From the NCBI RefSeq assembly GCF_001027925.1, contig NZ_LECT01000043.1, forward strand, positions 1 through 64,000: DNA of 64,000 bases, read 5' to 3'. Source of the stretch: Rhodopirellula islandica. Its GTDB lineage: Bacteria; Planctomycetota; Planctomycetia; Pirellulales; Pirellulaceae. The notes beneath the pieces were generated by a model, which saw nothing but the letters and a program-made list of their open reading frames with translations, did not search any database and was not told where the DNA came from. The position numbers and the translations under genes were made by a program. Every line of letters begins with the position of its first letter. Positions within the stretch are counted from its first letter, which is position 1. Shown here one piece after another: positions 1-64,000 of the stretch.

Positions 1-569
1 TGGAACAAGAAGTTCTTTGGCGTACTCTGCCATGACAAGGCATTGCCATGCTCATCCAGTTTCACTCCGCCGCCAGGAACGACATAGTGAACGTGCGGAT
101 GATAGACGGCCGGATCGCGACCCCAAGTATGAAGCACACCGAAGAACCCAAGTTGGCACCCTTTCAGGCTCTTGGTTGCCGATCCCACATCGCGAATGCT
201 CTGGCTGCTGGCATCGAACAAGCATCGGTAGCCGTCACGTTGGTGAACGCGCAGCACCAAGCCGATCTCCCGGGGCACCGTGAAAGTGACCAAGAAGTGA
301 TGAACCGGCATCAGCTTGGCAGACTGCGTTTCGATCCAAGCCTGCGTCTTCTCGTGACCGCAGTTCGGGCAGTGCCGATTGCCACACGAACGTCCGACCC
401 AGTGATCGCTTCCGCAACCGCCGCACTGGTAGTGAACACCACCCAGTGCACCAGTGCGACAACGAGTGATCGCGCCAAGAACTTTGTCTTCGGCGACCGA
501 GATCGAATCGGCGTGTTGCTGCAGGTATGCCGGTGCGAATTGGCGAAGAGCCTCCGCAACCGTGGGCAT
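1..569 (-). CDS. IS91-family HUH transposase, 3' end beyond window
   Basis: Reading leftward from ATG 567-569, the frame stays open to the window edge, so only about 189 N-terminal residues are visible. They contain a Cys/His-rich zinc-binding region (CRTG, QCGGC, CGNRHCPNC) and then HPHVHYVVPGGG, the HUH metal-binding motif of rolling-circle transposases of the IS91/IS801 type. The catalytic tyrosine would lie further left and is not seen. The gene starts 14 bp after the stop of the tyrosine recombinase, so the two probably form one transcript. From memory, some IS91 relatives carry an upstream tyrosine recombinase gene, so this may be one element. Confidence 0.88.
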   Translation of the reverse strand, partial: MPTVAEALRQFAPAYLQQHADSISVAEDKVLGAITRCRTGALGGVHYQCGGCGSDHWVGRSCGNRHCPNCGHEKTQAWIETQSAKLMPVHHFLVTFTVPREIGLVLRVHQRDGYRCLFDASSQSIRDVGSATKSLKGCQLGFFGVLHTWGRDPAVYHPHVHYVVPGGGVKLDEHGNALSWQSTPKNFLF

Positions 570-583
570 TTGCGAGAGCGGGT

Positions 584-1528
584 TTACTCGCCGCTGCCAG
601 GTAGACTACCGAACAGCCTTTCGATTTCTTCGCGAGCGTTGGCTTCGGCCGTATCAGTCAGATGCAGATAGACCAAGGTGGTCTGCAGCGACGAATGCCC
701 CAAGTACTTTTGAATCACCTTCAGCCCCACGCCCGCTTCGAGCAAGTGCGTCGCATAGGAATGACGCAGCGTATGAATGCTGACCTTCTTGCCAAAGCGG
801 AGGTTTTTCGTGATCTGCTTCATTGCTCCTTGAACGGCCGTTTCGCTCATCGGAGTCGTCGCTTGGCTGATGCCGTCTTTGGCGAGGTCATGCTTTCGTC
901 CATCTGCCGGAAACAGAAAGCTTGGATGTCGATGACTGGCCCAGTAGTTTCGCAGAAGTCGAACGGTCGTCGTCGGCAGCGGCACGTACCGGTCCTTGGC
1001 TCCCTTGCCACGATGGACATGGACCCAGCCTCGCTGGGCGTCGATGTCACTGACCTGCAGATGCAACGCTTCATTGAGTCGGAGTCCCAGCGAATAGACA
1101 GTCCAGAAATAGACGAACATTCGCTGCGTGGTCGCTGAGCCGATCAATTCATGAACCTGCTCGATCGTCAGCACCTCCGGCAAGGTGGTGATGTTCTGGA
1201 GCTTGAGCATCTTGATGATTTCCCAGTCACGCTTGCAGGTGTGCGTGAAGAAGAACTTGATGCCCGAGAATGCCACGCGGAGTGATCCATAAGCAAAGTT
1301 GCGATCGTTTTTCAGGTGCAAGAAGAACTGCCGCACATGCTGCTCGTTCACCTGGTCGGGACTGCAACCGGCGAAATCAGAGAACTGCCTGACCGCTCGG
1401 ATGTAGCCATCGTGAGTTCGCTTGGCCTTGCCGGTCAGGTGCAAGTCTTCGGAGAGTCTCAGACGAAGATCTTCGGGGAAGTGGGCTCCAGGTGCATTTT
1501 GCGGACATTTTGAGCTAGAATTGGACAT
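584..1528 (-). CDS. XerC/D-like tyrosine site-specific recombinase
   Basis: A 314-residue phage-integrase-family protein. Residues about 15-105 form a SAM-like N-terminal domain. The catalytic domain shows R150 (GLRLNEA), K175 in RGKGAKDR, H252 and R255 (IHTLRHSY), H278 (LGHSS) and Y287. I start it at ATG 1526-1528 rather than at the longer ORF start (1630) because AAAGGA lies about 7 bp upstream and alignment-like sequence begins near there. It is divergent from the cassette array, the position an intI gene would hold, but I see no IntI-type insertion between the catalytic patches. It is followed by the IS91-type transposase. Whether it acts on the array is unknown. Confidence 0.9.
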   Translation of the reverse strand: MSNSSSKCPQNAPGAHFPEDLRLRLSEDLHLTGKAKRTHDGYIRAVRQFSDFAGCSPDQVNEQHVRQFFLHLKNDRNFAYGSLRVAFSGIKFFFTHTCKRDWEIIKMLKLQNITTLPEVLTIEQVHELIGSATTQRMFVYFWTVYSLGLRLNEALHLQVSDIDAQRGWVHVHRGKGAKDRYVPLPTTTVRLLRNYWASHRHPSFLFPADGRKHDLAKDGISQATTPMSETAVQGAMKQITKNLRFGKKVSIHTLRHSYATHLLEAGVGLKVIQKYLGHSSLQTTLVYLHLTDTAEANAREEIERLFGSLPGSGE

Positions 1529-1536
1529 ATTGTGTT

Positions 1537-1590
1537 CCTTTTCAGGAGGAGTTGCTGAGCTGTTCCCAGCGAACAGCTCCTCCTGAAAGG
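1537..1590. repeat. Nested palindrome upstream of the recombinase gene
   Basis: An outer inverted repeat (CCTTTTCAGGAGGAG against CTCCTCCTGAAAGG) encloses an inner one (GAGCTGTTC, 5-bp loop, GAACAGCTC). It covers the recombinase ribosome-binding site, so it could control translation. It could also be an element end or a recombinase binding site. The structure is directly visible; the role is inference. Confidence 0.7.
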
Positions 1591-1639
1591 TTGCTTCCAA
1601 CAATCCGTCACGCGCCCGTTCCACCACCAAACCGAAACC

Positions 1640-1653
1640 GCCGCGCTAGCGGC
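1640..1653. repeat. Short hairpin GCCGC-GCTA-GCGGC near element edge
   Basis: Five-base-pair stem with a 4-nt loop, 7 bp before the AAC of attC-like site A. Hairpins close to the tip are a known trait of IS91-family ends, so this may mark the right boundary of the recombinase/transposase element. Weak evidence on its own. Confidence 0.35.
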
Positions 1654-1660
1654 TTACTTG

Positions 1661-1743
1661 AACAATGTGATGCACGCGAAGCCGGTCTTGCGCGTCTTTT
1701 GAAATGGATGATCACCCGTCCCGGCTCGGTGATCACGGACGTT
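1661..1743 (+). repeat. attC-like site A
   Basis: First palindrome of the array. The left arm from AAC 1661 (GTGATGCACGCGAAGCCGG) pairs with the right arm (CCGGCTCGGTGATCACGG) ending in GTT 1741-1743, with unpaired bases on one arm as in attC. The spacer contains TTTTGAAATGGA. The unit to which its left half belongs is not recognisable in the window. Confidence 0.8.
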
Positions 1744-1754
1744 CCCCGACAAAA

Positions 1755-2291
1755 ATGCCTAAAGTGCGTCCGCAAAAATTGAATTCACTGTGTCTCTGTT
1801 CCTTTGCGCTGTTTTGGCTTTGCGGAACCGGTTGCAATGAGCCTGCTGGTGTTTCAAACCTCGGGAATTCCGCAGCAATTACCGTCGTTCCAACCGTAGA
1901 TGCTGATTCCACCAACGATGATTCGCCTGAAGAGCTCTTGTCGAACGAACAGCAATGGCTAATCGAGATCATCGAGGCCAATAAAGACTACCCACCAGAA
2001 CTCTTGAAGACATGCACCGCCGAGGTAGAAATACTCGTATACAACGATAAATCTGACGAACTTGTTCTCGAAGCGTGGAAGCGAAAGTGGCTACAAGCTT
2101 GTTCGAAATTCGAAATTTCCGGCGGGTGCGGATGCTGTGTGGAACAATACACCGTAACCGGTCCGATCGCCGCAGTCGAAGAATTTCCAACTTCATTGCA
2201 ACGACGCTTTCGGTATCCCCGATACCTCACCGACGTCGACGAGGGCGGGGAACAATCGGATGCACACGAGTCGCCGAGTCGTGGTTCTTGA
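1755..2291 (+). CDS. Cassette 1: predicted lipoprotein, unknown function
   Basis: A 178-residue protein with a basic N-terminus, a hydrophobic stretch and a cysteine at a lipobox-like site (FWLCGTGC), so probably membrane-anchored on the outside. The mature part is acidic and has a cysteine cluster (SGGCGCCVEQ, about residues 126-135). ATG 1755 is used because the longer in-frame ORF starts inside attC-like site A. The last 14 codons read into the left arm of site B. No family recognised. Confidence 0.65.
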   Translation: MPKVRPQKLNSLCLCSFALFWLCGTGCNEPAGVSNLGNSAAITVVPTVDADSTNDDSPEELLSNEQQWLIEIIEANKDYPPELLKTCTAEVEILVYNDKSDELVLEAWKRKWLQACSKFEISGGCGCCVEQYTVTGPIAAVEEFPTSLQRRFRYPRYLTDVDEGGEQSDAHESPSRGS

Positions 2292-2332
2292 AGTGGAGAA
2301 TCTCACGCGGCGACCGCGTGATCCGTACCGTT
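2251..2332 (+). repeat. attC-like site B
   Basis: Arms GATGCACACGAGTCGCCG and CGGCGACCGCGTGATCCG pair between AAC 2251-2253 and GTT 2330-2332. The preceding CGGGG-AAC is the reverse complement of GTTCCCCG that starts cassette 1 at site A. Confidence 0.85.
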
Positions 2333-2350
2333 CGTCGACGCAAGCCTTCC

Positions 2351-2776
2351 ATGACCGCAGTAATGCCAACAATTGAATTCGTTGACGCCACGCGAATCGC
2401 CCATCGCCGATACGCGGTGTTCGCTCTTTATGGACTGTCTGCATTCTGGGGCGTGGCACAGCTTGTCTTTCCCGATCATTCGCTGCTTTACATCGCAAGT
2501 GCAATTGCTTTCGCAACGTCTGCAACACTTTGGTTCACGATCGACCGCCGAATACTCTCGAAGACGCGACTTCCGATCCTGCAGTTGCTCTTCTTTTTCA
2601 CATGGCCTGTCGCATCATTGATTCACTTGCTGTCATCGCGTGGCATCCGTGGCATCGGGCATTGGCTGCTTCATGCCGTAGGCTTGTTCGCGACGATGTG
2701 CTTGACGTTTTTCCCGGCGATGTTCTTGCTATACTGGTTGGGTGTTCTTGAGGTGGACGGCATGACGGAACCATGA
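2351..2776 (+). CDS. Cassette 2: small integral membrane protein
   Basis: A 141-residue hydrophobic protein with about four predicted membrane segments (around residues 22-42, 44-62, 75-92, 105-130). ATG 2351 is 19 bp after site B, and the upstream part of the long ORF lies in cassette 1 and site B. The stop is 8 bp before AAC of site C. No known family recognised. Confidence 0.6.
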   Translation: MTAVMPTIEFVDATRIAHRRYAVFALYGLSAFWGVAQLVFPDHSLLYIASAIAFATSATLWFTIDRRILSKTRLPILQLLFFFTWPVASLIHLLSSRGIRGIGHWLLHAVGLFATMCLTFFPAMFLLYWLGVLEVDGMTEP

Positions 2777-2784
2777 ACGCGACG

Positions 2785-2868
2785 AACCATGGGATGCAAC
2801 GGAGTGGCGGTGGTGCGTTTTTTGGTGAGATCAATGTCGACTCCCGCCACCCGCTGATCCCGACCGTT
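2785..2868 (+). repeat. attC-like site C
   Basis: Arms GGGATGCAACGGAGTGGCGG and CCGCCACCCGCTGATCCC pair between AAC 2785-2787 and GTT 2866-2868. CGACG-AAC complements the start of cassette 2 (GTTCGTCG). Confidence 0.85.
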
Positions 2869-2885
2869 CGCCTTCAAGAAACACG

Positions 2886-3644
2886 ATGGCTGTTCCTGAA
2901 CATATCCATGAATTTCCGCCAGCCCGCACTTTTCGGGAGGACGACCCGACCACGCTCTATTGGATTCGCGGGAACACGATTCTGTATCGCCACTATCCGC
3001 TGAACGGAGCCGACGTTGATTCGTTTTCCTTTTATCTGGGAAGTTTCGCTAAGGATCGCAAGCACTGCTATTGCACAAGCACTCGGCTAACTGGCGGTAT
3101 CGGTGCCGTGTTCCGTGCCCTGAATTTCACCTATGCGACCGACGGAACCTCGGTCTGGACTATGGGGGGAAAGATCAAGGACGCGGATGCCGCGTCGTTT
3201 GTCGTCTGTGATGACGGCGTGCACTACCTCGGTAGCGGATCGCCAGTCCCTTACGGATTCGGCAAAGATAAAAACCATGTCTATTACTACGATTTCGACG
3301 GCAAGCCGAACCGCGTACGCAAGGCGTCGACATCATCGTTTGTTTCATTCAACGACGGGCACTATGGCAAAGACGATTGCTTTGTGTTCTGTGGCACGGC
3401 AACGCTTCCCAAGGCCAAGGTCGAGCACTGGCACAAGATTGGCGGCTACTACAGCAAGGACGATTCTCGCGTCTATTATTTCAATCGCCTAATTCGCGAT
3501 GCAGACTACGACACTTTTGAGCTCGTCGATACCGGTGGTTCCCTGCAAATGGCCAAGGACAAGCATCGGTTCTACGACACGGATCGAGTTGTTACCGAAG
3601 CCGAATTCTTTGACCGGATCGAAAAATACGGCCGAAAAAACTGA
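2886..3644 (+). CDS. Cassette 3: DKNYY-domain protein
   Basis: A 252-residue soluble protein with repeated short units of the type GKDKNHVYYYDF, AKDRKHCYC, SKDDSRVYYF and AKDKHRFYDT, spaced by about 25-40 residues. This is the pattern of DKNYY-family proteins, in which Lys-Asp plus Tyr-Tyr repeats probably build a beta-structure. Function of the family is not established. ATG 2886 lies 17 bp after site C. No signal peptide is evident. Confidence 0.75.
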   Translation: MAVPEHIHEFPPARTFREDDPTTLYWIRGNTILYRHYPLNGADVDSFSFYLGSFAKDRKHCYCTSTRLTGGIGAVFRALNFTYATDGTSVWTMGGKIKDADAASFVVCDDGVHYLGSGSPVPYGFGKDKNHVYYYDFDGKPNRVRKASTSSFVSFNDGHYGKDDCFVFCGTATLPKAKVEHWHKIGGYYSKDDSRVYYFNRLIRDADYDTFELVDTGGSLQMAKDKHRFYDTDRVVTEAEFFDRIEKYGRKN

Positions 3645-3648
3645 GGCG

Positions 3649-3730
3649 AACCAAGGGATGCACGTGAGTCGCCGAGTTGAATTTTTTGAAGTGGTTGATC
3701 GTTCGCGGCGACCACGTGATCCCAAACGTT
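3649..3730 (+). repeat. attC-like site D
   Basis: Nearly perfect arms: GGGATGCACGTGAGTCGCCG against CGGCGACCACGTGATCCC, between AAC 3649-3651 and GTT 3728-3730, with one extrahelical base. AGGCG-AAC complements the start of cassette 3 (GTTCGCCT). Spacer TTTTTTGAAGTGG. Confidence 0.87.
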
Positions 3731-3749
3731 ATCCGAATGAGATCCCTGC

Positions 3750-4034
3750 ATGCCACAAGAACCTGATCCTGACGTGATTCGTCCTGACGACGACCCTGTG
3801 CGCTGGGACATGCTCATGGCCCAAATCACCGAGGCCCACATGCACCTCGGTCAACTCATCACTGAAATCGAAGACAACTCTGCGATCGACGAAATTGATA
3901 CGATGATCCAGCTCGGTCATATCTACGCACACCTGAACCGCTTCTGGCACGGCCGAAACGTCGCCAGTGGCGATATTGATGCACTGTATACTGACGAAAA
4001 CTCCGACTTTCCAAACGACGTTACCCTCTCCTGA
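3750..4034 (+). CDS. Cassette 4: small acidic hypothetical protein
   Basis: A 94-residue, strongly acidic, mostly helical soluble protein (central part QITEAHMHLGQLITEIED). No signal peptide, no cysteine and no recognised motif. ATG is 20 bp after site D. Unknown function. Confidence 0.55.
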   Translation: MPQEPDPDVIRPDDDPVRWDMLMAQITEAHMHLGQLITEIEDNSAIDEIDTMIQLGHIYAHLNRFWHGRNVASGDIDALYTDENSDFPNDVTLS

Positions 4035-4081
4035 GCTCGGCCCGATTCACAATCTGTATGCTTGCACTCCATACGGCGGAT

Positions 4082-4166
4082 AACCATGGCGTGCACACGG
4101 AGCGGGGCTTGCGGCCGGATTTGAAATGGACAACTTTACTCTCCCCGCCCGGTGACGCCGGTCGTT
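4082..4166 (+). repeat. attC-like site E
   Basis: Arms TGGCGTGCACACGGAGCGGGG and CCCCGCCCGGTGACGCCGG pair between AAC 4082-4084 and GTT 4164-4166. CGGAT-AAC complements the start of cassette 4 (GTTATCCG). Confidence 0.85.
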
Positions 4167-4198
4167 ACCCGATAAAGTCTATTTGCATCGAACGCAAC

Positions 4199-4711
4199 AT
4201 GAAAACCCTCGACCTTTTGCGTGACCAGTGCCAGATCCAAGAGTACGTCTGGAATCGGCTGGACAACTATGAACCGGATTGGGATTGGGCGTTGGGTGAT
4301 GCGGACCGAAAAGTGTCCCTAATTGCGACTGGCTTCTCTTTTGAGCAAAACGGATGGTTTTCTATGGTTCTCGACCGCCGGCCGCGCGCTCAGTCGGATG
4401 GTCAATGGCAATCATTGATTGGCCACAACTATCTGCCGATGCCGCACTGGAATCTTGATGACGACTACGAACTCGATGTGAAGCACTACGATCCAAAATG
4501 GAAACCACCCAAGAATGGCTTTGATGATGAGTCCGCAGCCGAACTATTTGGCAATACAATTCGTGATGCGCTCGTTCACATTCGGGATCAAAACGGATTT
4601 GCATTCAACTTTTTAGCTCGTAACTGCGCTTTCTTTGTGGAGGAACACGAAGGCCGTTTCGGTTGGCCGGAATACAAGGAAACGCGTACTGCCGGTCGGT
4701 GCAGACCATAG
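4199..4711 (+). CDS. Cassette 5: hypothetical protein
   Basis: A 170-residue soluble protein, rich in Asp, Trp and Tyr, with no recognised family. ATG 4199 is preferred because the upstream part of the ORF overlaps site E. The segment NFLARNCAFFVEEH (about residues 141-154) is the most distinctive stretch. It ends 11 bp before AAC of site F. Confidence 0.55.
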   Translation: MKTLDLLRDQCQIQEYVWNRLDNYEPDWDWALGDADRKVSLIATGFSFEQNGWFSMVLDRRPRAQSDGQWQSLIGHNYLPMPHWNLDDDYELDVKHYDPKWKPPKNGFDDESAAELFGNTIRDALVHIRDQNGFAFNFLARNCAFFVEEHEGRFGWPEYKETRTAGRCRP

Positions 4712-4722
4712 CGGCGACGGGT

Positions 4723-4804
4723 AACCAATGCGTGAACCGGAGCACGCGAGCTCGCCTTTTGGCAATGGAAAATCTTTCGCGCGTGCCCGGTTACGCGTAC
4801 CGTT
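4723..4804 (+). repeat. attC-like site F
   Basis: Arms ATGCGTGAACCGGAGCACGCG and CGCGTGCCCGGTTACGCGT pair between AAC 4723-4725 and GTT 4802-4804. CGGGT-AAC complements the start of cassette 5 (GTTACCCG), even though this core differs from its neighbours. Confidence 0.86.
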
Positions 4805-4838
4805 ATCCGACTGAAAACCGCACGCCGGAACCGCCACG

Positions 4839-5291
4839 TTGATTCGCAACACTCACCATGATCTGCTCCTCATCGGCGACGCGATCAATGCCCGTGACTT
4901 GCGACAACTCTACGACCGCAACATCTCCGCCGTGGTTGACCTTGCCGCCAACGAATCCCCCGCACAACTTGGCCGCGACATCATCTACTGCCGATTCCCA
5001 CTCCACGACGACGGATCGAACTCGCCGCAACTGATTCGCACCGCAATCACCGCCCTGTATTCACTTTTGACTGACGGCTTCCCCACGCTTGTCGCTTGTT
5101 CCGCTGGCATGAGTCGTTCGCCCGTCATCGCCTCCGCTGCTTTGTCGCTAATTTGTGACTGTTCGCTCGACGATTCACTTTCCGAAATAGTCCGTGACTC
5201 ACCGCACGACATCTCTCCTGCGCTGCTGTCGTCGGTCGCGTCGATTCACACTACGATGATTCAATCCAACGTATCCCAAAACGGCGGATAA
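4839..5291 (+). CDS. Cassette 6: dual-specificity-phosphatase-like protein
   Basis: A 150-residue protein with a PTP/DSP signature ACSAGMSRSPV (about residues 88-98), the CX5R phosphate-binding loop with Ser after Arg. An aspartate-containing loop LHDDGSNS (about residues 55-62) may supply the general acid. The usual His before the catalytic Cys is Ala here. The start appears to be TTG 4839, as no in-frame ATG precedes the conserved region. The TAA stop overlaps AAC of site G. Substrate unknown. Confidence 0.72.
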   Translation: MIRNTHHDLLLIGDAINARDLRQLYDRNISAVVDLAANESPAQLGRDIIYCRFPLHDDGSNSPQLIRTAITALYSLLTDGFPTLVACSAGMSRSPVIASAALSLICDCSLDDSLSEIVRDSPHDISPALLSSVASIHTTMIQSNVSQNGG

Positions 5292-5371
5292 CCATCACAT
5301 GCACCGAAGTCGGGCTTGCGGCCTTTTCCAAATGGAACATCGACCGTCCCGACTCGGTGATGTGTTCCGTT
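5290..5371 (+). repeat. attC-like site G
   Basis: Arms CACATGCACCGAAGTCGGG and CCCGACTCGGTGATGTG pair between AAC 5290-5292 and GTT 5369-5371. CGGAT-AAC complements the start of cassette 6. The site supplies the TAA stop of cassette 6. Confidence 0.85.
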
Positions 5372-5411
5372 ATCCGGCTGAATCATCGCTGAAGCAAGTG
5401 CTTAACTTCCA

Positions 5412-5825
5412 ATGGACCTGAGCGACAAACTCGCCCAAAGACGCGAGGCAAAGAAAAGCTATGGCGGTAAACCGCGATTCCGGAAAGCCGCAGTGTTGCA
5501 ACAGATTCTTGCGACTTCGTTCGGCATCCCGATCCTTATTTCGATGTGCATGTCCTACTTGATTCCGATCCTTGAGCCAGTCATCGGGCGTGTTGGCATT
5601 TTGGGGTTGCTCGGATCACTCATGGTTTGCATGATTGGCGGCGTCCTCTTTGTCTGTGCCATGACCTTGACCGGCCCGGTTTACAAGAATCAAATCGACG
5701 TAACAACGAAAGACCTTGAAACTTGGGGCTTTGCTGACCGAGGCGCTGCTTTGGTGATCTCGGGACTCGCTATCGCCGGCTTAATGTGGGTTGCGTTACG
5801 TCTTGTCGGCGGTATTTCACACTGA
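5412..5825 (+). CDS. Cassette 7: small membrane protein
   Basis: A 137-residue protein with a basic 28-residue N-terminus followed by about three hydrophobic segments (around 29-52, 60-88 and 110-130). No recognised family. ATG 5412 lies 40 bp after site G. The stop is 6 bp before AAC of the intron-split site H. Confidence 0.6.
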   Translation: MDLSDKLAQRREAKKSYGGKPRFRKAAVLQQILATSFGIPILISMCMSYLIPILEPVIGRVGILGLLGSLMVCMIGGVLFVCAMTLTGPVYKNQIDVTTKDLETWGFADRGAALVISGLAIAGLMWVALRLVGGISH

Positions 5826-5831
5826 GCGGAT

Positions 5832-5846
5832 AACCATAGCATGCAC
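5832..5846 (+). repeat. attC-like site H, left half (split by intron)
   Basis: AAC CATAGCATGCAC, the left arm of a site whose remainder (GAAGGACCGG to GTT 8001-8003) lies beyond the group II intron. CGGAT-AAC complements the start of cassette 7 (GTTATCCG). Confidence 0.75.
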
Positions 5847-6290
5847 GTGCGGACTGGCAAGGTCTGATTGACTAGCGGGTGGGAATCCCGCCTGGGTAAG
5901 CGTTAGCCGCGCGCCCAGTATCGAGTGTTGCAGGCTTCGTATAGGCACCATGAGCTGAAGTCGAAGTTTGAAGCGTACACAGAGAGGTAGTGAGGATGAA
6001 GCGCTCGTAGGTGGCCCTGCGACGTTGAATGGATTTTAGCCCCGAAATTTGGTAACTGTTGGCCCGTCAACAATGAGCTCAGGGCCCAAGGTTTGTGCAT
6101 CCCTGAAGGCAACATCGCTTGCAGCGTCACTTGGCGAGCAGCAAGCGGAGACCCGGGGTCGGCGGCCCATTCGCATTACACATCAAGCCAATCAGGCAAC
6201 CAGTGAGACCCTGAAGTTCTTGACCAAACCCAAGCCTTCCAACTTGGCCGATCGAGTATGTCCTAGAAGTGGAATAAGCGACGAAGACAA

Positions 6291-7769
6291 ATGACATTCA
6301 GGGAGTCGGATGACCGAATAGTACCGCAGAAGCTTGAAGTCCAATCAGGTGGAATGAAGCCGGGTAATGCTGGCGAAGGGAAGGCGGTCAGGCCAACACG
6401 CGTCCAAGACGCCGAGTCGCCCACACTCAGGGGCGGGAGTACGGTTCTGGATCGTCTTGAACGCATCACCGAAAGAGCGAAGACGCATCCCGAAGAGGTT
6501 TTCAATAACCTCTTTTCGCTGCTCAATTACGAGTTGCTGTGGTATGCGTTTCGCCGACTGAAGCGAGGGAAAGTGCCGGGGGTCGATGGCGTGGCGGTGG
6601 AAGATTACGAGGAGGATCTGGAGGGCAACCTTCGTGGCCTGCTCGATCGACTTCATCGTGGCAGCTATCGCCCGAACCCAAGCTTGCGAAAGAACATCCC
6701 GAAAGGGAATGGGAAAACGCGACCTCTGGGGATCGCTTGCGTGGAAGACAAGCTCGTTCAGCGAGCGATGGTGATGGTCCTCGAGCGGATCTACGAAGTC
6801 GACTTCTACGACTTCTCGTATGGATTCCGTCCGCAGCGATCATGCCACCAAGCGTTGTCGGCACTCGGTCAAAGCATCGCGACCGAGAAAGTGAACTGGA
6901 TCAGTGACGCAGACATCGAAGGCTTCTTCGACAACGTGTGTCACGAGAGCCTCTTGGAGCTGTTGCAAGTTCGCATCAGCGACCCCAAGCTGCTCGCTCT
7001 GATCAAGCGTTTTCTCAAAGCAGGTGTGATGATCGAAGGCAAACTGGAAGCAACCGACGAGGGCGTTCCACAAGGTTCGAGCCTCTCTCCGCTGCTTGCG
7101 AATGTGTACCTGCATCACGTGTTGGACGTTTGGTTCGAACGTGAAATGAAGCCACGACTGCAAGGACAAGCGACTCTGATTCGGTATGCGGATGACTTCA
7201 TCTGCTGTTTTGAATTGGAATCGGATGCGCGGAGATACCAAGCGGTCCTGCCGAAACGACTTGCCCGGTATTCGCTGTCAGTCGCCCAGGAGAAGACGAA
7301 GTTGCTCCGATTCGGTCGTTTTGCCCAGCGTGATTCCAAACGCTGGGGCGAAGGGCCTCCGGGAACTTTTGACTTCCTGGGATTCACTCATTACTGCGGG
7401 CGCAGCCGCGCTGGAAAGTTCAAGCTGAAACGGAAGACGTCGGGGAAGAAGTATCGGCAGAAGGTTGTGGAACTGCGTCGCTGGTTCAAGAGTCAGTTGG
7501 ACGTTCCGATCGGCGAGATGTGGCAGACCCTTAACGCGAAGCTTCGCGGTCACTACCAGTACTACGGTATCAATGACAATTGGCCGATGCTGATGGCGTA
7601 CCGCAACAAGGCCCGCGTGTTGGTCAAGCGTCACCTCAGTCGTCGGAGCCAAAGCAGCTACGTGAACTGGACGCACCTGGCCCGTCTGTGCGAGCGACAT
7701 CCCTTGTCGAATCCGCGGCAGCTCACGGACCTGATCGCGATGTCTCGTGCGTCGGTGAGTGCTGTGTGA
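6291..7769 (+). CDS. ltrA: Group II intron reverse transcriptase/maturase
   Basis: A 492-residue intron-encoded protein. Visible RT blocks: IPKGNGKTRPLGIACVEDKL (about 136-155), YGFRPQRSCHQAL (177-189), DADIEGFFDNV (206-216), GVPQGSSLSPLLANVYL (258-274), YADD catalytic motif (299-302) and FLGFTHYCGR. The X/thumb (maturase) region follows with LRGHYQYYGI. No C-terminal HNH endonuclease is visible, so it would depend on target structure or replication for priming. An alternative start is M22. All catalytic residues checked are intact. Confidence 0.95.
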   Translation: MTFRESDDRIVPQKLEVQSGGMKPGNAGEGKAVRPTRVQDAESPTLRGGSTVLDRLERITERAKTHPEEVFNNLFSLLNYELLWYAFRRLKRGKVPGVDGVAVEDYEEDLEGNLRGLLDRLHRGSYRPNPSLRKNIPKGNGKTRPLGIACVEDKLVQRAMVMVLERIYEVDFYDFSYGFRPQRSCHQALSALGQSIATEKVNWISDADIEGFFDNVCHESLLELLQVRISDPKLLALIKRFLKAGVMIEGKLEATDEGVPQGSSLSPLLANVYLHHVLDVWFEREMKPRLQGQATLIRYADDFICCFELESDARRYQAVLPKRLARYSLSVAQEKTKLLRFGRFAQRDSKRWGEGPPGTFDFLGFTHYCGRSRAGKFKLKRKTSGKKYRQKVVELRRWFKSQLDVPIGEMWQTLNAKLRGHYQYYGINDNWPMLMAYRNKARVLVKRHLSRRSQSSYVNWTHLARLCERHPLSNPRQLTDLIAMSRASVSAV

Positions 7770-7783
7770 GAGGTGTTGGTTGG

Positions 7784-7816
7784 GAGCCGGATGCTAGAAA
7801 GTGGCACGTCCGGATC
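7784..7816 (+). other. Group II intron domain V-like hairpin
   Basis: The 33-nt hairpin GAGCCGGATGC...GCACGTCCGGATC lies 14 nt after the RT stop and matches the layout of domain V with the AGC triad. The usual G-U pair opposite the triad G is G-A here (GGATC instead of GGTTC), which may weaken splicing. Confidence 0.72.
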
Positions 7817-7937
7817 TGAGAGGGGCCGAGGGTCAATGCGGCATGGTTAGAATATTGTGACACCACCACAGGAAACCCGTGGCAAACAGGGAACACAAAC
7901 CCTAACCTAAACCAAAGAGACCTCGGTCTACTCGCCC

Positions 7938-8003
7938 GAAGGACCGGTGGATCGTTTTCACGAATGGATGCCAAACTCCCGGTCCTCGGTGATCGGTAAC
8001 GTT
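7938..8003 (+). repeat. attC-like site H, right half
   Basis: GAAGGACCGG pairs with CCGGTCCTCGG, and the spacer holds TTTTCACGAATGGATGCC. It ends at GTT 8001-8003 followed by CCCCG. With the left half at 5832-5846 it forms a complete site. Confidence 0.75.
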
Positions 8004-8038
8004 CCCCGACTCAATTGCATCGCTCCCGACTTCCAACC

Positions 8039-8536
8039 ATGACTACAACACAAGGCAAATCGGCAATGACGGGGCCTCGTCGTTTTCAATGGCAAATCGG
8101 TGGATGGTTTGGGGGTCTTTTAGGCGGATCTGCTTGGCTGATTCCCACCGCTGCGATTCTTGCGTTCAACGGCCAACCCACTATTGCATTGGTGCCGTTC
8201 GGATGCTGCTTGCTGATGAACATTGTTGGTTGTGTCCTTTGGTATCGGCGTGATCGGGTTTTGCCGTTTTCCGCATTGATCGGAATCCTGACTCTGTTTT
8301 CGATCACAACACCGCTCGCGTGGTTCGCGGTTTCGCTAAACGCAACGCCAGAATCTGTTGTGTCGCTCAACTGGCCCCACTCAGGCATCATTAATACAAT
8401 GGTCGCGTTGATATGCCCCGCAATCATGGCCTGGTTTTGCATGCTCGAATACTCGCATGACGGCACCTCGAATCAGGCTGGCCAAGAATGCGGGGAACCA
8501 TCCGATGCAACCGAGCGGCGAAGTCGGGCGGTTTGA
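8039..8536 (+). CDS. Cassette 8: small membrane protein
   Basis: A 165-residue hydrophobic protein with about four membrane segments (around 22-45, 47-67, 76-100, 115-137) and a polar C-terminus that reads 14 codons into the left arm of site I. ATG 8039 is 36 bp after site H. No family recognised. Confidence 0.6.
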   Translation: MTTTQGKSAMTGPRRFQWQIGGWFGGLLGGSAWLIPTAAILAFNGQPTIALVPFGCCLLMNIVGCVLWYRRDRVLPFSALIGILTLFSITTPLAWFAVSLNATPESVVSLNWPHSGIINTMVALICPAIMAWFCMLEYSHDGTSNQAGQECGEPSDATERRSRAV

Positions 8537-8577
8537 AGTGGTTGATCAACCGTCGCCGCCGGCTGATCGGTAACGTT
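8496..8577 (+). repeat. attC-like site I
   Basis: Arms CCGATGCAACCGAGCGGCGA and TCGCCGCCGGCTGATCGG pair between AAC 8496-8498 and GTT 8575-8577. CGGGG-AAC complements the start of cassette 8 (GTTCCCCG). Confidence 0.86.
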
Positions 8578-8599
8578 ATTTGCGAACTCTCTACTGAAT

Positions 8600-9037
8600 T
8601 TGGAGTCATCCGCTGTGAACTCCCGCTGGCACTCTAAGCAACGACTCGAATCGCATTTTTGCCGGCCTTCACTCGCCATCCTTTTTTCGATGATTCTCCT
8701 GTCCTGCCTTTCGTGCAGCCCAGAGCCAAACACAGCATCGTCACCTCGCAGGACTCTCACGCAAAAAGAAAAGTGGCAGAAGAAATTACAACCGATGATC
8801 CTGAAAGTCGATGCATTCATTGCAGAGAACGGCCGATGCCCAGGGTTTCATGAATTTGAAGCGTTCCGTGAGCACGGCTTCATGCTGAAGTACGACACTG
8901 ACTACGTGCGAGAACAGGGCGGCATTTCGTCAAACGATTATATACTTGGGTACTGGGTGAGTGAATGGCATCACTGCTATCGGTCTTGGGACAAGCAATT
9001 CTATGATGATCACGAGCACCTGTTGTTTGGCAACTGA
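8600..9037 (+). CDS. Cassette 9: predicted lipoprotein
   Basis: Up to 145 residues from TTG 8600; GTG 8615 is an equally good start. A hydrophobic stretch ends in LSCLSC, a lipobox-like sequence, followed by a mostly polar mature domain with several Trp and His residues (YWVSEWHHCYRSW). No family recognised. The gene ends 19 bp before AAC of site J. Confidence 0.58.
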   Translation: MESSAVNSRWHSKQRLESHFCRPSLAILFSMILLSCLSCSPEPNTASSPRRTLTQKEKWQKKLQPMILKVDAFIAENGRCPGFHEFEAFREHGFMLKYDTDYVREQGGISSNDYILGYWVSEWHHCYRSWDKQFYDDHEHLLFGN

Positions 9038-9056
9038 AACGCAACCAAGAGCAAAT

Positions 9057-9139
<83 letters not shown>

Positions 9140-9157
9140 ATCCGACTGAAACTTTTC

Positions 9158-10198
9158 ATGCGATTTCGCGTATCCCTTCGGACGCTCCTGGCATTGACGA
9201 CGTTACTCTGTGTTGTCGGGGGTCTTGCATTTCTACGGCTTAAAGCTGAACGCAATGCTGAAGAACAGCTAGTGGCCGACGGGTTGGCAATATCGTTCGA
9301 TCCCTGGGGAAATCGCGGTAGATATTGGTACAACGACCCGGAGATTGAACAAGAGAACGCGAGTGAGACATTACTAGGCAGGCTAAATTGGGAACTGCTC
9401 AGGCATGTGCGATGTGTCGACGGGCAACGCAGTGCAACCGAGGCTGACACGGCTTCCACCGTTGACGACAACTCGCTTCGCTCGCTTGAAAGCCTACGGC
9501 ATGTGGAGATTTTATATCTCGGATTTCAGCCAATTACAGATTTGGGCTTAGAGTCACTGCGGTACCTTCATTCCCTGAAACACCTCAATCTCTGCGGAAC
9601 GAAAGTCTCCGACGATGGGCTGGCAAATATCACCAACCTCGACGCACTAGAGTATCTAGCCCTTGAATTTACCATCATTACTGACAGTGGCTTAAAGTAC
9701 CTTGATGGCTTTGAGAACCTAGAAGAGCTTTCCCTAATGGGGACCAAGATAAAAGGTCCAGGCTTGTCGCATCTTGTGCGACTGGCGTCACTTCGGCGAC
9801 TCGGGCTTTCCGGCACTGCTGTGCGATCAGACGACCTGCTGCACCTTTCCAGCCTTGCTTCCTTGGAAAACCTTAGTCTTTCAAATACAAAGATCGACGA
9901 TTCAGCTTCCATTCATCTATCGAAGCTATCAACGCTGAAAAAACTCAACGTTGCAGAGAATAGGCTGTCCGATGAATTCCTCGTGGAGCTTTCAGCGTTG
10001 TCGAGTATTGAGAGCTTAAACATCAGTGGCACTGACGTAACCGATCGTTCCGAGAGCGTCATTCTAGGTTTTCCTAATCTTTCAAATTTCTACGCATCTG
10101 ACACTTCGATGAGCGCGGAATGCCGGGCACGAATCGGTGACTTTGTGAGACGCAACAGATACAAAGGATATTCTGCAATAGGTCGTAACGGCGGATAA
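9158..10198 (+). CDS. Cassette 10: leucine-rich repeat protein with N-terminal membrane segment
   Basis: A 346-residue protein. Residues 1-29 form a basic start and a hydrophobic segment, giving an anchor or uncleaved signal. From about residue 105 to 320 there are eight or nine LRRs of 23-25 residues (pattern LxxLxxLxLxxTxIxDxGLxxL), typical of planctomycete LRR proteins. Probably a binding protein; the partner is unknown. The TAA stop overlaps AAC of site K. This is the largest cassette cargo. Confidence 0.85.
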   Translation: MRFRVSLRTLLALTTLLCVVGGLAFLRLKAERNAEEQLVADGLAISFDPWGNRGRYWYNDPEIEQENASETLLGRLNWELLRHVRCVDGQRSATEADTASTVDDNSLRSLESLRHVEILYLGFQPITDLGLESLRYLHSLKHLNLCGTKVSDDGLANITNLDALEYLALEFTIITDSGLKYLDGFENLEELSLMGTKIKGPGLSHLVRLASLRRLGLSGTAVRSDDLLHLSSLASLENLSLSNTKIDDSASIHLSKLSTLKKLNVAENRLSDEFLVELSALSSIESLNISGTDVTDRSESVILGFPNLSNFYASDTSMSAECRARIGDFVRRNRYKGYSAIGRNGG

Positions 10199-10206
10199 CC
10201 ATGGCG
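10197..10206 (+). repeat. attC-like site K, left half (split by intron)
   Basis: AACCATGGCG precedes the inserted ORF-less intron. CGGAT-AAC complements the start of cassette 10 (GTTATCCG). The right half resumes near 10992. Confidence 0.65.
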
Positions 10207-10991
10207 ATCGGGATAGGGGCCCGGTTGCCCGGGCCCCCTCCCACACCACCTAGCATGCGGGACCGCACTAGGCGGTTGAGCACGAGTTTCAAATCAGCGC
10301 GTCGCCGCGATGACCCAAGCCATTGGACCGACAGCTTCGCCGCTAAGAGATTGCCATACGGCAACGGCTCCTTCGCGAGATGAAGTCGATACGTGCTTGC
10401 TCGTTCCCTTCAGGCCTTCGCGTCGCCGTTGGTTTCGGCGGATCGCTACTATGCCCTCTGCTGACTTCTCTTTGCACGGGCATACGATACCGCATTCCGC
10501 CCCGCCTTTTGGGCAAGCCCTACTCACGGGTACGCATCGAGATCTCCCCGAAGAAGGGACGTCCTTGATCGCTCAAGGACACGTGATCTGTCCCCGCCCA
10601 AGTGCTTGATCTACCTCCGCTCAGAACTCCAGCAAGGCATCCGCCGGGCTTCCGGTTCGGCTTCTCGGTCAGCAAGCCACTGTGATCCAGGGAATCGCTC
10701 CGCGACGGGCCTGGAGTCGTCGGCCTCGTATCAAGTTTCTGTACGTCACCTGGCGGGTCTTGGCGAGAAGATGTCCAGCGACGATTCTTTGCTCGCTTAC
10801 CGATCATCTTCGCAGGCTTCCTCCCCACGTTATTCACCTCCCCGCAGTTGCTCCGGGTGGCTTGGGGAATGGCCTCGTACTGTCTTTCTCCAGAGTTACA
10901 TTTGGTAGACTGCCTCGTCGGGAAAGAAACCGGAACTAAGTACAGGGGACTTGCACCCCACAAGATCACGCCCATGTTGGGCGTACTGCAC
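10207..10991 (-). mobile_element. ORF-less group II intron, copy 1, in attC-like site K
   Basis: Read on the - strand, it begins near GTGCAGTACGCCCAACATGG, followed by the intron-like segment TGGGGTGCAAGTCCCC. It ends with a domain V-like hairpin (CCGCCTAGTGCGG to CTAGGTGG), a GC-rich domain VI with a bulged A and CCTATCCCGAT. Length is about 785 bp with no RT frame; the short ORFs in it are translated structural RNA. It is closely similar to the copy at 16291. Exact ends are uncertain by about 5 bp because TGCAC may be shared with the host site. Confidence 0.75.
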
Positions 10992-11062
10992 CGAAGTCGG
11001 CGATGGTTCGGTTTTCTAGTTTCTTGCAAATTTCTATCGCTGTCCCGGTAATTTGAACCGTT
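10992..11062 (+). repeat. attC-like site K, right half
   Basis: CGAAGTCGGCGATGG and CTATCGCTGTCCCGG form part of the stem. The site ends at GTT 11060-11062. The spacer TTCTAGTTTCTTGCAAATTTC resembles the TCGTCTGCTTGCAAGTC spacer subfamily. Confidence 0.6.
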
Positions 11063-11099
11063 CCCCTACTCGACCAACGCCTATCGAAGCGACCCTGGT

Positions 11100-11501
11100 A
11101 TGAGCACTGTTGACGACAACAAGGAAACCTCTGACCCGGCATCGAAGCCACGCCCGGTTTCGATCACAGTCCTTGCATGGTTCCTCATTATCGGCGGTGT
11201 GCTATTCCTGCTGATGAAACCACTTACATGGTCCGAATTTGCCTTTGAACGAAACTTATGGAACACATTCTCGAAGGGTGCGTCACTAGTTTGTGGCATT
11301 GGACTTCTCGGAATGCGCCGATGGGCTGTGGTGCTGTATTTCGGACTATTCACGCTAAACTGCGTTTTAATTTACACTTGGCCACCGAATAAATTGGTGC
11401 TGGAACAATACTCCCGCCCCGGTCCTGTCGTGCTTATGATGATCATACCGGCGATCGTCGCCGCAATTACTTTGCCGCGATGGAACGAAATGCGATGGTG
11501 A
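11100..11501 (+). CDS. Cassette 11: small membrane protein
   Basis: A 133-residue protein with a polar 18-residue N-terminus and about three or four membrane segments (around 20-40, 55-72, 78-95, 110-127). No family recognised. ATG 11100 lies 38 bp after site K. Confidence 0.6.
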   Translation: MSTVDDNKETSDPASKPRPVSITVLAWFLIIGGVLFLLMKPLTWSEFAFERNLWNTFSKGASLVCGIGLLGMRRWAVVLYFGLFTLNCVLIYTWPPNKLVLEQYSRPGPVVLMMIIPAIVAAITLPRWNEMRW

Positions 11502-11522
11502 CCACATGACCAAATGCAGGGG

Positions 11523-11607
11523 AACCATGAAATGCACGTGAGGACGGGTGGTCGGTTTTCTCGTCTGCTTGCAAGTCTTTCGCCCGTCCCACGTGATTTC
11601 CAACGTT
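11523..11607 (+). repeat. attC-like site L
   Basis: Arms GAAATGCACGTGAGGACGGG and CCCGTCCCACGTGATTTC pair between AAC 11523-11525 and GTT 11605-11607. AGGGG-AAC complements the start of cassette 11 (GTTCCCCT). Spacer TCGTCTGCTTGCAAGTC. Confidence 0.87.
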
Positions 11608-11650
11608 CTGGCACTCGGAACTACGCAAAGTTGATCCTCTCCATTACAGC

Positions 11651-12274
11651 ATGGACATCCGAATGAACATGAGTTCTCTCCCCCTGCTCTTACCGATAGC
11701 GACGCTAGTTGTCGTGGCGATCGGGCAGCTAGACGCGGGTGATTATCACGCTAGTGGATACTCGAAAGGACCGCATATCGAAAGTGGATACTTTGGCGGT
11801 GACTTTGACTTCTCCGTTGAGGCGCAACCCACATCAGAGACTGAACGACGATTTCTTTCGCTCCTAATCTCAACTCGTGATCTTAACCAGCCAACCCTCG
11901 CGTTCAGCATTATTCGCGATAACACCATTGCCAAGGCTGAAGTGACAGATGCCTACTACAGCAAAACGCACGGAGTCGCCGCCTGGACATTTCGAGTCAC
12001 GATAGACGGGCACCCTACAACTCTCATCTACCAAGTTAAAGACAACGGTGACGGTAAATTCACAGATGTACTTGCGATTGCCAACCGCGCGATCAATTTA
12101 CATGAGGGACGGTTGATTGTGATCGGAACACTCGATGACGAGGGTGCCCTCGACCGAGTCTCACAAACAGGTTGTCGGGATGACATGAAGTTCATCGTGA
12201 AAATGAAACAGCGCTTCCGTCGGGATCTCAACGCATTCAATGCGGATATGGACGACTGGGAGCCAGAACCATGA
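11651..12274 (+). CDS. Cassette 12: exported hypothetical protein
   Basis: A 207-residue protein with an N-terminal signal-like hydrophobic segment (about residues 8-25), then a soluble domain without cysteine clusters. No family recognised. ATG 11651 is 44 bp after site L; a second ATG at 11663/11669 is possible. It ends inside the first bases of site M. Confidence 0.6.
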   Translation: MDIRMNMSSLPLLLPIATLVVVAIGQLDAGDYHASGYSKGPHIESGYFGGDFDFSVEAQPTSETERRFLSLLISTRDLNQPTLAFSIIRDNTIAKAEVTDAYYSKTHGVAAWTFRVTIDGHPTTLIYQVKDNGDGKFTDVLAIANRAINLHEGRLIVIGTLDDEGALDRVSQTGCRDDMKFIVKMKQRFRRDLNAFNADMDDWEPEP

Positions 12275-12351
12275 AATGCACGGGAGAACGGGTGGTCCGT
12301 TTTTTCGTCTGCTTGCAAGTCAATCGCCGCCACCCGCAAAACCCGACCGTT
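12267..12351 (+). repeat. attC-like site M (mismatched arms)
   Basis: AAC 12267-12269 to GTT 12349-12351. CCAG-AAC, a rare core, complements the start of cassette 12 (GTTCTGG). The left arm and spacer resemble sites L and O, but the right arm (CCGCCACCCGC) resembles site C, so the stem pairs poorly. Possibly a hybrid site. Confidence 0.7.
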
Positions 12352-12362
12352 ACCCTACTGAA

Positions 12363-12782
12363 ATGCGACACCTCACTCTCCTCGCCGTCGTGGCCATGAT
12401 GGCCGGATGTATTGGCGACTCAGCCCTGCCGGTTGTGTCATCGACACCGTTACCGGGGACTAATGCTACGGTGGACCTTGGAGGTCCGGATCCCAAAGGG
12501 CGTTACCACTACTACATTCAATCTCCAAGCGGTAAATTTACGCACCGGTTCCTCGGACCACTGCCAACCAAAACCTCAACGCCTGCTTCTGTCCAAACGC
12601 TCACCGATGGTCAGATTCGCATACAATGGGGACCGGATGAACGTGTCTACTGCATTGTTAATGTCGACAACGCAACTATCGTTCGTGACACGAACCGAGC
12701 AAACCCGGAGAATGTCCGGACCGACACAATAGCTTCCCCTGCTTCCCAAGAATCGACCTTTCACACTAACAACGATGGGTAA
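12363..12782 (+). CDS. Cassette 13: predicted lipoprotein
   Basis: A 139-residue protein. The hydrophobic N-terminus ends in a good lipobox (VAMMAGC, Cys at about residue 16), followed by a Ser/Thr/Pro-rich region and a small beta-rich domain. No family recognised. The TAA stop overlaps AAC of site N. Confidence 0.62.
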   Translation: MRHLTLLAVVAMMAGCIGDSALPVVSSTPLPGTNATVDLGGPDPKGRYHYYIQSPSGKFTHRFLGPLPTKTSTPASVQTLTDGQIRIQWGPDERVYCIVNVDNATIVRDTNRANPENVRTDTIASPASQESTFHTNNDG

Positions 12783-12864
12783 CCACTGCGTGAACCGGAG
12801 CACGCGAGCTGAGCGATTTGGCCGTTAGAAACTTTCCCGCGCGTTCCCGGTTACGCGTACCGTT
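12781..12864 (+). repeat. attC-like site N
   Basis: Arms TGCGTGAACCGGAGCACGCG and CGCGCGTTCCCGGTTACGCG pair between AAC 12781-12783 and GTT 12862-12864. GGGT-AAC complements the start of cassette 13 (GTTACCC). Spacer GATTTGGCCGTTAGAAACT is shared with site P. Confidence 0.85.
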
Positions 12865-12902
12865 CGTCGAGCAAAAGACCATCATCATACGCAACGATTC
12901 GG

Positions 12903-13433
12903 TTGAATTTCACTTTGGACCAACGCATACATGACATACTCGCTGTTGGGCGACCTGGGCGTGAGACCGACCGTGCAATTGAGACAGTTGCCCTCGGTGT
13001 ACGTTGTGCTGACGAACTTGGCGATCGACATTTTGACTCCTGCCATCTTTTGCCCGGGCTTTACCGTGAACCGGATGGCATCGCTCATCATGTGCTCGAT
13101 GGCCTTGGTATTACGCTTCAACAAATCGACGACGCGGTATCCGCGCGCGACCACATTTCTACCGACGCCGATTTCACGATTGACGACGATATTCGTCTCG
13201 TGTTCTCGAACGCATTTGCCGCCGCCGACGAAATGTGGCACAGCTATATCGGCACCGAACACTTAATGATTGGCGTTGTCGCGGACGGAACCAAATCTGC
13301 TAGGATGTTGGCTGAATTTGGGTACACCGGATCCCAGGTGACGAAGGAGGTCCACGACATCCTTGGATGCTTCGGCGTCTTCAAATGGATACCGGTCGTG
13401 CTCCGCAGATTGCGGCCACGACGAACCATGTGA
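12903..13433 (+). CDS. Cassette 14: Clp N-terminal-domain-like protein
   Basis: A 176-residue protein that resembles a free-standing Clp N-domain (double ClpN repeat), as in the N-terminus of ClpA/ClpC. The second repeat is clearest: SYIGTEHLMIGVVADGTKSA (about residues 114-133). The first is around DSCHLLPGLY. No ATPase domain follows. Related stand-alone domains often act as adaptors, but that is only a suggestion here. Start TTG 12903 fits the conserved region; no ATG is available. The C-terminus reads into site O. Confidence 0.7.
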   Translation: MNFTLDQRIHDILAVGRPGRETDRAIETVALGVRCADELGDRHFDSCHLLPGLYREPDGIAHHVLDGLGITLQQIDDAVSARDHISTDADFTIDDDIRLVFSNAFAAADEMWHSYIGTEHLMIGVVADGTKSARMLAEFGYTGSQVTKEVHDILGCFGVFKWIPVVLRRLRPRRTM

Positions 13434-13507
13434 TGCAACGAAGGACGGGTGGTGCCTTTCTCGTCTGCTTGCAAGTCTTTCGCCCGTCCTCGCTGATCAC
13501 CAACGTT
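13424..13507 (+). repeat. attC-like site O
   Basis: Nearly perfect arms TGTGATGCAACGAAGGACGGG and CCCGTCCTCGCTGATCACC pair between AAC 13424-13426 and GTT 13505-13507. CGACG-AAC complements the start of cassette 14 (GTTCGTCG). Spacer TCGTCTGCTTGCAAGTC. Confidence 0.87.
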
Positions 13508-13547
13508 CGCCGACCGAAGCATTTGAGGCATTGCTAGATACGCGCAA

Positions 13548-13904
13548 ATGAATGATCCTGAGAATCCATACACGCCTCCATCAACAGCAGACATTCGGTC
13601 AGTGCATCGCTTGCATTTGCTGTTTGTTTTTGCTTCTGTGCTTACCGGATTCCTTGCCGCGTTCGCTGGTTTGGCTACAATTGCAACAGCTTACACCAAC
13701 TTTAGATACGGCTCGGCAGTTGGCGTCCCATTGTGGATTTCCTTGTTGGTCATTGGAGTTTTCGGCTTGAGCACGTGCGGGCTGGCATACGCGACGCGGT
13801 CCTGGCTTAGAGATCGGCCGGGCCCCGCATTGCTACTCCTGATCGCAAGTGTTCTCCTCTTCTTCACTGGCCAACCGATCGGCGAGTGGCTGTTGTCGCG
13901 GTAA
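13548..13904 (+). CDS. Cassette 15: small membrane protein with N-terminal NPYTPP motif
   Basis: A 118-residue protein starting MNDPENPYTPPST, then about three membrane segments (around 22-48, 60-82, 92-112). The short N-terminal NPYxPP motif is common in small planctomycete membrane proteins and recurs in cassette 19. ATG 13548 is 41 bp after site O. Function unknown. Confidence 0.65.
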   Translation: MNDPENPYTPPSTADIRSVHRLHLLFVFASVLTGFLAAFAGLATIATAYTNFRYGSAVGVPLWISLLVIGVFGLSTCGLAYATRSWLRDRPGPALLLLIASVLLFFTGQPIGEWLLSR

Positions 13905-13934
13905 CGTCACGGCGGGAAAACCAAGATGGCGGAT

Positions 13935-14018
13935 AACCATCGCGTGAACCGGAGAACGCGAGCTAAGCGATTTGTCCGTTAGAAACTTTCCCGCGTGTTC
14001 CCGGTTACGCGTAACGTT
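13935..14018 (+). repeat. attC-like site P
   Basis: Arms CGCGTGAACCGGAGAACGCG and CGCGTGTTCCCGGTTACGCG pair between AAC 13935-13937 and GTT 14016-14018. CGGAT-AAC matches the start of cassette 15 (GTTCGCCG) only in part. Spacer GATTTGTCCGTTAGAAACT as in site N. Confidence 0.84.
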
Positions 14019-14370
14019 GAACCTAATCGCTTCTCTCCGGTGCATTTCTGGGTATGCAACCTGGTCTTGATTGACACGCATCCTGCGTGAGAAAGTGTTG
14101 GCGTCCCTGCCAACTCCGTTCCTTCAATCGCTTGACCGATTACTCTGTCCTGTCGGACATGCAGTCTGCCGCGCGATCGCGCGTGCGTCCCATCTCAGCT
14201 TGGATGGCAATGCGTGGGCCCGGGGACAACTCAACGGAGCCCTCGCCGAGCGGGCGACGGTTAAAATGGTTGTAGGACTTGCGCTTTTCTGTTTCGCAAG
14301 CACTGTGGAATGCTTCCGCACACTGAACTCTCGGAGTGCGATGTTTCCATCCTGCTTTGAGACAAATGCA
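14019..14370 (+). other. Leader region of the recombinase unit, no convincing gene
   Basis: 352 bp between site P and the recombinase remnant. A frame in phase with the recombinase stays open from 14071, but its sequence is basic, Cys-containing and not domain-like, so I do not call it coding. No promoter or repeat recognised. Confidence 0.4.
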
Positions 14371-15313
14371 ATGACTTCCTCCGACAAGCATCCCTGCCAG
14401 CTGATTCGCCGAATGGCCGAGGACATGCTCATCCGAAACATGGCCCCCGCGACCATCAAGGCCTACACCTACCACGCCAGAAGGTTTGCCGGCTTCATCG
14501 GTAAACCGCTCGACGAGGCAACCGTCGAAGACGTTAGAACCTTCCAGCTTTACCTGATCCAAGAGAAGAAGGTCGCCTATAGCTCATTCAACCAAGCCGC
14601 CAGAGCTTGCTGGGAATAGCGGCGCGCTACGGTTTCTGTACAAGCACACCATCCGGGTCCCTTGGCCCGTCGCGATGGTTCCCTTCGGGAAACGGCCCAA
14701 GACCTTGCCGATCGTGCTCAGCCGTCACGAAATCGACAAGCTGCTTCAATGCACGCCCAACCTGAAACACCGAACCTTCCTGATGACGCTCTACTCGGCC
14801 GCACTCCGGTTCTCCGAAGCAGCCCACCTAAGGATCGCCGACCTCGATTCGGATCGGATGATGATTCATGTCCGACACGCCAAGGGAGCCAAGGATCGGC
14901 TCGTGCCGCTCTCGCCAAGACTCTTGACCGAGTTGAGGGTTTACTGGAAGAAGTACAGGCCGGCCGACCTGCTGTTCCCCGGCAACTCAGCGACCAAGAC
15001 CTACGCCGACACGTCGATTCAAAAAGCCATGAAACGGTCTGCCGAGAAAGCGGGAATCAAGAAACGGGTGTATACGCATGTGCTCAGGCACTCTTACGCG
15101 ACCGGACTGCTAGAAGCCGGCGTGGACTTGCTGACGATCAGCAAGTTGCTCGGGCACGCAAGTTTCGTCACGACGATGATCTACCTGCACTGCCGACGCG
15201 AGCACCTGCACAGTGTCCCCAGCCCACTGGATTGGTTGCCGGTGAAACAACTGCCAACGTATCAACCGCCCCAAGAGAACAACGGAAACCCGGAGACCAA
15301 CAGCCCAAGCTAA
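14371..15313 (+). pseudogene. Frameshifted XerC/D-like tyrosine recombinase
   Basis: ATG 14371 begins a SAM-like N-terminal domain (LIRNMAPATIKAYTYHARRF) in one frame, which hits TAG at 14617-14619 just after FNQAA. The same protein continues in another frame from about 14628 (ALRFLYKHTIRVPWP) to TAA 15311-15313 with R (AALRFSEAAHL), K (HAKGAKDRL), HxxR (HVLRHSYAT), H (LGHASFVTT) and Y (TMIYLH). A small insertion near 14605-14625 explains the break. It is a different recombinase from the one at 584. It belongs to a unit bounded by site P and a short attC-like site, so it looks like cassette cargo. Confidence 0.82.
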
Positions 15314-15547
15314 GTCTCACCGAGATCCTGCGGCTGCCCGTGGTGGTATGCCGAACTTCGACACGAGTCGCATCGGAAGTTCTGGGCGGAGTCCTATGGA
15401 GAGGACTTTCACGATTGGTACCTGCAAACTCAGGTAGAAAGTGCAAAGGAACGCGAGCAAGATCGCCCACCGGCGATTCAGCTGTCGCTACCCGGCCTTG
15501 CCGCTTCCCGGGCATACCAAGAATCGTATCTGGTAGACTCTTACTAG
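15314..15547 (+). pseudogene. ORF remnant in frame after the recombinase stop
   Basis: The frame stays open for 77 codons after the recombinase TAA and encodes a protein-like sequence (CPWWYAELRHESHRKFWAES, then IQLSLPGLAASRAYQESYL). No start codon of its own is obvious. It could be the tail of an accessory or transposase-linked gene. Family not recognised. Confidence 0.35.
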
Positions 15548-15569
15548 CGAATCAGGCGTCCTGATTCGC
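15547..15569. terminator. Perfect 10-bp hairpin after the recombinase remnant
   Basis: GCGAATCAGG, loop CGT, CCTGATTCGC. It starts on the last base of the remnant's stop codon. Only TT follows the stem, so it is a weak terminator candidate; it could also be an element-end hairpin. Confidence 0.4.
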
Positions 15570-15602
15570 TTCCCCGCCCACCCCAGTGCGGCGACAAAGT
15601 TC

Positions 15603-15645
15603 AACGCACGATCTATGCATGCACCTCCATAGATCGCAATTCGTT
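15603..15645 (+). repeat. Short attC-like site ending the recombinase unit
   Basis: A 43-bp palindrome from AAC 15603 to GTT 15643-15645 with stem CGATCTATG/CATAGATCG. The preceding GTTC-AAC complements the start of this unit at site P (GTTGAAC). GTTCGCCGAC then begins the toxin-antitoxin unit. Much shorter than the other sites but consistent in both cores. Confidence 0.5.
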
Positions 15646-15771
15646 CGCCGACTGGGCACTCACCAGCCTATGACGCTGCGGATTTCCAGGCGTTTTGCCC
15701 CAGAGTTCCAACGCTTTCGCCAGGCCGTTTCCGTGGTACAATGGATCAAACCTTAAACAGAGGGCAACCCC

Positions 15772-15981
15772 ATGACACTGCAAGAATCTCTCCGCGCTTT
15801 ACCGCCAGACCAGAAACTCGCGATTGTAACGGAACTTTGGAACGACTTAGCTGTTTCCGCACCGCTGACGCTGCCGTCCGATGAACTTGCAGAAATGCAA
15901 CGACGACGTGACGAAATGCTAGCAGACCCGTCGATTGCGATTGATTCCGACGAGGTTTGGCGACGTGTCGATGGCGACTGA
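15772..15981 (+). CDS. Cassette 17: antitoxin, addiction-module component (TIGR02574-like)
   Basis: A 69-residue acidic protein matching small addiction-module antitoxins of the TIGR02574 type: N-terminal helix ALPPDQKLAIVTELWNDL, then a C-terminal polar helix with paired Arg (AEMQRRRDEML) and WRRVDG. In known systems the N-terminal part binds operator DNA and the C-terminal part blocks the toxin. It overlaps the toxin gene by 11 bp, so translation is probably coupled. AGAGGG upstream of ATG 15772 is a likely ribosome site. It likely has its own promoter, unlike most cassettes. Confidence 0.8.
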   Translation: MTLQESLRALPPDQKLAIVTELWNDLAVSAPLTLPSDELAEMQRRRDEMLADPSIAIDSDEVWRRVDGD

Positions 15982-16282
15982 ACGCTACCATCCGCTTTTC
16001 GCCGTTGATCTCGCAGATGCCTGTCTGCACTACGATACGATTGGCCCCGACCTTGGCAATCGTTTTCGCGCGAACGTCCGCTCAATCATTCGATCCGTTG
16101 CTGAACGTCCAGAATCGTTTGGCAAAGTGGGTGGTGACTTCCGTGGTGCTTTAGTTGATCGCTTTCCCTACGTCGTTGTCTTTGCCGTTGATGGCAACAT
16201 CCCTTCGATTTTTGGTCTTCGACATGCCGCATCTGACCGTTGCGACTGGTTCACCCGATCTATGCCCGGCGCAAACGGATAA
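15971..16282 (+). CDS. Cassette 17: RelE/ParE-family toxin
   Basis: A 103-residue protein with the RelE/ParE layout: N-terminal helix pair (FAVDLADACLHYDTIG), a core with RSIIRSVAERPESFG, then strands with RFPYVVVFAVDG and a final IFGLRHAASD. ATG 15971 overlaps the antitoxin; a GTG two codons upstream is possible. Whether it cuts mRNA or poisons gyrase cannot be told. The TAA stop overlaps AAC of site Q. Toxin-antitoxin pairs are known to stabilise large integron arrays, which fits this setting. Confidence 0.8.
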   Translation: MATERYHPLFAVDLADACLHYDTIGPDLGNRFRANVRSIIRSVAERPESFGKVGGDFRGALVDRFPYVVVFAVDGNIPSIFGLRHAASDRCDWFTRSMPGANG

Positions 16283-16290
16283 CCAGCCGA
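16281..16290 (+). repeat. attC-like site Q, left half (split by intron)
   Basis: AACCAGCCGA just before the second ORF-less intron. The preceding CGGAT matches the start of its cassette (GTTCGCCG) only in part. The right half lies at 17186-17258. Confidence 0.6.
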
Positions 16291-17185
16291 ATCGGGATTG
16301 GGGCCCGGTTGTCCGGGGCCCCTCCCACACCACCTTGCATGCGGGACCGCACGAGGTAGGTCGGCAAGAGTCTTTCGGCTTTTGGACTGTTTCGGTAAGC
16401 GTCGTTGCTCCCACGTACAACCGGGGCGAACGCCCAAACGGCTCACATGATGATGCCCGATCATTCCTGCCGAGGAGGTCGAGTATGAGTTTCAAATCAG
16501 CGCGTCGCCGCGATGACCCAAGCCATTGGACCGACCGCTTCGCCGCTAAGAGATTGCCCTCCGGCAACGGCTCCTTCGCGAGATGAAGTCGAACCGTGCT
16601 TGCTCGTTCCCTTCAGGCCTTCGTCGACCACCGGGGCCGACTACGATGCCCTCTGCTGACTTCTCTCTGCACGGGCATACGTTGCCGCATTCCGCCCCGC
16701 CTTTCGGGCAACCCCTACTCACGGGTACGCATCGAGATCTCCCCAAATAAGGGACGTCCTTGATCGCTCAAGAACACGTGATCTGTCCCCGCCCAAGTGC
16801 TTGATCTACCTCCGCTCAGAACTCCATCAAGGCATCCGCCGGGCTTCCGGTTCGGCTTCTCGATCAGTAGCCCACTGTGATCCAAGGGATCGCTCCGCGA
16901 CGGGCCTAGAGTCGTCGGCCTCGTATCAAGTTTCTGTACGTCACCTGGTGGGTCTTGGCGAGAAGATGTCCAGCGACGATTCTTTGCTGGCTTACCGATC
17001 ATCTTCGCAGGCTTCCTCCCCACGGTTTGTCACCTCCCCGCAGTTGCTCCGGGTGGCTTGGGGAATGGCCTCGTACTGTCTTTCTTCAGAGTTACATTTG
17101 GTAGACTGACTCCTCGAAAAAAACCGGAACGAAGTACAGGGGACTTGCACCCCATAAGATCACGCCCATGTCGGGCGTACTGCAC
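16291..17185 (-). mobile_element. ORF-less group II intron, copy 2, in attC-like site Q
   Basis: Highly similar to the copy at 10207-10991, in the same orientation against the cassette genes, including the TGGGGTGCAAGTCCCC segment near its 5' end, domain V/VI and the 3' end CCCGAT. It is about 110 bp longer because of an insertion before domain V that contains a dispersed palindromic repeat (16412-16474). Beside domain V, CTACC replaces CCGCC, so pairing may be altered. No reverse transcriptase gene. Confidence 0.75.
16412..16474. repeat. Dispersed repeat inserted in intron copy 2
   Basis: ACAACCGGGGCGAACGCCC, then AAACGGCTCACATG and GATCATTCCTGCCGA. Nearly the same sequence occurs at 52940-53001. 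Here only half of the full palindrome seen there is present. Confidence 0.7.
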
Positions 17186-17258
17186 ACGGAGTCGGTCTTG
17201 CGAGCGATTTGGCAATGGACACCTTTCCCCCCCGCGCCCCGTGACGGGCACGATCATT
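17186..17258 (+). repeat. attC-like site Q, right half, right core lacks GTT
   Basis: GGAGTCGGTCTTGCGAGCG and a right arm CCCGTGACGGGCACGATC are followed directly by ATTTG. Comparison with CAAAT-AAC at the end of this cassette (site R) predicts GTTATTTG, so exactly GTT seems deleted. The spacer GATTTGGCAATGGA is conserved. Confidence 0.55.
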
Positions 17259-17262
17259 TGAT

Positions 17263-17796
17263 ATGGATATGAATATCGCCAATCGCTTTCTCGTCTCCGC
17301 ATGCTGTTTGCTCTGCGGCTGCGCTCCTGGGAGCGAATCAGCGCCGCTGGCGACCGTCTCAGTTGTGACGATGCTCGAATCAGTCAATGAGGCGAGGGTC
17401 ATGTCTGTGTCGGACGTTGAAACCGTCGTCAACAATGCCGCGAGCTCAAAACGTGCAATCGTTTTTGTTTACGTGGGGTGGGCACCTATGCGTCCGCAAC
17501 TCGACCGTTTCGCCGAACTTGCTATCCGGTGGGGCGAAATCCATCCGACTGATCCAATTGGATTCCATTTCGTTGACTTTACAAACGTGAGCAACGACTA
17601 CCAGCCGCTTACGTCCCTTCCTGGGTGGCCCACACGCGAAGGGCGTCCGTATCCTGAACGATTAGGCGGATGGGGAGAACTTGTCTGGATTCGCAACGGT
17701 CGTATCGATCATATTCAGACGGCACTGGACTTTCCAACAGTTGACCCGCTCGTCCATCTGACCTCGAGCCTATTTGCGCACCAAACTTACAAATAA
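17263..17796 (+). CDS. Cassette 18: lipoprotein with thioredoxin-like fold, no active-site CxxC
   Basis: A 177-residue protein with signal and lipobox ACCLLCGC (Cys at about residue 20). Residues about 62-85 (AIVFVYVGWAPMRPQLDRF) look like the first strand and helix of a thioredoxin, with WAPMRP in place of WCxxC. The redox cysteines are missing, so any role is likely binding or structural. The fold call is inference from pattern. The TAA stop overlaps AAC of site R. Confidence 0.6.
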   Translation: MDMNIANRFLVSACCLLCGCAPGSESAPLATVSVVTMLESVNEARVMSVSDVETVVNNAASSKRAIVFVYVGWAPMRPQLDRFAELAIRWGEIHPTDPIGFHFVDFTNVSNDYQPLTSLPGWPTREGRPYPERLGGWGELVWIRNGRIDHIQTALDFPTVDPLVHLTSSLFAHQTYK

Positions 17797-17870
17797 CATT
17801 GCCGTGGACCAGAGTCGCAAGTTTTGGCAACGACAAAATCTTTCGACGCGTCCCGGTTACCGCCAGCGTT
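17795..17870 (+). repeat. attC-like site R
   Basis: A shorter palindrome (76 bp): TGCCGTGGACCAGAGTCGCAAG against TCGACGCGTCCCGGTTACCGCC, from AAC 17795-17797 to GTT 17868-17870. It is preceded by CAAAT. Confidence 0.75.
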
Positions 17871-17890
17871 CGCCCGACGAAGTTGAAGAC

Positions 17891-18160
17891 TTGAATCCGT
17901 ACGATCCGCCCGAAGCAGACGACACTGGGCAACCTGTAGAGAAGTCCTCAGAGCAGCGGATAAGCATGCCGTTCCGTATCGGGCTTGGAATTTTCGCGGT
18001 GTTGATGTTCGCATGCACAATTGACGCAATCGTGGACTTGGCGATGCATTTCCAGTTATTGGCCGCATTGCAAATATTCATGGTGTGCGAATTGACCCAA
18101 TTGATGGCGTCGCTTGCAATCACCGGCAGAGGCGGGTGGACTTTAAGCATTTACCTTTAG
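17891..18160 (+). CDS. Cassette 19: small membrane protein with N-terminal NPYDPP motif
   Basis: An 89-residue protein from TTG 17891, chosen because it puts NPYDPPEADD at the N-terminus, as in cassette 15, and lies 20 bp after site R; the longer frame crosses site R. Two membrane segments (around 28-48 and 52-75). Function unknown. Confidence 0.55.
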   Translation: MNPYDPPEADDTGQPVEKSSEQRISMPFRIGLGIFAVLMFACTIDAIVDLAMHFQLLAALQIFMVCELTQLMASLAITGRGGWTLSIYL

Positions 18161-18224
18161 TCGCGTTTGCCTGCTTTGGTCAAGTAGACATCACCACTGC
18201 TTCACACCACCAAGAACCGCGGCG

Positions 18225-18305
18225 AACCATCCATGCAATCGAGCGGCGAAATCGGGCGTTTTAAAATGGAAGATAGACCGTCGCCGCCGGCTGATCGGAA
18301 CCGTT
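18225..18305 (+). repeat. attC-like site S
   Basis: Arms CATCCATGCAATCGAGCGGCGA and TCGCCGCCGGCTGATCGG pair between AAC 18225-18227 and GTT 18303-18305. GGCG-AAC complements the start of cassette 19 (GTTCGCC). Spacer TTTTAAAATGGA. Confidence 0.85.
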
Positions 18306-18322
18306 CGTCGACCGGAGATTCG

Positions 18323-18757
18323 TTGACCCCTTACGCATCGTCCACGTCTATAGGTAAAACAAGCGAACGCAAGGCGTCCGCTCCGCAAAACGCCTGCCCG
18401 ATTTGTGAGCAACGTTTTCCTCGGACACGACGTTACACAGCTTCATTTCGTTGCTCGAGGTGCGAAACAAGAATTGGTTTCAAGCCCCGACTCAAATACA
18501 CCTTGCCGGCACTGATTGGCTGTTCCGTTCCCTGGATTGCTTTGTGGATCTGCGTGAAAAATGATCCCTCGCAGCTTTCGGTTCTAGGACTTTGGCTCAT
18601 GGTGCCGCCAATTCCGACGTTCTTCGGAGCAATGTTCGTGTCTCAAGCATTCGGGAAGCCCACAGCATACAATGGTTTGTGGTGGGCCTCTGCTGATGTA
18701 GCGGACGCTTGGCGTTCAGAGTGGAAAAGTCACGACGAACCAAGCGATGGACGCTGA
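18323..18757 (+). CDS. Cassette 20: zinc-ribbon membrane protein
   Basis: A 144-residue protein from TTG 18323 (start MTPYASSTS, similar to the NPYxxP starts). Two CxxC pairs (CPIC about residue 25, CSRC about residue 44) suggest a zinc ribbon on the cytoplasmic side, followed by two membrane segments (about 61-80 and 86-110). The C-terminus reads into site T. No family recognised. Confidence 0.58.
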   Translation: MTPYASSTSIGKTSERKASAPQNACPICEQRFPRTRRYTASFRCSRCETRIGFKPRLKYTLPALIGCSVPWIALWICVKNDPSQLSVLGLWLMVPPIPTFFGAMFVSQAFGKPTAYNGLWWASADVADAWRSEWKSHDEPSDGR

Positions 18758-18819
18758 ACCGCCGACAACGCGTTTTCAAATGGATGATCGATCGCGGCGG
18801 CCCGGTCATCGCAAACGTC
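18738..18819 (+). repeat. attC-like site T, right core GTC
   Basis: Arms GCGATGGACGCTGAACCGCCG and CGCGGCGGCCCGGTCATCGC pair from AAC 18738-18740. The right core reads ACGTCC, so GTT has become GTC. CGACG-AAC complements the start of cassette 20 (GTTCGTCG). Confidence 0.8.
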
Positions 18820-18837
18820 CTGCCACTGAAAGCTTTC

Positions 18838-19110
18838 ATGAGTGACACTTCCAAGCGAAAACAGGAGTCTCGCGTGACCTACGGTTCGGAAGTGGACTGG
18901 ACCGAAGTTCAGCGAGTAGAACGCGATATTTGCCTGCTGTACCATCAGTTGGCCGATTACTCGTACATCATGGGGGACCTCTGTTACGGCGATGTATTCT
19001 CGCTTCCCTACTGGGAGTATCTGCAGATAGAAGAATTGGAATCCGATCAGGCCGTTTCATTTGCGACGGATGCTTGGTCATGCTCTACGCCATGGCACTC
19101 GATGTTCTAG
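18838..19110 (+). CDS. Cassette 21: hypothetical protein, N-terminal part of a likely frameshifted gene
   Basis: From ATG 18838 the frame encodes a soluble helical protein (SEVDWTEVQRVERDICLLYH). Near 19070 the coding sense seems to shift to another frame, and this frame ends with an odd tail at 19110. Together with the next entry it would give one protein of about 180 residues. A sequencing error, a real frameshift or two overlapping genes are all possible. Confidence 0.5.
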   Translation: MSDTSKRKQESRVTYGSEVDWTEVQRVERDICLLYHQLADYSYIMGDLCYGDVFSLPYWEYLQIEELESDQAVSFATDAWSCSTPWHSMF

Positions 19111-19373
19111 ACGACAGCGGAAACTACTTGACGATGGATCGCGATCGTTACAACGCTATTAAAAGTGCCGTGGATTGCCTACAACCCAATGGCCACGATA
19201 CGGATCGGCTTGCATCCGCTTTGAAGAAATTGTTTCAAGAGATCGATCGCAACCCCTCGAAAATGGAGGGGTCGGTATATTTAATGGACGAAGTTACCGA
19301 TATGACATGGGTCCACGAACACTTCGTTCAACGCTATTTCACTGAACGAGCAAGTAGGTTCCCGCAGAGATGA
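19080..19373 (+). CDS. Cassette 21: hypothetical protein, C-terminal part or overlapping gene
   Basis: ATG 19080 opens a 97-residue helical frame (MLYAMALDVLDDSGNYLTMD) that overlaps the previous ORF by 31 bp and ends 40 bp before site U. No recognised motif. Either the downstream half of a frameshifted gene or a second translationally coupled protein. Confidence 0.5.
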   Translation: MLYAMALDVLDDSGNYLTMDRDRYNAIKSAVDCLQPNGHDTDRLASALKKLFQEIDRNPSKMEGSVYLMDEVTDMTWVHEHFVQRYFTERASRFPQR

Positions 19374-19413
19374 CAAAACGTCCCGCAGATCCAGTACAGC
19401 CATCGCAAAGCAG

Positions 19414-19496
19414 AACAATCCGATGCACGGGAGCGGCGAAGTCACGTTGTTTGACAATGGAAACTCCCTCGCCGCCGCCCCGTGATCAGTGACGTT
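19414..19496 (+). repeat. attC-like site U, last full site of the array
   Basis: Arms CCGATGCACGGGAGCGGCGA and TCGCCGCCGCCCCGTGATCAG pair between AAC 19414-19416 and GTT 19494-19496. GCAG-AAC agrees with the mutated start of cassette 21 (GTCCTGC) except for the T to C change. Confidence 0.84.
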
Positions 19497-19616
19497 CCGG
19501 CATCCAAAAAACTCGTGCTCAGCGAAGCGGTGCTCGTACTCGTGATCGGAACCAGCCCTTGTGTCCGCGCAAACATTTGGCCACGAACGCCTCGACGCTT
19601 ACCGACTCTCGATCGA

Positions 19617-19747
19617 CTAGTGGTCTGTCAGGACTTGTTTGTAGGGTAGTGGACGAGGCCACGAGTCCTGAACCGGCGTCAAATCCAAGGACTCGTGGCC
19701 TCGTCCACTACGATCAACCCTAACTTTTAACTTTGACGGACCACTAG
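19617..19747. mobile_element. MITE-like inverted-repeat element
   Basis: Terminal repeats CTAGTGGTCTGTCA and TGACGGACCACTAG enclose a long inner inverted repeat (GTAGTGGACGAGGCCACGAG and its complement). It has no ORF. The right tip supplies the TAG stop codon of the SDR gene at 19744. It lies about 120 bp after the last attC-like site, at the array/backbone junction. Confidence 0.75.
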
Positions 19748-20484
19748 AATTCTTGGACGGTTGGCCGAACGACGATTTCGTTGACGTCCACGTCAGCCGG
19801 TTGCGAAATGGCGTAGGCAATCGCGTCGGTGATCGCGGTTGGTGAAATTGCCATCTTGTACATCTCATCGACGGTTTGTGAACTGGCGCCGTGGGAGGTT
19901 CCCTGCTTCAGTTCCGTGTCGATCAATCCCGGCAGGATGGTCGTGGTGCGGATCGCTCCGCCGACCTCTGTTCGCAGACCTTCGCTGATCGCACGAACCG
20001 CGAATTTTGTTCCGCTGTAAACGGCACCGCCACCCACCACTTTCAGTCCCGCGACAGAACTGATGTTGATGAAATGCCCGGTGCCTTGACTTTGAAAAAT
20101 CGGCAAACCAGCGGCAATGCCATACAGCACACCCTTGATGTTGATGTCGATCATGCGTTCCCATTCGTCAACCTTCAGCTCGCTGAGCGGGGCGATCGAC
20201 ATGAGGCCTGCGTTGTTGATGACAACATCGACGCGGCCGAACGCATCAACGGCTTTGTTGACCAGTGCCTGCACTTGCTCGACATCGGTCACGTCCGTTG
20301 CGAGTGCTTCCGCTTTGCCGCCATTTTGACGGATCTCGGACACGATGGCGTCCAGCCTTTCGATGCGGCGAGCTCCCAAAACGACCGCTGCGCCCTGGGA
20401 AGCCAAATGGCGGGCGGCGTCTTCACCAAGTCCACTGCTGGCTCCGGTGATAACAACCACTTTGCCTTCGATGTTCGTACTCAT
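19744..20484 (-). CDS. Short-chain dehydrogenase/reductase
   Basis: A 246-residue classical SDR: TGASSGLG cofactor motif (about 14-21), NNAG (about 88-91), catalytic Ser in INISSVAG and YSGTK (about 155-159). ATG 20484 gives the standard length; the upstream extension is not SDR-like. The substrate is not predictable, though the sequence is like broad-specificity clavaldehyde-type SDRs. The C-terminal NEIVVRPTVQEF is usual for that subgroup. Its stop codon lies in the terminal repeat of the MITE-like element, so the original C-terminus may have been slightly altered. Confidence 0.9.
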   Translation of the reverse strand: MSTNIEGKVVVITGASSGLGEDAARHLASQGAAVVLGARRIERLDAIVSEIRQNGGKAEALATDVTDVEQVQALVNKAVDAFGRVDVVINNAGLMSIAPLSELKVDEWERMIDINIKGVLYGIAAGLPIFQSQGTGHFINISSVAGLKVVGGGAVYSGTKFAVRAISEGLRTEVGGAIRTTTILPGLIDTELKQGTSHGASSQTVDEMYKMAISPTAITDAIAYAISQPADVDVNEIVVRPTVQEF

Positions 20485-20655
20485 GCTGTTTCCTCGATTG
20501 GATTGTCTGGGATCGAATGCTTCTGCCGCTCGTGATTGTCGGCAAACGCTCGATTGAAATATGCAGAGGAGGCAACCGACCGCCAAAGCGGCCACCACAG
20601 ACAACCCTGCGTCCAACCACAAACACGCAGCAGGAGGCGACCTCCAGCTCGTCGA

Positions 20656-21999
20656 CTAGATCCAGTCGGGTTCCCAACCTTTGCGATACGGTTTGGTAAC
20701 CCACTGCTGAGCGTCGGCGTGATTGGTGATCTTCATCGCCTCCGCGTCCCACTGCAGTTCTTGACCTGGGAACCGGATCCCGATGGTTCCCAGCAAGACC
20801 GTTTCTGTCAGCGGCCCCGCATAGTCGAAGTGCGAAGTTGTTTCTCCCATTCCTCGGCAAGCGTCCGCCCACTGGGTGTAGTGGTCGACCGAAGGGATCA
20901 CCGGCAGATCCTCCGCAACGGATTGATCCGCACGATAAAGCACAGGCATCGCAACATGTGGAATCACCAACGATCCCTTTTCACCAACCAGTACCGATCC
21001 CGCGCCGGGAAGTTTCGCGTCATCGGGAAGGTGCGTCAGACGCTCACGCGGTGGCGACACACCGACACCGTCGTACCAAGTGACCGACAGCGTTGAATCC
21101 GCCGTGTACTGAGTCCCCGGAAACTCGTATTGCACCGTCGCTCGATCGGTCCAGGTCTCTGGCATCAATTCGGGTGCGTCGACGATCAGCTTCGTTGGCG
21201 ACTGGATTTCCAAAGCTTTGAAGACCGGATCCAGGATGTGACAACCAAAGTCGCCCAACTGCCCTGTGCCGTAGGCTTGCCATCCTCGCCAATTGAACGG
21301 GTGATACATACCAATCTTGTAGGGACGTTCCGCAGCCACGCCTTGCCACAAATCCCAGCGAACATTCGCGGGAACCGGATCGCTGCCGCTTGGACGCGGA
21401 ATGTTTCGCGGCCAGGAGGGGCTTCCACCTTGCCACGAGTGCACCTCGCGAACCTTGCCAATCATTCCTTCATGAACAAGGTGGACCGCGGTGCGATACG
21501 CCGAGTGGGATTGAATTTGATTGCACATCTGAGTCACCACCTCAAACTTCTTGGCTGCCTTTTTCATCTGGCGAGCTTCCGTCACCGTGTGAGTCAGTGG
21601 CTTTTGACAGAAGACATGTTTCCCCAGCTGAATCGCCGGCAGGGAAATCGGTGCGTGCATGAAATCTGGCGTGGAGACCAGGACGCCTTGCAGATCATTG
21701 CCTTCATCCAGCAGTTTTCGCCAATCGGCGTAGCGCCGCGCCGATGCGAATCGTTCTGCGGCCTGGCCAAGGTGCTTGGGCGAACTATCAATGTCGCACA
21801 AACCGATCACGTCCACCTGCGGGCTGGCGGCGACACCTAGCAAATCGCTCCAGCCTTTCCCGCCGGTTCCAACACTCGCGATCTGAAGCCGTTCATTGGC
21901 TCCGTGAACACGCGAATACTGCGTTGCAGAGAGAGTGATTGCGGTTCCGGCAATCGCAGTGGACTTCAAAAACGAACGTCGATTCTTGACATCGCGCAT
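20656..21999 (-). CDS. Gfo/Idh/MocA-family oxidoreductase, Tat-exported
   Basis: A 447-residue protein. The N-terminus RRSFLKSTAIAGTAITLSAT is a Tat-like signal. The Rossmann domain follows (LQIASVGTGGKGWSDLLG), with the family motif FCQKPLTHTVTEARQM, then the C-terminal alpha/beta domain with the WHLWQ-like signature DLWQGVAAERPY and MYHPFNWRGW. The start at ATG 21999 is set by the Tat signal. Such exported family members are numerous in planctomycetes and probably act on sugars; substrate unknown. Confidence 0.9.
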   Translation of the reverse strand: MRDVKNRRSFLKSTAIAGTAITLSATQYSRVHGANERLQIASVGTGGKGWSDLLGVAASPQVDVIGLCDIDSSPKHLGQAAERFASARRYADWRKLLDEGNDLQGVLVSTPDFMHAPISLPAIQLGKHVFCQKPLTHTVTEARQMKKAAKKFEVVTQMCNQIQSHSAYRTAVHLVHEGMIGKVREVHSWQGGSPSWPRNIPRPSGSDPVPANVRWDLWQGVAAERPYKIGMYHPFNWRGWQAYGTGQLGDFGCHILDPVFKALEIQSPTKLIVDAPELMPETWTDRATVQYEFPGTQYTADSTLSVTWYDGVGVSPPRERLTHLPDDAKLPGAGSVLVGEKGSLVIPHVAMPVLYRADQSVAEDLPVIPSVDHYTQWADACRGMGETTSHFDYAGPLTETVLLGTIGIRFPGQELQWDAEAMKITNHADAQQWVTKPYRKGWEPDWI

Positions 22000-22340
22000 G
22001 GCAAGTTTCCATTCAAGGCGGGGGGAGGGAAGGTAGGCAGGCAATCGCCGCGGCGACTGGGATCTGCATGATACCTCATCTTCCGGCCTCAGGAGTGCAA
22101 CCAGATCCACGGCTGAAAACTTGGATCGCGTTGGTCGACGGCTTCCCTCAGAAACACGGTCGCCCGCGGGAAACGCGAATCCAATGGGTGTCTGTCCGAA
22201 CGCTTGGCAAGCCGAACGGCTGAGCAGGCAAGCCACATGGATGAAGAAGTGTCCCATGCGAACGAAAAAAAAGCCGGCGAGGTGAATTCACCTCGCCGGC
22301 TTCGATCATGTGATCAGCTAGCAGTGGGACGGGAACTGAA
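22000..22340. other. Intergenic region, terminator only
   Basis: 341 bp upstream of the oxidoreductase gene and downstream of the barrel gene, both on the - strand. Apart from the intrinsic terminator at 22265-22300 I see no gene or repeat. Confidence 0.5.
22265..22300 (-). terminator. Intrinsic terminator of the BBP7-like gene
   Basis: A perfect 28-bp palindrome at 22273-22300 (GCCGGCGAGGTGAA and its complement) followed on the - strand by eight T residues. Confidence 0.9.
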
Positions 22341-23567
22341 TCAGCGGTTCAGTTCGATCCCGAACGTTCCACCTACCGCCAAGAAGCTTTGGTCGGATGA
22401 TCCGATCTCGGTCAGTGCATCGTCTCGGTGGGAGGCTCGTCCAAGCCCCTTGGCCAAGTCGAAGATTTGGAATCCACCTCGAACATGAATCATGTTGGTC
22501 AGCTGATATCCCAGATCGGCTCGCACGTCGTATCCGATGAAGAAGGTGTCATCGCGGTAGTGCTCGACCTTGCTCTCGGTGCGGTAGAACGACGTGACGT
22601 CTGAGTCAGAACCGAAACCATCGTAGAACGTGTTGTCGGCCACTGCGTATTTCGACGCATGCTGAAGGTTGACACCGCTGAAGGCCCGGAACTCCGCCGA
22701 ATAGCGGAAGCGGTTGACAAACTTGAAGTATCGAAAACCGAGTTGCATCGTGTACATCTCGTTGTCAACTTTGGTAATGTCCTGGTCCAATCGTTCATAC
22801 GCATCGTCGCTGACACCAAGGTCGACGAAGTATGGGTTCTCGGTCAGTTCCGTTGTTCCCGTGAGAATCGCCGCACCGTCTTCACGAGTCCGTGAGTACC
22901 TGCGTGTCACCGCTTGGTCGTCCAATGTGAGGAACCGGACACCGACCATCGGCTCGAGGATTCCACCGTAGTGATACGGTTCCATTCGCCAAGTCTTGTT
23001 GATTTCGTAGCTGTCGTATTCGACGAAGTTGGTCGAGCGACCGATTTCGTAGAACCGCGTGTCGTAACCAAAGTTATTGTTGTCGTCGGTGAGCACGTTG
23101 GTGCCAAACTGGCCGCCGGGGAATTCCGGATCCCCCTCCAACTGACTCACATTGAGGCGGTTGATACGCTCAGCTTGAGTGTATTCAGCCGCATGAATGT
23201 CCAGATCCGACCAGCCGAACAACCAACCGTTGTCCTCTCGCGGCTTCATGTAGCCAAACTCGTAGCGATTTCCCTCGCCAATATCGAGTTGGTACTCGCC
23301 ACTGTCGCCTCCGACAGTTGTCGCTTCACCCTCAGGGCGTTTGCCCCACAAGTGCAGCTTGTCATAAGTTCCGAACCAGCCCGTGTGAGCCCGTTTTTTC
23401 GGTTTTGCATCCACGATGTCAGCATCGTAGATTGGTTCAAACCACTGAAAGTCAGGGTCAAACGCGAAAGGGTCCGCCAATGCATGTTCCTGGGCGGACA
23501 CCGAAGCGCCACCAGCAAAAACCGCCAGGGCTGCCAATAGTTTTGCAGTCAGCTTCCGTACCGACAT
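22341..23567 (-). CDS. BBP7-like outer-membrane beta-barrel protein
   Basis: A 408-residue protein with a Sec signal peptide (KLLAALAVFAGGASVSAQ, cleavage near residue 25). The mature part is rich in aromatic, Gly and Asp residues with alternating hydrophobic strands (LQHASKYAVADNTFYDGF, GYDVRADLGYQLTNMIHVRG) and ends in FGIELNR, as expected of a barrel. It resembles the BBP7 proteins of planctomycetes, whose role is not known. It is followed by a strong terminator and probably monocistronic. Confidence 0.75.
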   Translation of the reverse strand: MSVRKLTAKLLAALAVFAGGASVSAQEHALADPFAFDPDFQWFEPIYDADIVDAKPKKRAHTGWFGTYDKLHLWGKRPEGEATTVGGDSGEYQLDIGEGNRYEFGYMKPREDNGWLFGWSDLDIHAAEYTQAERINRLNVSQLEGDPEFPGGQFGTNVLTDDNNNFGYDTRFYEIGRSTNFVEYDSYEINKTWRMEPYHYGGILEPMVGVRFLTLDDQAVTRRYSRTREDGAAILTGTTELTENPYFVDLGVSDDAYERLDQDITKVDNEMYTMQLGFRYFKFVNRFRYSAEFRAFSGVNLQHASKYAVADNTFYDGFGSDSDVTSFYRTESKVEHYRDDTFFIGYDVRADLGYQLTNMIHVRGGFQIFDLAKGLGRASHRDDALTEIGSSDQSFLAVGGTFGIELNR

Positions 23568-23895
23568 CGTTGTTCCACCGTCATGCTAGGAGTTGCCGTC
23601 ACGTTCAATTGAGAACTGGCTCAACCAACGTCACTGCTGATCACTGTTAAGTCCCGCCGCCGCCCCACTTTCTGAGCAAACCGCATTGGGTTGTGCCGGT
23701 AGTATCGGTTCGTCTGATCGAAAAGGCTTAGCCAGATTGCTGGTCAAAACGGTAAAACCTTCAAAAACTGATCCACCGAACCTTTCGTTTCGAACGTCAT
23801 TGCTCCCCCAGCCGGCATATTCCCCCCGTTTCTGTGGGCATTTCGCCAACCAGTGAAGGCTGGCCGTTTTCGAATTGATCTTGTTGTCGGAACGC
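23568..23895. other. Divergent intergenic region
   Basis: 328 bp between the divergent barrel and HEAT-like genes. It should hold both promoters, but I recognise no clear boxes, repeats or small genes. Confidence 0.4.
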
Positions 23896-25290
23896 ATGGC
23901 CCGGCACAATCCCGCCATGCTGACGTCCCCTTCCGAATCGCTTTCCACGGCCGATACGCCGAACCCCTTCTCAATTGCCTTGCCTCCCGCCGGTGGAGCC
24001 AAGCAAAGGTTCGTGCATGCCTTGCAATTCCTGGCGATTGCTGCCGGAGTGACTGCCATCTGGTTGTTGGCCACGGTCTACGGCAAACAGTATCTGTTGA
24101 ACCAACTCGTTCAAGAGTTGCCAACGCTCGACGCCACCGAGAAAAGCGATCGGTTGATGCAGATCGCGGGGTTTGGAATCGAAGCCATCCTTCCCCTGTC
24201 CAGCAGCTTGATGGACGACGAGGACGCCGTCTCGGAAGTTGCCTTTGGTTTGCTGAACCAATTGCAAAACGATTGGACGACTCTCTCCCCGGAATTGGCC
24301 GCCCGATCACACCAAAAACTGATCGAAGGCATTCGCGCGAACTTGCAAACGAGAACACGCGCCGAATGGACCTCCCGGCAAACCGCTCGGTCGCGTTCTC
24401 TGCTTCGGCAAACCATGCTGGAGTTTGCCGGCACGGAAACACTCGGCGAGTCGGAAGTGGACGAAGAAGTCCGACAACTGATCGCATCCGTGTCACAATC
24501 GTCACGCGAGACGTTGACACAACTTGATCAACCGACGATGACACTTGCCAAAACGCCGGTCACAACAGCCGACGTCAACGAAATGCCCAGTGCCGACACG
24601 GAATCCATGTGGACCGACTGGCCACCATCACGTCCCGTCGAAATCATTCGCTCGGGAACGTCAAACACTCAAGCAGTCCAGGTCCGCGAAACGGCCACTC
24701 GATTGCAGACGCAACCGTCCAACGCTTCGCAACAAGGATCCAACGTCCAGTTGGAAAGCGTCCCCGAGGGGGTCACGGTTCCTTTGACACAGGTCCCCGG
24801 TTCACCGGACGCGTCACTCGCACAGCAACTCACCGAAGGGCCGCGTCTGGCAAAGTCCACCGACGGACGAGTCCTACGGGTCAACGCGGAACTGACCGGG
24901 TCACCGTTCACCGCCATGGATGATCAAACCATCTTGCAACACTTGGGAAACCCCAACGCGTCGCTGGCCGAACAAGCTCGTGCAGAATTGATCGAACGCG
25001 GTTTTTCGAAGGTTCAATTGGAATTCGGGACAGCGATCGCCGTCGCAGAACCCAACGATCGGATCACGTTGATCGATTCGATGCTGCAATCCGGAGGTCT
25101 CAACGCTTGGCCTTGGCTGTCGATGCTGCTGGACGATTCCGATCGCCACGTTCGATTGCATGTGATCACAATCCTGGCACCATCGAAGAACCGAACGGTC
25201 CAGCAACGCCTGCACGAACGCTTAAAAGTCGAATCCGACCTTCACGTTGCGACCAAGATTCGCAAGGTCCTCGACCTCCGCGGAAACTGA
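23896..25290 (+). CDS. Membrane-anchored HEAT-repeat-like protein
   Basis: A 464-residue protein from ATG 23896 (23917 also possible). One membrane segment (about residues 42-62) is followed by a helical region (LMQIAGFGIEAILPLSSSLM), a long Ser/Thr/Gln-rich low-complexity linker (about 205-345) and a C-terminal helical repeat region (WPWLSMLLDDSDRHVRLHVI) of HEAT type. Possibly a scaffold protein facing the periplasm or cytoplasm. Function unknown. Confidence 0.7.
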   Translation: MARHNPAMLTSPSESLSTADTPNPFSIALPPAGGAKQRFVHALQFLAIAAGVTAIWLLATVYGKQYLLNQLVQELPTLDATEKSDRLMQIAGFGIEAILPLSSSLMDDEDAVSEVAFGLLNQLQNDWTTLSPELAARSHQKLIEGIRANLQTRTRAEWTSRQTARSRSLLRQTMLEFAGTETLGESEVDEEVRQLIASVSQSSRETLTQLDQPTMTLAKTPVTTADVNEMPSADTESMWTDWPPSRPVEIIRSGTSNTQAVQVRETATRLQTQPSNASQQGSNVQLESVPEGVTVPLTQVPGSPDASLAQQLTEGPRLAKSTDGRVLRVNAELTGSPFTAMDDQTILQHLGNPNASLAEQARAELIERGFSKVQLEFGTAIAVAEPNDRITLIDSMLQSGGLNAWPWLSMLLDDSDRHVRLHVITILAPSKNRTVQQRLHERLKVESDLHVATKIRKVLDLRGN

Positions 25291-25363
25291 TCAACAGCCC
25301 GCCAACAGGGCATGCCTCACAAGGCGGCCCCATCGACGATTCAGTGGGCTTGGAAACCTGTAT

Positions 25364-26254
25364 TCAATCCTCTAAAGCGGAGCGAATTTCAGCAGGGCGG
25401 TTGGTGGTGATGCTCTCAAAACCGAGGCCGACCAATTGTTTGGCAACCGCAGGTTCATCGATGGTCCAACCATGAATGCCACACCCCGCCGACCGAACGG
25501 CATCGCAGAAGTCCTGGCTTAGAACCGGACCAAGCAAGTCGGCTTTGACTTGCGTTCCAAACCCTGTCGCATCGGTTGCCTTCAGGCTCTTCCGAACGCC
25601 ATCGACCCCTGGGGTCCAACTGCCGTTGGCTTGCTTCTTGTACGAGGTCAACCAATTGCAGTCGTAAGGCATCATCTCACGAGCCTGACGAACAACTTCC
25701 TGATTGAAGCAAATGATCGTGATCTGCTCGGGTTTGAGTGAGCAATCTTCCAATTGTTTCTTCAATGTTGGCAGGATCTCAGGCCCACATTTAATTTCGA
25801 TGAAGATTCCCTTCCCATCGGGCACGGTGGCCATCACTTCTCCCAAAGTTGGGATTCGTTCGCCGGAGTAGCGTTCATGTTTCCAAGCACCGAAGTCGAG
25901 CTTGCGAAGCTGCTCCAGCGTCGCCTCGGCGACCGTCAACGATGAGCCAGGCGAGGTCCGCGTGGTCGTCTTGTCGTGCAAGCAAACGATCTCGCCGTCA
26001 GACGACAGATAGAAATCGCCCTCGATCGCGTCCGCGTTTTCTTCCCACGCTAAATGGAACGCAGACAGCGTGTTTTCCGGTGCCATATGAGACGCGCCCC
26101 GGTGGGCCACAATCATTGGCGTCGATTTTGGCGGCCTCACATTTTCGTTGGCGTCCACCATTTGCGGCGAAACCCCACTGAGACACGCGAACAAAGAAAA
26201 AGCCGCCGCGAAACGAGTCGCGACGGCGAAGAGAGTTGTGTCAATCAAAGTCAT
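25364..26254 (-). CDS. Glycerophosphodiester phosphodiesterase family protein
   Basis: A 296-residue protein with an N-terminal signal-like segment (residues 9-30) and a GDPD TIM-barrel: AHRGASHMAPENTLSAF (about 49-65) with the catalytic His, then EGDFYLSSDGEIVCLHD with the metal-binding Glu, Asp and second His, then IEIKCG. The family hydrolyses glycerophosphodiesters to glycerol-3-phosphate; export suggests periplasmic scavenging. The gene starts 6 bp after the DUF1598 gene, so the two are co-transcribed. Confidence 0.9.
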   Translation of the reverse strand: MTLIDTTLFAVATRFAAAFSLFACLSGVSPQMVDANENVRPPKSTPMIVAHRGASHMAPENTLSAFHLAWEENADAIEGDFYLSSDGEIVCLHDKTTTRTSPGSSLTVAEATLEQLRKLDFGAWKHERYSGERIPTLGEVMATVPDGKGIFIEIKCGPEILPTLKKQLEDCSLKPEQITIICFNQEVVRQAREMMPYDCNWLTSYKKQANGSWTPGVDGVRKSLKATDATGFGTQVKADLLGPVLSQDFCDAVRSAGCGIHGWTIDEPAVAKQLVGLGFESITTNRPAEIRSALED

Positions 26255-26260
26255 CTTGAA

Positions 26261-27679
26261 TCAGTCCCACCACCATTGGCCGGGCGCCAATTGTTCTGGC
26301 CCCGAGGAATGTTTGACCTGCACGTGCTGGCCTTCAGTGTCGATTGTGACGTGGTCTTTCTTCAGTGCAATCCGGGGCTGAACGTTCACGCCGCCTCCCA
26401 ATGGAGTCATCAAAGTGTTGCCTCGCCAGATCGCATTCACAGCGGTTTCGACCTTTTCAGGTGCGGTGTAAGTCTGCACGCTGACCTTGCTTTCGTCACC
26501 CAAAACTGGCATCGCCCAGTTGGCTTGACCGTAGAAGTCTTGCTCGTGGATGTAAGCGGCTGCGATCGAAAGATCGATCAACTGACGCAGTTCTGCGTAC
26601 ACGCGAACTCGGTCAGCAATCTGGTTGTACTTTTCGCTGAACTCTTTCGTGAACGCTTGGCTGGCTCGGTTCACGCGGCCTGTGCCAACGCGAGCACCGT
26701 CACCTTGGACACGTTCGTTGGCGCCAACCAACTGAACACCACGCTCATTGATTCGCATGGCCAGGTTGTCTTCGCTGACCGAGACACCGTCATAATTGGG
26801 TTGGAAGTACCAACGTTCCATCGAGTTCGCGGAGACGGTCACGGGATTGGTGCGTGAGACATAACTGCGGACGGGAACCGGCAATTGTTCCAAACCAATG
26901 CCGATCAACTTCATTCGGTAATCGGCTTCCACCAACACACGAGCGAAGTGACTGGCCGCTGGGATGCCTTCGATCGTAACGGTTTGAAGCCCCAAGTTTT
27001 CCTTCAGGCCGCGAACGAGCTGCAAGGTGTCACCGCGACCGGCACGCCCACCAACTCGCATCAGGAACTGCTGCATCCGCTGCAAGCCTTCCGGGGTTGG
27101 GTCAATCGAAACCGAAATCACTCGAGCCGGTTTGCCTTGAGGTGGGAAGGCTCGCAATGCAACCACGACGTCTTCCAACAAAACACTGGGACGTCCCGAC
27201 TGCATGCCGACAAAGCGATCAGTCGCATCCGCCACGTAACCTTCGGCTGGCCCCGCCAGAACGATGTCGTTTGTTTCGGGATAGAAGAACACGTACTGAA
27301 CCGAGGTCAGCCCAGCCATCGCCAGCATTTCAGCTGGCAGCGGCCGATCAGCTTCGACGTACTCGGAAATCGCTGCTTCGAGGCGATTCAGCGAAACCTT
27401 TCTCAGCTCGCTGGTTTCCATCGACTCGCCAGGAGTCGCATTGGCTCGCGATTGCATCCATTGCTGCCGAGCCAATCGTGGGTCGATCGTCCGGACTTTC
27501 AACACGCCGGTCGCATCGACGTCGACACCAGCAGGCTGGCTGCCGAAGTTATTGGTGGTGTCTCCGCCATCGCCGCCGTCTTGGCCGAAGCTGGAGGGAG
27601 CCAACGCAATCGCCAACAACGCTGCGAACGCGAAACTGGCCAAGGTGCGAATTCGAGAGTGGCGATCGATCAGTCGCAT
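26261..27679 (-). CDS. Exported DUF1598-type protein
   Basis: A 472-residue protein with a Sec signal peptide (ASFAFAALLAIALAPSSFGQ). The mature domain matches the planctomycete DUF1598 pattern as I remember it (GLTSVQYVFFYPETNDIVLA, VSIDPTPEGLQRMQQFLM, LIGIGLEQLPVPVRSYV, RWYFQPNYDGV). The role of the family is unknown. First gene of a two-gene unit with the GDPD enzyme. Confidence 0.75.
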   Translation of the reverse strand: MRLIDRHSRIRTLASFAFAALLAIALAPSSFGQDGGDGGDTTNNFGSQPAGVDVDATGVLKVRTIDPRLARQQWMQSRANATPGESMETSELRKVSLNRLEAAISEYVEADRPLPAEMLAMAGLTSVQYVFFYPETNDIVLAGPAEGYVADATDRFVGMQSGRPSVLLEDVVVALRAFPPQGKPARVISVSIDPTPEGLQRMQQFLMRVGGRAGRGDTLQLVRGLKENLGLQTVTIEGIPAASHFARVLVEADYRMKLIGIGLEQLPVPVRSYVSRTNPVTVSANSMERWYFQPNYDGVSVSEDNLAMRINERGVQLVGANERVQGDGARVGTGRVNRASQAFTKEFSEKYNQIADRVRVYAELRQLIDLSIAAAYIHEQDFYGQANWAMPVLGDESKVSVQTYTAPEKVETAVNAIWRGNTLMTPLGGGVNVQPRIALKKDHVTIDTEGQHVQVKHSSGPEQLAPGQWWWD

Positions 27680-28201
27680 CGGTGGATTCTTTTGCAGAGA
27701 AGAACGTCGAGAGTGAGAATGAGGGCCGTCGTCGATCGGATCTCGACCGGCAGCCGAACCCCAGTCTAATAACGCGATCGGAAAACCTCAATGAAATTCC
27801 GGAGCGCCATTTCCTTCCCCGGGACTGGACTCTCCCCGGCGGACTCCGTCGGCCCAACGAAAATCTCTTTTGGGAGTCTCCCTGGAGGCAACGGCCCTCC
27901 ATCGCAACGACAGCGTCCACGGCCCCAAGGCACCGGATTCCCCGTGCATTTCGGTGCATTCCCGCCCAATCAGGCCGCTTTCGGGAGGGATGGATGGCGA
28001 GAATGAGACGGATGCAGCGGTTGCGCCAACGGAGAGGGAAAGTGTATGGAGCCAATTGGTGGCAGCAATCGTCCCTTGGGCCTTTTCGCCCCGCCCCAGT
28101 CATTTACACTGCTGGCCCCCGCGTGAGCCGCTGCGGCACGCTTGGATCGCCGCAAACCGGGCCATCACGCCCCCATCTAACACACGAACAAAAGTACAGC
28201 T
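27680..28201. other. Intergenic region between divergent DUF1598 and gnd genes
   Basis: 522 GC-rich bases that should contain the promoters of both flanking genes. ORFs here are short or are shadows. No palindromes or RNA gene recognised. Confidence 0.4.
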
Positions 28202-29680
28202 ATGAGTGGTGATTGTGATTTCGGCCTGATTGGTCTGGCCGTCATGGGCGAAAATCTGGCCTTGAACGTTGAGAGCCGCGGCTACAAAGTCGCTGTCTAC
28301 AACCGCACCACGTCCAAAGTTGACGCTTTGATGGAAGGTCGTGCGAAGGGCAAGAACTTCGTCGGCTGTCACTCGATCGAAGAATTCGTCAAATCAGTCA
28401 AACGGCCTCGCAAGTTGATGATGCTGGTCAAAGCCGGCCCAGCCGTGGACGCCTTGATCGAGCAACTTCTGCCGCATTGCGAACCCGGCGACATCATCAT
28501 CGATGGTGGCAACGAGTACTACGTCAACACGGAACGTCGCACCAAACAGGTCGAAGAAGCTGGCATGCTGTACGTTGGCTGCGGCGTCAGCGGTGGTGAA
28601 GAAGGTGCTCTCAAAGGTCCTTCGCTGATGCCCGGCGGAAGTGCTGCAGCATGGCCTCACATCAAAGAGATGTTCCAATCGATCGCAGCCAAGGTCGGTC
28701 CCAACAACGACATCCCTTGTTGTGAATGGCTGGGTGCCGGCGGTGCGGGGAACTACGTCAAAATGGTTCACAACGGCATTGAATACGGCGACATGCAGTT
28801 GATCTGCGAAGCCTATCAATTGCTGAAAGAACTCGGCGGCTTGTCCAACGACGAACTGTACGACGTGTTCGATGATTGGAACCGTGGTGAGCTGCAAAGC
28901 TATTTGATCGAGATCACCCGCGACATCTTCAGCGTCAAAGACGACCAAGGCGGCGACGGATTCCTCGTCGACCAAATCATGGACGTCGCCGGCGCCAAGG
29001 GCACAGGCAAATGGATGAGCCAATTGGCTCTCGACCTGGGTGTCCCCAGCACGCTGGTCACGACCGCCGTGTTCGCTCGCGGATTGTCAGCCCAAAAGGA
29101 AGCCCGGACACGCGCCAGCAAAACCCTCAACGGTCCAGCTGAAACAGCCAACCCAGAAATGCGTGCGATTGCCGAATCTTTGGTCGGTGACCGTGCGGAA
29201 TTCGTCGAAGCGGTTCGCCAAGCCCTCTACGCTTCGAAGATCGTTTCCTACGCCCAAGGCTTTGTTCAATTGCAAGCCGCGTCGGCCGAGCACAACTGGG
29301 GCCTCGACTACGGAGCCGCCGCCCTGCTGTGGCGAGGTGGTTGCATCATCCGTGCTCAATTCCTGGATCGCATCAAAGAAGCCTTCGACGCCGATCCCAA
29401 CTTGGAAAACCTGTTGTTGGCCAAGTACTTCGAAGACGCTGTCGAAAACGCGCAAGCGAAATGGCGAAAAGTCATTGCCGTGGCTTCGGTCATGGGAATT
29501 CCCGTTCCCGCGTTCAGCACCGCGCTCTGCTACTACGATGGCTACCGCCTGGAACGCTTGCCAGCCAACCTGCTACAAGCCCAACGCGATTACTTTGGTG
29601 CTCACACCTACCAACGCTTGGACAAAGAAGGTGCCTTCCACAGCGAGTGGATTCAGCTTCGCAAAGAGCCCAAGGCTTAG
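28202..29680 (+). CDS. gnd: 6-phosphogluconate dehydrogenase, decarboxylating
   Basis: A 492-residue enzyme of the long (about 470-490) type. It oxidises 6-phosphogluconate to ribulose-5-phosphate and CO2 with NADP in the pentose phosphate pathway. Visible motifs: GLAVMGENLALN cofactor loop (about 10-21), VYNRTTSK, the active-site GGNEYY and GVSGGEEGALKGPS, and GNYVKMVHNGIEYGDMQL with the catalytic Lys. ATG 28202 fits the family. The intrinsic terminator at 29729 follows. zwf, the first enzyme of the pathway, starts at 63580 in the same window but is not in the same operon. Confidence 0.97.
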   Translation: MSGDCDFGLIGLAVMGENLALNVESRGYKVAVYNRTTSKVDALMEGRAKGKNFVGCHSIEEFVKSVKRPRKLMMLVKAGPAVDALIEQLLPHCEPGDIIIDGGNEYYVNTERRTKQVEEAGMLYVGCGVSGGEEGALKGPSLMPGGSAAAWPHIKEMFQSIAAKVGPNNDIPCCEWLGAGGAGNYVKMVHNGIEYGDMQLICEAYQLLKELGGLSNDELYDVFDDWNRGELQSYLIEITRDIFSVKDDQGGDGFLVDQIMDVAGAKGTGKWMSQLALDLGVPSTLVTTAVFARGLSAQKEARTRASKTLNGPAETANPEMRAIAESLVGDRAEFVEAVRQALYASKIVSYAQGFVQLQAASAEHNWGLDYGAAALLWRGGCIIRAQFLDRIKEAFDADPNLENLLLAKYFEDAVENAQAKWRKVIAVASVMGIPVPAFSTALCYYDGYRLERLPANLLQAQRDYFGAHTYQRLDKEGAFHSEWIQLRKEPKA

Positions 29681-29728
29681 TTTGCAAGGGGCAAACGATT
29701 GTTGCCCCAGCAATTGATCCAACGCAGA

Positions 29729-29756
29729 AAAGGTCGGCTCCACGCCGGCCTTTTTT
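29729..29756 (+). terminator. Intrinsic terminator after gnd
   Basis: Stem AAGGTCGGC/GCCGGCCTT with a T-run (TTTTTT) starting at the end of the stem. Confidence 0.88.
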
Positions 29757-29890
29757 CGTGTGTGCAAAGAAGTAGGCAGCGACGTAGAAGTAGGCCGGAC
29801 CAAGCGAAGCGTCGTTCCGGCAACTGATATTCCTTTGCCGAATCGGCAACCGATGCCCAACCATTCCCGCCTGCTACCGGGCGATCCACG

Positions 29891-31246
29891 CTACTCCACT
29901 GGCAAGCTGACGCGAACCACCGTCTCGCCCCACTCGACCTTCAAGCTGGCCTGCGTGGCAATCGACTGAGCCAGTTGCTCGAGCGTCTGCTTGGTCGCAT
30001 CGAGACTCACCAACGTTTGGCTGCGGAGGCTGGCTTCGTCATCGACGACCAACTTTTTGGCAGCCGCACCGGCGAATTGCAGCAGCACTTCGCGGGCTGG
30101 TTTATTCAACAGTTTCAAGTCATAGGTGGCGTCGCGGCCGGCCGCGGCCACTTGAGCGGGAGCAGGTGCCGCCGCCCACTGAGTCGCCAACGCGGCACGG
30201 TGCCCAGCTGGATGCGTGTGGATCCGCAACATCTTTTTGCGCGTCTTCGGATCCCGCCCGGATCGAAACGATGCCATCGCATCGACCGCCCGAACGGCTC
30301 GCCGCAACTCCGCCTCGCTGCTTTCATCGGCGCCATTGCTTTCCAGCGGGTAGACCATCAGGAAGCGAGTGTCTCGCCAATTTGATTGGTCGTCGCCGAT
30401 GACCCGCACCGCTTCTGGCAGCACCCCATCCTTGGATCGCAATCGCTGCAGCGGCGTTCCTGGGCGGGCAGACATTCGAAACTCCGCCAATGCCAATGAG
30501 GCCACGTGCCATGGATCGACTTGTTGAAATTTGCCCGCAGGCCAGACGTCATGCGGCAACCATCCGAGCCCTTGGTCCTGTTTTTCACCCCCTGTTTCCG
30601 CGCCGCCGTTTGCCTGCCGGCCGGCCGCCACGTGAAGGACCGAACCGAGAGCGGTTTCGGATGCAGTGCCACGAGGCCACTCCAGATCGATGACCTGCGG
30701 CTTGGCCGAACTCACCAGGTTGCCAAGCGTCCGATCAATCCATTCGGGTCGCCCGACCAGCAAAATTCCCGGGATCGGAAAAGCTTCCCATCCCAGTGGA
30801 CGCGTCAGTTGGGTCACCGCCTGCGCAGCGGAGCCTCCCGCCAAATTCAGAGACACTATTTTCCCGGGATCAACCTCGCCATCACGCCACCAGGTCCAGG
30901 GGCGACCTGGGCTGCCCGAACTCACCTGAGCGACAATCTGGTCGATGGCCTCGTCCGCCGATTGGCCGTCGAGCGTCACCGTGATCACAGTTCGCGTGAA
31001 CACGGCGGCCTGAAGAGGCGTGTCCGATGGTGGCTGACTGAACGCCGATAAAGGCGACGCGACGAAAAAAACCACGCCCCAAAACCAAAGTGCAGAACGG
31101 CCTTGGTAAAAATTCCCCAGGAACTTTCCCGACGGTTTTCGCGGGTGACCCGAAACGTCGAGGACCGCAAGATCCAGCTCCTTTTCGCAATGACATCTGC
31201 TGTCAGCGAGGGGAAGACAAAGCGGGAGAAGCGGTTGGGATAGCAT
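29891..31246 (-). CDS. Exported hypothetical protein with secretin/STN-like repeats
   Basis: An ORF of 451 residues. The true start is probably later, near residue 43-50, just before ALWFWGVVFFVASPLSAFSQ, which looks like a signal peptide; no ATG is placed there, so I keep the full frame. The C-terminal half has an STN-like small repeat (YDLKLLNKPAREVLLQFAGA, about residues 377-396). No enzyme motif. If the long start is right, it overlaps the divergent gene only in its leader. Confidence 0.55.
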   Translation of the reverse strand: MLSQPLLPLCLPLADSRCHCEKELDLAVLDVSGHPRKPSGKFLGNFYQGRSALWFWGVVFFVASPLSAFSQPPSDTPLQAAVFTRTVITVTLDGQSADEAIDQIVAQVSSGSPGRPWTWWRDGEVDPGKIVSLNLAGGSAAQAVTQLTRPLGWEAFPIPGILLVGRPEWIDRTLGNLVSSAKPQVIDLEWPRGTASETALGSVLHVAAGRQANGGAETGGEKQDQGLGWLPHDVWPAGKFQQVDPWHVASLALAEFRMSARPGTPLQRLRSKDGVLPEAVRVIGDDQSNWRDTRFLMVYPLESNGADESSEAELRRAVRAVDAMASFRSGRDPKTRKKMLRIHTHPAGHRAALATQWAAAPAPAQVAAAGRDATYDLKLLNKPAREVLLQFAGAAAKKLVVDDEASLRSQTLVSLDATKQTLEQLAQSIATQASLKVEWGETVVRVSLPVE

Positions 31247-31425
31247 CCGACGATCCGTGGAGTTGGAAAGTTCTTTTGGTGTGCCGTCTTGCCCGACAGC
31301 TTGATCGGTCTAACATCGAGAAGTCAAACCACAGCAGCCAAAATACCAGTGAATCGCCGGCATCGCCCCGTTTGACCCGCCCAATCCTCCCAGACCCTCC
31401 CGACCAGCCCAAGGTGGAATCGAAC

Positions 31426-32094
31426 GTGACAGCTCCCATCGTCCACACGACTCGCCTGGTCGCTGCATATCGGCGATACCTTGGCTCAGCGGACGCTCCC
31501 CGATTCGCGCACGATGTCGATGAGCACTACACATCGGCAACTTTGACCGCCCTGCTTTCGCGAGGCGAAGTCGAGCACCGCCGGGCTGCCGCGTTGGCTC
31601 TGGGCATGTTGGGCGACCGCCACTGCGTCGATTTTTTGGGCCGAGCCCTCTCGGACGTGGATCGCGGGGTGCGTTTGGTTGCCGATGATTCCTTTCACTC
31701 TGTGATCGTTCGTGACGCCGCGCCGCTGCATCACCAAAAACTGCTCCGCGTCATTCATCTGAATGATGGTGGCGAATACGCTGCGGCGCTTTCACCTGTC
31801 ATGGTGCTGATCGACCAAGCCCCTTTGTACGCCGAAGCTCATCACCAGCTGGCGATTTGCTGGCACGGTTTGGAAGACTTCGAAAAAGCCGAGTCGGCGT
31901 ACCAATCCTGCTTGTGGCACTGCCGGTTCCACTACACCGCTTGGCAAAGCCTGGCCAAGGTGCGTGCTCTCTTGGGGAAACCCACCAAGGCACTTGATGC
32001 GTTGAACCGTTGCTTGGACATCAATCCCGACGTCGAAACCGCTCGCATGCAACGCCGAGTCATTCGTCGTCGGATGCGTCAAAGCGACGTTTAG
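31426..32094 (+). CDS. HEAT/TPR-repeat protein
   Basis: From GTG 31426, 222 residues. The frame is open back to 31090, but that part is Pro/Ser-rich and overlaps the divergent gene. Residues about 40-75 form a HEAT-like repeat (RRAAALALGMLGDRHCVDFL) and residues about 125-205 form two or three TPRs (AEAHHQLAICWHGLEDFEKA, LGKPTKALDALNRCLDINPD). Probably a protein-binding scaffold. The start is the least certain part. Confidence 0.65.
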   Translation: MTAPIVHTTRLVAAYRRYLGSADAPRFAHDVDEHYTSATLTALLSRGEVEHRRAAALALGMLGDRHCVDFLGRALSDVDRGVRLVADDSFHSVIVRDAAPLHHQKLLRVIHLNDGGEYAAALSPVMVLIDQAPLYAEAHHQLAICWHGLEDFEKAESAYQSCLWHCRFHYTAWQSLAKVRALLGKPTKALDALNRCLDINPDVETARMQRRVIRRRMRQSDV

Positions 32095-32143
32095 ACAAGC
32101 GTCCTCTTCAATCATCGCCCCGGCTGGATAGTAGGAAGAAGTT

Positions 32144-32401
32144 TTGATCCAAGATGACACCTTGGTTGGCGGTTTGGCGCTGTTGATCGCAGCCCTGACA
32201 ACCTCGATCGCCATCGGCCCCTGGATGGCTCCGTATCAAATTCGCTCGATCGCCGCGATTCAAAAACGTTACGGCTCGATCGCCGCGAGAGGCGTCTGGC
32301 TTCTGATCGCGTTTTTGTCAGCGGTTTCTGGCGCCGCCATTTTAAGCGGGATTCGGCCGAGCTATGCGTCGCCGCCTGCGACGCTCAACCAGAACCAATG
32401 A
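32144..32401 (+). CDS. Small membrane protein
   Basis: An 85-residue protein from TTG 32144 with two membrane segments (about 8-28 and 50-70). It lies 49 bp after the HEAT/TPR gene and may be co-transcribed. GGAAGAAG upstream of the TTG is a plausible ribosome site. No family recognised. Confidence 0.55.
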   Translation: MIQDDTLVGGLALLIAALTTSIAIGPWMAPYQIRSIAAIQKRYGSIAARGVWLLIAFLSAVSGAAILSGIRPSYASPPATLNQNQ

Positions 32402-32633
32402 AGCGGTCGGCTCCCATCGGTTGAAACAACGGAAACCTGCGTTCCATCGTGCTTCGCCGCCCCAAGACAGGCCCTCTCAACCGCAGCCGATTTCAGGCCA
32501 GTCGGGCCACCCCCCTCCCCAAAAGATCTCTTGACATTGGGGTGAAGTGCTATTAGTTCTGGATTTCAGGTCATTCATTTGGCCCCTTTCGAAGCTGAAT
32601 CACTTTCGAAGTCTGAACAAGGGGAATGATGCC

Positions 32634-33167
32634 GTGGCGACTGAACACACACCTGAAAAACGATCCGCACTCGATCGCTTTCTAAGCGGTTTGAGTGAAT
32701 CCATTTTCCAAACCAAGTTGGGCGTCGCGGACGTTCAGTTGATCGGATACGTCAGCGACCTGATGCTGCGATTCGTTCGCATCGACGCGGTTCACAAGAT
32801 GCGACGTGGCGACGGCCGGCCGGCAACGGAAGTCTTCCAGTTGCTATGCGAAGCGGAACGCCGAATGGGAATTGCCAAACGAGAGGTCCATCGCCACATC
32901 GGTGACGTGACCCTGTTCTGGGCGGGGATGTTCCCTGAATCGGTGCGTGGCGATGGCAAGGATTCGCCTGACCAACTGCTGAACTATTTCCAGCACGGCA
33001 AGCGATCTTACAAAATCGCTTCGACGATCCAAGCGGATGAATCACGACCGCCGTGTGACCTGCTCGATCGACTGAGCGACCAATTTGAATTGTGCGCTTA
33101 CGGCTTGCGTGAGATTCGCCGAGAAATGGACGAGGCTGAACCGGGCGAGCAATTGTTGCTGTCTTGA
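32634..33167 (+). CDS. Hypothetical helical protein
   Basis: A 177-residue soluble, mostly helical protein. GTG 32634 is preferred over the longer ORF start because AAGGGGAA stands about 8 bp upstream. Typical stretches are QLIGYVSDLMLRFVRIDAVH and EAERRMGIAKREVHRHIGDV. No known family recognised. Confidence 0.6.
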   Translation: MATEHTPEKRSALDRFLSGLSESIFQTKLGVADVQLIGYVSDLMLRFVRIDAVHKMRRGDGRPATEVFQLLCEAERRMGIAKREVHRHIGDVTLFWAGMFPESVRGDGKDSPDQLLNYFQHGKRSYKIASTIQADESRPPCDLLDRLSDQFELCAYGLREIRREMDEAEPGEQLLLS

Positions 33168-33239
33168 TGCAGCCCCATTCATGGGCGAACCAGGTCACCG
33201 GAAACCCGGCGGACCGCAATTGAACACCGACGCCGCAAA

Positions 33240-33755
33240 CTACTTGCGGCGTGCTTTGGTCTTGCGACTCTTCCGTTTCAATTGTCGCTCACGAACCGCG
33301 ATCACCTCTTCACGATCCGTGGTTTCGCGATCCCGAGCAATGCAGGCGAGTTCCCAGGATTCGTCCTCGCCATATCGATTGAAGGCGAAACTGATTTTTC
33401 TGCGTCGGCCGTCTTCCGTTTTCCAAGACGCACAATAGGCTTGGTACTCGCAACCGGGATACCGATTATCAACCGAGTGAGCCAGATGAACCCCCACCTT
33501 CCCGGTGGTATTCCGACTGGTCAGCTTGTCTTTGGTGGAATTGTTCGCGGGACCGAGAACCTCCAGCAACGCCGCATGGCTTTGCTTGGCCAACTGCAAT
33601 GCCTTGCGTTTTCCACCGCACATTGTGTCGGAGTAGTACTCGGAATTTCTCACGCCATCGCGGCAAACTCGAACCACATAGCCTTTGGAATTGTTTTTTT
33701 CGACACGGGTGATACCAGGAGCAACCGTGATCGCGGTGGTGGGAGTCGTTGCCAT
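33240..33755 (-). CDS. AP2-domain-like protein
   Basis: A 171-residue basic protein. Two segments resemble AP2/ERF-type DNA-binding modules: GITRVEKNNSKGYVVRVCRD (about 14-33) and GKVGVHLAHSV with YQAYCASWKTEDGRRRKISF (about 85-125), with a Lys/Arg-rich C-terminus. Bacterial AP2 domains occur in phage-related and planctomycete proteins. A DNA-binding role is inference. Confidence 0.5.
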   Translation of the reverse strand: MATTPTTAITVAPGITRVEKNNSKGYVVRVCRDGVRNSEYYSDTMCGGKRKALQLAKQSHAALLEVLGPANNSTKDKLTSRNTTGKVGVHLAHSVDNRYPGCEYQAYCASWKTEDGRRRKISFAFNRYGEDESWELACIARDRETTDREEVIAVRERQLKRKSRKTKARRK

Positions 33756-33852
33756 CTTGCTGTTGAATTGTTCTTTTAGAGGTCAGCGGATCGAACGAAG
33801 ATCAATTCTCACTCCGAATTAACCACGTCCTGCGCCCAACTTAGTTCCCTTT

Positions 33853-34800
33853 TTGAATCTCGCAACTGTTTTGAACCAACACATCATTTTGGGGCTGTGG
33901 CCCATCGCTGGCGTCACCACCGTTGGCGTGACTCGTGAACACGCAATTGCCACAATTCGAACTGCGATCGAAGCCGGCATCCGGCAATTCGACACAGCCT
34001 ACAGCTATGGCCTGCAGGGGGAGGCGGACGAACGTCTGGGGGCGGCCCTCCAAGACCTCGATGCGTCCACCCGCAAGGAAATCCAGATTATCGGAAAAGT
34101 GGGTCAACGCTACAACGAAGACGGAGTCCGTGTGAATGATGGGCGTCCAGAAACGCTGGTCGTTGACGCAGAAAACTCGCTTCGACGCATCGGCATTCGT
34201 TGCTTTGACACCCTGATGTTGCACTGTGTCGACGAAGAAGTTCCGATCCAGGCCAGTGCCTGGGCGCTGCAACGCTTGATGCAGCGTGGCATGGCGAAAC
34301 GCGTGGGGGTGTGCAACGCCACCCCAGAACAGCGAGCTGAATTTGCAAGCGTGATTCCGTGCTCGGCGATTCAGTGCCCACTCAACGGGCTGCAGCAAGA
34401 AACGCTTTCCACTGTGATTCCTGATGCCAAAGAGAACGACTGCGACGTGTGGGTCTACTGGACGCTGATGAAAGGATTGCTAGCCGGAAAGATTGAGCGG
34501 GACCATGTCTTTGCCGAAGGCGACAGTCGTCCAAACTATCCCATTTTTCAAGGGGAAGCTCGCCAGCGAGCCCACGACATTGTCGATCAACTGAAGCTGA
34601 TCGCGGCGGACACCGGTCGCTCGGTTGCCAATCTTTCAATCTCTTGGGCGGTCTCACAGCCTGGTGTCACGGCCGCTTTGGTCGGCGCTCACCGCCCGGA
34701 ACAGATCGCGGACTTTGCAACGGCTGGCCCCCTGCCCAAAGCCGTTCGACGTCAGGTCAAGGAACTGTTTGCTACTTCCAGCGATTCGACGGCGGAATGA
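33853..34800 (+). CDS. Aldo/keto reductase family protein
   Basis: A 315-residue AKR-fold protein: IRQFDTAYSYGLQGEADERL (catalytic Asp and Tyr, about 36-55), IIGKVGQRY (Lys), a His in DTLMLHCVD, and the C-terminal cofactor site region WAVSQPGVTAALVGAHRPEQ. The start is TTG 33853. NADP-linked reduction of an aldehyde or sugar is likely; substrate unknown. The 3' end overlaps the convergent cytochrome gene by 29 bp. Confidence 0.88.
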   Translation: MNLATVLNQHIILGLWPIAGVTTVGVTREHAIATIRTAIEAGIRQFDTAYSYGLQGEADERLGAALQDLDASTRKEIQIIGKVGQRYNEDGVRVNDGRPETLVVDAENSLRRIGIRCFDTLMLHCVDEEVPIQASAWALQRLMQRGMAKRVGVCNATPEQRAEFASVIPCSAIQCPLNGLQQETLSTVIPDAKENDCDVWVYWTLMKGLLAGKIERDHVFAEGDSRPNYPIFQGEARQRAHDIVDQLKLIAADTGRSVANLSISWAVSQPGVTAALVGAHRPEQIADFATAGPLPKAVRRQVKELFATSSDSTAE

Positions 34801-35914
34801 ACGCATCAAGTGGTTTCAACACGTGCCCGTTCGTTTCCGCAGCAAATCGAAAACCGAGTTCGGCGATGGCGTCGGCGGCCTGAACCAACGGCTCACGATT
34901 GTTCAGTTTCAAGGTGACACCGCTGTAGATCAGCAGGATCTCTTCCAAGTGTTTGGAGGTGACCTTTTGCGAGACCGACAACAATCGTTTCGCGGCCCGG
35001 TCGGCTCGTTGTGCGGATGAGACACCGTACTTCGCTTTCTGAGTCGCTTGGGCGGTCGCCCGCAGGCTTGCTTCCAAGTCAGCGATCATGCCGCTGACAA
35101 ACATGACTCGCAATCGGTCACGAGTGCTTGGATCGTTCGTTTGGCCGTCGGAATCGATGAAGTTGTGACGAAGAGAGCCTTGGCTCCAGGACACAAATTC
35201 GAAGTCCAGACTGCCGGTTGGGTGACCGCCGACGTTGACCAATTCTTCGTCCGCGGTGGTGTGACAACGCAAGCAACTTTGTGCAACCAAGTAGACATTG
35301 ACCGGGTTTCGCATTCCCGCAGCGACACTTTGAGCCAATCGCTGTTGCCTGTGTTCGGGGGTTTCCATCGCACGCGTGACCTGTTCGCCACCATAGTCAT
35401 GGTGCAGGTCCAACCATTGCTTGGCCGAACCATGACACGACTCACAGCTAACACCTTCGATCGCATGCACGTTGCCTGACGCGACGTCGACCTGTTGCGT
35501 GTAGTGACAATCGACACATCTCCCATCGTATTTGATCGAACTCACACCGAGCTTCGATGCGATTTCCTTTGCTTTCGGTCGACGATGAAGCTCCTCAAAG
35601 GTGCGGTTGTGTGGCGTCGCCTTCCAGACCTTGACTTCATTGGCGTGACACTTGACACAAGTTTCACTGCCCATGGTCAAGTGTGGGTCCACCGGTTTTG
35701 CCGCGGCCCCCTCAACACTCGATGCATCGACCACCGACGAAATCAGAACGCCACTCTGCGCAGGAGCCTTTTCGACCGGCATGGTGACGGATGCATCGAG
35801 TTCGACGGAAGACTTCTTCTCGGGCGACAGTTGCACCAAACCAAAGGTGGTCATGGCGACAACCAACCCCGTGATCACGGATGCAATGGGCAAGCGAGGG
35901 ATGCAATGAGACAT
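34772..35914 (-). CDS. Exported four-haem cytochrome c (c554-like)
   Basis: A 380-residue protein with an N-terminal signal/anchor (residues 9-29). Four CXXCH sites are visible: CVKCH, CVDCH, CESCH and CLRCH, in a spacing typical of cytochrome c554-type proteins. Family members carry electrons in the periplasm. The C-terminal 130 residues have no haem sites and are helical. No partner reductase or oxidase gene is next to it. Confidence 0.88.
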   Translation of the reverse strand: MSHCIPRLPIASVITGLVVAMTTFGLVQLSPEKKSSVELDASVTMPVEKAPAQSGVLISSVVDASSVEGAAAKPVDPHLTMGSETCVKCHANEVKVWKATPHNRTFEELHRRPKAKEIASKLGVSSIKYDGRCVDCHYTQQVDVASGNVHAIEGVSCESCHGSAKQWLDLHHDYGGEQVTRAMETPEHRQQRLAQSVAAGMRNPVNVYLVAQSCLRCHTTADEELVNVGGHPTGSLDFEFVSWSQGSLRHNFIDSDGQTNDPSTRDRLRVMFVSGMIADLEASLRATAQATQKAKYGVSSAQRADRAAKRLLSVSQKVTSKHLEEILLIYSGVTLKLNNREPLVQAADAIAELGFRFAAETNGHVLKPLDAFIPPSNRWK

Positions 35915-36267
35915 GCCGACACAATCGAAACAGCGGATGAAAATTGATTCAGTTGCTCAAATTTACAACATGAATTCACGCGGTTCGGTCGCCATCGTTC
36001 CCTCCTTGACGAACGTTCACCGGGGGGATTCGTTTGCCACAGTTGAATGGTGTGAGACAGATATTGCGGTTGACGCGAATGAACCGTTTTGGATATCGCC
36101 CAGGCAGGTTCTGCTCACACAAGACAGACGATGCATTCTCTGAGAGGGTGTTTGTTGTGTTGACGTTGTGAAACAGGAATTTGACTAGCGAGAGCCATCG
36201 AAACGCATTGAGAAGGATTCTCGGCGAACATCGATGAGCTTGTGATACACGCGGCAAGGAGGCCGTG
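35915..36267. other. Divergent intergenic region
   Basis: 353 bp between the cytochrome and EEP-family genes. It is more AT-rich than its surroundings and should hold both promoters. No gene, repeat or RNA recognised. Confidence 0.4.
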
Positions 36268-37419
36268 GTGATCCAACTTCTGTGGAAAATGATCTGGGGC
36301 AATCAGTCCAAATCGCGTCGGCGATCGAGCCGATCCAGCGGTTCGATCCTGCGCTGGTTCACACCTGGCATCTCGGTCACCGGCGTGATTGCGATGGTCA
36401 TCGCAGCGCTGACTGGACAGGTCAACTTACCGACCCTGGACTCGTTGCGAGGCAGTGAAGCACCCGTCTACGACGATCCGCTCGCTGCATCGTTGACGCC
36501 CGAGCAAATGGGCTCTCGAGGATACTCCGGAAATGCACCGATCGGTGACATTGCGCCGGTCAGCTTGATCACGCCTGCCAGCGACCGCAGCCAAAAGCCG
36601 GATGCCTCCATTCGCGTGGCGACCTTCAACATTCAAGTCTTCGGCAAAAGCAAATCGGAAAAACCCGAAGTGATGCGACGCCTGGCGCAAGTCTGCTTGC
36701 TGTTTGATGTCGTCGCCATCCAAGAAATCAAAGGCGACCCGGCACTTCCTATCAACGGGCTGCTTGACGAGGTCGCCAGCCTCGGTGGTCGCTACAACGC
36801 CACTGTCAGCGAGCCGCAGGGACGGACCACGCAGACGGAGCGATATGGATTCCTCTGGGACACTGATCGCATCGACCTGGTTTCGGGCTCCGACTACCTG
36901 GTCAACGATGAACTGGACCGAATGCATCGCGCACCGATGGTGGCCAGCTTTCAAACTCGTGTGACACCGACTCCGAATCGGATGCCATTTCGGTTCACGT
37001 TGATCAACGTTCACACTGACCCCGATGAAGTGGGGTCTCGCATGGGCGACTCACCCAAGAACGAAATGAACGTCTTGGACGATGTGTTTCACAGCGTCCG
37101 GATGTACGAGTACCAAAGCACTGGGGAAGAGGACTTTGTCTTGATGGGTGACCTCAACGTGGACACGCAGTGGTTGCTGGAAACCGGGCAGATCCCAAAC
37201 GTGAAGTCCCTGGTCGGCGACCAACCAACCAACACACTGCAAACCAAGACTTACGACCATCTTCTGATCGACACGGCTACCACGCGAGAGTTCACCGGCC
37301 GCGCGGGCGTCTTGGATCTGAAATCCACGTTGCAGATTTCGGAAGAGGACGCACTCCGAGTCAGTGACCACATGCCGGTGTGGGCAGAGTTCAGCGTGTA
37401 CGAGATTCCGCCTCGCTAG
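36268..37419 (+). CDS. Endonuclease/exonuclease/phosphatase (EEP) family protein
   Basis: A 383-residue protein with a basic N-terminus and one membrane segment (about 30-50), then an EEP (DNase I-like) domain: TFNIQVFG (about 116-123), Glu in AIQEIKGDP, HTDPDE, GDLNVD and SDHMPVWAEF at the C-terminus. GTG 36268 is preferred because AAGGAGG sits 5 bp upstream. Substrate (nucleic acid or phospholipid) is not clear; the membrane anchor favours an extracytoplasmic role. Confidence 0.85.
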   Translation: MIQLLWKMIWGNQSKSRRRSSRSSGSILRWFTPGISVTGVIAMVIAALTGQVNLPTLDSLRGSEAPVYDDPLAASLTPEQMGSRGYSGNAPIGDIAPVSLITPASDRSQKPDASIRVATFNIQVFGKSKSEKPEVMRRLAQVCLLFDVVAIQEIKGDPALPINGLLDEVASLGGRYNATVSEPQGRTTQTERYGFLWDTDRIDLVSGSDYLVNDELDRMHRAPMVASFQTRVTPTPNRMPFRFTLINVHTDPDEVGSRMGDSPKNEMNVLDDVFHSVRMYEYQSTGEEDFVLMGDLNVDTQWLLETGQIPNVKSLVGDQPTNTLQTKTYDHLLIDTATTREFTGRAGVLDLKSTLQISEEDALRVSDHMPVWAEFSVYEIPPR

Positions 37420-37492
37420 TCAGCCGACGCCTGCTGCGATGCAGCAGGCATGACGTCGAATCCAATCGACCTTCAAAAGTCGGAGGAACGAC

Positions 37493-39247
37493 TCAGGCTT
37501 CTTGGTAAATCCGAACCGGTTGAGCTGGATACGTGAAGCGTCCATAGGTCATGTCGCAGATGTCCCACTTCTGATGCCCTTCGTCGTGCAAGATGGACTT
37601 GAGCACACGTTCGGACAGCAGCACGACGTCTCGCCACTCGTTGCTATCAAGCGTCACCAAACGAGCGTGGCGTTGCTCAGCGACATTGGCGGATTGCTCC
37701 AAGTGATTCGCCAACAACTTCTGTGCAGTGACGGACTCAAAGACCGACAGCGTGGCTTGATCGTTCGATCCGGAAGTTTGAAGATCCGGATAGGAATCAT
37801 CCACACTGACCAGGCAATGGCCATCATCCAGCACACTGACCATTCGCAGGCGAACCTCGCCGTCCACTTCGTCGGTCATGCCGAGCACCAAGCTTTGGCA
37901 ACCAACTTGGATGGTCACGGAACATGCCGCATCGCCGCGTCCGATTTCAACCAACAGAGGCTCTTCGAAGTCGGATTTTTGCCAATGCAGGCTGTGTTCC
38001 GTTGCCTCCGGAGATGCCACGGCGTTGGCGGGAACGCTCAGTCGTGGATCCAAGTATTTCCTTGAGTAACTGGCGTTTTTTTCGAGTGTCTCTTTGAGCT
38101 TGTCTTGTCGAACGCCCGTCGTTGCGAATTGTTCCGCGTCATCTTGGTTGGCTTTGGAAGCGCGTTTGCGTTTTGCCTTGCCTCTCGAGCGTCCCTTTTC
38201 CGGTGCAATCAATTCATCCAAGGATCTGGGCGAGAGCGCCAAACTGCGTTTGGTTTTCACACTTCCGCGGACGCCCAACCACAACGCGAGGCCAGCACAT
38301 GCGGCGATGAACCCGGCGGCTTGCCACGCCCACGTGGATTGCGACTGCCCCAAACCACCGAGAACAAACGCCAGGCCGTAAGCGGCGACCAAGCAGAATG
38401 CACCGGCCAAAAAGGCGAGCATCCAAGTGACTCGGTTGCCACGACCTGATCGCATCGGCAGTCCAAACACCCCCACGATCGCAGCGATGGGACAAAACAG
38501 AATCCAAAGCCCCCAACCAGCTGAACTGCAGAACAACCATCCCGTTGTCATGGCCAATACGGATGCACCCACCCAAATGCCGGCGTTGGCTTTGGATTCC
38601 GTCAGCGAAATGGGATGCAGGGAATACTGATCCATCTCAGCCGACTTCAGAAATGGCGTTGGCAACGTGAGATCCAAGACTTCAGCCGCCTGAACGATCC
38701 AGTGGGAGGTGGGGTCTTCGGTGACGAAAGCCGTCAGAGTTCCGGTTGTCTGCACTTCATCGAGAGCATGGGCCGCAATCTCGCGTCCTGGTGTGAGCTT
38801 CAACGGTTGTGGAACCGAATCGCCAATGAATCCGCGAGGAACCACCTCGCCGCGAACCAGTTGGTCCATCATTTTTTTTGATCGTGGATGCTTGAGTGCA
38901 TCGGCGATCGTTGACTTTGCCATCGCAACTTTGTCGCCGGACATCCAAGCTCGCATGCCCGTTCCAACCGGCAGCGTTTGCGTTGCGTCCGGGTCGGGTT
39001 CCAACATCGCGAATTCCAACTCATCGGTCGGTTCCATGATCGTTGCGTCGGTCAATCGAACAACCGATGACTCGCCGATCCCACGTTGCATCAATTCAGC
39101 GCAGGTCAGGTCGACCGGAACTTGCTCCGACAACAACGCGCGATGAAGCTTTGGGATCGCGACCAGAGTCCCACAAAAGAGTCCGGCCATAAACAAAACA
39201 CTGCCAACTGCGGCACGTCGCGTGTTACGTCGTTTCGAGAAAGGCAT
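37493..39247 (-). CDS. Large membrane protein of unknown function
   Basis: A 584-residue protein. N-terminal membrane segment (about 13-33), an extracytoplasmic domain (35-220), then four membrane segments (about 222-240, 246-265, 275-300, 309-327) and a charged cytoplasmic C-terminus with a Lys-rich linker (RSRGKAKRKRASK). No family recognised. Divergent from the symporter gene. Confidence 0.65.
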   Translation of the reverse strand: MPFSKRRNTRRAAVGSVLFMAGLFCGTLVAIPKLHRALLSEQVPVDLTCAELMQRGIGESSVVRLTDATIMEPTDELEFAMLEPDPDATQTLPVGTGMRAWMSGDKVAMAKSTIADALKHPRSKKMMDQLVRGEVVPRGFIGDSVPQPLKLTPGREIAAHALDEVQTTGTLTAFVTEDPTSHWIVQAAEVLDLTLPTPFLKSAEMDQYSLHPISLTESKANAGIWVGASVLAMTTGWLFCSSAGWGLWILFCPIAAIVGVFGLPMRSGRGNRVTWMLAFLAGAFCLVAAYGLAFVLGGLGQSQSTWAWQAAGFIAACAGLALWLGVRGSVKTKRSLALSPRSLDELIAPEKGRSRGKAKRKRASKANQDDAEQFATTGVRQDKLKETLEKNASYSRKYLDPRLSVPANAVASPEATEHSLHWQKSDFEEPLLVEIGRGDAACSVTIQVGCQSLVLGMTDEVDGEVRLRMVSVLDDGHCLVSVDDSYPDLQTSGSNDQATLSVFESVTAQKLLANHLEQSANVAEQRHARLVTLDSNEWRDVVLLSERVLKSILHDEGHQKWDICDMTYGRFTYPAQPVRIYQEA

Positions 39248-39441
39248 CCGAGGCTACTCGTTGAATGGGCTGAAGCGTGGCCAATGGCCAATGGAAAAAC
39301 GTGAGGGTGGGGAACGAACCATTCCATCCAAAACTTAGGTCGCACTCACGCTCGATGCCGTGCGGGGAGTCAAAGAAACCGCTATTTTGTGTCGCTGCAG
39401 GCAGATTTACCTACGTGATGGACGGCAAAAGGGAACCAAGC

Positions 39442-40713
39442 ATGACGGAATCACCGAAACACAGTCAGGCGCTGACGTACTGGATTGCGGGCGCGATTGT
39501 GGCGGCGATCGCAGTTGCACTCATTGTTCCGAATTTCGCGACTCATTTCGAAATCGGCGGGGAACTGTTTCTACGAGCCTTGAAAATGATCGTGGTACCA
39601 CTGGTATTCACGTCCGTTATGTGCGGCGTCTTGGGAATGGGCGATGTCCGGCAACTGGGACGCCCGGGCGCAGCCGCGATTGGGTACTACCTGTGCACCA
39701 CGGTGCTGGCGGTCGTGATTGGGTTGATCACGGTCAACATCATTCGGCCAGGAGTCGGAACGGTCGATCCCGCCGTCATTGAGAGACTCGCGAGCGAAAC
39801 GAGACTCCCCGAAGGACAAACCGAAGCACCTGGCATGGGAGTCGTGCTCGAGAACTTGGCGTTGATGCTGATCAGCGACAACCTCTTTGCCGCCGCCGCA
39901 GACACTCAATTGCTGCCCATCATCGTGTTCGCGATTGCGATCGCCGCCTTGATGACGACCATGATCGACCGCGTCGGTGCCATCACGACTCTGGTCACCG
40001 AAGCCAACGACCTGCTGCTGCGGTTTGTCATGGCGCTGATGAAGGTCGCACCGCTCGGCATCTTCTGCCTCGTGACGGCTCGGTTCGGCAAGGCTCAAGC
40101 GGACGGGCGGTTCATTGAAGAAATCAGCCAAATCGGTTGGTACTTTGCGGCCGTGGTCATTGGCTTGGCCGTCCACGCGTTTGTGGTTTTGCCACTGATC
40201 TACTACTTGGTCACCAAGAAGAACCCGTACTCGTACATGGCTGCCATGAGCCAAGCGTTGCTGACGGCATTCTCCACCGCCAGCTCGTCCGCAACGTTGC
40301 CGGTGACGCTGGAGTGCGCCGAGTCAGCAGGCGTCTCCAAACGCTCCACCGAATTCGTGATCCCCTTGGGAGCCACGATCAACATGGACGGAACCGCGCT
40401 TTACGAAGCCGCCGCTGCGATCTTCATCGCTCAAGCGATTGGTTTCGACCTGACACTCTCGGACCAATTGATCATTGCCGTCACCGCGACCCTGGCGGCA
40501 ATCGGTGCCGCCGGAATTCCAGAAGCCGGATTGGTCACCATGCTGATTGTCCTGGGAGCTGTGGGGCTGCCGCTGGAGTACCTGGGATTGATTCTGGCAG
40601 TGGACTGGTTGCTCGACCGTTTCCGCACTGCGGTCAACGTTCTGGGCGACAGCATTGGTGCGGCGGTCGTTGGCACCACAATTCCCGATCCCGAACCGTC
40701 GCCGGTGAACTGA
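39442..40713 (+). CDS. Dicarboxylate/amino acid:cation symporter (DAACS family)
   Basis: A 423-residue transporter with about eight membrane segments and two re-entrant loops. Family signatures: FLRALKMIVVPLVFTSVMCG (about 41-60), the Ser-rich loop TAFSTASSSATLPVTLE, and GATINMDGTALYEAAAAIFI with the NMDGT motif. It takes up glutamate, aspartate or C4-dicarboxylates with Na+ or H+. ATG 39442 is preferred, with AAGGGAACC upstream, over the longer ORF that starts at 39277. Confidence 0.93.
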   Translation: MTESPKHSQALTYWIAGAIVAAIAVALIVPNFATHFEIGGELFLRALKMIVVPLVFTSVMCGVLGMGDVRQLGRPGAAAIGYYLCTTVLAVVIGLITVNIIRPGVGTVDPAVIERLASETRLPEGQTEAPGMGVVLENLALMLISDNLFAAAADTQLLPIIVFAIAIAALMTTMIDRVGAITTLVTEANDLLLRFVMALMKVAPLGIFCLVTARFGKAQADGRFIEEISQIGWYFAAVVIGLAVHAFVVLPLIYYLVTKKNPYSYMAAMSQALLTAFSTASSSATLPVTLECAESAGVSKRSTEFVIPLGATINMDGTALYEAAAAIFIAQAIGFDLTLSDQLIIAVTATLAAIGAAGIPEAGLVTMLIVLGAVGLPLEYLGLILAVDWLLDRFRTAVNVLGDSIGAAVVGTTIPDPEPSPVN

Positions 40714-40836
40714 CCCAGCAGTCGCGGTCGGCATGCGGCCCGTGGAAGAAATGCTGATCTTCACTCAGGCCTTCGAATCGCGTGCGATCTGGACCAGTCA
40801 TGGTCTTTTGCCTTCCATCCGCCGTATAATCTTGGC

Positions 40837-43170
40837 ATGAAAGATCATCGGTTCATCTTGCGTGGTTTCCGGCTCAGGGGAGGCTCCGTCTGGGAGCGAC
40901 CGCTGTGGTGCTTGCTGCTTGGACTGCTGGGTTTGATGCCGCTTCACTTCGGTTGGGGCCAAGCGGCCAATTCGCCACAAATCGGCGTGTTGATCAACGT
41001 TCCGTCGCCGCTGTCCAGCCGTGACGTGGATCAAATCCTGGCCCGTCTATCTCAACTGGCCGTCGCCTCCGAACGCGGTGATGCCCTGGACAGCGGCCGA
41101 ACCACGGCGGTCTTGCGGCTCAGCTCGACGGGCGATGGCCTCACCCCTCGCGTTTCTCGACAGTCGGATGGCAACCAAGAGCGATCGACTGATGTTCCGC
41201 CCTCCGCGGCCGGATCCACCGAGTTCGAGGACGCCCTGAAACTGGCACGGGCGATTTCCAGTTCGGAGCTCAATCGCGTCCGGGTGGTTGCCTGGATCGA
41301 TGGAGACGTGAGCGGGCATGACGTGCTGCTCCCGCTCGCTTCAGAGACGCTGCTGGTTTCCGCCTCGAGTTCACTCGGCGATGCCGGGCGATTTGAGGCG
41401 CAGCCCGACGAGACCATCGCGGTGCTGTACCAGTCCATCGCTCGCCGTCGAGCGTTGATTCCTCCCGAACTGGTGGAGGGTTTGGTGGATTCCGGCCAAG
41501 AAGTCGCGAAGGTCAACCAGATTGACGGTGAATCAAGCTTCCTGGCGGGAGAAGCCCTGCAAACCGCTCGAGCAGACGGTCGCATTGTGTCCGAAACCAC
41601 GCTGGCGAGCGCGGGCGAACCCCTCGTGCTGGACGCAGACCAGCTTCGACAAATTCGGGCGGCAGCGGCAATCGTTGACACCGAAGAATCTGTCGCTGAT
41701 TGGCTGGAACTGGCCCGCCTGCAAAGCGAGGACTCCCGCTCCATGAACCAAGCCGTCGGACGCCTGATTCGAGTGACGGGCAACATCACCGGATCCCGCG
41801 TCCGCCGATGGCAAAGCAATCTGGCCGCCACGATCGACTCACCGGATGTGAACACCTGGCTGGTTGCCATTGATTCGCCTGGCGGAAACCTGACTCGCAG
41901 CGCCTCCCTCGCAGCGACACTTGCCGACCCCGGTCCCGTCATCCAGGCTGTCGGTGGCCTCGTCACCGGCGAAGCACGCGGTGATGCAGCACTGATCGCA
42001 CTTGCGTGCCAACCGTTGCTGATGTCGCCCGAAGCGACGATCGGTGGAAGCGGCGCAGATGCGATGTCACCCGCTGATGTGCAGCGACAATCAGAATTGA
42101 TCAACTTGGTCGCGGAATCCACCGGCCGCAGCGTTGCTCTCCTTCGCGGGTTGCTGGACCCTTCTATTTCGGTGCATCGATACGTTCACCGCCGAACAGG
42201 ACGAGTCCGATACGCAACCTCAGAACAAATTCGCCAAGAAACGAGTCCCGACCGAGACTCAGACGCCCCGCCCCCAGACAATCCGAACGCCAACGCTGAA
42301 GGACCCGCCATTGAAAGCAATGCGAGTGACTGGCAACGGATGGAAAAGATCGAATTGGCCGCCGGCCTGAACGCTTCCCAAGCAATGGAACTGGGGCTGG
42401 CCGAAGGCACCGCCCCGTCATTGCAAGAAGCTTCCGCAGCAATCGGTTTGCCGGCCGTTCCACCTGAACTTTCCGACCGCGGGCTGGTCCGCTGGGTCGA
42501 GCGTTTGGGAAGCCAAACGGGACTCGCAGTGACCCTGCTGGTCGTTGGATTCATGATGCTGTCGATCGAAGCCAGCGCCCCCGGCCTGGGGTTGCCTGGG
42601 TTCATTTCGATGGTTTGTTTCGCGTTCTTCTTTTGGATCAAGTACCTGGCGGGGACCGCGGAGTGGGCTGAATTGCTCGCCTTCGGATTGGGGCTGGCGT
42701 GCATCGGGATCGAGATATTTGTGCTGCCCGGCTTTGGTATTTTTGGCGTGGGTGGCCTGATCCTGACGTCAATTGGCGTGATGCTGATGAGCCAAACGTT
42801 CGTTGTCCCCCAGAACGCTTACCAACTCGGGGAACTGACTCGAGGTCTCTGGGTGGCGTTGGGAGGTCTGGGCGGATGCGTCCTGGGAATGATCCTGGTC
42901 CGGATGTACTTGCCCCAAGCGGCTCTCGCGACGGGGTTGTCCATGGGAGTTCCTGAACCTCACCTCGACGAATCCGAACGATTGACACACTACGACGACC
43001 TGCTCGGGCAAACCGGAGAAGCCACCACCCCACTGCGTCCCAGCGGCAAGGCAAAATTCGGCGAGACAATCGTCCCGGTCGTCAGCGATGCCACCGCGAT
43101 TGACGCGGGCCAGTCCATTCGGGTCATCCAGGTTCTCGGGAACCGAATCACCGTCGAGGCGGTGGATTGA
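40837..43170 (+). CDS. Long NfeD-family protein (ClpP-like serine protease plus membrane domain)
   Basis: A 777-residue protein. Signal-like N-terminus (about 22-40), a degenerate first ClpP-like region, a second one with VAIDSPGGNLTRSASLAATL (about 347-366) and the region PEATIGGSG, then about five membrane segments (about 565-700) and a C-terminal OB-fold NfeD domain (ETIVPVVSDATAIDAGQSIR). Family members cleave membrane proteins such as stomatin. The stop overlaps the start of the short NfeD gene (ATGA-type junction). Confidence 0.88.
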   Translation: MKDHRFILRGFRLRGGSVWERPLWCLLLGLLGLMPLHFGWGQAANSPQIGVLINVPSPLSSRDVDQILARLSQLAVASERGDALDSGRTTAVLRLSSTGDGLTPRVSRQSDGNQERSTDVPPSAAGSTEFEDALKLARAISSSELNRVRVVAWIDGDVSGHDVLLPLASETLLVSASSSLGDAGRFEAQPDETIAVLYQSIARRRALIPPELVEGLVDSGQEVAKVNQIDGESSFLAGEALQTARADGRIVSETTLASAGEPLVLDADQLRQIRAAAAIVDTEESVADWLELARLQSEDSRSMNQAVGRLIRVTGNITGSRVRRWQSNLAATIDSPDVNTWLVAIDSPGGNLTRSASLAATLADPGPVIQAVGGLVTGEARGDAALIALACQPLLMSPEATIGGSGADAMSPADVQRQSELINLVAESTGRSVALLRGLLDPSISVHRYVHRRTGRVRYATSEQIRQETSPDRDSDAPPPDNPNANAEGPAIESNASDWQRMEKIELAAGLNASQAMELGLAEGTAPSLQEASAAIGLPAVPPELSDRGLVRWVERLGSQTGLAVTLLVVGFMMLSIEASAPGLGLPGFISMVCFAFFFWIKYLAGTAEWAELLAFGLGLACIGIEIFVLPGFGIFGVGGLILTSIGVMLMSQTFVVPQNAYQLGELTRGLWVALGGLGGCVLGMILVRMYLPQAALATGLSMGVPEPHLDESERLTHYDDLLGQTGEATTPLRPSGKAKFGETIVPVVSDATAIDAGQSIRVIQVLGNRITVEAVD

Positions 43171-43778
43171 TGCCCGTTCTCTACACACTTGGATTGCTGG
43201 TTCTGTTTCTGACGCTGGTGATTGCTGAAATCATCGTGCCCAGCGGCGGCCTGCTGAGCCTGTTCGCGGTTGCGGCCGCGATCACCGCGGTGCTGATCGC
43301 GTTCACTGTCAGCCTGAACTTTGGGCTGGCGGTCGTTCTTGGACTGCTGGTGCTCACCCCGATCCTACTCAGCATCATCTTGCGACTCTGGCCGCAAACC
43401 GGCGTCGGCAAAGAAATCCTGAACCGCCGTGGGCCGAACTCAGAAAGCTCGGTACCCATCGCAACCGCACCCGACGGAACGCCGCTGAACGAACTGGTGG
43501 GGCGCTACGGCGTCGCAGCCTCGGACTTACTACCGGCAGGGCGAATCATCGTGGACGACCACAAGGTCGACGCCGTCAGCACCGGAATGCCCATCGACCG
43601 CGGGCAGCCCGTCAAGGTCGTCCGGGTCCAAGCAGGAAAATTGCAAGTGCGATCAGCGAGCGTCGAAGAGAGCCAAGCCATCAAACACTCAGCAACGGCC
43701 AACGCGTCGACCTCACCCAGCGAATCCAATTCCGCCAAAACGCTCGATGAAGTCAATCTAGACGACCTGGAAATCTAG
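43170..43778 (+). CDS. Short NfeD-family membrane protein
   Basis: A 202-residue protein with three membrane segments (about 3-22, 28-48, 50-70) and a C-terminal OB-fold NfeD domain (LVGRYGVAASDLLPAGRIIV). ATG 43170 overlaps the TGA of the long NfeD gene, so translation is coupled. Such proteins work with stomatin-like partners; none is visible next to it here. Confidence 0.82.
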   Translation: MPVLYTLGLLVLFLTLVIAEIIVPSGGLLSLFAVAAAITAVLIAFTVSLNFGLAVVLGLLVLTPILLSIILRLWPQTGVGKEILNRRGPNSESSVPIATAPDGTPLNELVGRYGVAASDLLPAGRIIVDDHKVDAVSTGMPIDRGQPVKVVRVQAGKLQVRSASVEESQAIKHSATANASTSPSESNSAKTLDEVNLDDLEI

Positions 43779-43833
43779 CCCCTTGCCGTTGCCAATCGGC
43801 CCCAGTCAAACGGAAGCCTTGCGACACCAACGC

Positions 43834-43864
43834 AAAAAAAACGGCACCCCGAAGGATGCCGTTT
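43834..43864. terminator. Bidirectional intrinsic terminator
   Basis: Stem AAACGGCA/TGCCGTTT with loop CCCCGAAGGA between convergent genes. On the - strand it is followed by a long T-run, so it is strongest for the DUF1559 gene. Confidence 0.85.
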
Positions 43865-43891
43865 CGTTTGACCTAGCGAACAAACCGTCTC

Positions 43892-45121
43892 TTAGTTTTC
43901 TTCGTCGCTGTAGACGTACTCGGGGAACGGAACATTGCTGCTCTTGCCACGAGGTGTCAGCAACGCTTGGTAAGCACGATAGTCGATGTTGTCTGGAATG
44001 AACCGAGTCCCACCGTCTGCCATGGCAACGTTGACACCGTCGACGTGAGCCGACGAAGGACGAGCAAGCTGGGCTGCGTTGCCGGTCGACATCTGAAGAT
44101 TGAAAATCTCGTCGGAGACCGATGTTCCGCCGCCATTGATTTTGTAGAAGCTCAAGACAGCATTTGGAACCTGAGGACCGGCATTTCCGTTTTTGTTCCA
44201 GAAAGAAGCCAAGGCGGCATCCGAGTTCTTCGGGTCAGCGTAGTGCCAAACCATCCCGTGAACATAACGAGCATTTTCAACCGAAAACACAACGTCGTTG
44301 TGAGCTGGATCAGCCAGAGTCACGTTGCTGGCGTTGATGAATCCAGCACGACTCCAAGGAAGGGCTTGAACGCTTTCGGCGAACAGCATGGTGTTACCAG
44401 CACCGTCTTTGAAGTCGTCCAAACGAACCTTGGGACCTTCGTACTCATGAACGCCATCGCCGCGCGAGTTGATGCTCGTCACGTTGTACTTGCAATTGAA
44501 TACGCCGTTGGCTCGGTCCTGAGACTCACCGAAAACGCTCGATCCAGAAGGAGCGGCCAAGAAACCCGATGGGCCAGTCGTATGGCACAGGCCGTTGTTA
44601 GCGATGTAGCTGTTCTTCGCGTAGTCACCAACAGCAACGGGATTGCTAGGGCACTGCATCAGCGCCAGGTTAGGAGCGGCCAACGAGTGAAAACCATCGC
44701 CAGAAGCACCGCTGGTGGCTTCATGCTCAGCACCAGACACATTGGTGTGAAGGATCGGGTAACGATCCTCACTCCAATGCTCGTAAGTGGGTTGTGCGTC
44801 GAGCCATGGCAACAATGCAACTGCCCAAGTCCCGATCTTCATGTGAGGAGCGAGTGCGGCACCCGAGTTACTTGGATCCGATGGATCGATGTAGCTGTCG
44901 TGACGGCCGAAGCTTTGAACATAACCGGGCAGTTCGCCCTTGGAGTTCGCGTATTGGATTGCCGCCAGAGAAAGGTTCTTGATTTGGGTGCTGCATTGAT
45001 TGCGGCGGGCGGTTTCCCGTGCTGCGTTGACAGCAGGAATCAGCAGTCCCATCAAGATGCCGATGATGGCAATCACCACCAACAATTCGACGAGAGTGAA
45101 ACCGGACGGTTTGGTTTTCAT
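43892..45121 (-). CDS. DUF1559 protein with type IV pilin-like N-terminus
   Basis: A 409-residue protein beginning MKTKPSGFTLVELLVVIAII, a prepilin cleavage motif (G/FTLVE) and hydrophobic helix, followed by the DUF1559 domain, abundant in planctomycetes, with the C-terminal ADGGTRFIPDNID signature. Probably processed by a prepilin peptidase and placed in a pseudopilus or at the cell surface. ATG 45121 is set by the pilin motif. Confidence 0.93.
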   Translation of the reverse strand: MKTKPSGFTLVELLVVIAIIGILMGLLIPAVNAARETARRNQCSTQIKNLSLAAIQYANSKGELPGYVQSFGRHDSYIDPSDPSNSGAALAPHMKIGTWAVALLPWLDAQPTYEHWSEDRYPILHTNVSGAEHEATSGASGDGFHSLAAPNLALMQCPSNPVAVGDYAKNSYIANNGLCHTTGPSGFLAAPSGSSVFGESQDRANGVFNCKYNVTSINSRGDGVHEYEGPKVRLDDFKDGAGNTMLFAESVQALPWSRAGFINASNVTLADPAHNDVVFSVENARYVHGMVWHYADPKNSDAALASFWNKNGNAGPQVPNAVLSFYKINGGGTSVSDEIFNLQMSTGNAAQLARPSSAHVDGVNVAMADGGTRFIPDNIDYRAYQALLTPRGKSSNVPFPEYVYSDEEN

Positions 45122-45648
45122 GGCGGTGTCCAAAGGCGAGGAGAAAAGAGACGACGCGATCCGGCAGTCGCCGGTCTGTTCGATCGCTAGCGTATGCATT
45201 ATTCCAGGCGCGAGAGGGAATTGCAACTCAGAACCCCTTCCTGGCACTGGTGTGGGGCACGAAAGCACCAACTGGTGCGGGTCAACTCAACTTTTCCGGC
45301 TCTCAACGCCTTCGTGAGTGCCTTTCTGACAGTTTGGCCGCCAATCGATCAACGAATTCGCCCGAAACCAATCCCCCCCAAATGCGAGACGTTCTCAAAA
45401 CGACGTCGATTCGCACGAATGAACGCTGGCTGTTTCACAGCAAATTCAGAAGAACGGTCGAAGATTTTCTGCCTGAAGCCGCCACGACAGAATCCCATTT
45501 GCAAGCATTGCCGAGCTGGACATTTTGGCGGATTGGATCGAGGGATCACGAATGTTGGGTTCGCGAAGCCCCTGCGAAGGCGACTGAACGCTGCTCCCGG
45601 CACACCAACCGCCGAACAAACGTCAACGCTTTCCCGGTGCGGATTCCT
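45122..45648. other. Intergenic region without convincing gene
   Basis: 527 bp upstream of the DUF1559 gene and downstream of the greA-linked gene. A + strand ORF crosses it but continues antisense through the next gene. No repeat or RNA recognised. Confidence 0.4.
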
Positions 45649-46386
45649 TCAGAAGCCGCCTTGGTCGACCGCGGCAGTCAACTCACGTTTCAGGATCTCA
45701 TCGATTGGTTTGCGCTCAAAGAATTGATCGGCCAGATCATCGCGGTCACCAACCAACTTGGCTCGCTCGACCACATCCCGAATCTCATCAGCAGCGAGCG
45801 GTTGCTTCAGGACTCGTCCCAGCGGATGCGTGGTGTCGACTTGCGTGGTCGGCAGCAAGACATCGTTGACATCAATGACCGTTGCTTTGCCTCGTTCAAT
45901 GGCACGACGCAAGCGAGAGATCTGCTTCAGACCGTCGTCGCGTTCCGCGTCATCAAAGTTGTCTTGGATGAACGCGTCGATCACGTCGAGTTCCCCGTAC
46001 TGAGGAATGGGCAAACGCACCAAACGTTGCATCACGGCAGACGCTCTCTCTTGCGGATAATCCTCCGCTCGCATCTCTTTAATCGTCGTTTCCAACTGCT
46101 CGATGACGGACTTCTTTTCATCGGGTGGCAACAGACTCTGCTCGATGACGTCGACGTACCCGACCAATGTTCGGACAGCGACCTCTGTTCGTTTCTGAAA
46201 CAGCACCCAAGTGGTGACGCCACAAAACACAAACGACACAATCCCCATCAGCAATGTGCATGCAATCGCGATCGGCATGCACCCCGGCTCTTGCTGTTCG
46301 GGCGTGCTCGTCGAACGCGAACTGGATTCGGCACCGGCACCGGACGGGGCCGATGCCGGTGAGTTTTCATCGTTGGTGGAACTCAC
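45649..46386 (-). CDS. Membrane-anchored hypothetical protein downstream of greA
   Basis: A 245-residue protein: Ser/Pro-rich N-terminus (1-35), one membrane segment (about 38-62) and a helical charged C-terminal domain ([20 protein letters not shown]). Its start overlaps the greA stop by 4 bp, so the two are translationally coupled. Function unknown. Confidence 0.72.
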
Positions 46387-46862
46387 AGGTTGAATTCAAT
46401 CTTCAGGATTTTGAATTTCAACTTTCCGGCCGGCACATCGACCTCAGCCACTTCGCCAACCTTCTTGCCGACCAAGCCTTGGCCGAACGGACTGGTCACC
46501 AGAATCTTGCCGCTGTCGTAATCTTCATCGCCAGCGCCCACCAAGGTGAACTGTTCTTCGTCACCATAGGCGACGTCTTCCACCGTCACGGTGCAGCCAA
46601 ACACAACTTCGTCTTTGGGCAACGACGAGACATCAATGATCGACGCACGCGCGATCTTGTCGCGGAGTTCGTTGATCTTCGCCATCAACATGCCCTGGTT
46701 CTCGCGCTGAGCGTGATACTCCGCGTTCTCTTTCAAGTCACCTTCTTCGCGAGCCTCTGCGATTTTCTGCACGATCATCGGCATTTCTTCGTTTTCCATG
46801 CGATTGATCTCGGCCTTGATCTTGTTGTAGCCCTCTCGGGTCATTGGCACCAATTCGACCAT
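46383..46862 (-). CDS. greA: Transcription elongation factor GreA
   Basis: A 159-residue protein of the usual length. The N-terminal coiled coil carries the tip acidic pair ([19 protein letters not shown], about 37-55) and the C-terminal FKBP-like domain ends with [20 protein letters not shown]. It rescues backtracked RNA polymerase by stimulating RNA cleavage. First gene of a two-gene unit. Confidence 0.97.
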
Positions 46863-46895
46863 TTCGCGATCCTACGTGTGTTTGGCTGGAGACAT

Positions 46896-46926
46896 AAAAA
46901 AAGAAACCTTCCCCGAGGGAAAGGTT
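46896..46926 (-). terminator. Intrinsic terminator between yacG and greA
   Basis: Stem AACCTTTCCC/GGGAAGGTT on the - strand, with TTTCTTTTTTT following. It ends the yacG transcript upstream of greA. Confidence 0.82.
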
Positions 46927-47034
46927 CGTTCGCAATCCCGAATTGTCGGCCAGTCTGATTGAAAAGTCCAGTCCCAGTCGCCACGCGATCTGCAATCAGG
47001 CACTTTGAGAGAACGCCCAAACAAAGAAGTCGTC

Positions 47035-47283
47035 TCAATCCTCAAATCGATACGACTGCCCCATGTGCCGTTCCGGGCTGGGCTGAGACGAATCACGGTC
47101 GTCCAAGTATTCCACCGGCGCATCGCCAGGCTCACCTTCATGCGGCAATCCAATCTCCTCGTTCATCCAGCGGCCCAAATCAATCAGCTGGCACCGCTCG
47201 GAACAAAATGGCATCGCAGGCGTCTCATCTGAAAGAAAACGGCGATGGCACGTGGGGCAATTGACTTTGACAGGCGGCTGCAT
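47035..47283 (-). CDS. yacG: DNA gyrase inhibitor YacG-like zinc protein
   Basis: An 82-residue protein with the YacG zinc site [10 protein letters not shown] and [20 protein letters not shown] (about residues 8-45). In E. coli YacG binds GyrB and inhibits gyrase. The longer acidic tail is common. Its start is close to the divergent retropepsin-like gene region. Confidence 0.9.
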
Positions 47284-47539
47284 GGGAGGATCCTCGTTGA
47301 ATCTGGTTGGTCGTTCAGCATCAGTGTTTTCAAGTCACAAGCCTCCTTCTGGGTCGGAAAGGGACTCCTTCCGCAGGAGGGCTTGTTACAATCGCCTCAA
47401 GCGATGCTCAGCGGAATTCCCTGCTCATTTTGGCAAGGTTCGATTGACCGAACTCGAATCACAATCCCGGCAAACGTTCGACTGCATCGCCGTCGTCAAC
47501 CAAACTGGCTTTCCCACGTCCTTTCGTCAAGCTCGTCCG

Positions 47540-48772
47540 ATGCAAACCAACTGCCATCGCCTCCGCAGCCACCTGCTGGACTGCCGACCGAACCAGGCGT
47601 CGCGTTCTGCGAACGCGCATAAATCAACGAGTTTCAACTGCATTCGAACGGGTTGCTTGATCGTGGCCTTCGGTTGGTTGGCGACATTCCCCCTTTCAAA
47701 ACTACCCGCCCAAACGTTGCTCGCCGAAGACGATCCTTCCGAACAAACGTCAGCCGACACGCCGCAGGTGACTCGCTATTCCGCCAGTGTCGAAGCGAAG
47801 GCGGAAAAGATTCTTCAAGAAACGGGCCTCCGGCGCAGCGGTAAATCGCTCATCGCCAATGAGTCCGCTGACATCGCCCGAGCCATGACCGCTCTCTCCA
47901 AGCAACGACGTGAATTGACGTTGGAACAAAAAGAACTGAACGGCTTGCTCGCTCAAGTCCAGCAAATCAACGATCAAATTCGCAACTTGGAAACCCAAGA
48001 CGGTGAACTGAATCTGCAATTGGCTCGCGTCGCTGGAAACGACGTCGCATCCAACAACCGAATCGTCGCCTTGATCAACGCCAACCGAACTCGTGTCGGC
48101 CAGTTCCGATCACAGCGAACCAAAACACAAGAACTGGCCAATCAACAGCGTTCGGAGTTGAACTCGAAAGAGGCCGCCTACGCCGAGTCCGTCTTTCAAA
48201 TTCGCAAGGACTTGAACACCATGCGTGTTTCAATCTCCGAAAAGCTGGAAGACCCCAAGGTCAAAATCGCGATTCAGGTCATGAATGCGAACCAAGGGAT
48301 CCCGGCATCGATCTCGGCAGAGGACATCTTGCAAACGATCGAACTTCGACTGGCAAAGGTCGAACAAGAGGTTTTCTCGGAATCGATTCCGCTGGAAATT
48401 GAACGCAACGGATCCCTGTACGTGACCGTCAGCGTCAACAACCAACCCGTCCGCATGGTCGTCGACAGCGGCGCCACGCTGGTGACATTGCCGGCAGAAA
48501 TCGCGAAAGAGCTTCAAATCGAAATCCCGACGGATGCTCCGCTGTTGCGTTTGGTGATGGCAAATGGCGATGAGATCTCAGCCAAACGCGTCAAGCTGGC
48601 CTCCGTCCGCGTCGGGCAATTCGAAGCCAAAGAGGTGTCGTGTGCGATCTTGGAACCGATCGCGTCCCGCGCTGACCCGATGCTGGGAATGAGCTACCTG
48701 GGCGAATTCAAATTTGAAATCGATGCCACTCAGAAGAGCCTGAGCATGCTGCGCGTCGAAACATCGCCCTGA
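47540..48772 (+). CDS. Exported retropepsin-like aspartic protease
   Basis: A 410-residue protein from ATG 47540 with an N-terminal hydrophobic segment (about 37-56), a long coiled coil (about 110-230) and a C-terminal retropepsin-like domain with VRMVVDSGATLVTLP (catalytic DSG, about 307-321) and GMSYLGEFKFEID. Single-domain proteases of this type dimerise. The coiled coil may drive that. Substrate unknown. Confidence 0.85.
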   Translation: MQTNCHRLRSHLLDCRPNQASRSANAHKSTSFNCIRTGCLIVAFGWLATFPLSKLPAQTLLAEDDPSEQTSADTPQVTRYSASVEAKAEKILQETGLRRSGKSLIANESADIARAMTALSKQRRELTLEQKELNGLLAQVQQINDQIRNLETQDGELNLQLARVAGNDVASNNRIVALINANRTRVGQFRSQRTKTQELANQQRSELNSKEAAYAESVFQIRKDLNTMRVSISEKLEDPKVKIAIQVMNANQGIPASISAEDILQTIELRLAKVEQEVFSESIPLEIERNGSLYVTVSVNNQPVRMVVDSGATLVTLPAEIAKELQIEIPTDAPLLRLVMANGDEISAKRVKLASVRVGQFEAKEVSCAILEPIASRADPMLGMSYLGEFKFEIDATQKSLSMLRVETSP

Positions 48773-48910
48773 GAAACTTGCATTGGCTCTCGCCAGCGGT
48801 GACAATGCTGCCCCACCCCGGCACCCACCCCGAGTTCGTCCCGCCGATCTCGTCCCTCCCTCCCAAAGCTCTCGCGATCGATTTGCGAACGCTTTTCCTG
48901 CCCCTTGCTT

Positions 48911-51445
48911 ATGTGTACCAGGCTTCAAATTCCGCTCGGCATGATCGCGCCGGGACTGATCCTTTTGCTTGGCTCGCTCACTGTCTCTCCGTATTGCTAC
49001 AGCGATGACAATGCCGAAGCAACAGATTCAATCGTCCCAACCCCCGTCGCCCTGACCTCGTTCGAAGACAGCGTTCGCCCGCTGTTGGTCACCTACTGCG
49101 GTGATTGCCATTCACCCGATGACGAAGAAGACCCGGTGGGCTTTTTAAAATCGATGACGACGGACGAGATTCAACTTCGCCGCGAGATCTGGTCGAGCGC
49201 CGCCGAGCAACTGCACAACCGAACGATGCCGCCTGCCGACGTGGCTCAACCCACCGAAGCAGAACGCCTGCAACTGTCTCAGTGGATCAGCCATCACCTG
49301 ACCGCCACCGCGTGCGATGGAGACGAGTTCGCCGGGCGTCCGGTCCCACGCCGATTGAACCGAGACCAATACACACACGCGATCAACGAACTGACTGGTC
49401 TGGACTTTGATTTCGTCGAAACCTTCCCAGCCGACGGTGGCGGTGGCGAAGGCTTCAACAACAATGGCGAAACACTCTTCATGCCGCCCCTGTTGATGGA
49501 ACGGTACCTGGAGGTTACGTCCGCTGTCATCGACCAAGCCATCGTGCTGAAGCCACGCGTCAGTGAATTCAAAACGCTTGCCGGCGCAGCCGACGCAAGG
49601 CATTCGTTGCTGAGCAGCACCGCCGAAACATTCGGGCTGTGGATCCGCTTGCCTCCGGATGCCCCCGAACAGACGCACGTCCAGGTTCGAGTCGACGGCA
49701 TCGTCGCCGGAACACTGGCACCAAACGATCGACGCGATGGCCAGCACTGGATGACCGTCTCATTGCCAAAGGGACAACACGTCATTGCAGTCCGCACTTC
49801 ACTCGCGGATGCAGATGCCACCGATGCAAATGCAACTGGCTCGAATGCACCACCGATCGAACAAGTCCGCCTGCTGCAGTTGCCTCGCGTGGAGTATCGC
49901 AAAGGCCAACAAGTCGAACGCGATCGACAAAAGATCTCCGAGATCGTTCGCGAATTCGCGAGCCAAAACGCGAAGACTCCCATCGATCAACTCCAGCAAA
50001 ATTTCTCTCGTGAGTTCACCCAGCACGGCGGCGACTCGCTGCAGAAGCGATTGTCCGCCACCGCAAAAATCTTGGGGCTCTCGCCCGACCAAGATGCGCT
50101 CACACACGCCTTGTCGCGTGAAGATGCCAAGACGGCATTGTCACGGTTTGCCCGGAAGGCCTGGCGTCGCCCGATTGAGTCGTCCACGATCGATCGATGG
50201 ATGCTCTTGTTCGATCATGTGGTCAAGCGTGGTGAAACACCACGGGCGGCCTTGCAGTTGGCCCTGCAAGCCGTTTTGACATCGCCTCATTTTCTTTACA
50301 TCAGCGAAGCGGACGACGACGCGTCAGGCATCCATCCGATTTCGGACCTGGAACTCGCAACTCGGCTCTCGTTCTTCCTGTGGTACTCGCTGCCAGACGA
50401 GCGTCTGTTGAAACTGGCCGAACAAAATGAATTGAGTGTCCCCCAAACGCTTCACGAAGAAGTGAACCGAATGCTCGCTGACCCGCGATCGAAACGTTTC
50501 GCTGATGCCTTCGCAAGCCAATGGCTCGGAACGACGGCCGTCGGCAACACAGTCATCCCTGACACCAGCTTCTTCAAACCGGCCTACAACGATGAATTGG
50601 TCCGCGATCTTCGCGAACAGGTCGGACAAACCATGGCTTGGATGATTCGCGAAAATCGGCCGGTCACCGATTGGATTGATTCCAACACGGTCGTCGTCAA
50701 CCATCGACTGGCGAAACACTATGGCATGGATCAAACCGCCCAGAAATGGAACGGCGACAAGAACGACTTCTTGCCCATCGAAACCGACAACGATCCCGAG
50801 TCATCGCGACGCGCCGGCGCATTGGGCCTGGGAGCCGTTCACATGCTGACCAGTTATTCGCGAAGGACCAGCCCTGTTCTTCGTGGAGCTTGGGTCTTGG
50901 AAACCATCTTTGGAACTCGAGTTCCCGCCCCTCCGCCGGACGTGCCATCGCTGCCCGGCGGTGAAAAGGAATCTGGCAAAACCACCGTCCGCGAGAGACT
51001 GGAACAACACCGTGAGAACCCCACCTGCGCAGCTTGTCACGATTTGATTGACCCAATTGGATTCGCTCTCGAAAACTTCGATGTGATCGGCCGTTGGCGT
51101 GATCGAGAACGTGGTCCCGAGAGCGAAGCAGCCTGGCAAGAGAAGGCGAAGAAGCATCCAGAAAAGCTGAAGAGCCTTCCCGAAATTGACAGTTCCGGCC
51201 GAATGCCAAGCGGTGAAACGTTTGACGGTGTCGATGAACTGAGGGCGGTGTTGATGGCTCGCCAAGAGGCTTTCCTGGACGAGTACATTCGCCGCATGCT
51301 TGGGTTCGCACTGGCACGCAGCCTGGAAGAAGCCGACGCCTGCACCATCGACTCCATTCGCAATCGATTGCTCGAGAACGATCTGCAAACTCGCGAATTG
51401 ATTCACGCCATCATCCAAAGCGTTCCCTTTCAAAACCGAGGCTAG
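48911..51445 (+). CDS. DUF1592-family multi-domain protein with c-type haem site
   Basis: An 844-residue exported protein (signal about 8-32). A cytochrome-like segment with CGDCH (about residue 66) is followed by the domain series known in planctomycetes: DUF1587 (PRRLNRDQYTHAINELTG), DUF1595, DUF1592 (LATRLSFFLWYSLPDERLL), DUF1588 (RRTSPVLRGAWVLETIFGT, then NPTCAACHDLIDPIGFALEN with a second CXXCH) and DUF1585 at the C-terminus. Biochemical role not established. It is followed 3 bp later by the DUF1552 gene, its regular partner. Confidence 0.93.
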   Translation: MCTRLQIPLGMIAPGLILLLGSLTVSPYCYSDDNAEATDSIVPTPVALTSFEDSVRPLLVTYCGDCHSPDDEEDPVGFLKSMTTDEIQLRREIWSSAAEQLHNRTMPPADVAQPTEAERLQLSQWISHHLTATACDGDEFAGRPVPRRLNRDQYTHAINELTGLDFDFVETFPADGGGGEGFNNNGETLFMPPLLMERYLEVTSAVIDQAIVLKPRVSEFKTLAGAADARHSLLSSTAETFGLWIRLPPDAPEQTHVQVRVDGIVAGTLAPNDRRDGQHWMTVSLPKGQHVIAVRTSLADADATDANATGSNAPPIEQVRLLQLPRVEYRKGQQVERDRQKISEIVREFASQNAKTPIDQLQQNFSREFTQHGGDSLQKRLSATAKILGLSPDQDALTHALSREDAKTALSRFARKAWRRPIESSTIDRWMLLFDHVVKRGETPRAALQLALQAVLTSPHFLYISEADDDASGIHPISDLELATRLSFFLWYSLPDERLLKLAEQNELSVPQTLHEEVNRMLADPRSKRFADAFASQWLGTTAVGNTVIPDTSFFKPAYNDELVRDLREQVGQTMAWMIRENRPVTDWIDSNTVVVNHRLAKHYGMDQTAQKWNGDKNDFLPIETDNDPESSRRAGALGLGAVHMLTSYSRRTSPVLRGAWVLETIFGTRVPAPPPDVPSLPGGEKESGKTTVRERLEQHRENPTCAACHDLIDPIGFALENFDVIGRWRDRERGPESEAAWQEKAKKHPEKLKSLPEIDSSGRMPSGETFDGVDELRAVLMARQEAFLDEYIRRMLGFALARSLEEADACTIDSIRNRLLENDLQTRELIHAIIQSVPFQNRG

Positions 51446-51448
51446 ACA

Positions 51449-52885
51449 ATGCTGATTCGAACCAAGCGAGCCCGCCTGTCACGACGTCGCCTGTTGCGTG
51501 GACTGTCGCAAGGCTCCGCGATCGGGATCAGCCTGCCCTGGCTGCATGCGATGGCCGGCGAGCCCGCAGATGATTCCACGCCAGCAGTGGACGAGAACGG
51601 CAAAGTCAAACCACTTGATCGGCCTCCCGTTCGCGCCGCGTTCCTGTTCATGCCCAACGGCGTGAACCCCGCGAACTGGACCCCCGAAGTGAAGGAGAAC
51701 AGCGACCAGTTCGATCTCACCCCAATGCTCAAACCATTGGCAGACGTCCGCGACGAAGTCCTCTTGCTGGAGAATTTGCACCATCCCAACGTGAACATGC
51801 GGAATGGTCACTGGCCGAAAGTGCCCGCGTTCTTGTCGGGCGGTTTTGTGCTGCGAACGTCCGGTCGCGACATGGACACCGGAAGCATGTCGGCGGACCA
51901 ATTCATCGCTTCCAAGCTCGGTTCCCACACGCCGCTTCCTAGTTTGGAATTGGGCGTCGATTCCGCGTACACCGGCGTCGACAATGTCGGTGGCGGTTTC
52001 ACTCGGATCTACGGATCCCACATCGCCTGGCGTGACCGACACACACCGTTGCCCAACGAGATCGTTCCGCAACTCGCATTCGACCGATTGTTCCGTGGCG
52101 GGGCGGCGTCACCGCCCGTCTCCGGACTGAACTTGCATGACCCGCAGATCGCAAAATCACTCCAGCGAGACACAACCAGCGTGCTGGACATCGTCCTCGA
52201 AGACGCCCGTGGGTTGTCCCGACAACTCGGCAGTGAAGACCGTGCCAAACTGGACGAATACCTGCAAAGCGTACGCAGTGTCGAGCAACGCATTGAAGCC
52301 TCGATGAAGCCCCAACGGCGTTGGATCAACGAAGGCAAGATTGACGTCCCGCGACCTGGACCAGGTTTGCCCGAACAACACATCGAGCACGTTCGCTTGA
52401 TGATGGACATCATGGTGCTGGCGTTTTGGACCGACTCCACTCGCGTGGCAACGTTCATGATGGGCAACGCTCAAACCGGCAGAAACTTTTCGTTCCTGGA
52501 CGGCGTGAACAGTTCCTTCCATGGAATCTCACATCACCGCAACGAAGCCGACCGCATCGCTGAATACGAGCGAATCGGAACCTGGCACATCGAGCAATAC
52601 GCTTACCTGATCGACCGCATGCGATCGCTCAAAGAAGGCGACACAACGCTGCTGGACAACTCGATGGTGATGTTTGGATCGACGATTCGAGACGGCAACA
52701 AACACGACATCGAAAACCTGCCGTTGCTGATGGCTGGCCGGGGCGGCGGTGCCATTCGCACCGGTCGGCGCCTGATCACCCCTGAAAAATCACGCTTGTG
52801 CAATCTGTATGTTTCGATGTTCAACGCGATGGGAATCGAGGCGGAACAATTCGGAACCAGCGACGGCAAGGTCGACCTGAGCTAA
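51449..52885 (+). CDS. DUF1552-family exported protein
   Basis: A 478-residue protein with a Tat-like start (SRRRLLRGLSQGSAIGISLP) and the DUF1552 domain (RAAFLFMPNGVNPANWTP, SADQFIASKLG, ATFMMGNAQTGRNFSF). The family is related to the sulfatase-like DUF1501 group. It is placed immediately after the DUF1592 gene, so the two form an operon and likely a functional pair at the cell surface. Function unknown. Confidence 0.93.
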   Translation: MLIRTKRARLSRRRLLRGLSQGSAIGISLPWLHAMAGEPADDSTPAVDENGKVKPLDRPPVRAAFLFMPNGVNPANWTPEVKENSDQFDLTPMLKPLADVRDEVLLLENLHHPNVNMRNGHWPKVPAFLSGGFVLRTSGRDMDTGSMSADQFIASKLGSHTPLPSLELGVDSAYTGVDNVGGGFTRIYGSHIAWRDRHTPLPNEIVPQLAFDRLFRGGAASPPVSGLNLHDPQIAKSLQRDTTSVLDIVLEDARGLSRQLGSEDRAKLDEYLQSVRSVEQRIEASMKPQRRWINEGKIDVPRPGPGLPEQHIEHVRLMMDIMVLAFWTDSTRVATFMMGNAQTGRNFSFLDGVNSSFHGISHHRNEADRIAEYERIGTWHIEQYAYLIDRMRSLKEGDTTLLDNSMVMFGSTIRDGNKHDIENLPLLMAGRGGGAIRTGRRLITPEKSRLCNLYVSMFNAMGIEAEQFGTSDGKVDLS

Positions 52886-52910
52886 GCAGGTACGCATGTG
52901 TCATCGGGTA

Positions 52911-52976
52911 TGTGAGCCGTTGGCGTTAGCCACGGTTTTCACGCACAACCGGGGCTAACGCCCAAACGGCTCACAT
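52911..52976. repeat. Long palindromic dispersed repeat
   Basis: ATGTGAGCCGTT...GGCGTTAGCC...CGGTT against AACCGGGGCTAACGCCC and AAACGGCTCACAT. It lies between the convergent DUF1552 and OmpA-like genes and may act as a terminator. Part of it recurs at 16412-16474 inside intron copy 2. Confidence 0.8.
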
Positions 52977-53060
52977 GGTTGTGCTTGATCATTCCTGCCG
53001 ACCTGCTTAACACCCGCCTTCGCTCTCCACCGCCAAACTCGGCGACCACCACCCGGGAGA

Positions 53061-53909
53061 TCAGAACGACTCCGGGTAGATCACCAGTTCGACGCGGCGA
53101 TTCGCGGCACGTCCAGCGGGAGTCGCGTTGTCTTGACGTGGGTTGTTGGAACCCTGAGCGACGGTGAACAACTGCTGAGCAGGCATGCCGCTCCGACGAG
53201 TCAGCCAATCCAGCACCGCACTCGTTTGAGCGGAGGTGAGCTGATGAGCACTGCCTGCGGCTCCTCCATACACCGGTGCATTGTCGGTGTAACCTTCGAT
53301 GCCGATTCGCTGGCGAGGGAACACCGCCCGAATCTGAGCCGCGGTGGGGTCCAAGACCGATCCGGCGGAAGGTTGAAGTTGCCCGGTTCCTTGAGCAAAC
53401 AATTGGTCGCTTGGCAAAATGACTCGGAGGACTTCGCCGTCTTGCTCCACCTTCAAACCACCGAGGTTCAAACGCCCCGCCATCTGGTTGAGGTTCGTGT
53501 TGGCGCGAATCGTCGCCCCGCCACGCATCTGAGCGGACGCCTGGAAACTCCGTGCTTGCGTTTGTGCGTCTTGAGCAACAATGCGAGCGGACTCGTACTG
53601 CTGCGTTGTGTCGGACAATTGCTTGCGAACCAAATTCAGTTCGTCACGGTAAACCTGGGCTTGCTGTTCGCTTTGTGCCAACTGAGTGGTGAGCTGGCGA
53701 TTGTTGTCGTCGAGGAGCTGAACACGTCGGTTCAGTTCGGAGACCTGGGCTTGGATACCATTGACCGCGGTGGTGCTCGGTGGTGGTTGCCACACGGAGG
53801 TGCCCCCGCCCGCCAAGTACGGGTTTTGCGAGCAGCCGGTCGCAACGCAGGCCCACAAAAGTGTGACCGCGAGGAAAGCTGTTTCGGAGCGTTGACGCAG
53901 AACGTTCAT
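53061..53909 (-). CDS. OmpA/MotB-type peptidoglycan-binding lipoprotein
   Basis: A 282-residue protein with a signal and lipobox (CVATGC, Cys about 26), a coiled coil (about 50-125) and a C-terminal OmpA domain: IGIEGYTDNAP (about 208-218), LTSAQTSAVLDWL and NPRQDNATPAGRAANRRVEL with the peptidoglycan-binding Asp/Arg pattern. It probably links the outer membrane or cell envelope to peptidoglycan. Confidence 0.9.
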   Translation of the reverse strand: MNVLRQRSETAFLAVTLLWACVATGCSQNPYLAGGGTSVWQPPPSTTAVNGIQAQVSELNRRVQLLDDNNRQLTTQLAQSEQQAQVYRDELNLVRKQLSDTTQQYESARIVAQDAQTQARSFQASAQMRGGATIRANTNLNQMAGRLNLGGLKVEQDGEVLRVILPSDQLFAQGTGQLQPSAGSVLDPTAAQIRAVFPRQRIGIEGYTDNAPVYGGAAGSAHQLTSAQTSAVLDWLTRRSGMPAQQLFTVAQGSNNPRQDNATPAGRAANRRVELVIYPESF

Positions 53910-54047
53910 GGCAGGGACGTTACGAAACGAAACCCATTGTTCACAACACTGATTCGAATTGAGTTGCGAAAAAATTCGCGGATTCGCTCAAGAATGCCCG
54001 CCCACGGAATCGCCTGAATTTCAGCAAGCTCGCCGGCAAGGTCAGCT

Positions 54048-54746
54048 TCAACGCTCCAGCACGGGCGAAAGCTCATCGTCGACCAGGAACCGGACGACTC
54101 GCTCGGTGTCCGACAAATCGTCCAACAACATCGTGGGTTCCGTCGGTGCCAGTTCTTCCCGCGAAAATTCGCCGGTGCTGACGGCCAGCGTTCTGGCCCC
54201 GATCGCTCGCCCGCACAACACGTCCGCCGGCGTATCACCGATCACGATGGTTTGCTGGTGAGCGTCCCCGTGCCGCCGAGCCACCCACGTCGCCGCTCGC
54301 CGTGCCATGTCGTCACGGTGCACGTCCAGGTCGCCTCCGATGATCCAGCGAACCCAGCGACGAATCTCGAAATACTCCAGTTTCTGTGTTGCCGTCTCAG
54401 GGAAATTCCCGGTCATGACAGCAATGTCCAGGTTCGGGACCAAATGCAGAGCTTGAAACAAAGGCAAGACACCCGGCAGCAGTGTGCCTCCCGAGCGACG
54501 CAGCTCACCCCCAAACAGGGATCCATAGCGACGTCGCAACCGACCGCAATTGGCGTCTGTCGGCGAAACCCTGTTCCGCTGCAACAATTCCACCATCAGA
54601 CTGCGGTCCGTGCGGCCCGAAAATGAGATCTCGGTGTCTGGATTTTCAACTGAAAACTCTTGTTCAATCGCTTGCCGGAGCGCTCGATTCCCGCCACCCG
54701 CGGTCGTCAAAAGCGTCCCGTCGATGTCAAATAGCAGCACTCGCAC
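54048..54746 (-). CDS. HAD-superfamily hydrolase (phosphoglycolate-phosphatase-like)
   Basis: A 232-residue protein from GTG 54746 (AAGGGGAAG about 8 bp upstream). HAD motifs: [12 protein letters not shown] (motif I, two Asp), VMTGNF (motif II Thr) and [18 protein letters not shown] (motif IV). The cap region is helical. The much longer ORF reaching 55367 runs antisense to ubiE and is not used. Substrate unknown. Confidence 0.88.
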
Positions 54747-54790
54747 GAAACCACTTCCCCTTCCTTCTCGTTGCCTTTCTAAGTCGTCGC

Positions 54791-55666
54791 ATGAGTGTCC
54801 CAAACGTAGACCGGTCCCACCAGTCCAATGGTTCGGCGAATGAGTCAGCGAATCCTCCGGCAACGGTCGACGGCTTGGACAAAAGCGGTGAGCGAGTGCG
54901 AGAAATGTTTCGCCAGATCGCTCCCAGATACGATGCGATGAACCACCTGCTGTCGTTGAACATCGACAAGTGGTGGCGTCGCAAAGCGGTTCAGACGCTG
55001 AAGATCGAAGGCGATGCCCCCATCTTGGATCTGTGCTGCGGCACGGGAGACCTGGCAATCGCGATTGCCGATGCGGCCGGCCCGGACATCCAAGTCGTCG
55101 GCAGCGATTTCTGTCACGCGATGCTGGAAATTGCTCGCGACAAGGAAGCCGCTCGAGTGCGCGACACGGCGGGCGGTTCCGGGCGGCAAACGATTCCGTT
55201 CTTGGAAGCCGATTCGATGGCTCTGCCCTTCGATGACAACGCGTTCCAGTGCGTGACCGTCGCCTTCGGATTGCGAAACATCGCCGACACCGATCAAGGC
55301 TTGTCCGAAATGGCTCGCGTTTGCCAACCCGGTGGGCAAGTCCTGGTGCTGGAGTTCTCGCAGCCAACCCTGCCAGTTCTGAAGCAGACCTACAGCTTTT
55401 ACTTCCGCCATGTCTTGCCTCGCATCGGCCAGTGGATGGCTCGCAACGACAAGTCCGCTTACGAGTACCTGCCCGAATCGGTGGGCAAATTTCCCTGCGG
55501 CGAAGCTCTTGCCGGACGGATGCGTGACATCGGTTTGCTCCATGTCACTTTCCGGCCGCTGACCCTGGGTGTCGCGACGATTTACGTTGGTGAAAAACCA
55601 GGCAGGACAACCACGCATGCCGAGCAAGCGGCTCAACGTGAAGACGAAGCCTTGGTGAGCACATGA
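54791..55666 (+). CDS. ubiE: Demethylmenaquinone methyltransferase
   Basis: A 291-residue SAM-dependent methyltransferase of the UbiE/MenG family: [20 protein letters not shown] (family signature), [20 protein letters not shown] (SAM site), [16 protein letters not shown] and the C-terminal [14 protein letters not shown]. It carries out the last methylation in menaquinone synthesis. First gene of a four-gene cluster with ubiX, ubiA and mqnE. Confidence 0.95.
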
Positions 55667-56331
55667 GCGACGGACCGAAACGTCGACGACGGATCGTTCT
55701 GGCGATCACGGGAGCCTCCGGCGCCCCGATCGCGGTTCGACTGCTGCAAATCATGCGGCGGGACCCCAACGTCGAGGTGCATCTGACAATCAGCCCCAGT
55801 GGCGCGGCGGTGCTGCAACAAGAGATGGGACTGCAATTGAACCTGCGTGCGATCAACCTGAATGAATTGCTCGGCTGCGTTCCTGCGTGGGCCAGCGAAC
55901 CAGCCCCGCAGTTCGACCCGATCGATTCCGGCGGCGATGACCGCCTGCACTATCACCAACACGATGACTACATGACGCCCATCGCCAGTGGGTCGTTCCT
56001 GACCGATGCCATGGTGCTCTGCCCATGCAGCGGCAGCACCTTGTCAGGCGTGGCCAGATCCGCCGCGTCAAACCTGATCCAACGCGCCGCCGAAGTGCAC
56101 CTGAAAGAACACCGCAAACTGGTCGTCGTGCCGCGAGAAACCCCGATGAGCGTCCTGCAAATTGAGAACATGCATCGGCTGGCTGCCGCCGGCGCTGTGA
56201 TCTTGCCCGCCATGCCGGGCTGGTATCACGACGTCCAACGACTCGAGGACTTGGTTGATTTCGTCGTCGCCCGCATCATGGACCAAATCGGGCTGGACAA
56301 CGGGTTGATCCAACGCTGGAAGGACGCCTGA
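55663..56331 (+). CDS. ubiX: Flavin prenyltransferase UbiX
   Basis: A 222-residue protein: [20 protein letters not shown] (flavin site), [20 protein letters not shown], and [17 protein letters not shown]. UbiX makes prenylated FMN, the cofactor of UbiD-type decarboxylases. It overlaps ubiE by 4 bp (ATGA). With mqnE downstream it may support the decarboxylase step of the futalosine route. No ubiD-like gene is seen in the window. Confidence 0.93.
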
Positions 56332-56345
56332 GGGAACCGATCACC

Positions 56346-57320
56346 ATGGCAAAACTCAATGACTGGCTGGGTCTGATCCGGTTTTCGCACACGATCTTTG
56401 CGCTGCCGTTTGCCATTCTGGCCGCGTTTCTGGCCTGGGCAACGCCGCTTCCCACAGCGACCACGATCCCAGCGTCGCCGACACTCGACTCTTCCGGTGA
56501 ATTGCCCGGCGCCGCTGACGCACTGCTTTACCCCCACGTCCGGCTGCGAGACATCCTGGGGATTCTGCTGTGCATGGTCTTGGCTCGCAGTGCCGCGATG
56601 GCATTCAACCGCTGGGTCGATCGCCGGATCGATGCCGCCAATCCGCGGACCGCGACTCGGCACATTCCCGCGGGGGTGCTGTCCGCTCCAGCGGTGCTCG
56701 CGTTCACGATTCTGTGCGGGCTGGGCTTCGTCGCCGCGACGCTGTTGTTCCTGCCCAACCGTTTGCCGCTGTTTGCCTCGCTACCAGTGCTGCTGTTTTT
56801 GTGTGGTTACTCGCTCGCGAAGCGTTTCACCTCGTCAGCCCACCTCTGGTTGGGCGTCGCACTCAGCCTTTCCCCCCTCTGCGTTTGGGCTGCCATCCGA
56901 GGCGAAATCGTGCTCCAGTTCCCCACCGATTTTTGGGTCCCTGGCTGGTTGGCGGTCGCCGTTGCATTCTGGGTCGCGGGCTTTGACATCATCTATTCCT
57001 GCCAAGACGCCGCATTCGATTCCGCCGAAGGACTGCATAGCGTTCCATCGCGCCGCGGCGTTTCCGGGGCACTGCGGGTTGCGGCGGCTTCGCATGTCGC
57101 GATGATTCTGGCTCTGGGCCTGCTGGCCTGGACCGGCGGCTCGTCAGGGCTGGGCGGCATTTTCATCGTGGCGGTGGTGCTGACCGCGGCCTTGGTCGTC
57201 TACCAGCACCGATTGGTTTCCCCGAACGACCTGTCTCGTGTCAACCAAGCCTTTTTCCATACCAATGCCATCGTTAGTTTGATATTGATGGCCGCCGGAG
57301 TGATTGACTGCGTCGTTTAG
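56346..57320 (+). CDS. ubiA: UbiA-family polyprenyltransferase
   Basis: A 324-residue integral membrane enzyme with about eight or nine membrane segments. The two Asp-rich prenyl-diphosphate sites are present: AFNRWVDRRIDAANPRT (about 96-112) and FDIIYSCQDAAFDSAEGLHS (about 215-234). It attaches an isoprenoid tail to an aromatic acid; with mqnE next to it, the substrate is probably the futalosine-pathway naphthoate (MqnP role), which is inference. Confidence 0.92.
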   Translation: MAKLNDWLGLIRFSHTIFALPFAILAAFLAWATPLPTATTIPASPTLDSSGELPGAADALLYPHVRLRDILGILLCMVLARSAAMAFNRWVDRRIDAANPRTATRHIPAGVLSAPAVLAFTILCGLGFVAATLLFLPNRLPLFASLPVLLFLCGYSLAKRFTSSAHLWLGVALSLSPLCVWAAIRGEIVLQFPTDFWVPGWLAVAVAFWVAGFDIIYSCQDAAFDSAEGLHSVPSRRGVSGALRVAAASHVAMILALGLLAWTGGSSGLGGIFIVAVVLTAALVVYQHRLVSPNDLSRVNQAFFHTNAIVSLILMAAGVIDCVV

Positions 57321-57383
57321 CGGTTCATCATTGAGTGCTTTCAACGACTCATTCTCGATTTGCCTTCCTCTCGAGTTTTCACC

Positions 57384-58547
57384 ATGCAAGCCAACGAACG
57401 AGACGCCCGTTTTCGCGAAATTCGTGACAAGGTCGAATCTGAACAACGCCTGTCAATGGAAGACGGTTTGTTCCTGTACGATCCCGAGGTGTCGATTCAA
57501 CAGGTCGGCGAATTGGCCAACTTCGTTCGCGAACGAAAGAACGGCAACGTTGGCTACTACAACATCAACACGCACCTCAACCCAACCAACGTGTGCGTGT
57601 ACCGATGCCGCTTTTGTGCGTTCCGCAAAGACCTTCGCGACGAGAATGGCTATGCGATGACCGACGAGCAGATCCTGCATCGAGGTGCCGAAGCGACGGC
57701 CAACGGTTGCACCGAAATGCACATTGTCGGTGGACTGCACCACCAACGAAAATACGAGTGGTATCGCGACATCATCTCGATGCTGAAAGAGAACTACCCC
57801 AAGATTCACTTGAAAGCCTGGACCGCCGTTGAAATCGATTGGTTCCGATTCCAAACCAAGAAGTCATTCGAGTGGGTCTTGGACGACATGCGTTCCGCGG
57901 GTCTGGGCAGCATGCCTGGCGGCGGAGCTGAGATCTTCCACCCCGAGGTTCGCGACCAACTTTGCGAACACAAAGCCAACACACCGGCATGGTTGGAAAT
58001 TCACCGGACTGCCCATCGGATTGGCCTGAAGACCAACTGCACGATGCTTTATGGCCACGTGGAAAAAGCCTTCCACCGCATCGATCACTTGATGCGTTTG
58101 CGAGAACTGCAGGACAAAACCAACGGGTTCCAAGTCTTCATCCCGTTGGCATTCCACCCCGACAACACGAAGCTCTCGGACCTGAAGAAGCCATCGGGCC
58201 TGATGGACCTTCGAACCATGGCGATCAGCCGCCTGATGCTGGACAACGTCCAGCACATCAAGGCCTACTGGATCATGCTCGGAATTGAAACGGCGCAGAC
58301 CGCGTTGGCTTACGGTGCGGACGACATCGACGGAACCGTCCGGCATGAGTTGATTTATCACGACGCCGGTGCCAAGACTCCCGAGTTCATGTCCGTCGAC
58401 CAAATCAAAGACCTGATTCGCGAAGCCGGCCGGGATCCGATTGAACGCGACACGACCTACAACCGCGTGATCCGAGACGAAAACGATTTCACCGTCTGGC
58501 AATCCGGCGAAAGCGTCGACGCCCAATCGGAACTGGCCGGCGCCTGA
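57384..58547 (+). CDS. mqnE: Aminofutalosine synthase (radical SAM)
   Basis: A 387-residue radical SAM enzyme with CVYRCRFCAF (CX3CX2C, about 66-75), the family segment NVGYYNINTHLNPTN and SMPGGGAEIFHPEVRDQLC. MqnE joins 3-enolpyruvyl-oxybenzoate and SAM to give aminofutalosine, an early step of the futalosine menaquinone pathway. ATG 57384 is used. It closes the ubiE-ubiX-ubiA cluster, 63 bp after ubiA. Confidence 0.95.
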   Translation: MQANERDARFREIRDKVESEQRLSMEDGLFLYDPEVSIQQVGELANFVRERKNGNVGYYNINTHLNPTNVCVYRCRFCAFRKDLRDENGYAMTDEQILHRGAEATANGCTEMHIVGGLHHQRKYEWYRDIISMLKENYPKIHLKAWTAVEIDWFRFQTKKSFEWVLDDMRSAGLGSMPGGGAEIFHPEVRDQLCEHKANTPAWLEIHRTAHRIGLKTNCTMLYGHVEKAFHRIDHLMRLRELQDKTNGFQVFIPLAFHPDNTKLSDLKKPSGLMDLRTMAISRLMLDNVQHIKAYWIMLGIETAQTALAYGADDIDGTVRHELIYHDAGAKTPEFMSVDQIKDLIREAGRDPIERDTTYNRVIRDENDFTVWQSGESVDAQSELAGA

Positions 58548-58601
58548 CGGCGACCGCGACGCGCACGCTTTCCGCGCCCCCGCTGTGGCGGGCGTTTGGC
58601 C

Positions 58602-59098
58602 CCGTGAATGCGTGCTGCGTTGGCAAATTCAACCGCGGAGCGGTGCTAGCTGGTAGCCTCGGGTTTCAACCCGAGGTCTCGTGAGCCAGCATCAAAACGG
58701 ACCAGCCGCGAAGCGGCGGCAGGCGTTCGGAACGCGCTCCCGGATGTCGTCGCTCCGCGACTTGGGGGACGTGTCGCGTTGTTGGTGACCTTGGGTTGAA
58801 ACCCAAGGCTTTCGGCTGTCGTCGCTCCGCGACTGGTGAGCACGCGTGCCTGTGAATGCGTGCTGCGTTCACAAATTCAACCGCGGAGCGGTGACAGCTG
58901 GTAGCCTCGGGTCTCAACCCGAGGTCTCGTGAGCCAGCATCAAAACGGACCAGCCGCGAAGCGGCGGCAGGTGTTCGGTACGCGTACCCAGATGTCGTCG
59001 CTCCGCGACTTGGGGGACGTGTCGCGTTGTTGGTGACCTTGGGTTGAAACCCAAGGCTATCGGCTGTCGTCGCTCCGCGACTGGTGAGCGAGCGTGCC
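58602..59098. repeat. Two tandem copies of a 248-bp palindrome-bearing repeat
   Basis: Units at about 58602-58849 and 58850-59098, nearly identical. Each holds CCTCGGGTT(T/C)CAACCCGAGG-type and CCTTGGGTTGAAACCCAAGG palindromes and repeated TCGTCGCTCCGCGACT. ORFs here are low-complexity products of the repeat and are not called. The region fills the gap between mqnE and dapA. Confidence 0.9.
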
Positions 59099-59151
59099 GA
59101 TTGGTGCCATCCACCATCCATGAATTCGGTTGCCCATCCCTGCGAGCGCAC

Positions 59152-59182
59152 AAAAAATGCGGCATCCGTTCGGACGCCGCAC
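59152..59182 (-). terminator. Intrinsic terminator of dapA
   Basis: Stem TGCGGCGTCCG/CGGATGCCGCA on the - strand followed by TTTTTT. Confidence 0.88.
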
Positions 59183-59216
59183 ACTTTCCACTCAGTGGCC
59201 TCGAGTCACCAGGTGC

Positions 59217-60146
59217 TCACGCACCGCTGGTTTGCAATTGCCCGACGATTTCTGACTCCATGCCAAACTTCATCAACGTCTCTTGCAGGGTCGCTCGGTC
59301 TGCATCGTCCAATGGCACCATCGGCAAACGCATCTCGCCGGTGTCGCGACCGACCATTTGCATCGCAGCTTTGACAGGGATTGGGTTGGTCGCAAGCCCC
59401 AACATTTTGCTGCACAACGAATACAAACGATGATGCAGTTCCGCCGCTTTGGTGTAATCACCCGCTGCTGCGGTTTGAACCATTTCCAACATCACGGAGG
59501 GAACCAAGTTGGCAGCAACTGAAATCACGCCTTCGGCACCCACGCTCATCATTGGCAAGGTCAACGAATCGTCACCCGACAACACGGTCAGGTTCGTCGC
59601 GCCCAAAATCGCCGTGCATTGATCCAAAGAACCGGTCGCTTCTTTGACCATCGTGATCCCTGGCAACTCTGCCAATCGCACAATCGTGTCGACTTCGATG
59701 TTCTTTGCCGAGCGGCCAGGAATATTGTAGACGCAAACTGGAATGTCGACGGATTCTGCAACAGCACGGAAGTGCTGGAACATGCCTTCTTGCGTTGGCT
59801 TGTTGTAATAAGGTGCCACCTGCAACGTTGCATCAGCGCCTTCGGCGGCGGCACGACGAGTCAAACGCAGTGCTTCAGCAGTGCTGTTGCTGCCCGTGCC
59901 AGCCATGACCTTCACACGCCCCGCCACATGCTGGATCGTCAATGAGATCACGCGTTCGTGTTCTTCGTGGGTCAACGTGGGTGACTCACCCGTCGTTCCG
60001 CACGGCACGATGCAAGTCACGCCAGCATCGATTTGAAAATCGATTTGTTCAGCCAAACGTTTCTCGTCGACTTGTCCATCGCGAAAGGGGGTCACAATGG
60101 CGGTAGACAGACCAGCGAAATCGCTGCCTTTTCTAGGAGACATCAA
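59217..60146 (-). CDS. dapA: 4-hydroxy-tetrahydrodipicolinate synthase
   Basis: A 309-residue TIM-barrel protein: [39 protein letters not shown] (about 49-67), the Tyr in [15 protein letters not shown] and the Schiff-base Lys in [14 protein letters not shown] (about 170). It condenses pyruvate with aspartate semialdehyde in lysine and diaminopimelate synthesis. Related NanA-type aldolases are less likely given the PGR motif. Followed by a terminator. Confidence 0.95.
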
Positions 60147-60502
60147 GCACGTCCGGAACAGAAGTCAAGAAAGAAGTAGATGGAACAAGCGAGCAGTTTA
60201 GCGTTTTTCCAGAACATTTCACGGCCCAAAATGGCGTCGAAATGAACAGTCTGCGGCACCCGCCATGCGTGCGCACGGATCATCACCTAGCAGTGACGGT
60301 TCCAGGCAGGGCTCACTCACGAAGGCAGGCCGCATGAGCCCACCAGAACGAGGAATCGATCGACTCGCCCCATGTCAGACACGTCCGCGAAACAGAAGTT
60401 CGGCCGAAGCAAGGTGGCTTTGCCGAATTGCGAGACGTCTGTTGAATTCACTGGTCGCCCCAATCGCAGGGACCAAGGACGACCTCTCTTCCAGGATCGA
60501 AT
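60147..60502. other. Intergenic region without convincing gene
   Basis: 356 bp between the regulator stop and the dapA start (both on -). It should hold the dapA promoter. Only shadow ORFs; nothing else recognised. Confidence 0.4.
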
Positions 60503-61135
60503 TCAGACCAAGTTCTTACGAACGGCCCATACGGCGGCTTGGGTTCGGTCCGAAACGCCGAGCTTACGCAGGATGTGCTGCACGTGCTCTTTGACGGTTT
60601 CGTAGCTGATGCCCAACATCTTGGCGATCTCTTTGTTCGTCAGCCCCAACGCCATTTGACGCAGCACTTCGCTCTCGCGCTGAGTCAATGGCACGTCGAT
60701 GTCTTGGTTCATGCGAGGAGTCGCCAAGGCACCTGTGACGCGGCGAAGCTCTTCGCGTGTCCAAGATTGCTGACCGTCGAAAGCCAAGTTCAAGGCTTCG
60801 ATCAATCGTTCGACGGGGGCCGTCTTCAGGATGTAACCACAAGCGCCGAGAGCAACTGCACGCGCGACGTAGGTTGGGTTGTCATAGCCCGAGAACAACA
60901 GGATCGGCAGGTCAGGGTGATCGAGCTTGATACGGCCAAGCGTGTTCAAACCGTCACCGCCCTCCATCCGGATGTCAAGCAACACGGCATCGAGGGGGGT
61001 GCTGGAGACGATCTCAAGAGCGTCGGCAGCCTTGTCGGCTTGCGCAACCACTTCGATCCCAGTCCCTTCGAGGGCGGAGAGAGTCCCCAGCCGGGAGACT
61101 TCGTGGTCGTCGACAATCAGTAAGCGTTTTGACAT
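60503..61135 (-). CDS. NarL/FixJ-type response regulator
   Basis: A 210-residue protein. Receiver domain (about 1-118): LLIVDDHEV with the Asp pair, phospho-acceptor Asp in AVLLDIRMEGGDG (about 54), Ser/Thr in LLFSGYD, Lys in GYILKTAP. C-terminal LuxR-type HTH (about 148-205): LTQRESEVLRQMALGLTNKE, then VKEHVQHILRKLGVSDRTQA. No histidine kinase is adjacent, so its partner is elsewhere. Confidence 0.95.
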   Translation of the reverse strand: MSKRLLIVDDHEVSRLGTLSALEGTGIEVVAQADKAADALEIVSSTPLDAVLLDIRMEGGDGLNTLGRIKLDHPDLPILLFSGYDNPTYVARAVALGACGYILKTAPVERLIEALNLAFDGQQSWTREELRRVTGALATPRMNQDIDVPLTQRESEVLRQMALGLTNKEIAKMLGISYETVKEHVQHILRKLGVSDRTQAAVWAVRKNLV

Positions 61136-62344
61136 CAGTAAATTCCATTCAGAGAAGAGGTATGAGCGGGAGCCGTGGTGGGCTGCTGGGCAATCGAAGT
61201 GGGTAAAATGGTTTGTAACTCAAACAACTAACGGCGAAAACCGGCATAGTTGACATGTGACTCATCTGTCCATCGACTTTGCACCGCACGATCCTTTGCA
61301 CGTCTAAACCTTAGCTTATTAACACCAATAGGCCAGTGACGCTCCGGTCAATCGAGCGATGTCATTTACGCACTCCCTATGCCGGAAATGCCGAAAAACT
61401 CGCAATGCAAGCAAAAACGGGGGTTTCAACCCATCCCCTCCAGCGAAAGAGATATTTAGCAAATTGAGCAACGCTCAATTTTACCCCCCTTCGAAAGAGA
61501 CGAACACTTCCCTAATAGGGTGCATCTAATCGTTTCATGTCACAAGACTGGCAGACTTAGAGTTTGAATCGGTGGCCACAAAAATCGATTTCTCGATAAT
61601 GGCTGAGTCAAATTCTCGTCCGCCGCCGAAGGGCAAACCGCCCCGCCACGTTAGCCAGCCCGTGAACAGGTTCTTTTACGCGGCGACCCCCTCCAAGGAT
61701 CGCGTTCACTTCGTTTTTTACGGGATTACAGCATTTAAAAACGTTGTATCGACTTGATGACTCCGATGCATTCGGCCGTTTTGCGGCAAAAATAGAATAC
61801 GAAAAAAATGCGCAAATTGGCCTTCGGAAAAATGTACTCAGCTCGTTTTTTTTTCTTTGTCTGCGCCAGTCCGCAAGAAAGGATCTTAGTTGCTACGCCG
61901 AGAGTAAAAATTTTACTCAAACTTCGCCGTTCGATTGGCCAGTGGACAACGATCTAACATTGATAGCAAACGAAGGTTGCAATGCCCCCACAATGGCATT
62001 CGCTTGCCGGACCACGAGCCGCCAACCTCGATTTTTTGAGAATTGAACGAGAAATTCGGATCCCCGAGCATCGCCGCCACCAAAATGGCCACACTGGTCT
62101 CAGAATGCGACCACATTCGCGACATGAGACCCCAATCAGGCGGCCCCTATTCTCACCAGGCGCGCACACCTCGACGGAGCTAGTCGTGCGGATCGCTTCA
62201 CCCGACGCCTGGGCTGATCCGAAACCTGCCCCCACTGTCGCCGAGAGGATCTGCACGCGGGCACTGGATGCAGGGGTCGTGAGACCGATGCAATGCGGGT
62301 AAACTCCGCGGTTTGGAACCCACCGGATTCGGAGATTTGGATTG
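61136..62344. other. Long AT-rich region without convincing gene
   Basis: About 1.2 kb. The section 61440-61960 is clearly more AT-rich than the rest of the window, with A- and T-runs and only short ORFs of odd composition. Visible elements: an 8-bp hairpin followed by TTTA at 61462-61480 and GAGTAAAA/TTTTACTC at 61904-61920. It could hold an RNA gene, a regulatory region or foreign DNA; the sequence alone does not decide. Confidence 0.5.
61462..61480 (+). terminator. Hairpin with short T-run in the AT-rich gap
   Basis: AATTGAGC, loop AAC, GCTCAATT, then TTA. A small terminator-like hairpin with no gene upstream on this strand, so it might end an unseen RNA. Confidence 0.35.
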
Positions 62345-63451
62345 ATGGCGAAAGGATTGTTCACCCAGGGCATGTGCGTGCTATTGCGCCGTCCGCTCGA
62401 GTTGGACGAAATCCAATCACGCCTGAAGCAGTTCCAGTTGGCCGGCCGCCAGGAATCGCTGGAGGATGAGGATTCCCCTGAAACGCTGATCTACGAATTC
62501 CGGCCGGAAGTGGGCGGCCACTTGCTGGTCACGCCGGCATCGATCCCCTGGCCCGATGACATGGGTGATCCAGATGAATCACCGGAGCGATTCGTCGCTT
62601 GGTCACTCGGCCAATTCGGACCACTCGCATTCCCCGGATGCCTCTCGCGAGCTTGCGACCAAACGCGGCACTGGGACGACATGCCGGACATCCAATCCGA
62701 GCACACCTGCCATATCCGGTTGTTGATCAGCTACGTGCTGGGCACCGAAGAAGACGAAGAGGAGGACGATGATGATCTGCCTCTCGTTCCCGATGACTAC
62801 GAAGCCATCGACGAATTGCATTTCTTGACCAAAGCCGTTGCCGCGCTGCTCGAGTCGCCCGACGCGATTTGCTACTTCAATCCCGGCGGCGAAGTCCTGT
62901 GTGACGAAAACGTTCTTCGCCAAGGACTCAACCACGCTTGGAACCTGGAACTGCCACCGCTGGACATGTGGACGAATGTCCGGGTGTACGTTGATGACAA
63001 TCGATTTGCGATCATGGACACCGTCGGCAACGGCCAGTTCGATCTGCCGGACATGGAAGCCGTGTTCCCGCTGTCGGAATACGTTGCCGAAGATGTCGAG
63101 CGATTTCTCCGCCACGCCTCGCTGTATTTGTTAGCGGGCGACGAAGAAGTGACGACGGGTGACACGGCCGACGGCCCTGGAGGCCAGACTTGGTTGGCGA
63201 TGGAATGTGACCAATCGCTCTCCGATCCGCCTCGCCCCACGATTCGCTGGATCCCAGAAGACGGTCGCGAGATCCCCGAACACCTGCTGGACCCCGGGAC
63301 GATCGACGAAGACTTTTCGGCGTTCGATGATGACGTCGACGAAGCCTTCTTGGACGATCATGATTTTGGTTCCGGCGGGTTCGATCCCAGTGGCACGGAG
63401 TACCTGGATTCCGAGCCGTTCGACCCTGACAAACCAGACGACGACGATTGA
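62345..63451 (+). CDS. Acidic DUF4261-like protein
   Basis: A 368-residue protein from ATG 62345 (TTG 62342 also possible). The N-terminal half resembles DUF4261 proteins (MCVLLRRPLELDEIQSRLKQ; KAVAALLESPDAICYFNPGG). An Asp/Glu run lies at about 137-155, and the last 60 residues are extremely acidic (PGTIDEDFSAFDDDVDEAFL). Cytoplasmic, function unknown. It lies 128 bp before zwf. Confidence 0.68.
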   Translation: MAKGLFTQGMCVLLRRPLELDEIQSRLKQFQLAGRQESLEDEDSPETLIYEFRPEVGGHLLVTPASIPWPDDMGDPDESPERFVAWSLGQFGPLAFPGCLSRACDQTRHWDDMPDIQSEHTCHIRLLISYVLGTEEDEEEDDDDLPLVPDDYEAIDELHFLTKAVAALLESPDAICYFNPGGEVLCDENVLRQGLNHAWNLELPPLDMWTNVRVYVDDNRFAIMDTVGNGQFDLPDMEAVFPLSEYVAEDVERFLRHASLYLLAGDEEVTTGDTADGPGGQTWLAMECDQSLSDPPRPTIRWIPEDGREIPEHLLDPGTIDEDFSAFDDDVDEAFLDDHDFGSGGFDPSGTEYLDSEPFDPDKPDDDD

Positions 63452-63579
63452 CCCCTTGGAATGCGCTGGACACCTCCTCAGCAAAACTCCCTGCGGCAAA
63501 CGTCGGTTCCGGCAAACCAACGCTCATCTCGATTCTATTTCCGTTTGACCGCGATCCTTTTTGACCCGCAGCGCAGACC

Positions 63580-64000
63580 ATGTCCAATACAATTGTCATC
63601 TTCGGTGCCAGTGGCGACCTGACCAGCCGCAAACTGATCCCCGCGCTCTTCCGGCTCTTCTCTCGCGGACGGTTACCGGAATCGACTCGCATCGTGGGCG
63701 TCTCGCGAAGCCCCTACGAACATTCCCAGTGGCGTGAGTCGCTTCGCGAAACGACGGAGAAGTACGTCGGCAAATCATTCCGCGCTGAAGCATGGGACTC
63801 CTTCGCGCCCAACATCTACTATCAGCCTGGCGACATCAAAGACGCGGACTCGTTCCAATCCCTCGCGAAGTTCTTGGATGAAATCGAAGAAGGCAAACCG
63901 ACCGGTCGTGTTTATTACCTGTCGACGATGCCGCAGTTGTACGAAGAAGCCATCCAACAACTCGGTGACGCAGGATTGGCACGCGACGAGAACGGCGCTC
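63580..64000 (+). CDS. zwf: Glucose-6-phosphate dehydrogenase, cut by window end
   Basis: The first 140 residues are visible: IVIFGASGDLTSRKLIPALF (NADP site with GASGDL, about 5-24), then GVSRSPY and YYLSTMPQLYEEAIQQLGDA. The enzyme opens the oxidative pentose phosphate pathway; gnd at 28202 performs the third step. The catalytic region lies beyond the window. Confidence 0.93.
   Translation, partial: MSNTIVIFGASGDLTSRKLIPALFRLFSRGRLPESTRIVGVSRSPYEHSQWRESLRETTEKYVGKSFRAEAWDSFAPNIYYQPGDIKDADSFQSLAKFLDEIEEGKPTGRVYYLSTMPQLYEEAIQQLGDAGLARDENGA

Follow-up and report, generated by a model that had tools for sequence, protein, structure and literature searches.

The left 19.5 kb of a Rhodopirellula islandica contig (NZ_LECT01000043.1, here C43) carries 21 long palindromes that are separated by small genes, most of them unknown. 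The question is what these palindromes are and which enzyme acts on them. The window, that is, the whole stretch of 64,000 nt analysed, covers positions 1 to 64,000 of this contig. It is very probable that the palindromes are attC-type sites (A to U, spanning 1661-19496) of a Rhodopirellula-type chromosomal integron, and that they separate gene cassettes, whose capture, excision and re-insertion are likely the work of an N-terminally extended integron integrase (IntI) from a different contig of the genome. The coordinates below are from covariance-model matches; the start or end of H, P, Q, R and S was set by eye.

1661-1743 (+), attC A, 76.4 bits; the IS91-like element to its left ends at ~1659
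2251-2332 (+), attC B, 90.8 bits
2785-2868 (+), attC C, 81 bits
3649-3730 (+), attC D, 95.2 bits
4082-4166 (+), attC E, 68.8 bits; resembling site sequences recur in other genomes
4723-4804 (+), attC F, 92.2 bits
5290-5371 (+), attC G, 88.4 bits
5832-8003 (+), attC H, split by a plus-strand group II intron, halves 16.3 and 26.9 bits
8496-8577 (+), attC I, 86.8 bits
9057-9139 (+), attC J, 79.5 bits
10197-11062 (+), attC K, split by a minus-strand ORF-less intron; the joined flanks score as attC
11523-11607 (+), attC L, 80 bits
12267-12351 (+), attC M, 54 bits, weak fold (-21 kcal/mol)
12781-12864 (+), attC N, 78.2 bits
13424-13507 (+), attC O, 81.5 bits
13935-14018 (+), attC P, 78.8 bits
16281-17253 (+, end approximate), attC Q, split by a minus-strand ORF-less intron; the joined flanks score as attC
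17795-17870 (+), attC R, 51.6 bits
18225-18305 (+), attC S, 81.9 bits
18738-18819 (+), attC T, 68.4 bits, core GTC
19414-19496 (+), attC U, 83.1 bits, right end of the array

The earlier note had described 21 palindromes of 76-85 bp, each running from AAC to GTT. The number is correct and the size holds for the 18 uninterrupted sites (76-85 nt), but T ends with GTC, the right end of Q lacks GTT, and three of the sites (H, K and Q) are interrupted by group II introns, a point absent from the note. The ORFs assigned to the units are on the plus strand, in agreement with its statement that nearly all units read rightward.

A covariance model was built from the 18 intact sites. In the window and C31:1-20000, C31 being the contig that encodes IntI, it gave 30 matches at E<=1 (22 in the window and eight on C31). 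The searches of this genome and of other planctomycetes that the earlier note proposed both found further sites. The whole genome contains at least 81 matches at E<=0.01 (best 3.7e-21), at least 62 of them outside the window, both numbers being lower bounds with 150 of 2566 candidates scored; among 199 sampled genomes of the family, sites are present in 175. Double changes that preserve pairing are seen at 13 of 15 stem pairs in a plain MAFFT alignment. Fitting 87 matches to the model gave pairing in 92.7% of cells and a covariation of 0.746, against 0.183 +/- 0.012 when shuffled and at most 0.123 when slid; a cruder measure, the number of pairs changed on both sides, was 14 and not above the shuffles (mean 13.1).

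The sites have a paired stem, a central spacer that stays unpaired, one arm with extrahelical bases, and AAC and GTT cores (79 and 75 of the 87 matches, respectively). The classical R' core GTTRRRY is found in only 2 of 75, consistent with the remark that the family is not recognisable from the standard attC consensus. This consensus is treated here as variable between integrons, and not as essential. The majority core is GTT(A/C)NCCGAC, and C directly precedes GTT in 74 of 75. The second extrahelical base is at N6 in 60 of 75 (N5 in 12, N7 in 6 and N8 in 11). The extra unpaired bases noticed on one arm are two extrahelical bases, six apart, on the bottom strand, forming the pair T-N6-C. Anatomy of this kind, with extrahelical bases, is described in passages of PMC2727003 and PMC3053210.

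No IntI is encoded inside the 64-kb window. The true IntI is on C31 (4954-6294); its intact frame of 446 aa scores 467.8 bits with TIGR02249 (cut-off 265). Its best solved chain, by sequence and by fold, is IntI4 (2a3v). The predicted structure is of moderate quality (pLDDT 81.7, pTM 0.54), and Foldseek places IntI4 first, followed by Xer and other recombinases; because no aligned ranges are given, this order is silent on the N-terminal extension. About 120 residues lie N-terminal to the start of the family model. Pfam showed nothing over cut-off in residues 1-108, and the possibility that the extension is a duplicated core-binding domain is unsupported (hhalign probability 0.6%). A Rhodopirellula-specific extension was also rejected: 112 of 120 listed relatives, which are the best-scoring ones and hence biased to full length, cover at least 90% of the extended query, and several named genera are among them. 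The extension is not universal in the family, where some strong IntI frames measure only ~345-375 aa; in relatives belonging to other phyla, the match starts at ~residue 100. The IntI of an R. baltica record is 95% identical to that of C31.

Upstream of intI is a conserved region that stops at the AAC/GTT core at C31:4347-4351. This region holds the putative attI (C31:4340-4760), whose boundary is comparative, drawn from three loci in two genomes (pieces >250 nt). Eight sites at C31:82-3903 are on the strand whose direction leads away from intI, so this array is in cis with intI. The earlier note had derived the integron identity from the layout; it is now borne out by the true IntI, the conserved attI, the attC anatomy and a whole cassette common to another species between attC sites. 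From what is known of how IntI works, the enzyme would bind attC as a folded bottom strand via the T-N6-C pair, and the partner in the exchange at G|TT would be attI or a further attC. We infer that the integron is active.

The cassettes and cargo with recognisable content or relatives are as follows.

2869-3648 (+), cassette C-D, with a DKNYY-family ORF at 2886-3644
4165-4722 (+), body of cassette E-F; genome G150 has whole-length relatives, 98.2% and 96.7% identical, which are attC-bounded as well
4803-5289 (+), cassette F-G, with a phosphatase-like ORF at 4839-5291 (below the cut-off for DSPc and just above it for Tc-R-P)
9158-10198 (+), leucine-rich-repeat ORF of cassette J-K
11606-12266 (+), body of cassette L-M, with an 88% relative in G174, ~6 kb from the IntI of G174
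12903-13433 (+), Clp_N-domain ORF of cassette N-O
15772-16282 (+), toxin-antitoxin-like pair, Unstab_antitox at 15772-15981 and ParE-like at 15968-16282
18818-19413 (+), body of cassette T-U, with a 93.9% relative in G091; the frame is interrupted in the window copy

The toxin-antitoxin content claimed before is reduced to one pair, in which the antitoxin (PF09720) is above the cut-off and the ParE-like partner is below it. The closer E-F relative in G150 covers 558 of 558 nt and has attC on both sides. The IntI of G150 is only 34.5% identical to the C31 IntI; therefore, cassettes moved as units. Relatives of F-G and T-U at 75% identity are ~0.8 kb apart in G045, versus 13.5 kb in the window. 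There is no detectable attC beside the T-U relative in G091. As T-U has attC in the window, it is a lead on the gain or loss of attC by cassettes.

In having no adjacent IntI, the window array is like the CALINs (clusters of attC lacking an integrase). It differs from them in that the genome encodes one IntI and the contig begins 1.66 kb left of site A, so cis linkage is possible. The window array may be a continuation of the IntI-side array, the two being parted by a gap in the assembly that IS91-like repeats caused, or may be a remote array served in trans. In two complete same-genus relatives, the homologue of the right flank of the array and IntI are separated by 157 kb and 330 kb. The orientation there is compatible with C31, the gap and C43 as one array in both relatives, yet neither has attC at the flank homologue. 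Each encodes one strong IntI and has its sites spread over nine or ten places, some holding just one. In the family sample, IntI is present in 99 genomes; sites occur in 96 of these 99 and in 79 of the 100 without strong IntI (Fisher 1.1e-4). Because of these 79, sites are no proof of a working integrase.

Sites H, K and Q contain group II introns of two kinds.

~5847 to 7928-7936 (+, ends approximate), group II intron in attC H
6291-7769 (+), reverse transcriptase/maturase of the intron in attC H
10207-10986 (-), ORF-less group II intron of 780 nt in the bottom strand of attC K, with a domain-V-like hairpin and a domain-VI-like hairpin with a bulged A
16291-17180 (-), second ORF-less copy, of 890 nt, in attC Q, 93% identical to the K copy where aligned

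Folding and alignment place domain V, and domain VI with the bulged A, near the 3' end of the ORF-less introns. The Rfam D1-D4 families match the group II introns, and RF00029 has no match to the K or Q introns. The K and Q introns have no reverse-transcriptase gene; group IIC-attC introns encode a class C reverse transcriptase in domain IV. The sole strong reverse transcriptase in the genome is that of the intron in H, which is of a different kind. In G045, incomplete reverse-transcriptase ORFs adjoin the ends of related introns. The ORF-less introns are inserted at GTGCA|, within the L'' box and next to the extrahelical base. Read by eye at loci chosen for holding the intron, 20 of 26 five-prime exons end with TGCA, and GTT is found at most 12 nt into 22 of 24 three-prime exons. 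The joined flanks score as attC in 15 of 15 cases. Displaced control joins also do so in 15 of 15, lower in 14 and unchanged in own_C55a; this control is weak because most of attC lies 5' of the intron, and the true join adds the R'' arm. One genome has six intron copies, 99-100% identical, in six different attC.

These introns resemble the group IIC-attC introns, as characterized in the relevant sections of PMC7923331 and PMC4424553, in occupying the bottom strand of attC, in running opposite to the cassettes and in lying on the 3' side of the hairpin. They differ in the insertion point, TGCA| in L'' rather than mostly TTGT|T in R'' (the consensus given in PMC7923331), and the K/Q type also differs from the introns of those sections in having no reverse-transcriptase gene and several copies per genome. 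The ORF-less introns would be a second mobile layer, one that likely depends for its movement on reverse transcriptases provided in trans.

It is unlikely, but deserves serious consideration, that the array is dead, its cassettes being relics that IntI no longer moves, passed on by descent and gradually worn down by introns and IS91-like elements. The window without IntI, the damage to Q, T and M and the splitting of three sites, the relatives with no array at the same flank, and the intron copies of this genome, which are 92-96% identical and not fresh, are all in line with such decay. However, the IntI frame is intact, the covariation and the extrahelical spacing are maintained, and E-F, 98% identical in a genome with a distant IntI, has likely moved recently.

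Two recombinase-bearing elements lie beside or within the array, and the first provides another candidate enzyme.

1-1659 (-), IS91-like element cut by the contig end, with an IS91 transposase at 3-569 and a tyrosine recombinase at 584-1630
14261-15616 (+), remnant of a second recombinase-bearing element within unit P-Q

The recombinase at 584-1630 adjoins site A and is the nearest one to the palindromes, but it is highly improbable that they are its substrates and not those of IntI. Its score of 159 bits, below the IntI cut-off, and its IS91 transposase context rule it out as an IntI. This type recurs with the transposase in eight copies in stretches of G174 and G130, four of them with no recognisable attC following, and the C31 array has the true IntI adjacent. 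That the palindromes are ordinary intergenic repeats (REP-like or terminator hairpins) can practically be dismissed: they are indeed hairpins between small ORFs, but the model has no match in window positions 19600-64000 (E<=1) or in 160 kb of related chromosome (E<=0.01), contradicting the equal occurrence at non-cassette places that the earlier note had named as evidence against itself, the extrahelical bases are confined to one arm, the shared unit is attC-bounded, and IntI and attI are present.

The system, read as a chromosomal integron, is similar to the sedentary chromosomal integrons (Vibrio-type superintegrons) in the IntI family, attI beside intI, one-way tandem attC cassettes, and cargo that is mostly unknown with one toxin-antitoxin-like pair. 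It is different in the majority core (GTT(A/C)NCCGAC versus GTTRRRY), the extrahelical pair (T-N6-C versus the usual T-N6-G), the longer N terminus of IntI, and the single strong IntI with its many site-bearing places in the complete relatives. Planctomycete integrons have been published, namely the R. baltica IntI (PMC3108266) and a Planctomycetes attC model (PMC8352920). The pertinent parts of these papers deal with the same phylum and do not give array layout, core, N-terminal extension or introns for this group. The cores other than GTTRRRY, the one strong IntI against nine or ten site places, and the introns lacking reverse transcriptase at TGCA| in L'' are unusual.

We tentatively propose, as a possibility somewhat short of even, that in this planctomycete family one extended IntI serves many unlinked chromosomal arrays, and that an intron lineage without reverse transcriptase evolved a new homing target, the L'' box/extrahelical base of the attC bottom-strand hairpin. 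These introns would spread in trans between arrays and species, silencing individual cassettes and possibly reactivating them through splicing or loss.

Integrons have been studied mainly in Proteobacteria. Because of its different core and often longer integrase, this family is an independent test of what IntI requires. It raises the question of whether T-N6-C with a GTTNNCC core requires the extra N-terminal domain of IntI. The intron family amounts to a collection of naturally interrupted attC, all broken at precisely the same position, and since six nearly identical copies occupy that position in six attC of one genome, group II targeting of folded attC is directly testable.

The array at 1661-19496 is well supported as a genuine array of a chromosomal integron, and its kind is known. 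All of its 21 sites (A to U) belong to one family. The earlier note described 21 palindromes of 76-85 bp; the number of sites holds, but only 18 are uninterrupted at 76-85 nt, as H, K and Q are each split by a group II intron. The AAC...GTT ends ascribed to each site are the rule rather than universal: AAC is at the expected place in 79 of 87 aligned rows and GTT in 75 of 87, while T has GTC in place of GTT and Q lacks the right-hand GTT. Site M folds poorly.

A covariance model was built on the 18 intact sites. In this 55-contig draft assembly (7.43 Mb), where contig C43 opens with the 64 kb of the window, the model gave at least 81 matches at E<=0.01, of which 19 fall inside the window and 62 elsewhere, over 13 contigs; the count is a lower bound, 150 of 2566 candidates having been scored. 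In the unfitted alignment, double changes preserve pairing at 13 of 15 stem pairs. In the fitted alignment of 87 rows, which takes in pieces of split sites, 92.7% of cells are paired and covariation is 0.746 against 0.183 in shuffled alignments. Two less telling measures on these rows are the number of pair types (43 versus 38.5 in shuffles, 10 of 500 shuffles being equally high) and of double-change pairs (14 versus 13.1).

The core of the sites is unlike the standard attC consensus, as had been noted from the sequence. GTTRRRY is found in 2 of 75 rows, and the majority R' core is GTT(A/C)NCCGAC. C directly precedes GTT in 74 of 75. Among the 75 rows with a readable TG, A is present at N6 in 60, at N5 in 12, at N7 in 6 and at N8 in 11. 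Written for the top strand, the two extrahelical bases are G, then A; thus the bottom strand reads T-N6-C. According to an extract of PMC3053210, T-N6-C sites, like T-N6-G sites, are excised well by IntI enzymes.

No IntI over the cut-off is encoded in the window. The recombinase at 584-1630 scored 159 bits as IntI, below the cut-off of 265, and adjoins an IS91 transposase, itself above its own cut-off (199.9 bits against 125). The single IntI over the cut-off in the genome (467.8 bits) is at C31:4954-6294; it is 95% identical to an R. baltica IntI, and its relatives put the genome within or close to Rhodopirellula. Eight sites at C31:82-3903 are oriented away from intI. The upstream region of intI is 97.9% identical to that of G174 and 89% to that of G130, both complete single-contig relatives of the same genus; G174 also has a further attI copy, to which the identity is 92.5%. 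This homology ends at C31:4347-4351, at the AAC/GTT core, which by this comparison is the attI junction; C31:1-4346 has no matching piece >250 nt in the compared G174 and G130 stretches. The second G174 attI (C1:4914284-4914656, locus L162) is accompanied by a 5' fragment of intI, lies ~144 kb from the first and is followed by more sites. The IntI family model begins at residue 121 of the C31 protein, whose residues 11-90 are predicted to be mostly helices (pLDDT 86-96). Such an N-terminal extension is common, not universal, in the family, and IntI of G150 aligns with residues 1-436 at 34.5%. The attC anatomy, this integrase, the attI junction and unit-length sharing of cassette E-F (below) bear out the integron identity proposed in the earlier note.

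The window array may be linked in cis with IntI or may be a remote array served in trans. The end of contig C43 lies 1.66 kb left of site A, within a repeated element. The right flank of the array is 330 kb from IntI in G174 and 157 kb in G130, with consistent orientation; no site is present in G174 4970001-5110000 or G130 1460001-1480000. These genomes have one IntI each (E<=1e-100) alongside at least 54 and at least 36 sites (E<=1e-4; 150 candidates scored per genome), in about ten and about nine places by the grouping used here, of which four and one are single-site places.

An IS91-like element that encodes a tyrosine recombinase of its own is seen at window 1-1659, in G174 4750001-4970000 (7 copies) and in G130 1480001-1660000 (1 copy). 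All nine copies inspected end in GCGGCTTACTT followed by GAAC. In 5 of 9 this GAAC forms the R'' box of an attC, so attC cores may be landing sites of the element; of the four remaining copies, three have the same flank. The end of contig C47 (26113-26200) is the same 88 bp as window 1573-1660, preceding site A, and adjoins another attC, so the assembly likely breaks at IS91-like copies. Just right of the array, the long inverted repeat at 19617-19747 is a MITE-like repeat; pieces of it are found at many positions in G091 and at several in G174. Two matches to the Acido-Lenti-1 small RNA (RF01687) over the gathering score are at 58789-58834 and 59037-59082.

Two of the split sites contain copies of the same intron:
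10207-10986, minus strand, group II intron in site K, with Rfam D1-D4 matches
16291-17180, minus strand, group II intron in site Q, with Rfam D1-D4 matches
Neither matches RF00029. The intron has a domain-V-like hairpin that shows covariation across the alignment, and its last hairpin carries a bulged A, with seven nucleotides after that hairpin. The intron in H (plus strand, RT at 6291-7769) is different, and its RT is single-copy. Other copies or pieces of the K/Q intron are on C25, C55 (three) and C23; every readable end adjoins attC-like sequence, as judged by eye, and copy C55a lacks the usual spacer. Over own and compared relative loci, 20 of 26 five-prime exons end in TGCA, and an R'' GTT lies within 12 nt in 22 of 24 three-prime exons. 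TTGT/T in R'' is the target of most IIC-attC introns according to an extract of PMC7923331. Joined flanks score as attC in 15 of 15 cases; displaced joins also do so in 15 of 15, lower in 14, a weak control as most of the attC is on the five-prime side and the true join adds the R'' arm. In G192, six copies 99-100% identical are in six different attC, so their spread is likely recent, and none of the six has an RT gene. RT matches at E<=1e-8, many partial, number one in this genome, one in G130, eight in G192, ten in G045 and none in G174 and G180. Among the compared relative loci, RT ORFs adjoin K/Q-type intron ends only in G045, none complete. An extract of PMC4424553 describes ORF-less introns as rare in bacteria. 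K/Q-type introns would be mobile.

Cassette E-F (4165-4722) is 98.2% identical to G150 over 558 of 558 nt, and to a second G150 copy 96.7% over 552 nt; attC flank both copies on either side. With flanks, one alignment, close to a contig end, covers 4082-4814; the other covers 4163-4821, from 1 base before the E GTT to 17 bases past the F GTT. T-U is 93.9% identical to G091, while the chromosomal genes to the right of the array are 68-71% identical to it (over stretches of at least 480 nt). The T-U gene (18818-19413; 7216-7807 in G091 locus L241) is directly followed by attC in the window, and the homology stops at the edge of that attC; the G091 relative has no detectable attC next to it. From sequence comparison, this is possibly a case of cassette birth or decay. 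L-M is 88% identical to G174, ~6 kb from IntI there, and relatives of F-G and T-U are ~0.8 kb apart in G045. By blastn of the 20 A-U units (>120 nt, E<=1e-8), E-F, F-G, H-I, L-M and T-U have long relatives in the compared loci, and P-Q has them in parts; separately, a relative of B-C at 76% identity lies in G045. For the other 13 units these searches gave none, attC and introns aside, which fits a fluid array as well as limited sampling. Many genomes of the same genus contain the sequence of attC E (4082-4166) at 89-99% identity, with matches confined to the site; an attC may thus be exchanged independently of the gene it accompanies.

In 199 sampled genomes of the family (up to 10 IntI and 21 site candidates scored per genome), IntI was found in 99 (E<=1e-100) and sites in 175 (E<=1e-4). 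Sites are present in 96 of 99 genomes with IntI versus 79 of 100 without (Fisher 1.1e-4). Within genus g3, sites are absent from G002, G069, G102, G121, G145 and G153; G135, also of g3, has two. The array clearly differs from the known kind in its site core, integrase and intron load, and it is presumably active.
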